Virus record (IMG/VR): IMGVR_UViG_3300022707_001851
Span: 1 to 26,950 of that record
DNA from: a virus
DNA length: 26,950 bases
Direction: 5' to 3' (one strand)
The notes under the pieces are model-generated. The model saw only the letters and a list, made by a program, of their open reading frames with translations. It made no database searches and was not told where the DNA came from. Of the stretch, positions 1 through 26,950 are shown one piece after another; position 1 is the first letter of the stretch, and each line of letters begins with the position of its first letter. Made by a program: the position numbers and the translations under genes.

Positions 1-2
1 AT

Positions 3-278
3 GCGAAAAGAGAGGCAAAGTTTAAGCAATACGAATTTTACCCTCCCGAAAGAGCGCAGTTAAAAAAATGGTGTGAGCTTTGGGGTGTCAAATATCGACG
101 CTGGATGCCAAAGTGGTTAATAAGAAAAATTCTAATCAGTAAACAAATAAAAGACACTCGCTCATTGTTAAAAGAGTGGCGTGGGTTTGTGACTACTGAG
201 CCCAATTTTCTTTCTGTGGGTTTTACGCTTGATGCTGGTAAAACAAAGCAAGACCCAAGCTATACAGGGCAAAAATAG
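3..278 (+). CDS. Hypothetical protein, 5' end cut by the window edge
   Basis: The frame beginning at base 3 is open for 91 codons and ends in TAG at 276-278, directly against the ATG of the next gene (TAGATG), which supports a real coupled gene. The visible part is basic and rich in aromatic residues, with a Trp/Lys/Arg-dense centre (around the motif YRRWMPKWLIRK) and a looser C-terminus. No membrane segment or signal peptide is visible. I do not recognise the family. It lies upstream of the terminase genes, where phages of this layout often keep lysis or DNA-handling genes, but nothing in the sequence decides between these. Confidence 0.55.
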   Translation, partial: AKREAKFKQYEFYPPERAQLKKWCELWGVKYRRWMPKWLIRKILISKQIKDTRSLLKEWRGFVTTEPNFLSVGFTLDAGKTKQDPSYTGQK

Positions 279-527
279 ATGGAATACTGGATTGTCACTA
301 CAACAAAGAAAGACGGCGGCTTTTCGCTTGAAGGCATCTTTGATAGCAAAAACAAAGCTGTCGCGGCATGTTCAGTGGAAAACACATGCGTCGCTGGCCC
401 AATGCCAATGAATGAGATTCTCCCAGACAAATATCAAGCTAAAGAAGTGCTATGGCCTAGGAATATTGAATTCGACATATCATTTACCGCTGCGGGCGAT
501 AGCAGTGGCGCAATAAAAATGCAATGA
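279..527 (+). CDS. Small hypothetical phage protein
   Basis: This 82-residue protein starts at an ATG touching the stop codon of the gene before it, and its own stop overlaps the next start (ATGA at 524-527). The product is soluble-looking, with a beta-rich start (EYWIVTTTKKDGGF), two Cys in the middle (SVENTCVAG) and no obvious catalytic motif. The tight coupling on both sides is the main evidence that it is expressed. The function is unknown; it belongs to the run of small genes before the terminase. Confidence 0.6.
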   Translation: MEYWIVTTTKKDGGFSLEGIFDSKNKAVAACSVENTCVAGPMPMNEILPDKYQAKEVLWPRNIEFDISFTAAGDSSGAIKMQ

Positions 528-715
528 GTAAAAAACAAAGTAACGGCCCACCGCCATTGTCGCGAGGATTAAGGCCAGCGCCTCCACCTCCTCCGCCCAG
601 CATAACTTTTACATATAAAGTGTCAGAGTGGATAAAAACGCACAAGACTTGTGTTCCTCCGCGAACATTTAGGACGCACTCTAGCTTGATGTGTAAGTGC
701 AGGAGTGACACATGA
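524..715 (+). CDS. Proline-rich small protein
   Basis: This 63-residue product is linked to both neighbours by 4-nt ATGA overlaps (524-527 and 712-715). Residues 9-26 are very rich in proline, with seven in a row at residues 19-25, followed by a basic, Thr-rich tail with three Cys. Such a short proline-rich protein could be a linker or a binding partner of another virion or lysis protein, but this is a guess. An antisense frame is also open here, because of the GC-rich proline codons. Coupling to the neighbours favours the plus strand. Confidence 0.5.
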   Translation: MSKKQSNGPPPLSRGLRPAPPPPPPSITFTYKVSEWIKTHKTCVPPRTFRTHSSLMCKCRSDT

Positions 716-942
716 CAAGGATTACTAAATTCTTATCTACGTTAGAAAACAACAACATCCCTTTAGATTGGATTTATTGTGAGATGTTTGTGGATATAGA
801 TAATTCGTCAAAAGGCGAGGATGTTTTTTTTGATATGCTTCTGGGTATTGCAATGAATGCTCATAAGGGACATTTAAATGCTACAGCGTATGATATGATT
901 TTAGTGGGTAAACACAAAAACCAAAATAATCAACAAAATTAA
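712..942 (+). CDS. Small hypothetical protein
   Basis: This 76-residue protein is coupled upstream by ATGA and ends 4 nt before the small terminase start. It is acidic in the first half (EMFVDIDNSSKGED) with a helical middle, and ends in a polar Asn/Gln/Lys tail (LVGKHKNQNNQQN). The codons for that tail recur, diverged but in register, downstream of the next gene at about 1378-1416 (see the repeat entry). This suggests a past duplication or gene insertion at this site. I do not recognise a family. Confidence 0.55.
   Translation: MTRITKFLSTLENNNIPLDWIYCEMFVDIDNSSKGEDVFFDMLLGIAMNAHKGHLNATAYDMILVGKHKNQNNQQN
901..933 (+). repeat. Left copy of a diverged 33-bp direct repeat around the small terminase gene
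   Basis: Bases 901-933 code for LVGKHKNQNNQ at the end of the preceding gene. Bases 1381-1413, just after the small terminase stop, match at about 27 of 33 positions and in the same frame would read LVGKHQIKNNQ followed by a stop. The two copies bracket the gene at 947-1375. Confidence 0.55.
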
Positions 943-946
943 TGAC

Positions 947-1375
947 ATGGCTAATGAAGAAAACCTTTTAAAATCCGGTGATTTAACTTCGAGTGAACTT
1001 CGAGAAAGGGCCAGAAAAGGCGGCATAGCTAGTGGTGAAGCAAGACGAGAGAAAAAACAAATGAAAGCATGTGCCGATGCCATGCTGTCAGGTATGCCAG
1101 ATGACAAGTCAATACAATCATTAAAAAAGCTTTATCCTGACTTAGTCATAGATGATTTTACTGTTACTACGCTATTGATTGCCAAGCAAATTGATAAAGC
1201 GGCAAAAGGTGATACAAGGGCGCTTGAGTTTATTCGTGATATCACTGGACAGAAACCCGTCGATGAAAAGAATATTAAACTTAATGCTGATATTAAAACG
1301 GGACCATCATTTGACGTATCAAAGTTATCTAAAGAAGCCCTTGCTGAATTGATGGCTATAATGGAAAGTGAATAA
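947..1375 (+). CDS. Small terminase subunit-like protein
   Basis: This 142-residue protein lies directly upstream of the large terminase, the usual place for the small subunit that recognises phage DNA and hands it to the packaging motor. Residues 15-40 carry the RARKGGIASGEARREKK type of basic Gly-rich segment common in short phage DNA-packaging proteins of this kind. It is followed by helices and a repeat-like acidic C-terminus (SKLSKEALAELMAIMESE) that could contact the large subunit. No classical helix-turn-helix is obvious. The assignment rests on the N-terminal motif, the size and the position. It could instead be another small packaging accessory protein. Confidence 0.6.
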   Translation: MANEENLLKSGDLTSSELRERARKGGIASGEARREKKQMKACADAMLSGMPDDKSIQSLKKLYPDLVIDDFTVTTLLIAKQIDKAAKGDTRALEFIRDITGQKPVDEKNIKLNADIKTGPSFDVSKLSKEALAELMAIMESE

Positions 1376-1380
1376 TAGTT

Positions 1381-1413
1381 TTAGTCGGAAAACACCAAAT
1401 AAAAAATAATCAA
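1381..1413 (+). repeat. Right copy of the 33-bp direct repeat; remnant of a gene end
   Basis: This sequence follows the small terminase stop and resembles the last codons of the gene ending at 942, including an in-register TAA at 1414-1416. No start codon or longer open frame belongs to it, so it looks like a leftover gene 3' end. Confidence 0.5.
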
Positions 1414-1458
1414 TAAAAACAATATTATAGTTAGGGTGTGTAATATGTCAGAGCTAAC

Positions 1459-1500
1459 ATGTCAGAGCGTTTCAATACCGATGTTACCATGACCAAATAA
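1459..1500 (+). CDS. Possible 13-codon leader peptide before the large terminase
   Basis: An ATG at 1459 opens 13 codons (MSERFNTDVTMTK) and stops with TAA at 1498-1500, overlapping the terminase ATG as TAATG. The terminase has no clear Shine-Dalgarno sequence of its own, so reinitiation from this mini-gene could set its expression. A 10-bp direct repeat (ATGTCAGAGC at 1445-1454 and 1459-1468) creates two competing start codons. This is a suggestion from geometry only. Confidence 0.25.
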   Translation: MSERFNTDVTMTK

Positions 1501-2951
1501 TGCTACTGACTAATGAACAGAAAATATTAATACAGCGTGAAGCGTGTAAACGCAGCCTAGCAACATTCGTAAAAAAAGCGTGGCACGTTTTAGAGCCTAG
1601 TCAGCCATATATCCACGGGTGGCACATTGACGCAATGTGTGAACATCTTGAAGCTGTGACCGATGGCGATTTAACAAGACTGCTTGTTAACGTCCCTCCA
1701 GGCACAATGAAGAGCATGTTAATGGCCATTTTCTGGCCAGCGTGGGAGTGGGGGCCGAAGGGAAAACCAGGAAACAGATTTATCGGCTCAAGTCATAGTG
1801 AGTCAATGTCGATTAGAGATTGCCGAAAAATGCGGTTGCTAATCACATCAGAATGGTATCAAAAAAGATGGCCGTTAAATCTCACAGGCGACCAGAACGA
1901 AAAGAAATTTTTTGAAAACGAAAAAACAGGCTGGCGTTTGGCTTGCGCTGTTGCATCATTAACAGGCCGTCGGGGCGATAGGGTGCTTTGGGATGACCCA
2001 CACTCAACAGAAGACGCTCACTCAAAAGCAAAACTAGCTACTGCATTACGTGTTTTTAAAGAAACATTACCATCACGGCTAAACAGCCCAAAAGATTCGG
2101 CTATTATCGTTGTTATGCAGCGACTCAATGAGCAGGATGTTTCAGGTGAAATATTGGCGGGTGAATACGGTTATGAGCATTTATGCTTGCCAATGGAATT
2201 TGACCCACAGAGAAAATGTGTAACGTCAATTGGTTTTGAAGACCCGCGCAAAGAAGAAAACGAATTATTGTTTCCCGAGCGCTTCCCCCGTGAAGTTGTT
2301 GACAGAGACAAAAAAATCATGGGTAGTCATGCCGTGGCTGGACAGTTTCAACAGAGACCCAACACGCTGGGCGGTGGGCTGATCAAAGGTGAATATTTTG
2401 TTTATTACAAAGTACCGCCTAAAATAAAATACCGCATCATATACGCCGATACTGCTATGAAGACGGCAGAAAGGCACGATTATAGTGTTTTAGAATGCTG
2501 GGGAATGTGTGAGGATGGTAAGATTTGCCTGTTAGATTTACTGCGCGGTAAATGGGAATCACACGAGCTTGAACGTAGAGCAATCGCATTTTGGCAGAAA
2601 CACAAAGCACTAGATAATGAGCTTGGCCCACTTCGGACAATGGAAGTAGAAGACAAGGCAAGTGGCACGGGACTCATTCAAAGCCTCAAGCATGACGCTA
2701 AAATCCCAATCAAGGCGATTCAGCGCAATAAAGACAAATACACCCGTTTTATGGGCGTGGCTGGATATATCGAGTCCGGTTATGTTTGCTTACCCGCAAA
2801 TGCGCCATTTTTGCATGACTTCATCTCAGAATGCGAGGCTTTTACATCAGACGATTCACACAAGCACGACGACCAAATTGACCCGATGCTTGACGCAATA
2901 AACGGCATGATCGCAACTCGCAAACTAAAACCATCTTTCGGCTACTTATGA
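1500..2951 (+). CDS. Terminase large subunit (DNA-packaging ATPase/nuclease)
   Basis: This 483-residue protein is the motor that pumps phage DNA into the prohead and cuts it. The ATPase domain has a Walker A variant, VPPGTMKS at residues 65-72 (Lys71), and a Walker B, RVLWDD at 161-166. The C-terminal RNase H-like nuclease has the expected acidic residues: Asp317 in YADTA, Glu384/Asp385 in MEVEDKASG, and Asp457-Asp458 in HKHDDQID. The length is normal for the family. In-frame sequence upstream of ATG 1500 meets a stop without another usable start. The stop overlaps the portal start by ATGA at 2948. The Walker A motif has PPG-x-x-KS rather than the common GxGKS, as in many terminases. Confidence 0.95.
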   Translation: MLLTNEQKILIQREACKRSLATFVKKAWHVLEPSQPYIHGWHIDAMCEHLEAVTDGDLTRLLVNVPPGTMKSMLMAIFWPAWEWGPKGKPGNRFIGSSHSESMSIRDCRKMRLLITSEWYQKRWPLNLTGDQNEKKFFENEKTGWRLACAVASLTGRRGDRVLWDDPHSTEDAHSKAKLATALRVFKETLPSRLNSPKDSAIIVVMQRLNEQDVSGEILAGEYGYEHLCLPMEFDPQRKCVTSIGFEDPRKEENELLFPERFPREVVDRDKKIMGSHAVAGQFQQRPNTLGGGLIKGEYFVYYKVPPKIKYRIIYADTAMKTAERHDYSVLECWGMCEDGKICLLDLLRGKWESHELERRAIAFWQKHKALDNELGPLRTMEVEDKASGTGLIQSLKHDAKIPIKAIQRNKDKYTRFMGVAGYIESGYVCLPANAPFLHDFISECEAFTSDDSHKHDDQIDPMLDAINGMIATRKLKPSFGYL

Positions 2952-4339
2952 TAAAAAAAGCTTACAATAAGATATTCGGCCCAAAGCGGCAAGAGAAGTC
3001 GCATTCACTGGGCATTACTAGGAGCGGATGCTCTAATGATTCATTCCATAATTTCTTGACACTGCGCGGACATCATAATCTAGCGGCGCATCAGGCAATA
3101 AACTATTACAGCCAAGTTCAACCATTAGCCACGGCGATTAATAAGAAAGCGGGCGAAGCGGCAAGCTTACGGCCTTTGTTGTTTAATGATGAAAAAAACC
3201 AATTCACATTAACGCACCCACTGTTAACATTTTTAAAAAGGCCCAACAAAGATTGCACATGGACAGAGTTTTTTTTTCAGCTCTCAGCTTTCTTCTCAAT
3301 AACCGCAAACGTCTATATTTGGGCATCATCTAGGAGCGGCAAACCAGATTCAGAGCTATTTGAGTTGTTTGTGATTCATCCACAAAATGTATCGCATAAC
3401 AGTGATGGCAATGGCAATGTGCTGTCAATGACACTTACTAATAGCAGAGTCAATGGCGGTACTACATTCAGGCCAGAAGAGACAACAAAACTTGGCCTAC
3501 GTTTTTATGACGATATGGGAAATGAGCTTTGGCAGATTAAAGGCTTCAGTCCCATTTCCGGCTCAGTAGTGGGTCAAAGCAGATTAACGCCGCTATTCTA
3601 TGAAATTGAGCAACACATAGAAGCATCAAAGCACAATTTATCGTTGTTAGAAAATGGTATGCGACCAACAATGATGTTAATCCCACAAGATGACATGACG
3701 CCAGACCAGTTAAATTTATTGGTAGAGCAGCTTGATAAGTTTCAGATTGGGTCAGGAAATACCGGAAGGCCATTATTAATGGCAGGTATTAAAGAAGCCA
3801 TAGACTCAATGAAATCCAACCGCGATATGGATTTTGCAGTACTGAACAAATCAACCGTTAATAAAATCTATACCGCGCTTGATATCCCACTGGCGTTAAT
3901 CTCAGAGGATAGCATGACGCTTGACAATCTGAGAGTCGCTAACTCCATGCTATATGATATGGCTGCCATACCTTTGGCAAATCGAGGGTTTGAAGAGTTA
4001 AGCATTATGATACTGCACCGCTATCCTGGTTTAGAAGGAAGCCGGTTAACGTTCAATGAAAAAGATATCCCAGCATTGCGACACAGGCAGTTAGAGCAAG
4101 CTATGAAGTTGAGAGGCATTGGCGCTCATACAGACAATGAAATTAGAAGCACGTTAGGCGATGAACCTTTAAACGGCGGCGATGTTGTCAGGGGGCCAAT
4201 AAATCAGATAGCAATCGGACAAGATACATTCACAGACGACCAGCCAAAACCACCTAAAAAACGTTTTATGGCAGCAATGGAAGAGTACGGAATGGCTGAT
4301 GATGAGATTCAGGATATAGCGAATAAAGCAGGACTATAG
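2948..4339 (+). CDS. Portal protein, HK97 family
   Basis: This 463-residue protein should form the dodecameric ring at the unique capsid vertex, through which DNA enters and to which the terminase and tail attach. Typical HK97-family portal features are visible: an N-terminal half with PLATAINKKAGEAASLRPLLF, then HPLLTFLKRPN and a WTEFFFQLSAFFSITANVYIW segment, a clip/stem region around residues 200-290, and the LDIPLALISEDSMTLDN segment near residue 320. The start overlaps the terminase stop by ATGA. The order terminase-portal is standard. Confidence 0.93.
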   Translation: MIKKAYNKIFGPKRQEKSHSLGITRSGCSNDSFHNFLTLRGHHNLAAHQAINYYSQVQPLATAINKKAGEAASLRPLLFNDEKNQFTLTHPLLTFLKRPNKDCTWTEFFFQLSAFFSITANVYIWASSRSGKPDSELFELFVIHPQNVSHNSDGNGNVLSMTLTNSRVNGGTTFRPEETTKLGLRFYDDMGNELWQIKGFSPISGSVVGQSRLTPLFYEIEQHIEASKHNLSLLENGMRPTMMLIPQDDMTPDQLNLLVEQLDKFQIGSGNTGRPLLMAGIKEAIDSMKSNRDMDFAVLNKSTVNKIYTALDIPLALISEDSMTLDNLRVANSMLYDMAAIPLANRGFEELSIMILHRYPGLEGSRLTFNEKDIPALRHRQLEQAMKLRGIGAHTDNEIRSTLGDEPLNGGDVVRGPINQIAIGQDTFTDDQPKPPKKRFMAAMEEYGMADDEIQDIANKAGL

Positions 4340-4356
4340 TTCAAACAGGGGGGGTT

Positions 4357-4863
4357 ATGTCAGACACGACAACAAACGCAATATTAACAGAAGATGAGAT
4401 TCAATCACTCTATCCCAATATTAATAAAGATATTGTTCTCAAAGGATTGGCGCAGGCAGAAGATAGACTGAAAGATTGCTTGACTACAAAAAAAGAGCTA
4501 GAGAAAAGAACGTTTGTCATCTTGTCTCTGTATGTCATAGTGCAGTTAGTCACGTTCTCAGTGTCAGAATTCTCACATATTAATCCATCTGTTTTTATGC
4601 TTACCTTCGGCTCTATACTTCTTCTTTTATCATTGAAGTCCTCTAATTATGGTGCTTTAGGGCGACTCCCAATCGTTTGGCTAAGAAAAGATGTTTTAGA
4701 TGGGAGTGATGAGGTGTATGTATTAACACTGGCTCATATCTTACATCGATGCACTAAGCAGATTAAAGTTAGTCTCAAGAGTAACAAATATAAATCGAGA
4801 CTACTTGATGCATCTATTTTGTTCGGCGCATCATCGCCTATAATATTTATGCTGTCTAAGTAA
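4357..4863 (+). CDS. Predicted inner-membrane protein of unknown function
   Basis: This 168-residue protein follows a strong G-rich ribosome binding site (CAGGGGGGG, 5 nt before ATG). Residues about 52-72 and 78-94 form two hydrophobic segments separated by a short loop, and a third weaker one lies at about 150-166. The N-terminal 50 residues are acidic and helical, and the middle is cytoplasmic-looking and basic. It sits between portal and minor head genes, where no membrane protein is needed for assembly, so it is probably a rightward accessory gene. Membrane proteins in such positions can act in superinfection exclusion, but I see no direct evidence for that here. Confidence 0.7.
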   Translation: MSDTTTNAILTEDEIQSLYPNINKDIVLKGLAQAEDRLKDCLTTKKELEKRTFVILSLYVIVQLVTFSVSEFSHINPSVFMLTFGSILLLLSLKSSNYGALGRLPIVWLRKDVLDGSDEVYVLTLAHILHRCTKQIKVSLKSNKYKSRLLDASILFGASSPIIFMLSK

Positions 4864-4921
4864 AGCAGTGTTATAATTTTACACGAAAACAGGATTTTAG
4901 AAATTAACAGGGGATAGTGAT

Positions 4922-5464
4922 ATGACATGTATAGTTGCAATAAAAGATAAGAGTGGTGTGTATATTGGCGGTGATAGTCAGGCGTCAAGTGGGTTGGATG
5001 CATTTCAGAGAGAAGACCCAAAAGTTTTTAAAAAAGATAATATGATTTTTGGTTTTACAAGATCATATCGCATGGGGCAGCTTATTCAATATGCTATGCC
5101 TGAAATTATTTACAATACAACTGACCCTTTTGGATTTTTGTGCAAAGCTTTTATTCCTGAATTGCTTAAGTGCTTAAAAGACAATAACTATGCAAAAGTA
5201 TCAGACAATAAGGCATCGGGCGGCACTTTCATCATCGGTTTTCAAGGAAGGATTTTTTCTATAGAAGATGATTTTCAAGTAGCCGAGCCATCATATCCAT
5301 ATGATTCTTGCGGTTGCGGCAGACCTTACGCAATTGGCGCTCTTCATCAAATTATTAACATGGATTTGTCGACTAAAGTTAAAATTGGGCTAGCCATTGA
5401 AACAGCAGGAGAGTTTAGCAACGGCGTTGGCGGCCGCGTTGATTACGTTGAATTGAAAAATTAG
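4922..5464 (+). CDS. Proteasome beta/HslV-like Ntn hydrolase
   Basis: This 180-residue protein looks like a 20S-proteasome or HslV-fold N-terminal nucleophile hydrolase. It begins MTCIVAIKDKSGVYIGGDSQ. After removal of Met, Thr2 becomes the nucleophile T1, and Asp18 and Lys34 fall at the classical positions D17 and K33. A Gly-rich CGCGRPYAIGAL segment at about residues 136-147 matches the G-x-G loop and helix of this fold. It has no propeptide, like HslV, and a ribosome binding site AGGGGATAG. A separate U35 prohead protease is encoded at 8694, so this enzyme is not obviously needed for capsid maturation. Substrate and role are unknown; related genes occur in other phages. Confidence 0.8.
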   Translation: MTCIVAIKDKSGVYIGGDSQASSGLDAFQREDPKVFKKDNMIFGFTRSYRMGQLIQYAMPEIIYNTTDPFGFLCKAFIPELLKCLKDNNYAKVSDNKASGGTFIIGFQGRIFSIEDDFQVAEPSYPYDSCGCGRPYAIGALHQIINMDLSTKVKIGLAIETAGEFSNGVGGRVDYVELKN

Positions 5465-5478
5465 AGCAGGATTATAAT

Positions 5479-6300
5479 GTGTGCGTATGTCACGGTACAG
5501 AATCAAAACAAATAAACGACACACAGTCAGCGCGTGAGCGTCAATTCGCGGAAGACTTGGCCGCTAAACTTGCGCTAGAGAAACAATTCGATGCTGATTT
5601 ACGCAGGTTGTTCAATGAAATCAATCGTGATTACAGAGCACAATTAAGGGCGTCTGGTCGTGTCATACGAGCAATTGATTTTCAACCTGAGATGTTGGGA
5701 GTTTTGCGCAGACATTATCGCCGTACTTTTCGCCGTTTTGGCGGACAACTTAGAAGAGAAATTGAAACACTGATATCCATTGAGCTATCGATTTTATCAG
5801 AAAGTCGGGAGTTTATCAGAAGAGAAACACAACAACGCTCACAGATAATAATCAACACAACACAAAGTCAGCTTGATGATGGTGCTTTGGCAGCACGTCG
5901 GCAGTTTTCAGAAGACAACCCTTTTCAATCAACAAGCGACGATGCAGCGCGTTCAAAAATCTCAAAAGATGCGTCAAAATCTTTTCGAGAGAAGATACCT
6001 GGAAAAGCTGCAGCAATCGCATCAACAGAAGTACAAAACGCAGCAGAAGCGGCAAAACTGATTGAAGCATTGGCCGTTTCAGATAGTCGTATTGTAGAAA
6101 ATGTACAAAAAGAATGGTTCAGCGTTCTTATACAAACAACCCGCACTTGGCACGCAGAGGCACACGGGCAGCTGAGAGCAGTCAACGACCTCTTTATAGT
6201 TCGCGGTGAATTTCTAGCTCGTCCAGGCGATACAAGCCACGGTGCAACTGTTTCTAACGTTGTTAATTGCTTGTGTAGTGCGATTTATTTTGCCGCGTAG
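5479..6300 (+). CDS. Minor head / head morphogenesis protein (Mu gpF / SPP1 gp7-like)
   Basis: This 273-residue protein is long, charged and helical up to about residue 170. It ends in the domain typical of this family: WHAEAHGQL, then a beta segment FIVRGEFLARPGD, then NVVNCLC near the end. Such proteins occupy the portal vertex interior and help head assembly or DNA ejection. The only usable start in this frame near the N-terminus is GTG at 5479, 8 nt after AGCAGG. An ATG two bases earlier (5477) opens a different frame that stops after 12 codons. The next in-frame ATG is 71 codons downstream, so I accept GTG. Confidence is lower for the start than for the product. Confidence 0.8.
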   Translation: MCVCHGTESKQINDTQSARERQFAEDLAAKLALEKQFDADLRRLFNEINRDYRAQLRASGRVIRAIDFQPEMLGVLRRHYRRTFRRFGGQLRREIETLISIELSILSESREFIRRETQQRSQIIINTTQSQLDDGALAARRQFSEDNPFQSTSDDAARSKISKDASKSFREKIPGKAAAIASTEVQNAAEAAKLIEALAVSDSRIVENVQKEWFSVLIQTTRTWHAEAHGQLRAVNDLFIVRGEFLARPGDTSHGATVSNVVNCLCSAIYFAA

Positions 6301-6320
6301 GGACCAAGAGAATTGGCCCC
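6300..6320. other. Hairpin between convergent genes, possible weak terminator
   Basis: GGGACCAA (6300-6307) and TTGGCCCC (6313-6320) can pair around a 5-nt loop. Transcribed leftward the stem is complete with one G-U pair; rightward it has one mismatch. It lies between the minor head gene and the end of the leftward regulator gene, where a terminator for the leftward operon would be expected. There is no U-run, so the call is weak. Confidence 0.35.
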
Positions 6321-6334
6321 GTTGATGATTGTGA

Positions 6335-6808
6335 TTAATCTTTGTCACGCTCTGCTATACGTTCATCTATCCAAGCTTCAACGTCGCTTTCAAGCCATAT
6401 TCTACATTTATGATTTCTCTTGTCTTGTAGCTGTCTCTTGATTGAGCTGGGCATTTTTATTGAGTTGGGGAATACACCGGTACTTATCATATTTATGATT
6501 TGAGATTCGGATACGCTGATGTTACTGATTAAATCAAACGTTAATAGTAGTTGTTCATCATGTGTATCATTCCATTTTTCGATTAAGTCAGGAAGTGGAC
6601 TTGTTCTTTTTATATGATTTTTCAACCATTCTAAAATTTCACTTTCCAACCAAACCGCGGTCCTAGTGTCATTGTTACTTGCAGTCTTGCGTGGCCGCGT
6701 TAATTTAAAAGGCTTGGGAAATTTATTTTTATTTCTAAATACATGAATAGAGGTTTTATCATATTTAGTGAGTCGCATAACTTCAGATATTCTTATTAAT
6801 TTTCTCAT
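6335..6808 (-). CDS. Tandem AlpA-like DNA-binding protein, candidate Aca-type repressor
   Basis: This 157-residue protein appears to hold two AlpA/MerR-type winged-helix units. The first spans about residues 4-67 (LIRISEVMRLTKYDKTSIH ... VWLESEILEWL). The second spans about 92-153, with a diverged helix-turn-helix (VSESQIINMISTGVFP) and the matching end IWLESDVEAWIDERI. The paired WLES[ED]-x3-EW/AW signatures support an internal duplication. It is the second gene of a leftward operon, 24 nt after the AcrIF11-like gene, with AAGGATA as ribosome binding site. A DNA-binding protein directly after an acr gene is the definition of an aca gene, and Aca proteins repress their operon through inverted repeats in the promoter. 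An inverted repeat is present at 7300-7317. Alternatively it is an excisionase-like regulator. Confidence 0.75.
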   Translation of the reverse strand: MRKLIRISEVMRLTKYDKTSIHVFRNKNKFPKPFKLTRPRKTASNNDTRTAVWLESEILEWLKNHIKRTSPLPDLIEKWNDTHDEQLLLTFDLISNISVSESQIINMISTGVFPNSIKMPSSIKRQLQDKRNHKCRIWLESDVEAWIDERIAERDKD

Positions 6809-6832
6809 GATTTTATCCTTGTTTTATTTAAA

Positions 6833-7261
6833 TTATTTCAATCGTACTAAATCGCTTTCCCTTCCCAACATTGGAACGATATAAACTGTGCCTTGCTCGT
6901 CCTCTCCTCTGACAGCTTCGTACCCCATTTTTTTAGCGCATTCCCCTTGTTTTGCCTGTATCCACCAATCATCTTCACCGCTGAGGCCGTGTTCAATCGC
7001 GCTATCACTTCCATCTAGCAAATTTTCGGCTACATCAGTGTCAACATCTAGCGCGCTAGATATATGCGCTATAATTTCATCATCATGCAAATCAGAAGCA
7101 TCTACGATTTTGTCTTCATTAATATCGAGAGAATAAACAGCGCCAACGTTGCCCATGGCATACTCTTCATCTGAAAAGAAAAGACAATCATTAAATAATC
7201 CGTCTTTTGAAATAGCTTTTATTTCAGAAGGGCTTGTATGAATTACTGTATGCATTGTCAT
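6833..7261 (-). CDS. AcrIF11-like anti-CRISPR, putative ADP-ribosyltransferase
   Basis: This 142-residue acidic protein resembles, from memory, the AcrIF11 family, which blocks type I-F CRISPR-Cas by ADP-ribosylating the Cas8f subunit of Cascade. Shared features in order are: HTSPSEIKAI at residues 8-17 followed by G-x-F, LFFSDEEYAM at 27-36, YSLDI at 43-47, an acidic helical middle with VAENLL at 77-82, WWIQAKQG at 99-106, AKKMGYEAV at 109-117, DEQGT at 121-125, and the end MLG-x4-LVR-x-K. Asp121 corresponds to the Asp of the DE[HQ]GT motif implicated in catalysis. The start ATG at 7261 lies 7 nt after GGAG. It is the first gene after promoter A, with an AlpA-like regulator gene behind it. 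Confidence 0.75.
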   Translation of the reverse strand: MTMHTVIHTSPSEIKAISKDGLFNDCLFFSDEEYAMGNVGAVYSLDINEDKIVDASDLHDDEIIAHISSALDVDTDVAENLLDGSDSAIEHGLSGEDDWWIQAKQGECAKKMGYEAVRGEDEQGTVYIVPMLGRESDLVRLK

Positions 7262-7266
7262 TTCAT

Positions 7267-7283
7267 TTCTCCGTTTCGTTGAT
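7267..7283 (-). promoter_or_regulatory. Conserved leader and ribosome binding site of cassette A
   Basis: Read leftward, this is ATCAACGAAACGGAGAA, identical over 17 nt to the leaders at 13215-13231 and 22070-22086. GGAG serves as the ribosome binding site of the AcrIF11-like gene. Confidence 0.75.
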
Positions 7284-7291
7284 TTGTAAGC

Positions 7292-7320
7292 ATTCTATAA
7301 CAGTGTGTGCATACTATCAA
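7292..7320 (-). promoter_or_regulatory. Moron promoter A with 18-bp inverted-repeat operator
   Basis: Read leftward there is a -35 TTGATA (7315-7320), a 17-bp spacer and a -10 TAGAAT (7292-7297). The spacer and -35 hold an operator-like element, plus strand ACAGTGTGTGCATACTAT at 7300-7317, a slightly degenerate copy of ACAGT-N8-ACTGT. It drives the AcrIF11-like and AlpA-like genes. A protein bound here would cover the polymerase site, so repression is expected. Confidence 0.8.
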
Positions 7321-7467
7321 GCCAATATACAAAAGAAATCAAAGTATTTTGTATATCCGCTCTATCATTGACAATCTCACGCCTTGGATTCAAGGAGCCA
7401 GATTTTAAATCCGCTACATACATAAGCTATACATATAAGCTTAGTCGCTACACACATAAGGCCCATC

Positions 7468-7830
7468 ATGGCAGTCACAGAACAAACAAACCGGCGCATA
7501 AATCGCAACCGTGATTTTAAAGAGACGTTTACGTTGCTGAATGCAGACGAAACGCCACGCGATTTAACGGGTAGTGACCTTGTGCTTGAACTACGCAAGA
7601 CGGTCAACGCAGCAGACCCAGCGTTATTGAAGCTTACAAGCTCACCGGTGGCAGGCATCACAATCATAAACGCGGTAAAGGGGCAGATTGAAGTAGTAAT
7701 CACTGACGTAGAATCAGCAGCACTACCCGCAAGCGTTTTCCCATACGATTTATATCAAATCAAATCCGGTGGCGACAAAGTAACAGTGCTATCCGGTTCT
7801 TTCTCAGTACACGATTCAACAGCAATTTAG
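7468..7830 (+). CDS. Small beta-rich structural protein (hypothetical)
   Basis: This 120-residue protein has the pattern NRRINRNRDFKETFTLLNADETPRDLTG, then alternating beta strands and a closing GGDKVTVLSGSFSVHDST. Similar proteins with a rigid N-terminal immunoglobulin-like or jelly-roll domain are common in phage head-tail and baseplate gene blocks. The precise role is not known. The ATG follows an AT-rich stretch with a weak AAGG ribosome binding site. It is the first rightward gene after moron cassette A, followed closely by two more small genes in the same direction. Confidence 0.65.
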   Translation: MAVTEQTNRRINRNRDFKETFTLLNADETPRDLTGSDLVLELRKTVNAADPALLKLTSSPVAGITIINAVKGQIEVVITDVESAALPASVFPYDLYQIKSGGDKVTVLSGSFSVHDSTAI

Positions 7831-7838
7831 GATTAAAA

Positions 7839-8135
7839 ATGAGTTTACTTTTATTAAATAACGTTAATGAAGATACCGTTGGTGATTATGTCAATTCAAC
7901 CGGATTTCAGGGAATGATGAGAATCTCTGGAGACTTGGATGGCGGCACTATCACGATAGAAATTAAAGGCCGCGATAACTCAAATTTGCCGATACAAGAT
8001 TCCTCTAAAACTGCTATTAACACATTTACTAGCCCTGTTGCAATTTCCACTTTTTCTATACCTTCGGGCATAGCTGTCAGAGCAAGATTAACCGGGTCAG
8101 GAAGTCCCGTTAACGTATCTGTTTCATTTGATTAA
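7839..8135 (+). CDS. Small hypothetical virion-associated protein
   Basis: This 98-residue protein starts 8 nt after the previous stop, with AGGATTAAAA in front. Its composition is strongly beta (GGTITIEIKGRDNSN, SGIAVRARLTGSG), with many Gly, Ser and Thr and only one Met beyond the start region. This is typical of capsid or fibre accessory proteins. It has no Cys, no membrane segment and no known motif. It lies between the 120-residue and 150-residue beta proteins as part of one transcription unit ending at the terminator at 8638-8670. Confidence 0.6.
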   Translation: MSLLLLNNVNEDTVGDYVNSTGFQGMMRISGDLDGGTITIEIKGRDNSNLPIQDSSKTAINTFTSPVAISTFSIPSGIAVRARLTGSGSPVNVSVSFD

Positions 8136-8150
8136 TAAAGGATATTAGAT

Positions 8151-8603
8151 ATGTTTAGACCATCAGGCACATCTCCCGCTGGCCCGGTTACGAGAGAGAT
8201 AGCATTCATTTTAGAATATGACACAAACGCGGGATTTAATGAAAGAGTTGTAAGCGTAGGAATAAATGGGACTTTGCTTGCCAGTTTTTGGGTTCCTGCG
8301 GATTTCAGCACGTTCATAAGTATGACGGCATTAATTACGCCTTCAGGTTTTGGCGGCGCGGGACATGATATTGATTTAAATGTGAATTTTAGCGGTACAG
8401 GTGAGTTAGCTTTGGCGAATACGTCTAGTGATACTACAACTACTTACGACCTAGGTACTTCAAATTCTAACGAAGAGATTGTTTTGCCAAGCGTCTTATT
8501 TTCCGCACTGGCCGCTGGCGACCGTGGTGGAATTAAGTTTATACACAATACGCTCCCTGGCAACGTTTTATACAAACAATTGATATTAAAATACAGCACT
8601 TAG
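8151..8603 (+). CDS. Hypothetical beta-rich structural protein
   Basis: This 150-residue protein starts behind AAGGATATTAG. The N-terminus MFRPSGTSPAGPVTREI is Pro/Gly-rich, and the rest reads as a beta sandwich rich in Gly, Thr, Ser and aliphatic residues, with no charged helical parts. It resembles in general character phage decoration or fibre-head domains, but I cannot place it in a family. It is the last gene before a strong terminator. Confidence 0.6.
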   Translation: MFRPSGTSPAGPVTREIAFILEYDTNAGFNERVVSVGINGTLLASFWVPADFSTFISMTALITPSGFGGAGHDIDLNVNFSGTGELALANTSSDTTTTYDLGTSNSNEEIVLPSVLFSALAAGDRGGIKFIHNTLPGNVLYKQLILKYST

Positions 8604-8609
8604 TCTATG

Positions 8610-8628
8610 GTGTGTATACGCTACACAC
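8610..8628. repeat. 7-bp inverted repeat GTGTGTA / TACACAC
   Basis: The arms at 8610-8616 and 8622-8628 are separated by 5 nt. The left part (GTGTGTATAC) is the same as the core of the moron operators. It lies just after the gene at 8151-8603 and before the terminator. No promoter is visible around it. Confidence 0.4.
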
Positions 8629-8637
8629 AGACAACAC

Positions 8638-8670
8638 AACCCGCACAGGTTAATCCTCGCGGGTTTTTTT
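8638..8670 (+). terminator. Rho-independent terminator
   Basis: AACCCGC (8638-8644) pairs with GCGGGTT (8659-8665), with a small inner AGG/CCT stem in the loop, followed by a run of seven T (8664-8670). It separates the three small beta-rich genes from the protease-capsid unit. Confidence 0.85.
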
Positions 8671-8693
8671 ATGCCCAAAAATAAGAGAGAACT

Positions 8694-9533
8694 ATGAAAA
8701 GAGAACAAAAAACATTTGACTCAAACGGCCGAGAGGTCAAGTTTTTTCAGATAGACGGCAGCAAGGTAGAGTTTAAAAGCCACATAACTGAAAACGATAA
8801 TGGCATATTAATTGCCAAGTTCAGTGGTATTTTAAATGAGCTAAATGTTGTAGATAGAGGCGGTGACATTGTCGCATCCGGCGCAGCAATAAAAACCATT
8901 GCAGACCTGCAGCAAAGAAATAGATTTTTAAGGTTATTTTATCAGCATAGCCGCCACACATTGCCTCTAGGCGGGTTCCCAGCACTAGGCTTATCAGAAA
9001 GCTCTACTGCTATAGAGTTCAAAGATGCTGAGCTAAATTTGGGTATGGAGCAATTCCCTAACGCAATGGCTCACGCACAAAGTGTTTATTCATTGTTACT
9101 TGGCAAGCACTTATCAGATATGTCAATAGGGTTTTCTATTGTTGACTCAGAAATGATAGAGAGAGAAGGCCAAAAGGTGCGACTAATTAAAGAGCTAGTG
9201 CTTTGGGAGGGTTCTGTTGTTGATGAGCCAATGAACATTGGCTCTGTGATTACCGAAGTTAGCTCTAGCGATGATGACATCACAATGAGCAATAAATTTT
9301 CAGTTAAGACACTCAATGTTGAAGACGTTGAAAGCATTAACACAAAAAGAGATTTTGAGAAGGCACTGAGAGAGTCAGGCGCATTTTCAAAGGAAGCCGC
9401 TACCAAGATGGCTTCACACTTCAAAGAGAGTCAGAGCGAGTCTGGTGGAAAACTTGAAGAAGGAAAAAACAACGATATGAGCCAAGAGCAGTCGGCAAAA
9501 ATCGCACAATTAATAAATTCATTTAAGGAATAA
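8694..9533 (+). CDS. Prohead protease, HK97/U35 family, with C-terminal extension
   Basis: This 279-residue protein should mature the prohead by cutting scaffold and capsid N-termini. The herpes-protease-like core covers about residues 35-200. The likely catalytic His85 is in LFYQHSRHTLPLGG and Ser144 in LSDMSIGFSIV. The core ends in ELVLWEGSVVDEPMN. Residues 205-279 are helical, charged and Glu/Lys/Ser-rich and could be a fused scaffold-like segment. It sits 3 nt upstream of the major capsid gene, the standard order. The ribosome binding site is AGAGAGA. Confidence 0.9.
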   Translation: MKREQKTFDSNGREVKFFQIDGSKVEFKSHITENDNGILIAKFSGILNELNVVDRGGDIVASGAAIKTIADLQQRNRFLRLFYQHSRHTLPLGGFPALGLSESSTAIEFKDAELNLGMEQFPNAMAHAQSVYSLLLGKHLSDMSIGFSIVDSEMIEREGQKVRLIKELVLWEGSVVDEPMNIGSVITEVSSSDDDITMSNKFSVKTLNVEDVESINTKRDFEKALRESGAFSKEAATKMASHFKESQSESGGKLEEGKNNDMSQEQSAKIAQLINSFKE

Positions 9534-9536
9534 GTC

Positions 9537-10757
9537 ATGAGTGAAAACACAGAAGTACTCAGCAAGGAAAAAGCTGAGGTTTTAATTAAATCTCTAGAAA
9601 CCGCACGCGAAGAAATCGCAGCAGGGCGCACGCTATCCAAAACTAATCAAGAAAAAATGGAAAAAGATTTAGGTAGTGTTTTAGACACAACCAAATCTTT
9701 AACTAAATCTGTTGAAGAAGCGGACGTAAAAAATAAAGCTCTACAAGAACAGCTTGATATTGTAGAAAAACAAATGCGTCGACCTGTGTCCGGTGATGCA
9801 TTATCAAACCGCAAAGAAGTACTGATGCGCGTTGAGAGAGCACTTTTACACGGCGAAGGCGCTCGTGAAATGAAAGTGCTATCTACTGACAGCAATATTG
9901 ATGGTGGTTTTTTGGTCGCTCCTGCTGACTTTGTGCAAGAAATAGACAAGGACATTGTTGAGATGACCCCTGTCTTAACTGCTGCTGGCGGGGTAAGAAT
10001 TCGTAATACAGATCGAAACGAGGTTATAGTTAATCGTAGGATTACAAGACCAACAACCGCTGCAGTCAAGGAAAGAAAGAGTTTTCCCAATAGCCAATCA
10101 AGCTATGGTCGCGTTTCTATCAAAGTACACAAGCAAGCCGTGGAAACGATTATTACTCGTGAAGATTTAGATGATTCCGCGTTCAACATGGAAGCAGAAA
10201 TCATGTTTGATGTTAACGAGGATTTTGCGCAAAAAATCGGCGAACAAGTTATCAATGGTGGTGGTGATAGCGTCAACGAGGCAAACGGTATTTTGAAAAA
10301 CGCCGATATTCTCGCTAATGGTGTTACTAATAGTGGTGCGTCTGGTGGAATTGGAGACCCTGCTATTTTCATGGACTTTTTAGGAACTCTAAAAACCGGC
10401 TATCGTAGAAGTTTGTGGATGAATCGCCAGATTCTATATAAATTTTGGGCGCTTAAAGGCACAGACGGTCAATTCATTTTTAACTTCGGTAATTTTGCGG
10501 CATCACAAGGCCCTCAAATTCAGGGTATTCCTGTGATTGAAGCTCCTGACATGCCTCTTCTTGCAGCAGATGCATTGATTGTTGCTTACGGTGATTTTGG
10601 CAGAGGGTATTTGTTTGTTCAAAACACTCAGCTAATGATGATTCGTGATGAGATTACGCTTGCATCCGAAGATGAAATCAAGTTCACCTTCCGCCGTCGT
10701 TATGGTGGTGATGTTCTTCGTCCAGAAGCAATCAAACTGTATAAGGCTGCGGCTTAA
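9537..10757 (+). CDS. Major capsid protein, HK97 fold
   Basis: This 406-residue protein has the normal two-part build of HK97-type capsid precursors. A coiled-coil N-terminal delta domain covers about residues 1-100 and is probably removed by the protease. A capsid body follows, with typical strings such as DGGFLVAPADFVQEI, ETIITREDLDDSAFNMEAEI, QGIPVIEAPDMPLL and the P-loop/axial-domain end FTFRRRYGGDVLRPEAIKLY. It is preceded by the protease gene and followed by a hairpin at 10781-10798, which may set the ratio between capsid and downstream genes. Confidence 0.93.
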   Translation: MSENTEVLSKEKAEVLIKSLETAREEIAAGRTLSKTNQEKMEKDLGSVLDTTKSLTKSVEEADVKNKALQEQLDIVEKQMRRPVSGDALSNRKEVLMRVERALLHGEGAREMKVLSTDSNIDGGFLVAPADFVQEIDKDIVEMTPVLTAAGGVRIRNTDRNEVIVNRRITRPTTAAVKERKSFPNSQSSYGRVSIKVHKQAVETIITREDLDDSAFNMEAEIMFDVNEDFAQKIGEQVINGGGDSVNEANGILKNADILANGVTNSGASGGIGDPAIFMDFLGTLKTGYRRSLWMNRQILYKFWALKGTDGQFIFNFGNFAASQGPQIQGIPVIEAPDMPLLAADALIVAYGDFGRGYLFVQNTQLMMIRDEITLASEDEIKFTFRRRYGGDVLRPEAIKLYKAAA

Positions 10758-10780
10758 TAAGGCCGATGCTTAATTTATTT

Positions 10781-10798
10781 GGCGGGGTTCGCTCCGCC
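10781..10798 (+). terminator. UUCG-loop hairpin after the capsid gene
   Basis: GGCGGGG (10781-10787) pairs with CTCCGCC (10792-10798) around a TTCG tetraloop, with one G-U pair. The following T-tract is broken (TTATTTA), so it is a weak or partial terminator, or an mRNA 3'-end stabiliser. Confidence 0.6.
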
Positions 10799-10827
10799 TT
10801 ATTTAACATAATAAAAGGAATTTAAAA

Positions 10828-11238
10828 ATGGCTAAAATAGACCAAAAAACACTTGTAAAACCTGAAATTGCTTTGGTTACAACTAACATCGACGGTGATA
10901 CCGTTACTAATGGCGCAATCATTGATACCAAAGGTTTTCAATCGATTACTTACTTGCTTCAGTCTGGAGCAATCGCGGCTGGTGTAGCGACTCCTAGTTT
11001 TTTTGCTGGCAACGAATCAAACTTATCTGATGGCGCTACTGTAGCGGCAGAGGATTTGCTGGGCACAATTGCTGATGCGACCTTTGCGGACAGCGATGAT
11101 GATGTAGTGAAGTTTATTGGGTATCGCGGTGAGTTTAGATTTATCCGGTTGGATATCACCACCACAGGCTCAACCACATCTACTGATCTTAGTGCAATTG
11201 GATTGTTGGGTAGTCCCAATCTAGCGCCAACAGTATAA
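10828..11238 (+). CDS. Capsid decoration-like protein
   Basis: This 136-residue protein directly follows the capsid gene. Its layout is QSITYLLQSGAIAAGVATPSFFAGNESNLSDGATVAAEDLLGT, then VVKFIGYRGEFRFIRLDITTTGSTTSTDLSA and a Pro-rich end. This matches a widespread family of small beta-sandwich proteins found after HK97-type capsid genes and often assumed to coat the capsid surface. The ribosome binding site AAAAGGAA is strong, as expected for an abundant protein. Function is inferred from position and fold pattern only. Confidence 0.65.
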   Translation: MAKIDQKTLVKPEIALVTTNIDGDTVTNGAIIDTKGFQSITYLLQSGAIAAGVATPSFFAGNESNLSDGATVAAEDLLGTIADATFADSDDDVVKFIGYRGEFRFIRLDITTTGSTTSTDLSAIGLLGSPNLAPTV

Positions 11239-11244
11239 CTAACA

Positions 11245-11274
11245 GCCGCCCTTTTCTTTCGAGTTTGGGGCGGC
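11245..11274. other. Intergenic hairpin
   Basis: GCCGCCC (11245-11251) pairs with GGGCGGC (11268-11274) across a 16-nt loop. There is no T-run, so this is an RNA structure between decoration and adaptor genes, not a clear terminator. Confidence 0.45.
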
Positions 11275-11290
11275 AATTTGGAGAATAAAT

Positions 11291-11629
11291 ATGAAAAAGA
11301 TTAAATTCAAGAAACCTATAGCCATTGACATTGATGGCATTGCACGAGCATATGTTGTTGGAGATGTTCGTGATTATCTATCGGATGATGTTTGCGAGGG
11401 CTTAGTGAAATCAGGCAGTGCGGAGTATGTATTGACAGAAGCAGAAGCCAAAGCAGAGGCAGAGGCAGAGAAAGAGAAGCTTATCGCTGAACAAGAAAAG
11501 GTCAAAGCAGAGGCAGAGTTACTAGCTAAGCTAGAAGAAGAACAGGCCGAGTTAGAAAAAAAGAGACTCGATACAAAAAAAGAAAACAAACTACATAATC
11601 CAAAAAACAAAGAGAATAAAAGCGTTTAA
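11291..11629 (+). CDS. Small protein with charged coiled-coil tail
   Basis: This 112-residue protein has a compact N-terminal part (residues 1-47, IKFKKPIAIDIDGIARAYVVGDVRDYLSDDVCEGLVKSG), like the short domain at the head-tail gene boundary of many Mu-like and P2-like phages. A long stretch of Glu/Ala/Lys repeats (AEAKAEAEAEKEK) then predicts a continuous helix or coiled coil, ending in a basic Asn/Lys tail. The tail sequence is low-complexity, so similarity searches should use only the N-terminal part. The specific role is unknown. Confidence 0.6.
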   Translation: MKKIKFKKPIAIDIDGIARAYVVGDVRDYLSDDVCEGLVKSGSAEYVLTEAEAKAEAEAEKEKLIAEQEKVKAEAELLAKLEEEQAELEKKRLDTKKENKLHNPKNKENKSV

Positions 11630-11641
11630 GCGCTTAATAGT

Positions 11642-11699
11642 TTGCCGCAGTTTCGCCCATAGCGTGCACCTATTCGCGCTATCCCATCGACTGCGGCAA
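11642..11699. other. Nested intergenic hairpin (about 58 nt)
   Basis: An outer 10-bp perfect stem, TTGCCGCAGT (11642-11651) with ACTGCGGCAA (11690-11699), encloses an inner 6-bp stem, ATAGCG (11659-11664) with CGCTAT (11677-11682). It fills most of the gap before the connector gene. There is no T-run on the plus strand, so it may regulate mRNA stability or translation, or be a cruciform. Confidence 0.5.
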
Positions 11700-11718
11700 T
11701 TCAAAAAAGAGTTAATCT

Positions 11719-12339
11719 ATGTGGAAAAGAAGAATAAATCATCATGAGTATATCGTCACTAATCGACTGTGTGACTTACAGCTTAATCTTGATGCCGTCA
11801 AAAAGCATTTAGAGATTTCGTTTAGCGAGGTAGATGATGATGCCTACATAAACGAGGTGATTCGTGCTGCGGTAGAGTTTGCTGAGCGTCAACTGAATTT
11901 GTATTTATTGACAACAGATGTAACGCTTCACATTGATAACTTTTTGGATATTGTCATTCCAATTCGTCGACGACCTAATACCACCATAACGCAAATAGAT
12001 TATTTTAGAGAGGGTGTGCTAACGACCGTTGATGCAGCGGATTATTTTATAACAGTTTCATCCGTGGGTTATCCGACAGTACAGCCCGTCGAAGACAAGG
12101 ACTGGCCGGATGATGTTGATTGCCGACAACAAGCGGTACAGATAAATTTCCAGGCAGGGTATGGGCTAACGTTTGACGATGTGCCGTTTGATATTAGGCG
12201 TGCATTGTATGAGCACATTGCGGACATGTTCGAGAATCGCGGCGATTGCTCACAAGATACTTGTAAAAGCTGCTTACCGGCAATGACCGAAAGGGTTTAT
12301 GCGTCTCATAGAGTGCCGAGCATAGGGATAGGGTGTTGA
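11719..12339 (+). CDS. Head-tail connector protein, gp6-like
   Basis: This 206-residue protein has the helix-loop build of HK97 gp6-type adaptors that ring the bottom of the portal. An N-terminal helical part (LNLDAVKKHLEISFSEVDDDAYINEVIRAAVEFAERQLN) is followed by a beta insert with IPIRRRPNTTITQIDYF, and a C-terminal helix pair (DDVPFDIRRALYEHIADMFENRGD). A Cys cluster near the end (CSQDTCKSC) is unusual for the family and might bind metal. The gene is followed after one base by the next start. Confidence 0.75.
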   Translation: MWKRRINHHEYIVTNRLCDLQLNLDAVKKHLEISFSEVDDDAYINEVIRAAVEFAERQLNLYLLTTDVTLHIDNFLDIVIPIRRRPNTTITQIDYFREGVLTTVDAADYFITVSSVGYPTVQPVEDKDWPDDVDCRQQAVQINFQAGYGLTFDDVPFDIRRALYEHIADMFENRGDCSQDTCKSCLPAMTERVYASHRVPSIGIGC

Positions 12340-12340
12340 T

Positions 12341-12742
12341 ATGGCAAAATGTGTCACAATTCAGCGCAAGAAAAAGAGAGCATGTATTGGCGCACGCAAT
12401 AGATGGATTACGCTTCAAACGCGCTCAATTCAGCCGCCTTGCAGTGGTGAGGTGGATTATACCGAAAAATTCACAAAGAAAATTAGAGTTAAAGCCTTGG
12501 TCAAGACAACAGAGGGCGTGCGCGGTGGAGAAACTATCTTTGACGACACCGGCACAGAAAGAGTGGTAACGCACGAATTTGATATTAGATTTATCACTGG
12601 CGTTACATTTGAGAATTGGGTGTTGATGGATGGTATCAAGTATAACATTTTAGGCACTCAAAATGTCGATGAGGCAAACAACTCTATCATCATAAAGGCC
12701 ACAAAACGCGGGACAGAATCAGCGGCTGCAAATTTCGCCTAG
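12341..12742 (+). CDS. Head-tail joining/closure protein (SPP1 gp16-like)
   Basis: This 133-residue protein starts 1 nt after the connector stop. The pattern is a basic start, then ITLQTRSIQPPCSGEVDYTEKF, and RVVTHEFDIRFITGVTFENWVLMDGIKYNILGTQNVDEANN. It is that of the small beta-barrel head completion proteins that close the portal channel, for which the end motif G-x-x-Y-x-I-x-x-x-x-N is typical. Position after the connector supports this. Confidence 0.75.
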   Translation: MAKCVTIQRKKKRACIGARNRWITLQTRSIQPPCSGEVDYTEKFTKKIRVKALVKTTEGVRGGETIFDDTGTERVVTHEFDIRFITGVTFENWVLMDGIKYNILGTQNVDEANNSIIIKATKRGTESAAANFA

Positions 12743-12835
12743 CATTTTCATTCTGTTAGTCTGTTGTTGTTGGCCATGCTAACTATATCACTGTTTTTAT
12801 TCATCATTTCATTTTCCTGTTTTTCCGTATAAATA

Positions 12836-13210
12836 TTATTTACCGATAAAGTCTTCTTTTAGAAGTTCTGATTTAATCAGATTACCGTATTCATTAAAAG
12901 TTTGAGAAAAAACACGATAAGGCAGACCTTTTACTAATGGGTTTTGTTTGACCATTTTTGCGCTGAGTGTTTGTAATTCTTGAGTTGTGTTTGCTGTAAC
13001 GGATAATTTTAAATCTTGATTGTCTGTTACTACTTGTAAAATATATTTTGCACCCATGTCGCTATCTGTTTCGCTCATAGTCTGACTCGGTATGCTGTGA
13101 CCGTTCTCTGCTCTTAATCTTAAGCCAAAAGGTTCGGGCTTTACACTTGATGAAAACTTAGCGCATGACTCGACTAGAATAGTGTCAGTGTTTGTTGAGT
13201 ATGTATTCAT
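12836..13210 (-). CDS. Leftward moron protein of cassette B, unknown function
   Basis: This 124-residue protein is alone in the second leftward cassette, inserted between head-completion and neck genes, and is driven by promoter B with ribosome binding site GGAGAA. Residues 9-23 (DTILVESCAKFSSSV) resemble residues 181-195 of the rightward tail protein at 13839 (GTILVESCPRISSSV). The DNA matches at about 35 of 45 positions in the same frame, so part of the gene may have come from that tail gene. The rest is soluble and mixed alpha/beta, without Cys-rich or membrane parts. Because it shares its promoter with the AcrIF11-like operon, it is a candidate anti-defence protein; I do not recognise a known Acr. 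Confidence 0.75.
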   Translation of the reverse strand: MNTYSTNTDTILVESCAKFSSSVKPEPFGLRLRAENGHSIPSQTMSETDSDMGAKYILQVVTDNQDLKLSVTANTTQELQTLSAKMVKQNPLVKGLPYRVFSQTFNEYGNLIKSELLKEDFIGK

Positions 13211-13214
13211 GTTT

Positions 13215-13231
13215 TTCTCCGTTTCGTTGAT
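13215..13231 (-). promoter_or_regulatory. Conserved leader and ribosome binding site of cassette B
   Basis: Read leftward it is ATCAACGAAACGGAGAA, the same 17 nt as in cassettes A and C, 4 nt before the ATG. Confidence 0.75.
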
Positions 13232-13239
13232 GTTGACTC

Positions 13240-13268
13240 ATATTACAACAGTATACACACACTGTCAA
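13240..13268 (-). promoter_or_regulatory. Moron promoter B with 18-bp inverted-repeat operator
   Basis: Read leftward there is TTGACA (13263-13268), a 17-bp spacer and TAATAT (13240-13245). The operator-like sequence read leftward is ACAGTGTGTGTATACTGT (13248-13265). It is identical to the operator of promoter C but in the opposite orientation relative to transcription. Confidence 0.85.
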
Positions 13269-13328
13269 CATATGAATCAAAAGAAAGTAAAGTATTTCGC
13301 GCATCCGCTGTTTTCTTGAGGTTCTGCT

Positions 13329-13835
13329 ATGGCTACAGGCATAAAAATCGATGCAAAGGGCAGGAAGACTATTGTTGTAATTAATAACCTTGATAGAGAA
13401 TTTAACAAAGGCATAGAGCGGGCAAACTTTTTCATTCGTCGGGACCTAGTGAGTTTCGTTAACAAAAAAATTCTAGAGAAGCCCAAAACGGGCAGAGTGT
13501 ATCTAATTCGCAGAAGACTACACACTGCATCAAACCCTGGAACAGCACCCCCAGAATTTCCAGCAAATCTTACTGGCAGCTTGCGACGCTCTATCGTAGC
13601 GGAACCCCGTGGTTCTTTTCAAATTGAATTCGGCGCAGGTGCGCGAAAAACAAACACAGGCAAGGCGTACAAATACGCAAAAATTTTGGAAGAGGGCGGA
13701 AAAGCTGGCAAAGGTAGAAAAACCATCATCAGGCCGCGTCGATATTTACGGGAAACCATTGACGCAAACGAACGCAACATCACTAAGCATATTGAGAATG
13801 AAGTGATGGGGACTGTAACTAAAGTTAAAAGGTAA
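13329..13835 (+). CDS. Neck / tail completion protein, HK97 gp10-like
   Basis: This 168-residue basic protein has features of gp10-type head-tail joining proteins. A helical start (NLDREFNKGIERANFFIRRDLVSFVNKK) is followed by KTGRVYLIRRRLHTASNPGTAPPEFPANLTGSLRRSI, where the A-x-G-x-x-P-x-x-x-T-G-x-L segment is typical, and by YAKILEEGG and RPRRYLRETI. In HK97-like systems such proteins join the head connector to the tail. Its ribosome binding site (GAGG) lies just beyond the conserved flank of moron cassette B. Confidence 0.75.
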   Translation: MATGIKIDAKGRKTIVVINNLDREFNKGIERANFFIRRDLVSFVNKKILEKPKTGRVYLIRRRLHTASNPGTAPPEFPANLTGSLRRSIVAEPRGSFQIEFGAGARKTNTGKAYKYAKILEEGGKAGKGRKTIIRPRRYLRETIDANERNITKHIENEVMGTVTKVKR

Positions 13836-13838
13836 ACG

Positions 13839-14945
13839 ATGAAAGCTCAAGACGTTGTTAATCAGTTATCCGGTGCGCTCCCACTTTTCACGTCCCAGTT
13901 CACTACAACGCTAAGTGTCTCGAGTATTGTTGTTTCGTCGAATTTGGCTACTGTCACCACCATAGACCCACACAAGTTTGAAACGGATTATGTGGTAGTG
14001 ATAAGAGATGCAATCACACCCAACGCAATCACAAGTTTAACCCGTGTTGGCAGCATCGCTACAGCCGTTACCCTCAACAAGCACAACATAACAAAGCAGA
14101 TTAATGGCAAGCAATTTGTCACTATTAGCGGCGCGGCAGAGTCGGAATACAACGGCAGCCAAACGCTTTTAAAGATTATCGATGGTAATACAATTACATT
14201 TTTAGTTGATGGCACGCCAGCAAGCCCAGACACGGGGTCACCAATATTAGAAGAGTTCTTTTTATTATCGGATGATGTCGCAGGATTCACGCACATAAAC
14301 GGCGTTCATAAAATCACTGTCACAAGCCCAACGACTTTTACATATCCAACAAACGCAGTGCCGGACGTTATAGCCATTGGCACTATTCTAGTTGAGTCAT
14401 GTCCCAGAATTTCATCAAGCGTTGATTTAGAAAGGGTCATTGATAGCTATACAGCACAAGAAAATAAAGAGCTTTGGGGTTTTGTGATACTAGAAGACCG
14501 TACCGCGAATAAAGACAGAAAAATAAACATTGACGCAAGCAATAGCCGCTCTGGTGGTTCAGATTCACGTCAGATTGTCACATCACCATTTTCGTTCTAT
14601 GTGTTTGTGCCAACGAGGGATGAGCTGTCAGGCAGATTAGCGCGTGATGACATGGAGGACTTAACATCTCCATTGTTCCGATCATTGCTAGGCGTTAGAT
14701 TCGAGACCGGATTATCTGGTAATAACTGGTCAGAAGTAACATTCCTAAGCCACGGAATTCAAGCATACAACACCGCCTTCTATGTCCACAGGTTTTCATT
14801 TGAAGCAATCATAGATATCACCTTTGAAGACACCGCAAAAGCCAACGAAGTCGGCACAGTATTTCGCTGTATCGACATGGAAACGGGCGCACCACAAAAT
14901 GAAACCACATCACCGATTGAATCAACAATTAACCTGGATGATTAA
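13839..14945 (+). CDS. Tail terminator/completion-like protein with inserted beta domains
   Basis: This 368-residue protein starts 3 nt after the neck gene. Residues 1-25 and about 185-360 form the probable core. They include SFYVFVPTRDELSGRLARDDMEDLTSPLFRSLLG, as in Mu-like tail-end proteins that cap the tube and join the head. Residues about 28-180 look like two or more inserted immunoglobulin-like repeats (ATVTTIDPHKF, and ISGAAESEYNG followed by ITFLVDGTPASPDTGS). A similar insert is visible in the baseplate J-like protein at 25822. The segment GTILVESCPRISSSV is shared with the moron protein at 12836. Confidence 0.65.
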   Translation: MKAQDVVNQLSGALPLFTSQFTTTLSVSSIVVSSNLATVTTIDPHKFETDYVVVIRDAITPNAITSLTRVGSIATAVTLNKHNITKQINGKQFVTISGAAESEYNGSQTLLKIIDGNTITFLVDGTPASPDTGSPILEEFFLLSDDVAGFTHINGVHKITVTSPTTFTYPTNAVPDVIAIGTILVESCPRISSSVDLERVIDSYTAQENKELWGFVILEDRTANKDRKINIDASNSRSGGSDSRQIVTSPFSFYVFVPTRDELSGRLARDDMEDLTSPLFRSLLGVRFETGLSGNNWSEVTFLSHGIQAYNTAFYVHRFSFEAIIDITFEDTAKANEVGTVFRCIDMETGAPQNETTSPIESTINLDD

Positions 14946-14946
14946 C

Positions 14947-15222
14947 ATGACAACAAGACGGCTAGAAATACTGAAAGACAACGGATTATACAAAGCTAGA
15001 ACGATTATAAAAATAAAGGTGGACCAAAACGGACAGCCTCAAGACTCATTTTTATATCGTCGCGTTCGAGATATGAAAGCAGACCAAAACTGCCAGTGGC
15101 TTGATGAATGGTCAATGAAGAAAGGCGAAGCAACGACCATACAGCCATCAAAATCAGTCGAAAAAAGAAAAGCAATACAACAAGACAAATCTAAGAGCAA
15201 TCAACCAGAGGATAAAAGCTAA
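14947..15222 (+). CDS. Small basic protein before the tail sheath
   Basis: This 91-residue protein starts 1 nt after the previous stop and overlaps the sheath start as TAATG. Its first half is compact (RRLEILKDNGLYKARTIIKIKVDQNGQ, then FLYRRVRDMKADQNCQWLDEW). The last 30 residues are Lys/Ser/Gln-rich and disordered. Small genes between tail completion and sheath are usual in Mu-like phages. I do not recognise its role. The upstream in-frame ATG at 14824 would overlap the previous gene heavily and is less likely. Confidence 0.65.
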   Translation: MTTRRLEILKDNGLYKARTIIKIKVDQNGQPQDSFLYRRVRDMKADQNCQWLDEWSMKKGEATTIQPSKSVEKRKAIQQDKSKSNQPEDKS

Positions 15223-16787
15223 TGCCAACCCAGCCAAACAACCCTATTATCAATGGCCAAGTTTTAAGCGCCAATCTAACTCAAAGCGTCGCAGATGTTA
15301 GAGTGCTTATCATTGCCAATAAACTTCCAGGCGGCACAGCGCCAGCAGATACCATCCTCGCTAATGTATTAAATGATGCAAGCGTTTGGGATACTGCTTT
15401 CGGTGAAGATTCCGTTGCCGCAGCAATGACCCGTGCATTTAGAGAAGTCAACACGGGCCGCATTCAGTCAGAGCTTGACGTAATCCCTGTTGATGACGCG
15501 GCAGGCACAGAGGCAACGGGTAACGTAACTGTTGCGGGCACGGCAACAGAAGATGGCACCTTTACCGTTAACATTACCTCTGAATCAAATAAAACACCTT
15601 ATACTTTCCCTATCACCATATCAGACACCGACACGGCTACTGTTGTTGGTGCAGCCATTGAGGCAGCGCTAACAGCAGAAGCAAGATTACCGGTTACGGC
15701 TGCTAACACGGCTGGCGTTGTGGACTTAACTGCCAAGCATTTCGGCACAGTCGGCAATGCGGTAGGTATTAGCATCAGTGGCACTGTCGCAGGGCTTACA
15801 TTCACATTGACCGGAATGTCAGGGGGCGCAACAGACCCATCATTAACCGCAGCCATTGCGGCGATTGAAGGCAGACGTTATCAGTTCATCTTGGTCCCGT
15901 CCGGCTGGGATGTTACAGCACTGAAAACAGAGCTTGAACTAAGAGACCCAGCAGACAATAAAATCTTGGACGGTCATTTATTTCAAGCGAAAACGGATAC
16001 CTTTGCCAATAACTTGGCTTTTGTCGCTGCGGAAAATAGCAAGCACAACACATTCTTTCTTTTTGAGAAAACCACAATCGTTAATGAGTATGATGCACCT
16101 GAACTCTTCGCACTAGATTATGGTTTAACTGCTCACGCGGGGGGTGTTATTGCGCTACGCTTAACCCAAGGCGCTCAAATCGGCAACTTATTGGCATCTA
16201 CTACTAACGCTGCACGCGATGTGTTTGGCGGCCCTCACAGCGCAAGTTTACCGTTTCACAATACGCTAATACCTACGCAAAACCCATCAGATAAAGACGG
16301 CTTTAGCGACACAGAAATAACACAGCTTACAGCAGCCGGTGGTACAGTTATTGGTAATAACTCAGCTAATAGCGCGGTGGTTTTGGGTACAGTCACCACA
16401 GCCTATAAAACCGATAACGCTGGCAATCCAGACCCTACGTGGAAGTTTTTAAATGGCAAGCTTACTGACTTCATCATCCGTGAGTCTTTCTTTGTTAATT
16501 ACAAAGACAAATACTCAGGATTTAGACTTAAAAGAGGCTCATTAACTCCTAATTTTCTTGGCGCTAATGTGGCGTCAATCCGCGCATTTAGTAAGAGAGT
16601 TTACACAGACTTGATAGATGACCAGTTAGTAGAGGGTGGCCCAGAAGCGCGGCAATTTTTCGACAGAAATATGACTGTAGAAATTATCGATTTTGCTAAC
16701 GGCAAAGTATTTATCGTAATGGAATATCAAAGAGTCGGCCAGCTACGACAAATTGATTTCACAGTCCAACCCAACCTAGACGCATAA
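15222..16787 (+). CDS. Contractile tail sheath protein (Mu gpL-like)
   Basis: This 521-residue protein should form the outer contractile cylinder of the tail. The N-terminal part (VADVRVLIIANKLPGGTAPADT ... NDASVWDTAFGEDS) and the inserted protruding domain at about residues 88-210 (GNVTVAGTATEDGTFTV ... LTAKHFGTVGNAVGISI ... GGATDPSLTAAIAAI) are characteristic of Mu-type sheaths. The C-terminal region with PNFLGANVASIRAFSKRVYTDLID and a beta end (KVFIVMEYQRVGQLRQIDFT) forms the sheath core. It overlaps the preceding stop by TAATG. Its presence shows that this is a myovirus. Confidence 0.92.
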   Translation: MPTQPNNPIINGQVLSANLTQSVADVRVLIIANKLPGGTAPADTILANVLNDASVWDTAFGEDSVAAAMTRAFREVNTGRIQSELDVIPVDDAAGTEATGNVTVAGTATEDGTFTVNITSESNKTPYTFPITISDTDTATVVGAAIEAALTAEARLPVTAANTAGVVDLTAKHFGTVGNAVGISISGTVAGLTFTLTGMSGGATDPSLTAAIAAIEGRRYQFILVPSGWDVTALKTELELRDPADNKILDGHLFQAKTDTFANNLAFVAAENSKHNTFFLFEKTTIVNEYDAPELFALDYGLTAHAGGVIALRLTQGAQIGNLLASTTNAARDVFGGPHSASLPFHNTLIPTQNPSDKDGFSDTEITQLTAAGGTVIGNNSANSAVVLGTVTTAYKTDNAGNPDPTWKFLNGKLTDFIIRESFFVNYKDKYSGFRLKRGSLTPNFLGANVASIRAFSKRVYTDLIDDQLVEGGPEARQFFDRNMTVEIIDFANGKVFIVMEYQRVGQLRQIDFTVQPNLDA

Positions 16788-16796
16788 GGAATCATC

Positions 16797-17195
16797 ATGA
16801 CAATTAAAATTGCAAATCCCCAAGTTCTTATCGACGATGAGCCTTTTTTCATAAAGTCAGGTACTGGAGAGTACACGCCTGGCACTCCTGAATGGACAAC
16901 CATGAACGAGCTTTCTGGTGTTAAAAAACGTGCCATTCATGCAGCAGACTTTTCAGCAGCTTACGGTGTTGTTAAGTTTGAGTTTGAAAACACCAAAGAA
17001 AACATCGACAAATATATCGAGCTTGCCACCACATTTAATGAGCACACAGTCGCATTTGTTGGTATTGAAGATGATGGCACTGAGGAATTTGATGTGTCCA
17101 TAGAAAATGCAATATTAGCTAATCGGGCAACTATCAACCTGTCGACAGATGGAAGCCTTGAATTAATCTTCAACGGCGACGACACAATCGATTAA
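16797..17195 (+). CDS. Tail tube protein
   Basis: This 132-residue protein directly follows the sheath gene, with ribosome binding site AAGGA. It reads as a small beta barrel with one helix (VLIDDEPFFIKSGTGEYTPG ... KFEFENTKENIDKYIELATTF ... EEFDVSIENAILANRATINLSTDGSLELIFNG), the build of contractile-tail inner tube proteins. The position between sheath and tail chaperone is standard. A hairpin terminator or attenuator follows. Confidence 0.82.
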   Translation: MTIKIANPQVLIDDEPFFIKSGTGEYTPGTPEWTTMNELSGVKKRAIHAADFSAAYGVVKFEFENTKENIDKYIELATTFNEHTVAFVGIEDDGTEEFDVSIENAILANRATINLSTDGSLELIFNGDDTID

Positions 17196-17203
17196 CCCAT
17201 ACC

Positions 17204-17245
17204 GCCCGTGGCATAAAACTTTAACGCAAACCCACGGGCATTTTT
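17204..17245 (+). terminator. Hairpin with T-run after the tail tube gene
   Basis: GCCCGTGG (17204-17211) pairs with CCACGGGC (17232-17239) across a 20-nt loop and is followed by ATTTTT. It may reduce expression of chaperone and tape measure relative to sheath and tube. Confidence 0.7.
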
Positions 17246-17264
17246 AAAATAATAGGAGAATATC

Positions 17265-17759
17265 ATGACAGGAATTAGAACATCTTTTGAATACGAACTA
17301 GCAGAGCCGATTAGATACACAGAAAAGTCCGAGGGTAAAGCAGCGTTTGTAGAGGGGCAAATGCTGGTGCTTTATGCGCCGTCAGTTAAACAGATGAGGC
17401 ACGTTCAAAAATTAAAAGCCTATTTTTATGCAGCCACTGATAAGACGGCTCAATCCGAAGCTGAAAATAATAAAAATAGTCTCGCATCAAAAGAGAAAGA
17501 AGAGAAAGAAGATGGCGTGAAAATCAACGCTACATTTTTACTGGTCGCACTTGAAAAGGGAACAAAGGATCTTAATCCGGTTTACGATTGTTTTATGGAG
17601 ATGATATGTAGTTCAATTTGTAAAATTGAAGATAAAACCAACATGACTAAACCTATCCTTGATCTTCTATCAGCGCCTGATATTGAAAACATGCTAGGGA
17701 TTTATTTAGACAATTTTTTGTTACAGTCCTTCAAGAAGATGATACAAGAAAACTCTTAG
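17265..17759 (+). CDS. Tail assembly chaperone, zero-frame product
   Basis: This 164-residue acidic protein lies between tube and tape measure, the place of lambda G-like tail chaperones that coat the tape measure during tail assembly. It has a beta N-terminus (SFEYELAEPIRYTEKSEGKAAFVEGQMLVLYAPS) and a helical rest with a low-complexity Glu/Lys loop at about residues 70-85. The ribosome binding site is AGGAGA. Near its end is the slippery heptamer T TTT TTG (17714-17720). The -1 frame beyond it stays open to the tape measure start, so a longer frameshift product is expected. Confidence 0.82.
   Translation: MTGIRTSFEYELAEPIRYTEKSEGKAAFVEGQMLVLYAPSVKQMRHVQKLKAYFYAATDKTAQSEAENNKNSLASKEKEEKEDGVKINATFLLVALEKGTKDLNPVYDCFMEMICSSICKIEDKTNMTKPILDLLSAPDIENMLGIYLDNFLLQSFKKMIQENS
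17714..17720 (+). promoter_or_regulatory. Programmed -1 frameshift site, T TTT TTG
   Basis: In the zero frame the heptamer reads as the last base of AAT, then TTT and TTG, fitting the X XXY YYZ rule. A one-base backward slip leads into the frame that continues to 17893 without a stop. Confidence 0.75.
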
Positions 17760-17893
17760 AAAGTGTTTTCTCTGTAGTTCGATTTCTTGAAGGAGGCGCG
17801 AGCGTTGATTATTTGTTGAATATCCCAGTGACCGAACTTTTTTCATATATAGAAATATGCTCTGAGATGAGCAAAAAAGAGAATAAAAACTAA
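17720..17893 (+). CDS. Tail chaperone frameshift extension (GT-like C-terminal part)
   Basis: This frame has no usable start codon of its own and adds 57 residues after a -1 slip at 17714-17720, giving a fusion of about 209 residues. The extension is helical (VTVLQEDDTRKLLESVFSVV, then LEGGASVDYLLNIPVTELFSYIEICSEMSKK), and its TAA overlaps the tape measure ATG as TAATG. In lambda the corresponding T part binds the tape measure and recruits tube subunits. The open frame, slippery site and position agree well with that model. Confidence 0.75.
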   Translation, partial: VTVLQEDDTRKLLESVFSVVRFLEGGASVDYLLNIPVTELFSYIEICSEMSKKENKN

Positions 17894-19632
17894 TGGCACT
17901 ACCAATTTCCTTTAATATTAATCTAGATGATCATTATAGCCAGGTCGCAGCTAAAGTTACATTTGCCCAAAAAAAGTTTAACGACACAATTAAAAAAGGT
18001 GATGATAAGTTAAAAAAATACAATGATACTTTGAAGAAAACAGGCAGAGGCGCGGAAATTCTTGCCAGAAAAAATAGAGTTCTAAAGAAAAGATTTACAG
18101 ACCTTAAAGGTGAAGCAATCGGCTTAGGCGCGACACTTCTAGCCGTGGCTTTCCCTATCAAACAGGCAATTAGGTTTGAATCTGCTATGTCCGATGTTAG
18201 AAAGGTAGTTGAGTTTAAGACTATTGATAATTTTAGAAAGTTTGGCGATCAAATACTTGTGATGTCTCAACAACTCCCAGTCTCCGCAGACGGATTGGCT
18301 GCAATGGCTGCGGCTGGCGGTAAATTAGGGATAAAAGCCGCAGAGCTACCAGGATTTATTAAGACAGTTACAAAAGCGACTGTTGCATGGGACATGTCGT
18401 CAGAAATGGCGGCAGACTCATTAGCTAATTTATCAAATAGAATGGGTATCCCTATTGATAAGATTGAAGAGTTGGCTGATGCAATAAATTTTATGACAGA
18501 TTCAACATCAGCAAAAGTGCCAGCGTTATTACAAATATTGGGAAGATTATCAGGTGAATTCACAACATTAGGTGTATCGTCTGAAAAAGCGGTGGGCTTT
18601 GCCACTTTTGCCGCTTTAGTAGAAGTCACGCCACAATTAGCGGCGTCCGGCTTTAGACAGATGCTTCAAAGAATGCGCGATATTCCTAAGATGACTGAAA
18701 AACTTGTAAAGAATCCAGAAAAAGCCATAACCGGATTACTCTCTAGGTTATCTGACCTTGGAACATTAGAAAGAATAAAACTTATTGATGAAATTTTTGG
18801 GCCAGAAGCAGGTAAATTTGTTTTAAAAGCAACAGCGAAATTTGAATTATTAGGAAAAACGCTAGAAAAAGTTGCAGATAAACAAAATTTTCTAGGGTCT
18901 TTGCAGCGAGAATTTAACATAAAATCAGAAACAACAAGCAAAAAACTGCAACTAATGAAGAATAGATTTGCTGCTGTAGGGATAAAACTTGGCGAAGCTT
19001 TTTTACCTATTTTGAAAGTTACTGCGGCTGTACTTGGTACTATCGCGATTGCGTTGTTCGCGGTTCTTGTGCAGTTAGAGCCAATAATGCCATTGATTGG
19101 CTCATTAGTGGGTATATTTGTTGTGTTAAAAACGGCTGCGCTGTTAACGAGATTGTGGGGCATAGCAATGGGATTTTTAAAAGTAAACGCTCTTGCCGCC
19201 TTGTCTCCGACAATTAAAGCTATCGGCTTCTTGAGCGCAGCGATTATTTTTGCGGTAGATAGTATTATAAAATTTAAAGAGCAATTTACCTTTAGTGGAT
19301 TAGCAAAGAAATTTCTTGCTGGTGAGCTTAGCATTGGCGATGCTTTTAGGAGCCAAGAGAGTTTTGCTGCTAAAAATAGGGAGGCGACTAGAAAGATATT
19401 TGAAAATGTTAAGAGTAAAAATATAATCCCTGGAGCTGTGAACCCAATCACTGGTGTTGCGAACCCAGTCCCTGGGCCTGTTCCTGGGCCACAAAAAATA
19501 AGCGGCTCAGTCGATACAAATATTAACGTTTCAGCAACAGCAGGAACAAGGGTTAATTCAGTGGAAACGACTACAGCAGGTGCGGCCAGAACCGCTGCGA
19601 TCAATATGAACACAGCGGGGGCATTTGCTTAA
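17893..19632 (+). CDS. Tail tape measure protein
   Basis: This 579-residue protein sets tail length and probably travels with the DNA on ejection. The N-terminal part is helical and Lys-rich. Residues about 95-265 match the TP901-type tape measure core (SAMSDVRKVVEF, MSQQLPVSADGLAAMAAAGGKLGI, LANLSNRMGIPIDKIEELADAINFMTDST). A hydrophobic membrane-like region lies at about 370-425, and the end is Ala/Thr/Pro-rich. By the usual 0.15 nm per residue rule the tail would be about 85 nm, which is short. The gene ends 16 nt before the end of the convergent leftward accessory island. Confidence 0.9.
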   Translation: MALPISFNINLDDHYSQVAAKVTFAQKKFNDTIKKGDDKLKKYNDTLKKTGRGAEILARKNRVLKKRFTDLKGEAIGLGATLLAVAFPIKQAIRFESAMSDVRKVVEFKTIDNFRKFGDQILVMSQQLPVSADGLAAMAAAGGKLGIKAAELPGFIKTVTKATVAWDMSSEMAADSLANLSNRMGIPIDKIEELADAINFMTDSTSAKVPALLQILGRLSGEFTTLGVSSEKAVGFATFAALVEVTPQLAASGFRQMLQRMRDIPKMTEKLVKNPEKAITGLLSRLSDLGTLERIKLIDEIFGPEAGKFVLKATAKFELLGKTLEKVADKQNFLGSLQREFNIKSETTSKKLQLMKNRFAAVGIKLGEAFLPILKVTAAVLGTIAIALFAVLVQLEPIMPLIGSLVGIFVVLKTAALLTRLWGIAMGFLKVNALAALSPTIKAIGFLSAAIIFAVDSIIKFKEQFTFSGLAKKFLAGELSIGDAFRSQESFAAKNREATRKIFENVKSKNIIPGAVNPITGVANPVPGPVPGPQKISGSVDTNINVSATAGTRVNSVETTTAGAARTAAINMNTAGAFA

Positions 19633-19648
19633 TGAAGTCTTAATTTTC

Positions 19649-19999
19649 TCAATTGATTTCTAGTTTGAATCCTCTGAAATTTATTTTAGCAGTATCAACT
19701 GTTTTTTCTTCGTTGAGAAAAATACAAAAATAGTTGACTTTTTCCCATGCTCCATGTCGGTTCTGCACTTTTAAATTATCGCCAATATAGCCGGTCATAT
19801 GTTCGTTTTGTTCAAGAACATCAAACTTAGAATCAAACAAGCCATCAGTCCATTCATATTCAAATGGTCTAAGATCTTCTATTGCAGTTTTACATTTATT
19901 AGTTGGCGAATTTTTGTAGATTAAATTAGCGGCTACAATAATTGCAATACAAATAAAAACTGCTAATAACACAATAATTTTTAATTTAAAATTTTTCAT
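19649..19999 (-). CDS. Leftward accessory protein with N-terminal membrane anchor
   Basis: This 116-residue protein starts MKNFKLKIIVLLAVFICIAII, a basic start followed by one hydrophobic helix at about residues 8-27, so it is probably anchored in the inner membrane with the rest in the periplasm. The soluble part has two Cys (CKTAIEDL and NYFCIFL) that could form a disulfide. It is the last gene of the leftward island. Small membrane-anchored periplasmic phage proteins can block superinfection at the DNA entry step; that is a possibility only. Confidence 0.7.
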   Translation of the reverse strand: MKNFKLKIIVLLAVFICIAIIVAANLIYKNSPTNKCKTAIEDLRPFEYEWTDGLFDSKFDVLEQNEHMTGYIGDNLKVQNRHGAWEKVNYFCIFLNEEKTVDTAKINFRGFKLEIN

Positions 20000-20053
20000 T
20001 GTTTTTCCTTGTAGTTTAGTTAAAGTTATTCGAGCGTTTCGGTTGGTTTCGGT

Positions 20054-20350
20054 TCAATCGAGTATTTTGTGGTAAATCATTTCGTTATTTTTGGTGTTAA
20101 TGATTCTTAATAGATATCTTTCGTATTTGCAGCTCCATGATGAAATCGCCAATCGTACAAGAGATTCAAATGATTCTGTCACTATGCGACTGATTGTTTC
20201 TTGGTCATGAATCAATTGGTCGGTTTGCAAGTAAGTGTCGTCGTCATTGAAATACAACGTAGGCGTACCAAGCATTTTAATTTTCGGCGGGTTGTGACTG
20301 TGAGTTTCAATTTCAATTTGGTCTAGTTTTATTATGTATTGGTCTTCCAT
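20054..20350 (-). CDS. Leftward accessory protein, unknown
   Basis: This 98-residue soluble acidic protein has ribosome binding site AGGA. It has a beta-rich first half (YIIKLDQIEIETHSHNPP, LGTPTLYFNDDDTYLQ) and a helical second half (ETISRIVTESFESLVRLAISS), ending in a strand pair. No known motif is visible. It is part of the closely spaced leftward island downstream of promoter C. Confidence 0.7.
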   Translation of the reverse strand: MEDQYIIKLDQIEIETHSHNPPKIKMLGTPTLYFNDDDTYLQTDQLIHDQETISRIVTESFESLVRLAISSWSCKYERYLLRIINTKNNEMIYHKILD

Positions 20351-20375
20351 GATTGTTGTCCTGGTTGATTGCGGG

Positions 20376-20696
20376 TTATTTTTCTATCCAAAAATGATAG
20401 GTATAGCTTCCGCAAGGAGGGCGGTAGTCTGTTAATTCTTTTATAACAGCATAGGGCGCGTCAGAATCACGCTCTATCATATCGTTGTCATATAAATACT
20501 TGAGCAATATTTTTTTGTAGTCTGGGTATTGCCGCCAATCAATTTTTATTGCGCCTATGGGCGAGTTAGCCGCCTTAACCGAAAGCTTTAAGTTTTTATA
20601 GATGTATATTTGTCCGTGCTTATATCTGGCGCTAGACGGCTTACAATCAATTTCCTTTTCATCAATTATGATTTTCGGGTTTTCTATTTTTGGCAT
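20376..20696 (-). CDS. Leftward accessory protein, unknown
   Basis: This 106-residue protein starts at the ATG at 20696, preceded by AAGGATAG. A start 12 codons further upstream is possible but overlaps the previous small gene and lacks a good ribosome binding site. The sequence is basic and mixed (IIIDEKEIDCKPSSARYKHGQIYIYKNLKLSVKAA), with a helical stretch around YPDYKKILLKYLYDNDMIE and a beta end. The family is unknown. The size and context fit anti-defence or host-modulating proteins. Confidence 0.68.
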   Translation of the reverse strand: MPKIENPKIIIDEKEIDCKPSSARYKHGQIYIYKNLKLSVKAANSPIGAIKIDWRQYPDYKKILLKYLYDNDMIERDSDAPYAVIKELTDYRPPCGSYTYHFWIEK

Positions 20697-20715
20697 AGTT
20701 CTATCCTTGGTTGAT

Positions 20716-20853
20716 TTACATGACTCTAACAATAAGAAAGATTGCTAGATTGATAAATGTACCTATAACGACTCCGATTATGAGTCCGGTAAAGAAATCC
20801 GTCTCGGTTACTAGCTTACAATGTGCGCATTTACTGTCCATTTTTATTTCCAT
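20716..20853 (-). CDS. 45-residue CxxC membrane micro-protein
   Basis: This leftward open frame sits in the gap between two accessory genes. The product has a short N-terminal part with one CAHC pair (CxxC), and then a single hydrophobic helix over about residues 20-43 (FFTGLIIGVVIGTFINLAIF), ending in RVM. A second ATG at 20841 with GGA upstream would give 41 residues. The gap would otherwise be a 174-nt hole in a compact operon, which supports a real gene. The rightward frame over the same bases (20711-20959) is treated as a shadow. Confidence 0.55.
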   Translation of the reverse strand: MEIKMDSKCAHCKLVTETDFFTGLIIGVVIGTFINLAIFLIVRVM

Positions 20854-20870
20854 TATCCCAGTTGATGAAG

Positions 20871-21071
20871 TTAAATTCTTGAAAAGTGAGTTATATATGC
20901 ACCAGAAAAGTTTATGTCGTGCTTATGCGTGGATTCAGCAAGAGCCACTGCGCCTTTAAATGCATGATTAGCGTTTGGGTAAAAAGACTTTAATGACACT
21001 ATGCCAGAGACACGGCATTTATCGCTATCTATGCCATACTCATATCTATAAAAATACTCTCGCTTTATCAT
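20871..21071 (-). CDS. Leftward accessory protein, unknown
   Basis: This 66-residue protein starts in an ATGA overlap with the gene upstream of it in the operon. It begins with an aromatic and basic stretch (MIKREYFYRYEYGID), followed by KCRVSGIVSLKSFYPNANHAFKGAVALAES. It is soluble and probably one small alpha/beta unit. No family is recognised; the coupling supports expression. Confidence 0.68.
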   Translation of the reverse strand: MIKREYFYRYEYGIDSDKCRVSGIVSLKSFYPNANHAFKGAVALAESTHKHDINFSGAYITHFSRI

Positions 21072-21454
21072 GATGGTTGCTCCTGTTGTGCGTCTAAAAG
21101 CTCTTGGCAGTCTTGAGCGGTGAATGTTTTGCGTAACAATAAAGGCAGCACTAAATCAGTACCGAAGTGTAGCGCTTCACTGACGCAGCCAGAGACATGA
21201 CACCGCAATCTGTGATTGCTGCAATAGATTGAGTCCACATTATTTGGGTGTAGTTTAAAGTTTTGCGCTTTGCTAAAATCGACAGAAAAATTACCCTCGA
21301 TATCACCCTCAATTAAATTGTATTCACATTCAACCGATTCACCGATAATTTTTTGAGCTTTAGCTTTGATAAATGTAAGCTTCATATCACTACCCAGCTT
21401 TTCTTTCAGCGCTTGCAGCTTATCGTTAAACTTTTGTATGGTTTCGGGTTTCAT
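21068..21454 (-). CDS. Leftward accessory protein with four Cys, unknown
   Basis: This 128-residue protein is coupled on both sides by ATGA overlaps. The N-terminal helix (ETIQKFNDKLQALKEKLG) is followed by a beta region (LTFIKAKAQKIIGESVECEYNLIEGDIEGNF). A Cys-rich part (YCSNHRLRCHVSGCV, with a further Cys at about residue 43) could bind metal. The end is helical (KTFTAQDCQELLDAQQ). The function is unknown. Confidence 0.7.
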   Translation of the reverse strand: MKPETIQKFNDKLQALKEKLGSDMKLTFIKAKAQKIIGESVECEYNLIEGDIEGNFSVDFSKAQNFKLHPNNVDSIYCSNHRLRCHVSGCVSEALHFGTDLVLPLLLRKTFTAQDCQELLDAQQEQPS

Positions 21455-21771
21455 TGGTTAGCCTTGGTCAAGTCGATAGTTTTTGAGTAAACCTCGTTGG
21501 ATTCAGTGCATTCCCATTGTTCATCGAGATATGTATTTTCCGCGATTGTTATTGTTAGTTGTTGGTCATCTGGAAATTCTGCTTTCAGTCTGGGTAAGAT
21601 AAAGTCTTTTATTATGTCTAGTGCATCTTGTTTGGTATAGAAATACTCTGGGTCTTCTCGGCCCATCGTATCAATGAATTTATTTTCGATTTTACACCAT
21701 TGATAAAATTCGTATTCATTACATCCACTAAAATCAATCTCGTTGCTTATTTCTATTGAGTATTTTTTCAT
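21451..21771 (-). CDS. Leftward accessory protein, acidic, unknown
   Basis: This 106-residue acidic protein has ribosome binding site AGGAAAG. It starts with a beta strand (KKYSIEISNEIDFSG), then an aromatic helical region (YEFYQWCKIENKFIDTMG), a helix around TKQDALDIIKDFILPRLK, and closing strands. Small acidic proteins of this kind are frequent among DNA mimics and inhibitors of host defence, but composition alone is weak evidence. It follows the 85-residue gene behind promoter C. Confidence 0.7.
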   Translation of the reverse strand: MKKYSIEISNEIDFSGCNEYEFYQWCKIENKFIDTMGREDPEYFYTKQDALDIIKDFILPRLKAEFPDDQQLTITIAENTYLDEQWECTESNEVYSKTIDLTKANQ

Positions 21772-21805
21772 GATGCTTTCCTGGTTGGGTCGTTGACTGA
21801 TGCGT

Positions 21806-22063
21806 TTATTTTATGCTCTCAACAAATGCGCGGGCTTGAGAATAAAGCGGGTGATTTTTAAAAAGGCAAACTTTCCTTTTCCCGTTGAGACCAAGAAATG
21901 ATAGTGCCTTGATGTTATTTTTGAATATTTTTTGTAAATTATTGCCAGAATTCTTTGATAGTATAGTTACACATTTTCGCGTATCAATTCCGTTATCTAG
22001 CACATAAGAAACATTTACTTTTTCTTTGCCGTTTGTCACGTTGAACTTGTTAAATTTAATCAT
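21806..22063 (-). CDS. First gene of cassette C, small basic accessory protein
   Basis: This 85-residue protein starts at the ATG at 22063, placed by the shared leader with GGAGAA. The longer in-frame start further upstream lies inside the leader and is rejected. The sequence is a beta-rich half (FNKFNVTNGKEKVNVSYVLD, RKCVTILSK), a helix, and a basic end with KNHPLYSQARAFVESIK. The family name is unknown to me. Its direct control by the same promoter/operator as the AcrIF11-like gene makes it the best anti-defence candidate of the island. Confidence 0.72.
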   Translation of the reverse strand: MIKFNKFNVTNGKEKVNVSYVLDNGIDTRKCVTILSKNSGNNLQKIFKNNIKALSFLGLNGKRKVCLFKNHPLYSQARAFVESIK

Positions 22064-22069
22064 TTTGCA

Positions 22070-22086
22070 TTCTCCGTTTCGTTGAT
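22070..22086 (-). promoter_or_regulatory. Conserved leader and ribosome binding site of cassette C
   Basis: Read leftward it is ATCAACGAAACGGAGAA, identical to cassettes A and B. The shared leader shows that promoter and translation signal travel together. Confidence 0.75.
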
Positions 22087-22094
22087 GTTGACCC

Positions 22095-22123
22095 ATATTA
22101 CAACAGTGTGTGTATACTGTCAA
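22095..22123 (-). promoter_or_regulatory. Moron promoter C with 18-bp inverted-repeat operator
   Basis: Read leftward there is TTGACA (22118-22123), a 17-bp spacer and TAATAT (22095-22100). The plus-strand operator sequence is ACAGTGTGTGTATACTGT (22103-22120), the reverse complement of which lies at the same place in promoter B. It should drive the eight genes from 22063 down to 19649. Confidence 0.85.
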
Positions 22124-22131
22124 GAGAAATA

Positions 22132-22145
22132 TGAAATAAATCTAA
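22132..22145. repeat. Left copy of 14-bp direct repeat bounding cassette D
   Basis: TGAAATAAATCTAA occurs here and again at 22426-22439, 294 bp away, in each case just upstream of a moron promoter. It suggests duplication or recombination at the cassette edge. Confidence 0.6.
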
Positions 22146-22345
22146 TCTTTTTCATCTTTTTTATCTTTTTTTCTTTCGCCTTCATACACATAGTAGTTGG
22201 GAAATCTGCTTGTATTTAAGCCTCTGATAAACTGGCTAACAACTTTATTGTCGTCGACGTGATGATAGTGCCCATGACGAATAACTTGCATTTCTCTTAG
22301 TCGGGTAGCGCGGTCCTGGCCCCGTTGTTTGACTGTTTTAGCCAT
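22142..22345 (-). CDS. Small basic protein of cassette D
   Basis: This 67-residue very basic protein starts at ATG 22345, 8-10 nt after AAGGA. An upstream in-frame ATG lies inside promoter D and is rejected. It starts with AKTVKQRGQDRATRLREMQVIRHGHYHHVDDNKV and ends with a charged Lys/Asp/Glu tail. The His-rich HGHYHH segment could bind metal or nucleic acid. It is the only gene between promoters D and C. Its function is unknown; a nucleic acid-binding role is plausible from charge alone. Confidence 0.65.
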   Translation of the reverse strand: MAKTVKQRGQDRATRLREMQVIRHGHYHHVDDNKVVSQFIRGLNTSRFPNYYVYEGERKKDKKDEKD

Positions 22346-22385
22346 AATTTTATTTTCCTTAATTTGAATAAATGATATTGCAGCT

Positions 22386-22414
22386 ATTGTATATAAGTAT
22401 GTACACACTGTCAA
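22386..22414 (-). promoter_or_regulatory. Moron promoter D with operator variant
   Basis: Read leftward there is TTGACA (22409-22414), a 17-bp spacer and TACAAT (22386-22391). The operator read leftward is ACAGTGTGTACATACTTA (22394-22411), the most diverged of the four. Its leader does not carry the 17-nt block shared by A, B and C. Confidence 0.75.
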
Positions 22415-22425
22415 GATATGCATTT

Positions 22426-22439
22426 TGAAATAAATCTAA
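22426..22439. repeat. Right copy of 14-bp direct repeat bounding cassette D
   Basis: TGAAATAAATCTAA matches 22132-22145 exactly. It lies between promoter D and the start of the gpN-like gene, marking the edge of the accessory island. Confidence 0.6.
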
Positions 22440-22447
22440 GTTTTTTT

Positions 22448-23251
22448 ATGATTCCATTTAATGAGCTAATACCCGCGTCATTCAACGGTGTACCGTTTTT
22501 TTGGCAATCGGAAACAGCGAGCGGTGGCCCAAAATCTGTAACGCATGAGTACCCAAACAGCACAAAAAGATTTGTCGAGTTCTTAGGTGTTAACGAGGAC
22601 ACTTTTACCGTCAACGCCACGATTGACAATGAAAACTATCGATCAAATCTCAATGCGCTAAAAGCAGAGCTTAGAAAGCCAGAAATTGGCACGCTGGTAT
22701 TACCACTCATTGGCAGCATTAAGGTCGCTGTCAAGGGCTTTACGGTCTCACAGTCTAAAAGTCAACTGGGTCGTCCTGATATTTCAATCACGTTTGAGCA
22801 ATCAGACAACAGCCAGACACAACCGCAGCCCGAGGTAAGTAATCAGGCGCAGGTGGCAGAGAGCAGCACTAAATCACAAGACAGCTTGGAAGATAACGTC
22901 AAGGATAATTACGGCGTATCACTGTCATTTCCTGATAATTTTGATGATGCACAGGCCACAATCAATGCCGCCGTTGAAGCTTTTGACAGAAACACGCAAG
23001 GTATCAGGTCAAATGTCACCGCAGCGAATACATTTAATCGTCGAGTCGTAAAGGCGAAAGCGGATATTATTAACCTCATAAATAAGCCAGATGAATTGGC
23101 CTCAACAGTGCGGGACTTATTCGATAACATGTCACTCTTAAATGATGACCCACTTGAGCGCGTAAAATTCACATCATTATTTTTTGATTTTGGCGATGAC
23201 TTCACGCCGATAAACCCCACATTGAGCGCAAGCGCAACCGTGATTTACTAG
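22448..23251 (+). CDS. Mu gpN-like DNA circularization/tail protein, N-terminal part (frame-broken)
   Basis: Residues 1-115 (MIPFNELIPASFNGVPFFW, HEYPNSTKRFVEFLG, LNALKAELRKPEIGTLVLPLIG, SQLGRPDISITFEQSD) match the N-terminal domain of gpN-type proteins, which in Mu sit in the baseplate and are named for DNA circularization. A Gln/Ser linker and helices follow, and a premature TAG at 23249-23251. The C-terminal domain continues in the -1 frame (see 23275-23637). A -1 slip at A AAC CCC (23212-23218) would give a normal protein of about 396 residues. ATG 22448 is chosen because it gives the conserved start; ATG 22418 adds residues from the moron flank. Neither has a good ribosome binding site. 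Confidence 0.8.
   Translation: MIPFNELIPASFNGVPFFWQSETASGGPKSVTHEYPNSTKRFVEFLGVNEDTFTVNATIDNENYRSNLNALKAELRKPEIGTLVLPLIGSIKVAVKGFTVSQSKSQLGRPDISITFEQSDNSQTQPQPEVSNQAQVAESSTKSQDSLEDNVKDNYGVSLSFPDNFDDAQATINAAVEAFDRNTQGIRSNVTAANTFNRRVVKAKADIINLINKPDELASTVRDLFDNMSLLNDDPLERVKFTSLFFDFGDDFTPINPTLSASATVIY
23212..23218 (+). other. Heptamer A AAC CCC at the gpN frame break
   Basis: In the upstream frame the bases read as the last A of ATA, then AAC and CCC, which fits X XXY YYZ. A -1 slip here enters the frame that carries the C-terminal domain. It is also a homopolymer region (AAA, CCCC) prone to indels or sequencing error. Confidence 0.45.
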
Positions 23252-23274
23252 GATTAAACCTACAAGCTGGCGCA

Positions 23275-23637
23275 TTGGCGCAAGCATACAATGATACTGC
23301 ATTAATCGAGTTCGATAATGTCAACGACTTGGACGCAACGGCAGACGCGCTGGACACTCAATTTTCAAAAGTCATTGAACTGCCTGAACTGAACAGCGAT
23401 ATTGTCAATAATCTATCTGACTTAAGAGCGCAAACACGCGCATTTCTTGATGATGAGAGAGTCACCGCCCCCAAAATTGAAATGATTAATGTGTTTCGTG
23501 TGCCAAATACCGTGTTAGCTTATCGATTATATGGTGACCTTGAAAATGATGAAAAACTACTTCGGCTAAATAATGTTAGGAACGTGTCACGCATTGAAGG
23601 CGATATAGATATTCTCTCTGGACAGACTGCATCATGA
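23275..23637 (+). CDS. gpN-like protein, C-terminal part in the -1 frame
   Basis: The frame is open from 23200, and the coding similarity begins before the TTG at 23275, so this is probably not an independent gene. The segment just upstream reads ERKRNRDLLGLNLQAGALAQ, and this part continues with ALIEFDNVNDLDATADALDTQF. It then has RVPNTVLAYRLYGDLENDEKLLRLNNVRN, the YRLYGD-x5-I/L-x-x-N-x-x-R signature typical of the gpN C-terminus. The stop overlaps the next start by ATGA. It needs a frameshift, a separate TTG start or a sequence correction to be expressed. Confidence 0.75.
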   Translation: MAQAYNDTALIEFDNVNDLDATADALDTQFSKVIELPELNSDIVNNLSDLRAQTRAFLDDERVTAPKIEMINVFRVPNTVLAYRLYGDLENDEKLLRLNNVRNVSRIEGDIDILSGQTAS

Positions 23638-24740
23638 TTACTATTGAAGTCGAGGGCGTGAGATATACGCATTTCAAAGAGATTAGCATTTCAAGTTTTC
23701 TGGACTCATTTGCTGATGAATTTAATATCACAGCCACGGCAGATGAGCTTACAAATTTCCCTATCAAGCAACGCGCAAAGTGCAGGGCGTTAATCAATGA
23801 TATACCCATTGTTACCGGATTTATTGAAACGATTGAGATTAGTTACGATGCCGGAAGTCATGACATAAGAATAACGGGTTCTGATAAAACCGTAGACGTT
23901 ACCGATGGCACATGTGGAGATGGCATAGTTTTTGAGGGAGAAATCACCTTTAAAAGTTTTATTGAATTAGTGTTAAAAAAATCCGACATTACCGGCATTA
24001 AGGTTATTAATGAAGTTGCCGACATCAAGACTCTCAAAGAGGGCGAGGCTCAGGCTGGCGAAGTGGGAGAAACTATTTTTGCTTTCATTGAGCGCATAGC
24101 CAGAAAATTACAAGTCATTTTAACTAGCGACGGCAATGGCGATATTGTGATAACGCGTAGTTCAACGCAATCCGTTAGCGGTTTTCAGCTCATTAACAGA
24201 TTGGATAACCCAACAAACACAATATTAAGTGCCAGCAGAACGCTTAATGACAAAGGCCGCTTTAATCGATATATCGCTAAGTCACAGACATCTAGCACAA
24301 ATTTATTTTCAGACCCACAACCTTCATCGCAAACAGTCAACAAAGAAGGCGGCGCAACTGATTCGGAAATCAGGCCAACACGTATATTACGTTTTGAAGC
24401 TGAAAGCGCAACTGAAACGGAAGGGGTAAGTGATCGCGCAACTTGGGAGGCTAATATAAGACGCATACGCTCCGAGTCTTATGAAGTAGTTGTCGCTGGC
24501 CACACAATCCCAGGGACAGACACACCTATACCTGTAAATCGCTTAATTAAAGTGGATGATATTTTTGCTGATATATCGGCAGTGATGCTGATTAACAGGG
24601 TCACTTATAATTTATCGGAAGGTGCATCAAACACAACCATTGGACTGGTGACTAAGGATGCTTATACAGTGCAAGCACAAGAGCCGATTAAAGATAAACG
24701 AAGTAATAAGCAATCTATCAACTTTAAGAAAGTCTCATGA
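23634..24740 (+). CDS. Baseplate hub protein (Mu gpP / T4 gp27-like)
   Basis: This 368-residue protein starts in an ATGA overlap with the gpN-like frame. The first part (ITIEVEGVRYTHFKEISISSFLDSFADEFNITATAD, RALINDIPIVTGFIETIEISYDAGSHDIRITGSDKTVDV) is the usual beginning of gp27-like hub proteins. These join the tail tube to the spike. The rest, with LSASRTLNDKGRFNRYIAKSQT and NRLIKVDDIFADISAVMLINRVTYNLSE, is the usual mid and C-terminal pattern. Its stop overlaps the spike start by ATGA. Confidence 0.88.
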   Translation: MITIEVEGVRYTHFKEISISSFLDSFADEFNITATADELTNFPIKQRAKCRALINDIPIVTGFIETIEISYDAGSHDIRITGSDKTVDVTDGTCGDGIVFEGEITFKSFIELVLKKSDITGIKVINEVADIKTLKEGEAQAGEVGETIFAFIERIARKLQVILTSDGNGDIVITRSSTQSVSGFQLINRLDNPTNTILSASRTLNDKGRFNRYIAKSQTSSTNLFSDPQPSSQTVNKEGGATDSEIRPTRILRFEAESATETEGVSDRATWEANIRRIRSESYEVVVAGHTIPGTDTPIPVNRLIKVDDIFADISAVMLINRVTYNLSEGASNTTIGLVTKDAYTVQAQEPIKDKRSNKQSINFKKVS

Positions 24741-25321
24741 GTAGACGTTTAATGAAACTTGGTTCAATAACCCTTGTGGGTGAAGATGCTGGAGCGTTCT
24801 CACATTCACAATTGCAATATTTAGGTAGGGTCATTGGATTTAGAGAATTAACGCCTTACAGCGTTTATAGCAAATGCCCTGCCGGAGATGATAGTCTTGT
24901 TACTCATTGGGCATTTAACGGCATAGAAGAGGACAGAGGTGGCATTGCAAACGTTTTGACCACACGTTTCAAAGACCTAAAACCAGGCGAAGCAAAGCAC
25001 GGAGCGCCGACGACAGGCACGCATATATTCTACAAAGAAAACGGCGATATGGATGTTACTGTCATCAATGACCAAAACGTTAATATCAAAGGCAATGGCA
25101 CAATCAACGTGTCTGGCAATGTAACCATTAACGTTACAGGCACAACAACCATTGTTTCAGGTGGGAATATAAATATCACCGCACCACTAACAACAATTAA
25201 CGGCGCTTTTACTGTCACCGGCGCTACAACGCTAGAAGGCAAATCATTCTTGACGCATGGCCACGCTGGCTCACCTACAGCACCTAACGGGCCAGTCACC
25301 AACACAGGCGTAGTAGTTTAA
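24737..25321 (+). CDS. Baseplate spike protein (Mu gp45 / P2 gpV-like)
   Basis: This 194-residue protein should form the trimeric membrane-piercing spike. The N-terminal 95 residues are an OB-like part (YLGRVIGFRELTPYSVYSKCPAGDD). Then comes a beta-helix stem of short repeats rich in Asn, Val, Thr and Gly (NVNIKGNGTINVSGNVTINVTG). The tip carries THGHAGSP, the H-x-H motif that in P2 and related spikes binds an iron ion at the apex. It overlaps both neighbours (ATGA and TAATG). Confidence 0.9.
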   Translation: MSRRLMKLGSITLVGEDAGAFSHSQLQYLGRVIGFRELTPYSVYSKCPAGDDSLVTHWAFNGIEEDRGGIANVLTTRFKDLKPGEAKHGAPTTGTHIFYKENGDMDVTVINDQNVNIKGNGTINVSGNVTINVTGTTTIVSGGNINITAPLTTINGAFTVTGATTLEGKSFLTHGHAGSPTAPNGPVTNTGVVV

Positions 25322-25818
25322 TGACATCCCCAATAGATTTGGCACTGGCTCAACCCAAAGATGCTGACGGCCAGCCCGACAAAAACAAGCCATACTTTGA
25401 CATTGATATCGATTCAGAGGGTAGGCTGGTTACGACTAACAGACTAGATACAACACTGATTCTGTCTCTATTCACAGACGCCAGAGCTATCAAAGAACTA
25501 CAACCAGCGCCAGAAAGACGACGCGGATGGTGGGGCGATACTTTGTCCAGCGTTCCTGGTCATCAGTTTGGCTCTCTGCTTTGGACATTAGAGCAAGCGC
25601 GATTAACACAAGATACCGTCAACAAAGCCAGAGATTTTAGCGAGCAATCCACACAATGGTTTTCTGAGGATGAAGTAATACAAAGAACAGTGATTACTAC
25701 TGAACGCCTTAACTCAAAGCTAAATATTTTCATTCAGCTATTTCAAGAAAACGGTGTCAGTGAAGCCAGATTTTTCGACGCACTCAATAACCTTGATTTT
25801 GAATTCAAAGGAATTTAA
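25321..25818 (+). CDS. Baseplate protein, Mu gp46-like (T4 gp25-related)
   Basis: This 165-residue protein begins right at the spike stop (TAATG). The segment TNRLDTTLILSLFTDARA followed by RRGWWGDTL and LLWTLEQARLTQDTVNKA is the signature of the GP46 family of Mu-like baseplates, which links hub and wedges. Length and order (gp45, gp46, gp47) are as in Mu. Confidence 0.9.
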   Translation: MTSPIDLALAQPKDADGQPDKNKPYFDIDIDSEGRLVTTNRLDTTLILSLFTDARAIKELQPAPERRRGWWGDTLSSVPGHQFGSLLWTLEQARLTQDTVNKARDFSEQSTQWFSEDEVIQRTVITTERLNSKLNIFIQLFQENGVSEARFFDALNNLDFEFKGI

Positions 25819-25821
25819 TAC

Positions 25822-26950
25822 ATGCCTCTCTTAAACATACCTGAAAGCCGTGACGTTTTAGCACAAAGAACACGGGCAGACGTTCAGCAAGCACTAGCAG
25901 AATCAAACCCATTTCTAAGAAACTCTATGCTGGATGCAATCATTAAGGGTTATGATGGCCGCATATTCGAGTTTTATCAAACACTGCAAATAGCCACAAG
26001 TAATTTATTCGCGAATACTTCTGTTGATGAATTTCTCGAAGGCTGGGCAGATTTTAAGGACTTAAGCCGCAACGACGCAACATCCGCATCAGGCCGCATT
26101 GTCGCTACAGGCACACCAGGGTCAACCATTGGTTTTGATGAAGAAGTTGCTGCAGGTGGTAAGACGTATATTGTTCAAGCCACGGGGTCAATATCATCAC
26201 AAACGTTAAACATAACCACCCTAGTGCGCTCAGGCTCGACAGTGACCGCAACAACGGCAAACTCTCATGGGCTATCCTCAAATATAGATGGGGTCATTTC
26301 CGGCGCTGTAGAGACTGATTACAACGGCACTTTTACCATCACCGTTACCGCCGCGAATAAATTTACATATCAAATCGCCACAACACCAACAACACCCGCT
26401 ACCGGTACAATCGTTTTTGATATCGATTTTGTCAGCTTGCTTGTTGTTGCCGAAGATTTTGGGCAAGACACTAACTTAATTGCTGGCACAAAGACAACGC
26501 TAGTGACACCGATAGCCGGTGTTAATAATGAGTTGTTTGTTGATTTTGATACTGTTGGGGGCGGTGCTGATATAGAAACAAACTTAGAATTATTGGTTCG
26601 AGTTAAGGAAGCCTTTGCATTTCCCAAAGCCTATTGGGGCGTTAATTTTTTGGTCGCTACAGCAAAAGAAGTAAGCGGCGTGACTCGTGTATTTGTTGAA
26701 GAAATAACCCCAGCCGTTGGGCAGGTTACAATCTACTTCTTGAGAGATAATGACGACAACCCAATACCAGACGGCTCAGAGGTTCAGGCCGTACGCGATG
26801 TAATTATAGCTGCAAAGCCCGTTGACCGCGACCCCTCAGACATCTTTGTGTTGTCGCCAACAGCGATTATAACACCTTTTGATTTTTCTGCATTAGCGCC
26901 AAACACGGCAACGATGCAAGCGGCAGTCAGCGCAAACCTACAACAGTTAT
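25822..26950 (+). CDS. Baseplate wedge protein, Mu gp47 / P2 gpJ-like, cut by window end
   Basis: The first 376 residues are visible. They have the J-like start (PESRDVLAQRTRADVQQALAESNPFLRNSMLDAIIKGYDGR, then SVDEFLEGWADFKDLSRNDATSASGRI). The characteristic middle follows (NLIAGTKTTLVTPIAGVNNE, GGGADIETNLELLVRVKEAF) and part of the C-terminal domain. Residues about 138-197 are an inserted beta domain (VTATTANSHGLSS, ISGAVETDYNGTF) related to the insert in the protein at 13839. The ribosome binding site is AAAGGAA. The stop lies beyond the window. Confidence 0.9.
   Translation, partial: MPLLNIPESRDVLAQRTRADVQQALAESNPFLRNSMLDAIIKGYDGRIFEFYQTLQIATSNLFANTSVDEFLEGWADFKDLSRNDATSASGRIVATGTPGSTIGFDEEVAAGGKTYIVQATGSISSQTLNITTLVRSGSTVTATTANSHGLSSNIDGVISGAVETDYNGTFTITVTAANKFTYQIATTPTTPATGTIVFDIDFVSLLVVAEDFGQDTNLIAGTKTTLVTPIAGVNNELFVDFDTVGGGADIETNLELLVRVKEAFAFPKAYWGVNFLVATAKEVSGVTRVFVEEITPAVGQVTIYFLRDNDDNPIPDGSEVQAVRDVIIAAKPVDRDPSDIFVLSPTAIITPFDFSALAPNTATMQAAVSANLQQL

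Follow-up and report, generated by a model that had tools for sequence, protein, structure and literature searches.

The question raised by this locus is whether a 157-aa protein with two AlpA-like units, encoded directly behind an AcrIF11-family gene of a phage, is a repressor of the Aca type. As described in the available text of PMC9410906, acr-associated Aca proteins are mostly 60-65 aa long with a single HTH, the longer ones being relatives of Aca2 and AcrIIA1 only (means 136 and 149 aa). The acr-aca promoters of ten families carry an inverted repeat in the core promoter, and those Aca proteins that were tested repress their own promoters (PMC9410906). We therefore consider in turn the protein, the acr gene that it accompanies, the candidate operators and the other regulators that might use them.

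Sequence and gene layout

The window, that is, the whole stretch of DNA analysed here, is IMG/VR record IMGVR_UViG_3300022707_001851, positions 1 to 26,950 (26,950 bases). It is a fragment holding late genes of a tailed phage whose baseplate parts are Mu-like. Its plus strand carries terminase, portal, capsid, connector, tape-measure-like and baseplate genes, a series interrupted by minus-strand genes at 6335-7261, 12836-13210 and 19649-22345 (Table 1). The early region is absent from this 27-kb fragment, and no early genes were found among the window ORFs scanned. The phage head module also holds an HslV/proteasome-family peptidase gene (4922-5464, plus strand; phrog_1040, 2.9e-22; Pfam Proteasome just under cut-off).

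Table 1. Genes and predicted regulatory sites discussed in the text (operators in gene direction for B, C and D)
Feature	Position	Strand	Basis or context
Tandem AlpA-like protein, 157 aa, proposed Aca-type repressor	6335..6808	minus	Pfam, four-protein profile, half-vs-half alignment, fold model
AlpA units of that protein	unit 1, ~ residues 2-66; linker, 67-84; unit 2, ~ residues 85-157
AcrIF11-family anti-CRISPR, predicted ADP-ribosyltransferase, 142 aa	6833..7261	minus	NCBIfam NF052490, PDB 8dwq, alignment
acrIF11-alpA core promoter, predicted	7292..7320	minus	promoter prediction
Operator A, ATAGTATGCACACACTGT, predicted	7300..7317	minus	in 17-bp spacer between -35 TTGATA and -10 TAGAAT; overlaps end of -35 box
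124-aa protein, no assigned family	12836..13210	minus	under operator C
Operator C, ACAGTGTGTGTATACTGT, predicted	13248..13265	minus	between -35 TTGACA and -10 TAATAT; exact reverse complement of B
Eight small ORFs (85, 106, 128, 66, 45, 106, 98, 116 aa)	19649..22063	minus	under operator B
Operator B, ACAGTATACACACACTGT, predicted	22103..22120	minus	between -35 TTGACA and -10 TAATAT
67-aa basic protein, no assigned family	22142..22345	minus	under operator D
Operator D, ACAGTGTGTACATACTTA, predicted	22394..22411	minus	between -35 TTGACA and -10 TACAAT

The tandem AlpA protein

Residues 3-62 of the 157-aa protein pass the curated Pfam cut-off for Phage_AlpA (6e-8; 32.9 bits vs 21). Since unit 2 alone scores below that cut-off (14.8 bits, E 0.026), Pfam by itself shows one unit only. 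Both units are found (i-E 4.5e-6 and 2.4e-8) by an AlpA profile made, without the window protein, from four single, unrelated AlpA proteins encoded by other phages and plasmids, and comparison of each half with the AlpA profile gave 98.0% for the C half and 96.9% for the N half. The halves also resemble each other, with a Smith-Waterman score of 61 against 23.6 +/- 4.5 for shuffled sequences (none of 5000 shuffles scored as high). WLES is present twice, at residues 53-56 and 138-141, and in both units the wing between the KL/KM and WLES motifs is 10-12 residues longer than in most single AlpA proteins. The likeness of the halves, together with the lengthened wing common to both, points to an internal duplication of the AlpA unit. 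The Phage_AlpA match and the two units supply the HTH-type DNA-binding domain that is looked for in an Aca.

A fold model was built from an alignment of 36 rows, 35 of them viral AlpA rows. Its C half is confident (block pLDDT 73-97 from residue 81); its N half has block pLDDT 51-73 over residues 1-70 and is not established by structure, because the other alignment rows all cover the C half alone. The modelled C half superposes on the GIsul2 excisionase 8c3t (Z 8.4, 57 residues, 1.4 A), with MerR-type proteins among the lower-ranking overlays. A Foldseek search of the PDB found nothing at E <= 0.001, the best match being at 0.064. A single-sequence fold (pLDDT 35) was discarded, and armadillo-repeat and other PDB sequence matches of the protein were taken as chance. 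The profile, the Smith-Waterman comparison and the C-half fold together bear out the preliminary description of this DNA, which had seen two AlpA-like units with matching WLES signatures in one chain: as read from its sequence, the ORF encodes two AlpA-type winged-helix units.

AcrIF11 and its partners

The neighbouring 142-aa protein matches AcrIF11 at the NCBIfam equivalog level (NF052490, 124.1 bits vs a cut-off of 50) and PDB 8dwq at 7.8e-16, and an alignment with 11 relatives shows that DEQGT is kept. D146 and E147, the catalytic residues proposed for AcrIF11Pae2 in the available text of PMC12421852, would correspond to the D and E of this motif. The acrIF11 gene lies 24 bp upstream of alpA on the same strand, and by this arrangement the two form one operon, so that the DNA-binding gene shares its operon with an acr gene as expected of an aca.

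We compared the pair with 33 other AcrIF11 loci, in 29 of which the downstream gene was scanned. The protein itself agrees with AcrIF11 in family match and DEQGT motif; its partner is unlike those elsewhere, which are HTH_3, YdaS-like or other small proteins (HTH_3 in 8/29, YdaS in 4/29, the rest various). The 22 families matched by these 29 downstream genes do not include Phage_AlpA. A significant inverted repeat occupies the promoter spacer at 9 of the 26 other acrIF11 loci with a predicted promoter. GTGAG-type palindromes are common to loci L008, L103, L104 and L106, whose partner proteins are related (alignment A5); that of L106 is not significant alone (41/300 shuffles). Since the downstream families vary and related partners go with related palindromes, it seems that AcrIF11 repeatedly swaps its DNA-binding partner, the operator apparently changing too, and that the window pair is a further case.

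Two observations on these loci are recorded here. Near-perfect palindromes fill the -35/-10 spacer of the acrIF11 promoters of L108, L110 and L116 (0/300 shuffles each), and L116 has no small gene directly behind acr. In another virus contig (L012:3735-6216) the AcrIF11 gene runs on the plus strand and precedes a terminase, the large subunit of which shares 46% identity with that of the window; AcrIF11 therefore occupies different places in related phages.

A recurring site in four promoters

When up to 3 mismatches are allowed, operator A has exactly four copies in the 26,950 bases, against 0.01 expected and a maximum of 1 across 100 shuffles. In a matrix scan of the window these copies reach 24.6-28.6, and the best score anywhere else, leaving aside the same copies reversed, is 8.7. 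All four belong to minus-strand operons that interrupt the plus-strand head and tail genes, each lying in the spacer that separates -35 from -10, and three of the four promoters have the leader CAACGAAACGGAGAA in common. The promoters of operators B and C are nearly identical in -35, -10 and leader, with the 18-bp core flipped between them; this fits a blocking site, since the orientation of such a site does not matter. The plus-strand reading of 7300-7317 is ACAGT-GTGTGCAT-ACTAT. The core GTGTGTAT, which the preliminary description had assigned to that position, belongs instead to the copies at 13248-13265 and 22103-22120.

The site had also been described as an 18-bp inverted-repeat operator whose asymmetric core would fit two slightly different recognition helices. 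Its fourfold recurrence in promoters upholds the operator, and it is on this recurrence, not on palindromy, that we take the site to be real. The inverted repeat fares less well: the site is symmetric at 6/9 pairs only, and no single copy is more palindromic than shuffled sequence, in contrast to the strongest spacer repeats found at other AcrIF11 operons. Where Aca core promoters carry an inverted repeat, this locus has a site of fourfold recurrence, no copy of which is significantly palindromic alone. As to the asymmetry, each of the four operators does consist of one AGTAT half and one AGTGT half, but random pairing of four plus four half-sites yields all-heterotypic sets in 24/105 cases (p = 0.23), and the four may have arisen by copying from each other. 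Heterotypic half-sites are therefore only a hint, and their use as proof of a heterospecific reader was dropped.

An imperfect 15-bp inverted repeat (7320-7361; 87% complementary, 12-nt loop) lies just past operator A on the side of the plus-strand genes. A search of IMG/VR for the exact operator plus -35 pattern returned three loci, in or beside unrelated ORFs and without AlpA, which were taken as chance.

Downstream of operators B, C and D, family matches are scarce. The 124-aa protein matches no family above threshold (closest DUF3747, E 0.022) and no phage relative was found for it; searches with the 67-aa protein found neither family nor relative. The eight ORFs under operator B, which likely form one operon, gave one weak match, of the 116-aa ORF to phrog_13160 (1.4e-4), the 45-aa ORF lying outside the scan. 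Consecutive and almost without family matches, they make 19649-22063 (minus strand) a candidate accessory or anti-defence island.

Candidate regulators

Because the sites are alike and the operons contain no other recognisable regulator, we infer one protein for the four promoters. No DNA-binding family was found among the other operator-controlled ORFs scanned with Pfam, PHROGs and NCBIfam, the nearest being a sub-cut-off RNA-recognition match.

The main rival to the AlpA protein in this role is the phage's own lysogeny or early repressor, with its gene outside the fragment. The four operators would then be its sites, the AlpA protein a passenger or a protein with some other target, and the accessory genes morons expressed or silenced in the lysogen. 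It ranks first because the fragment lacks the early region, leaving other regulators out of view, and a master repressor would be expected to use one operator at several scattered promoters, as at the four here. Yet one operator lies in the AlpA gene's own promoter, an arrangement known for Aca families (PMC9410906), and among the 37 distinct window ORFs scanned the tandem AlpA ORF alone matches an HTH repressor family above the Pfam cut-off. We consider an off-fragment repressor unlikely.

The relatives of the AlpA units bear on a second rival, according to which the tandem protein is an excisionase (recombination directionality factor) or an activator that stands behind acrIF11 by chance. 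The AlpA profile matches 73 ORFs among 20,799 open stretches in 188 sequences; among the 71 loci with a match, two AlpA domains in one ORF occur in the window only (plus L001, its excerpt). IMG/VR yielded no close relatives of the tandem protein, and neither the phages and plasmids scanned nor 369 class and 394 order genomes (taxa of a Pseudoalteromonas genome) yielded a tandem relative, all matches being to one unit. Each window unit has the FP...K/L...W.ES...W pattern of the Phage_AlpA/excisionase family PF05930, whose members in the examined loci are single-unit, unlike the window protein with its two units and wings ~10-12 residues longer than most. The preliminary description had asked whether homologues repeatedly follow acr genes; the viruses, plasmids and genomes scanned yielded no tandem homologue to which this could apply, nor did any other locus among the 188 stretches have AcrIF11 and AlpA together. 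The acrIF11-alpA pairing thus recurs at none of the homologous loci, and an argument from guilt by repetition is not available.

Homologues occurring mainly as excisionases beside integrases, which by the same description would refute a new Aca type, are found in part, among distant single-AlpA relatives in phages. These are often annotated as excisionase and adjoin integrases, as in Rhodobacter phage RcPescado, Burkholderia phage Carl1 and Rhizobium phage RHph_X2_30, where an integrase lies next to the gene or not far off, but they align with one unit only, at 26-33% identity. The best PHROG matches of the tandem protein itself are named excisionase and transcriptional regulator, and its best fold match is a transposon excisionase. 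Against an excisionase, the Pfam scan of 37 distinct window ORFs revealed no integrase (the window being part of the phage), and alpA sits inside the head module of late genes. Against an activator, a position between -35 and -10 is what would be expected of a blocker, and the 17-bp spacer here is shorter than the 19-20 bp that MerR-type activators require. An excisionase or activator is accordingly quite improbable.

It is very improbable that the 67-aa protein under operator D is the true regulator in place of the AlpA protein: it is small, basic and under an operator copy, and its first 41 residues align loosely with 60-65-aa AcrIF11 partners, but it lacks any family or relative and was rejected as kin to those partners at an hhalign probability of 4.9%.

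Proposed regulation

The best explanation is that the 157-aa protein acts as an Aca-type autorepressor of the acrIF11-alpA operon, to which we give a probability of about 0.7. It would probably also control the three further operons of small genes, and the phage accessory genes under its control may perhaps be anti-defence genes. On infection, the strong promoters (-35 TTGACA or TTGATA, 17-bp spacer) would fire and release a burst of AcrIF11 and accessory proteins, the AcrIF11 product being predicted to ADP-ribosylate type I-F Cascade. With rising levels of the AlpA protein, each of its units would take hold of one 9-bp half of the 18-bp operator between -35 and -10. Occupation would shut off the acrIF11-alpA operon and, through the near-identical operators, the three other small accessory-gene operons embedded among the late genes.

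The operator could be covered by one chain alone or by two chains each giving one unit. In RdfS each winged-helix unit covers about 10 bp (PMC11963761, available text), so that a two-unit chain could by analogy span the 18-bp site; RdfS-type proteins bind head to tail, whereas the half-sites of the window are inverted, and a flexible linker or a two-chain complex would therefore be needed. That the tandem protein binds as a monomer with two specificities is a tentative possibility, with the odds against it. More doubtful still is the full combination, in which a single-chain AlpA reader sits as a monomer on a quasi-palindromic operator and controls four anti-defence operons as one regulon extending across the phage.

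Like Aca1-Aca12, the window protein is encoded by a DNA-binding gene directly behind acr, with an operator in the core promoter of the operon (PMC9410906, available text); unlike them it has two AlpA units, 157 aa and three extra candidate target promoters. The AlpA fold is not named among Aca folds in the Aca literature covered here, and the Pfam names for Acas in the available text on AcaFinder are HTH families, KORA, DUF1870 and YdaS_antitoxin, without Phage_AlpA. No report of an AlpA-type Aca was found among the titles and abstract openings covered, which does not prove absence. AlpA of Pseudomonas aeruginosa shares the name and also binds between -35 and -10; it is a Q-like antiterminator of different fold, outside the CP4-57 AlpA family (PMC9371919, available text). 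The suggestion of a new Aca type gains from a tandem AlpA protein that shares its operon with a bona fide AcrIF11 gene and from the operator lying in their core promoter; it loses from the frequency of excisionases among single-AlpA relatives and from the pairing being unrepeated in 188 stretches.

Implications

Genes for anti-CRISPRs are often discovered by following aca genes. If true, a tandem AlpA Aca adds both a fold and an architecture to the Aca repertoire, and one that AcaFinder would miss, because its stated filter takes HTH proteins under 150 aa. Through the repeated operator the acr operon is tied to three more, whose genes have almost no family matches, and this frames the question of whether one Aca can run a dispersed regulon. 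It also makes ten uncharacterised genes concrete anti-defence candidates. Should the reading as an anti-defence regulon be true, the operator would pick out new anti-defence genes, namely those of the 124-aa, 67-aa and eight-ORF operons.

Follow-up and report, generated by a model that had tools for sequence, protein, structure and literature searches.

A candidate Aca-type operator probably shared by four dispersed cassettes of a tailed bacteriophage, one of them an AcrIF11-family operon

In all of the Aca families tested, an inverted repeat lies within the core promoter and the promoter is repressed by the cognate Aca (Shehreen et al., PMC9410906). The acr-aca systems known so far are mostly single operons, each with its own operator. 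Operator-type searches for further genes have already been carried out for archaeal viruses (PMC11065993), and the Reg regulon of plasmid p576 was found through upstream regions resembling, at 50 to 68%, the region that precedes a known anti-restriction gene (PMC8708921). Here, we describe a stretch of viral DNA (the window, 26,950 bases, a whole virus record that is probably a fragment) in which an operator-like element stands at the promoters of four separate cassettes. We consider it probable, on the sequence and on analogy with described operons, that an Aca-type operator common to the four cassettes makes them one early, self-limiting regulon of probable anti-defence genes.

The genes of the window specify a terminase, a portal, head proteins, and a contractile tail comprising a sheath, a tape measure, and a baseplate; the 26,950-base record does not include the early and immunity region. 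No near-identical phage record and no DNA relative of the window was found among phage records. Its TerL is 50 to 54% identical to those of Paracoccus phage Pkon1, a Manatee Spring myovirus, and Aeromonas phage 56. Because Aeromonas phage 56 has leftward cassettes at places matching those of the window, following head protein gp51 and large tail gene gp69, these places in the structural region look as if accessory genes have been inserted there repeatedly. The cassettes of the window lie amid the structural genes, up to 15 kb from each other.

The preliminary description of this DNA had proposed four leftward sigma-70 promoters with 17-bp spacing, and all four are real and lie base for base where it had placed them. 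They have the common form TTGAYA-17-TAnnAT, rank with the region's best sigma-70 matches, and make up four of the seven sites that score at least 10 of 12 between positions 6000 and 23000. The promoters, with the element and the leader that accompany them, are as follows.

7292-7320, minus strand: promoter A, TTGATA-17-TAGAAT
7300-7317: operator-like element at A, ATAGT-ATGCACAC-ACTGT, with one mismatch, in the left arm
7267-7282, minus strand: leader of A, TCAACGAAACGGAGAA, with the Shine-Dalgarno sequence GGAG
13240-13268, minus strand: promoter B, TTGACA-17-TAATAT
13248-13265: element at B, exact ACAGT-N8-ACTGT
13215-13230, minus strand: leader of B, a 16-mer identical to the leader of A
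22095-22123, minus strand: promoter C, TTGACA-17-TAATAT
22103-22120: element at C, exact ACAGT-N8-ACTGT, inverted relative to B
22070-22085, minus strand: leader of C, a 16-mer identical to the leader of A
22386-22414, minus strand: promoter D, TTGACA-17-TACAAT, without the common leader
22394-22411: partial element at D, ACAGT-GTGTACAT-ACTTA, with most of the right arm gone

The element ACAGT-N8-ACTGT had been claimed for all four promoters. It is exact at B and C, whose 18-mers are indeed perfect reverse complements of each other, but the copy at A has one mismatch and the copy at D lacks most of its right arm. Because two of the four sites are degenerate, the case for one operator at four promoters is uneven, being strong for B and C, fair for A, and weak for D.

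Taken by itself, the element gives a weak signal, only marginally above chance. With one mismatch allowed, ACAGT-N8-ACTGT has three matches in the window against 0.76 expected, and 6 of 100 shuffles reach three, so the claim that it exceeds random frequency stands only marginally when the element is considered alone; the copy at D was not recovered in this search. The palindrome at A or D, each taken alone, is not significant, and those at B and C are individually unremarkable, a single palindrome with 5-bp arms not being rare by chance. A search for the gammaproteobacterial LexA/SOS box (CTGT-N8-ACAG, one mismatch allowed) returned seven matches in the window against 8.0 expected, none of them at the four promoters, and this candidate was rejected.

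Beyond the weak element, the promoter-leader cassette is clearly nonrandom. The 16-nt leader, GGAG included, is identical in A, B, and C; a 106-nt block is repeated at 63 to 71% identity, with the upstream regions alike too; and in a ranking of 3,019 promoter pairs, compared within the loci of relatives and the window, the top three pairs were A/C, B/C, and A/B. No RNA structure was found in the leader.

Between B and C, the -35, the -10, and the right arm are identical, as are 25 of 34 downstream positions, whereas the 8-bp cores agree at only two of eight positions as read and at all eight after one of them is inverted. With B and D inverted, all four cores nearly agree on AT(A/G)(C/T)ACAC (P = 0.00055 against random alternating cores, with the best orientation allowed). 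Agreement that appears only after inversion points to a protein site rather than to plain copying, which would not give this pattern, and it suggests that the element is a dimeric protein site working either way round. The earlier argument for a binding site that functions in either orientation holds up on this comparison. A site-specific recombinase might also have inverted the core; this was considered and rejected, the arms being only 5 bp long and the window containing no recombinase gene.

Searches outside the window returned little of the same kind. In IMG/VR, 12 loci fit a loose pattern of the promoter-leader unit, none of them with 17-base spacing, and the strict promoter pattern had no match there. 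The 18-mer has one other occurrence in IMG/VR, outside any promoter of this kind, and the leader, searched as a 17-nt sequence, has 15 matches there, none with this promoter. The element is absent from the six related records searched.

Cassette A consists of two genes.

6833-7261, minus strand: AcrIF11-family anti-CRISPR ADP-ribosyltransferase gene (predicted), 142 aa, first gene of cassette A
6335-6808, minus strand: tandem AlpA-type helix-turn-helix (HTH) gene (predicted), 157 aa, second gene of cassette A

The product of the first gene is an AcrIF11-family ADP-ribosyltransferase as judged by family match, predicted fold, and catalytic residues. Residues 6 to 129 of its 142 match the NCBIfam AcrIF11 family (NF052490.1) at 124.1 bits against a cut-off of 50, all nine of its homologs match this family as well, and it falls in PHROG 11282. 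An AlphaFold model built on eight homologs (pLDDT 83) aligns with 8dwq at Z 10.9 over 142 residues and with 6kyf at Z 10.4 over 127, the next match being at Z 6.0, and Foldseek agrees in returning 8dwq and 6kyf. These entries are AcrIF11Pae2 and AcrIF11Pae1, respectively, and D115 of AcrIF11 has been shown to matter for activity (PMC12421852). D121 and E122 of the window protein align with D115 and E116 in the acidic catalytic loop of AcrIF11Pae1, and both are invariant in the nine homologs.

By sequence, cassette A has the layout of an acr-aca operon: a strong sigma-70 promoter, the acr gene, and, straight after it in the same operon, an HTH gene that starts 24 bases downstream. The HTH product matches Pfam Phage_AlpA (E = 6e-8), and its two halves are related to each other (0 of 2000 shuffles were as good). 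For this protein, searches of Pfam and NCBIfam return either AlpA alone or no family; no close viral relative and no informative solved relative was found, and its predicted model, with a pLDDT of 35, is uninformative. The better-known roles of AlpA proteins are those of activator and excisionase. Given that cassette A is an AcrIF11 operon, its HTH product becomes a candidate Aca-type repressor. By the same token, the "unrelated cargo" that the preliminary description had put under one repressor becomes a set of probable anti-defence genes; one regulator at several dispersed accessory cassettes is the best-supported reading. At promoter A, which is the AlpA gene's own, the site is a poorer copy than at B and C. 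Both the AcrIF11 identity of cassette A and the common 16-nt leader had been missed earlier.

To place promoter A among its counterparts, upstream regions of AcrIF11-family genes were compared in Vibrio phage VaK, viral contigs L103 to L110, and genome contigs L135 to L137. The genome scan for AcrIF11 relatives found none with a two-sequence alignment and three with a nine-sequence alignment. With L106, L107, L109, and L110 left out, a choice made after the sequences were seen (they are without such a promoter and seem to lie inside longer operons), six of the eight other AcrIF11-family promoters with a recognizable -35 and -10 contain, within the core promoter, an inverted repeat that is perfect over arms of 5 bp or more, a count matched by 4 of 2000 shuffle sets. 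Each of the six repeats is a different sequence, unlike that of the window.

Vibrio phage VaK: GTCCC-N5-GGGAC
L103: TTGTACCTCATTTGAGGTACAA
L108: AATATAGTATATACTATATT
L135 (Pseudoalteromonas): ATAAAGTAAAATGCTTTAT
L136: CTCCTAAATAGGAG
L137 (Acinetobacter): TGGTCGCAAATGCGACCA

The genes that follow the AcrIF11 homologs are often short and look HTH-like on visual inspection, and few of them reach a family cut-off. On Providencia and Alteromonas plasmids, AcrIF11 relatives are immediately preceded by a RelE/ParE toxin gene and an HTH gene. In VaK, L103, and L108, the repeat is single in the sequence examined; the window differs in that its repeat recurs at other cassettes.

Those other cassettes hold the following genes, all on the minus strand.

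12836-13210, minus strand: cassette B, a single gene, 124 aa, candidate anti-defence gene
19649-22063, minus strand: cassette C, about seven leftward genes (open reading frames)
21806-22063, 21451-21771, 21068-21454, and 20871-21071, minus strand: first four genes of cassette C
20376-20696, 20054-20350, and 19649-19999, minus strand: last three genes of cassette C
22142-22345, minus strand: gene of cassette D, 67 aa

For the cassette B product, no family, phage relative, or solved relative was found, and the cassette C products have no clear families. Defence-system profiles run against the cassette products gave nothing credible, and the products of B, C, and D are essentially without database relatives, known anti-defence relatives included. 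Such a lack of relatives is common for anti-defence proteins, yet it is not evidence of that function. By analogy with cassette A, the genes of B, C, and D are candidate anti-defence genes, and the recurrence of the acr promoter marks them as likely weapons against bacterial defences.

An Aca-type regulon could work as follows. The inverted repeat over the -35 and the spacer would be a repressor operator, and the same promoter-operator unit would stand with the same leader before B and C and in a weaker form before D. When the phage DNA enters, the cell would contain no repressor and the promoters would presumably fire at once. An Aca-like protein, for which the tandem AlpA product of 6335-6808 is the simplest candidate, would then accumulate, bind ACAGT-N8-ACTGT, exclude RNA polymerase, and shut the cassettes off, a step that would also end leftward transcription against the late rightward structural genes.

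In favor of such a regulon are the AcrIF11 membership, the HTH neighbor, the repeats in other AcrIF11 promoters, the common leader, the ranking of the promoter pairs, and the inversion of the core. On the other side, the palindrome of the acr promoter is imperfect and D has only half of one, the relatives VaK, L103, and L108 do not share their repeats between cassettes, no AlpA-type Aca appears in the Aca literature searched, and none of the B, C, and D products has a known relative in anti-defence. Master repressors with sites scattered over the genome have been described, SPBRE/MrpR of SPbeta (PMC10516654) and that of cluster A mycobacteriophages (PMC6550527) being examples, and the immunity region is missing from this record; both facts would suit an element that is the operator of the main immunity (CI-like) repressor, after the manner of the dispersed sites in L5-type and SPbeta phages, with the cassettes silent in the prophage and on in lytic growth. 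We find this doubtful, since the repeat of the VaK AcrIF11 promoter occurs nowhere else in the 49 kb examined and lies away from the CI/Cro intergenic region, the L103 repeat is single, and AcrIF11 operons elsewhere have their own HTH gene.

A dedicated regulator could also be dispensed with altogether if a strong constitutive promoter-leader unit had been copied by recombination and the palindrome were incidental. The likeness of the upstream regions and the identical leader in A, B, and C fit such copying, as do the frequency with which 5-bp-arm palindromes arise by chance and the imperfection of two of the four copies. It is nevertheless improbable in our judgment, because B and C agree except in the core, which agrees only when inverted, and because AcrIF11-family promoters elsewhere usually have an inverted repeat. 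Placing a spaced palindrome over a promoter is a widespread arrangement, and the arms recall an inside-out LexA box (CTGT-N8-ACAG versus ACAGT-N8-ACTGT), so one might imagine that a transcription factor of the host, such as a LexA-like or stress regulator, binds the element and makes the cassettes respond to the host's condition; in other phages, however, the operators of homologous genes are unrelated, and we hold this to be very improbable.

If the Aca-type operator does recur at other cassettes of a tailed phage, the operator would become a search tool for unknown bacteriophage anti-defence genes. A short early burst followed by shut-off is also a possible reason for having strong promoters that oppose late transcription in the structural region. 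The window supplies about nine orphan genes and one candidate repressor, all directly testable. A more ambitious version of the Aca-type regulon can be offered only tentatively: that the tandem AlpA protein represents a new Aca family, that the four cassettes form one anti-defence regulon, that most of the approximately nine genes of B, C, and D encode new counter-defence proteins, and that the asymmetric core can face either way without functional loss.

Described acr-aca operons (PMC9410906), those of AcrIF11 among them (PMC12421852), resemble cassette A in pairing an AcrIF11-family gene with a downstream HTH gene behind a strong sigma-70 promoter. They have an inverted repeat inside the core promoter (PMC9410906); in the window, the corresponding repeat is imperfect at the acr promoter and exact at B and C. 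They have been published one operon at a time (PMC9410906, PMC12421852), whereas the window element recurs at three more cassettes, and the window HTH protein is of the tandem AlpA type, a type not named among the Acas of the literature searched.

Systems with dispersed copies of one sequence offer more distant likenesses. The SAS/ESAS elements of cluster K mycobacteriophages (PMC3203893) likewise place a conserved ribosome-binding leader and an inverted repeat before many unrelated genes of one phage, but their sequences are different, they occupy the nonstructural half of the genome in 11 to 19 copies, and their 17-bp repeats are not tied to the -35/-10 core as the window element is. SPBRE/MrpR of SPbeta (PMC10516654) and the cluster A stoperators (PMC6550527) resemble the proposed regulon in repeating one binding site through a phage genome for one phage repressor; they serve the lysogeny repressor, and the stoperators lack symmetry and mostly fall outside promoters.

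The nearest systems that work in the way we propose would be the archaeal Aca8-linked regulatory sequence and the p576 Reg regulon. The Aca8 regulon (PMC11065993) has strong promoters and a virus-specific common regulatory sequence before several mostly unknown genes, an acr and a putative Aca of that genome included; it belongs to archaeal viruses with archaeal promoters and to mostly clustered single genes, while the window comes from a tailed bacterial phage whose cassettes are scattered among structural genes over distances of up to 15 kb. The p576 regulon (PMC8708921) differs in belonging to a Bacillus conjugative plasmid, in its unrelated repressor, and in operators that flank the promoters, but its plan resembles the one proposed here: a single repressor, itself autoregulated, whose operators lie at several strong promoters of anti-restriction and unknown genes.

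The product of cassette B, the single leftward accessory gene behind promoter B, resembles part of a structural protein encoded nearby in the window.

13839-14945, rightward: structural protein gene resembling the cassette B product

A two-sequence comparison aligned the cassette B product (DTILVESCAKFSSSV...) with part of the product of this gene (GTILVESCPRISSSV...) at 32% over 92 residues (E 2e-5), and the accessory gene may have originated from the phage's own tail gene or may mimic it. At the nucleotide level, 13143-13190 and 14375-14422 form a 48-nt inverted match (79%). Elsewhere in the window, a peptidase gene lies with portal on one side and head morphogenesis genes on the other.

4922-5464: HslV-like peptidase gene (PHROG 1040, E 3e-22)

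Relatives of AcrIF11 occur in other settings. Two viral contigs carry the AcrIF11-like domain within a 327-aa fusion protein, joined to an additional ~190-residue domain.

L109 6004-6987: AcrIF11-like fusion gene
L110 6004-6987: AcrIF11-like fusion gene

On Alteromonas and Providencia plasmids (L114, L115, and L117), AcrIF11-like relatives come immediately after a gene for a RelE/ParE toxin and one for an HTH protein, a gene order that reads as a toxin-antitoxin plus acr-like arrangement.

Three loci of Aeromonas phage 56 (L096), a relative by TerL, are also pertinent.

24860-25123: gp55, accessory, flanked by structural genes
4664-4882: gp15, in a leftward early-type region
35378-35842: gp71-gp70, leftward pair

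Because gp55 and gp15 have a common leader, TCAACAACGCAGGA, phage 56, too, re-employs a promoter-leader unit across regions. The gp71-gp70 promoter carries AATGCGC-N9-GCGCATT within its spacer, and the last gene of the pair encodes an HTH protein; gp71-gp70 is a further acr-aca-like unit, and its insertion site is the same as that of cassettes C and D, two of the leftward accessory cassettes of the window.

Follow-up and report, generated by a model that had tools for sequence, protein, structure and literature searches.

What are nine small leftward genes doing in a rightward late region, lodged between its tape measure and baseplate genes? They lie in the window analyzed here, a stretch of 26,950 nucleotides from a virus (IMG/VR record IMGVR_UViG_3300022707_001851, positions 1 to 26,950). 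We consider it probable that this island belongs to an accessory or anti-defence regulon, and that the nine genes serve to counter the defences of the host or competing phages and are not virion parts.

Gene content of the island

The island is flanked on the left by the tape measure protein (TMP) gene (17893..19632, plus strand; PHROG_28, E = 2.7e-60) and on the right by the 5' part of a gpN-like, DNA-circularisation baseplate gene (22418..23251, plus strand; PHROG_184, E = 2.2e-38; Pfam DNA_circ_N). The interval between these two genes, 2.8 kb in length, is filled by nine leftward genes of 45 to 128 residues. They tile positions 19649-22345 of the minus strand, every start is an ATG, and two neighbouring pairs (genes 5/6 and 6/7) overlap by 4 bases. 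Starts at 22345, 22063 and 20696 were chosen for genes 9, 8 and 3, respectively; the starts of the longest open reading frames lie upstream of these. Open reading frames of at least 45 residues cover 90% of the interval on the minus strand and 13% on the plus strand. The leftward nine-gene island described in an earlier note on this DNA is real; its minus-strand coverage was reached in none of 2000 second-order Markov simulations. One weak terminator-like site was located on the minus strand, within gene 6 (both strands: three sites vs. 2.1 expected).

Two of the nine products are membrane or secreted proteins by hydrophobicity, and the other seven are not. Gene 1 (19649..19999, 116 residues; all nine are on the minus strand) combines an N-terminal membrane helix (hydrophobicity 3.16 at residue 9) with a C-terminal PHROG_13160 domain (E = 1.4e-4), a family of unknown function. 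Gene 4 (20716..20853, 45 residues) encodes a CxxC motif and a membrane helix (hydrophobicity 2.81 at residue 24). Gene 8 (21806..22063, 85 residues) is basic (pI 10.2) and has relatives in two phages, Shewanella phage SppYZU01 (E = 3e-9) and Variovorax phage V45v66 (E = 2e-3); one gene 8 relative sits among helicase and endonuclease genes in the phage that carries it. The orphans are gene 2 (20054..20350, 98 residues), gene 3 (20376..20696, 106 residues), gene 5 (20871..21071, 66 residues), gene 6 (21068..21454, 128 residues), the acidic gene 7 (21451..21771, 106 residues, pI 4.3, net charge -12), and the basic, His-rich gene 9 (22142..22345, 67 residues, pI 9.8). Gene 6 has five cysteines, one more than the four-Cys protein that had been listed for the island. 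Structure models were obtained for gene 1 (pLDDT 66) and, from a single sequence, for gene 7 (pLDDT 55). The top Foldseek match of gene 1, a designed small-molecule-binding protein (E = 0.012), was dropped as too weak.

None of the searches made returned a homologue of known function for any island product. Seven genes (1, 2, 3, 6, 7, 8, and 9, leaving out genes 4 and 5) were compared with phages by tblastn, and matches at E<=0.01 were found for genes 1 and 8 only. Pfam gave nothing above cut-off for all nine genes, NCBIfam gave nothing above cut-off and no known Acr for the same seven, and in PHROGs the only match among the island genes was PHROG_13160 for gene 1. The best PADLOC match had an E-value of 0.016; weak Pfam, PHROG and PADLOC matches (E = 0.01-2) were treated as chance. 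Relatives of genes 6 and 3 were not found among viral contigs, and a search of 369 genomes of one bacterial class gave no match for genes 6, 7 and 3 or for the gene 8 alignment, a negative of small weight as the search had no positive control. With no virion-protein match in Pfam or PHROGs at the thresholds used, the previous statement that no island gene is recognisable as structural was upheld. At the DNA level no close relative of this phage was found among annotated phages, nor did viral contigs contain relatives of the tape measure protein. The capsid protein matched two viral contigs (33% identity), and these contigs were left out of the analysis.

Promoters shared with an acrIF11 operon

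Two further leftward clusters interrupt the rightward late region. The first contains an acrIF11 homologue (6833..7261, minus strand, 142 residues), whose product scores 124.1 bits with the NCBIfam equivalog model NF052490 (cut-off 50), aligns along its length to PDB 8dwq (E = 7.8e-16), and is 54% identical to a protein of Vibrio phage VaK. At 124 bits over a cut-off of 50 in the equivalog model, its earlier identification as AcrIF11 was right. Directly behind it, 24 nt away on the same strand, lies a gene for a tandem AlpA-like HTH protein (6335..6808, 157 residues; Pfam Phage_AlpA, PF05930, 32.9 bits, cut-off 21, residues 3-62), the second half of which resembles the first (BLASTP E = 8e-6, a single comparison). 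This protein had no NCBIfam match at E<=1 and no relative in viral contigs. The second cluster is a lone leftward orphan gene of 124 residues (12836..13210, minus strand), with no PHROG at E<=0.1, no Pfam match above cut-off, no NCBIfam match at E<=1, and no relative in viral contigs.

All three clusters are preceded by closely similar sigma-70-like promoter/operators on the minus strand, each of the form TTGAYA-17 bp-TANNAT and each with a spacer that contains a dyad. Promoter A (7292..7320, TTGATA-17-TAGAAT, -35 at 7320) lies before acrIF11 and promoter B (13240..13268, TTGACA-17-TAATAT, -35 at 13268) before the 124-residue orphan. Promoters C (22095..22123, TTGACA-17-TAATAT, -35 at 22123) and D (22386..22414, TTGACA-17-TACAAT, -35 at 22414) belong to the island, and D abuts the start of the gpN-like gene. 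Each copy contains an 18-bp imperfect dyad, self-complementary at 12 of 18 positions, and each lies 58-69 nt upstream of a leftward gene start. By position, D drives gene 9 first and C drives genes 8 to 1. From the -35 onward, leader included, A, B and C have 42-48 of 60 bases in common, C being the closer island copy (47-48 of 60 identical to A and B); the likeness of D to the others is limited to the core (28-33 of 60).

Matching with a loose pattern of 15 bases gave five matches vs. 3.2 expected, which is not significant alone, and a 29-base model, which is significant, was used instead. Trained on A and B alone, both outside the island, this model gave a strong score to just two further sites, C (32.8 bits) and D (26.7 bits); the top score in 60 simulated windows was 17.2 bits. 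The claim that the island promoters match that of acrIF11 was thus confirmed, and shared regulation is well supported by the promoter alignment together with the model. Across other viral contigs the full promoter pattern had no matches.

Judged from its sequence and position, the tandem AlpA-like protein is the likely repressor of A-D and a candidate of the Aca type, although the regulator could possibly be encoded beyond this fragment. The name AlpA does not occur in the available portion of a survey of Aca proteins (PMC9410906). The acrIF11 homologue of Vibrio phage VaK has an identical leader 11-mer, CGAAACGGAGA (2 of 2000 shuffles), followed by a different small downstream gene, and its spacer repeat, GTCCC-N5-GGGAC, also differs; it is as if regulator and operator had been swapped together. 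Because A-D have one architecture in common and the AlpA-like protein is their likely repressor, the acrIF11 operon, the promoter B orphan and the island look like one regulon of twelve genes in three dispersed leftward clusters.

The explanation that we hold to be best, with somewhat better than even confidence, is that this dispersed accessory regulon has its largest cargo site in the island. Upon entry of phage DNA, A-D would fire at once, and AcrIF11 would be made along with the products of the island. Tandem AlpA protein would then build up, bind the spacer dyad and shut all four promoters, and this shut-off would spare late rightward transcription of the tape measure and baseplate genes a clash with leftward transcription. 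The cargo would guard the phage (or prophage) inside the cell.

The tape measure/gpN junction and competing explanations

The tape measure and gpN genes had been taken to be normally adjacent or close. Of 45 loci compared, 27 have them so; the other 18 carry an insert of 187-1339 nt, and the junction is a hot spot for insertions in its own right. Sixteen of the 18 inserts consist of one leftward gene, usually for a membrane or secreted protein. The leftward insert genes fall into at least six unrelated families, and a hydrophobicity of 1.6 was reached by 12 of 14 measured products. Elsewhere, the cargo of this junction is mostly envelope proteins and not soluble inhibitors, which is a point against an anti-defence reading. 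The present island is moron-like in having its own promoters and orientation, and in the absence of the insert from the same junction in other phages.

By sequence, gene 1 fits the class of single leftward membrane genes at this junction, and superinfection exclusion therefore competes with anti-defence as its role. By analogy, the hot-spot context points, for gene 1 at least, to lysogenic conversion or superinfection exclusion. The whole island might then be a lysogenic-conversion or superinfection-exclusion cassette, expressed from the prophage to keep other phages out; its membrane proteins would be matched to the tape measure protein encoded next door, and any effect on host defence would be secondary. 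The membrane anchor of gene 1 is in line with this, as are its relatives in two Pseudomonas genomes, which have a cI-like repressor gene immediately before them and adjoin a gpD tail gene; Tab (PMC10884400) and Ltp (PMC3952083) are reported to be prophage morons whose target is the tape measure protein. However, by hydrophobicity seven of the nine products are neither membrane nor secreted proteins, an acr operon has a promoter that matches those of the island, and the gene 1 domain occurs not only in prophages but also outside evident prophages (loci L016 and L017). For the island as a whole we consider such a cassette rather unlikely.

A second alternative is that the promoter module is a duplicated boundary sequence that gathers unrelated morons, the cargo having no common function. 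The stretch TTAGATTTATTTC occurs upstream of both C and D, placing gene 9 between direct repeats, A and B remain alike farther upstream (33 of 50 bases), and no related pair was noticed among the nine products. But the -35, the 17-bp spacing, the -10 and the dyad are kept in all four copies though the rest of D has diverged, which suggests selection on promoter/operator function and makes a boundary sequence improbable. A role of the nine genes as late accessory factors for the tail or for assembly, as their position among tail genes might imply, is barely credible given their opposite strand and own acr-type promoters, the lack of any structural homologue in Pfam or PHROGs, and the 27 of 45 comparison loci with no insert at all.

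Under the accessory regulon that we prefer, the soluble products of genes 2, 3 and 5-9 are, by analogy, most likely host-defence inhibitors or host-takeover factors, and for these genes the proposal of the earlier note that they are candidate inhibitors of host defence is a fair hypothesis. Gene 1, and perhaps gene 4, most likely encode envelope proteins that would block the entry of competing phages. A broader version, to which we give slightly less than even credence, is a dispersed anti-defence regulon in which twelve leftward genes at three junctions of late genes answer to one tandem AlpA autorepressor and four promoter/operators, each marked gene encodes a new protein for counter-defence or exclusion, and the tape measure/gpN junction is a general docking site for such genes in Mu-like-tailed phages. 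If true, matching of promoter/operators would be a route to unknown anti-defence genes in bacterial phages, which it already is in archaeal viruses, and a single phage would supply some ten new candidates together. Control of acr would also be extended to a further regulator type, the tandem AlpA, acting on several loci, and the tape measure/gpN junction would be named as a place to mine for exclusion genes.

Comparison with known systems

HK97 gp15 is the product of a superinfection-exclusion moron, membrane or surface-exposed, that acts on genome injection, with the tape measure named as its target. Ltp is likewise described as a membrane or surface-exposed moron product that causes superinfection exclusion at genome injection, again with the tape measure as named target (PMC3952083). 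The likeness of the island to gp15 and Ltp is one of description, and only genes 1 and 4 of the nine encode membrane proteins. Tab of the Pseudomonas Mu-like phage JBD26 resembles the island genes as a small moron in the late region, and recognises the tape measure protein; its gene is reported to lie between terminase genes, unlike the tape measure/gpN island (PMC10884400).

In archaeal viruses, the use of promoters as guides to anti-defence genes has been put to the test and has worked. The early anti-defence regulons of these viruses are reported likewise to place unrelated small accessory genes, known Acrs included, under a common strong regulatory sequence (PMC11065993). The regulon proposed here differs in belonging to a bacterial phage, in its sigma-70-type promoter with a spacer dyad, and in being known from the sequence of a single genome.

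The closest parallel to the acrIF11 cluster is the acr-aca operon. There, an acrIF11 homologue is reported to be followed by an HTH gene (PMC9410906, PMC12421852), as in our phage, and the core of Aca-repressed acr promoters to enclose an inverted repeat (PMC9410906), as the core of A-D does. The regulator here is a tandem AlpA-like protein instead, and whereas the promoter/operator in those operons is described only before acr-aca, this phage has four copies of it at three loci.

The island and its setting

The 26,950-base IMG/VR record is probably a fragment of a virus. Its late genes run rightward through the window, with terminase, HK97-type capsid, neck protein, tape measure protein (TMP), and gpN- and gpP-like baseplate genes. 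In the ORF lists, genes on the minus strand are confined to three places, namely two genes at 6335-7261, one at 12836-13210, and nine at 19649-22345. The AT skew of the composition profile shifts near 6-8 kb and again near 19-22.5 kb, in keeping with the leftward genes there.

The nine genes, g1 (leftmost) to g9, fill the 2785-nt interval between the TMP and gpN-like genes. Minus-strand ORFs cover 90% of this interval and plus-strand ORFs 13%, and none of 2000 simulations reached the observed minus-strand cover, which bears out the nine-gene leftward island proposed in the earlier note. Two gene pairs (g5/g6 and g6/g7) share four-base overlaps, and a ribosome-site-like stretch (CAGGA, AAGG, GGAG or the like, upstream bases read by eye) precedes the ATG in 8/9 genes. 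As far as can be judged from sequence, the nine genes are real.

Three further features of the window were recorded. The gpN-like gene is split into ORFs at 22418-23251 and 23275-23637 in different frames, corresponding to positions 9-235 and 302-402 of the 411 in PHROG_184; sequencing error, prophage decay and a genuine split would look alike here. Directly behind the portal-like gene, a rightward 168-aa protein with several hydrophobic segments (4357-4863, no Pfam match at E≤0.1) is a possible further moron. The HslV-type peptidase family protein adjoining the head genes (4922-5464; PHROG_1040, E = 2.9e-22) may stand in for a prohead protease or may be another moron.

Promoters A to D

Promoter A (7292-7320) precedes acrIF11, B (13240-13268) a 124-aa ORF, C (22095-22123) g8-g1, and D (22386-22414) g9. 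A position matrix was built from A and B only and then scored over the window. C scored 32.8 bits and D 26.7 bits, while the best score in 60 first-order Markov windows was 17.2 bits, so the claimed match of the island promoters to that of the acrIF11 operon is upheld. Beyond A-D the next-best window site, which is the other strand of B, scored 14.4 bits. All four consist of a -35 element TTGACA or TTGATA, 17 bp, and then TAATAT, TAGAAT or TACAAT. Their spacer region holds a dyad of the form ACAGTRTRYRYAYACTGT, from which A differs at one base and D at the last ones; 12/18 dyad positions are self-complementary in each. The leader to the start codon is common to A, B, and C at 42-48 of 60 bases, whereas that of D is unlike them (28-33/60). 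The case for a promoter shared between the island and acrIF11 is strong. Upstream of the -35 element, C and D share one stretch and g9 thus lies between direct repeats, which suggests that g9 was added through a repeated promoter module.

The lone leftward 124-aa orphan (12836-13268 with its close promoter copy, B), flanked by head-closure-type and neck genes, is part of this promoter set and no worse a candidate than the genes of the island.

The TMP/gpN junction and the island products

The earlier note took TMP and gpN genes to be normally adjacent or close. Across seven annotated phages whose gpP is related, the gap measured -1 to 50 nt, apart from that of Chromohalobacter phage YPCBV-1, where 258 nt hold one leftward gene. 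Fetching by gpP gave 80 viral loci, with TMP and gpN both recognised in 38; together with the seven phages these form a comparison set of 45. Adjacency held in 27/45 (gap -38 to 23 nt, first start codon) and failed in 18/45 (187 to 1339 nt), frequencies that are not population estimates because relatives of YPCBV-1, itself with an insert, are over-represented in the sample. A leftward gene fills the gap in 16 of the 18 (15 listed or annotated, that of locus L021 read from printed frames), and in two (loci L086 and L093) the likely gene is rightward; strand calls drew on conservation, ORF length, and the presence of signal or membrane segments rather than on transcripts. A 19-residue hydrophobicity of at least 1.6 was reached by 12 of 14 leftward products measured, compared to 4 of 13 mirror ORFs. 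The leftward products form six families (BLASTP, 1e-3; L021 not clustered), besides the two rightward ones. Ten junction cargo proteins scanned gave no Pfam match above cut-off, and three matched PHROGs at E≤0.01, all families of unknown function. Literature searches, returning mostly listings, yielded no published account of a hot spot at this junction.

In the largest comparison insert (L086, 3357-4697, 1339 nt), a rightward gene encodes a 128-aa protein that we take to be HEPN-like and that belongs to PHROG_5176, a family of unknown function; this insert may be a defence or toxin-antitoxin module situated at the junction.

In the island, g1 combines a membrane helix with a C-terminal domain (PHROG_13160, E = 1.4e-4) also found in five proteins from bacterial genomes and in a 171-aa membrane protein beside gpD in a Pseudomonas phage contig, presumably a zinc-ribbon/membrane protein by our sequence reading. 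In two Pseudomonas genomes the g1-domain gene lies behind a cI-like repressor gene, facing gpD, and in Kluyvera near a phage baseplate-V-like gene; the cI-like, gpD, and baseplate-V-like labels, including gpD in the contig, are likewise our own readings. Two MAGs with the gene showed no evident prophage context within the ORFs listed. In the prophage-like Pseudomonas loci L018 (7246-8240) and L020 (7199-8240), where the zinc-ribbon/membrane protein with the g1 domain follows the cI-like repressor and faces gpD, its gene is likely a lysogeny-expressed exclusion gene.

Among the other products, g4 combines a membrane helix with a CxxC, g7 is acidic, and g8 and g9 are basic. Shewanella phage SppYZU01 has a relative of g8 (E = 3e-9) that adjoins a putative endonuclease, with a helicase gene upstream; a second relative occurs in Variovorax phage V45v66 (E = 2e-3). 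Of the seven products searched by tblastn (g1-g3 and g6-g9), g2, g3, g6, g7, and g9 had no match at E≤1.

Our leading guess for g1 is a superinfection exclusion protein, because of the gene class found at the TMP/gpN junction. Tab of JBD26 shows that tape measure proteins can be the target of a moron carried by a Mu-like prophage (PMC10884400). For the soluble products the leading guess is anti-defence proteins, because their promoter type is that of the anti-CRISPR (acr) operon and because promoter matching found anti-defence genes in archaeal viruses (PMC11065993).

The putative AlpA-like regulator and Vibrio phage VaK

The AlpA-like gene (6335-6808, minus strand) lies 24 nt behind acrIF11 (6833-7261, minus strand) and its 157-aa product has an AlpA domain (32.9 bits, cut-off 21). 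The product's second half resembles the AlpA domain half (E = 8e-6, single comparison), and it is the sole HTH protein among 23 window proteins scanned. An Aca survey places the inverted repeat of each Aca (acr-associated repressor) family in the core promoter; the word AlpA is absent from the parts of that survey consulted (PMC9410906), and literature searches found no paper linking AlpA to Aca. From adjacency, operator placement, and the comparison with phage VaK, A-D are probably one regulon with the AlpA-like protein as putative repressor, though another regulator, inside or outside the fragment, may act on them.

Vibrio phage VaK carries an acrIF11 homologue 54% identical to that of the window, followed by a 65-aa protein annotated as hypothetical (locus L007, 7930-8632). 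This is an apparent unannotated acr-aca operon in a Vibrio anguillarum phage group; one search matched 22 Vibrio records. Between a -35-like TTGATT and a -10-like TATTAT, in the same place as the window dyad, VaK has the inverted repeat GTCCC-N5-GGGAC, which was read directly; a repeat search set to at least six bases missed this five-base repeat. The 11-mer CGAAACGGAGA is common to both leaders, which 2 of 2000 shuffles reach. VaK thus differs from the window in the small protein after acrIF11 and in the inverted repeat, while acrIF11 and the leader 11-mer are kept, and in our reading regulator and operator were exchanged about an acr gene that stayed conserved.
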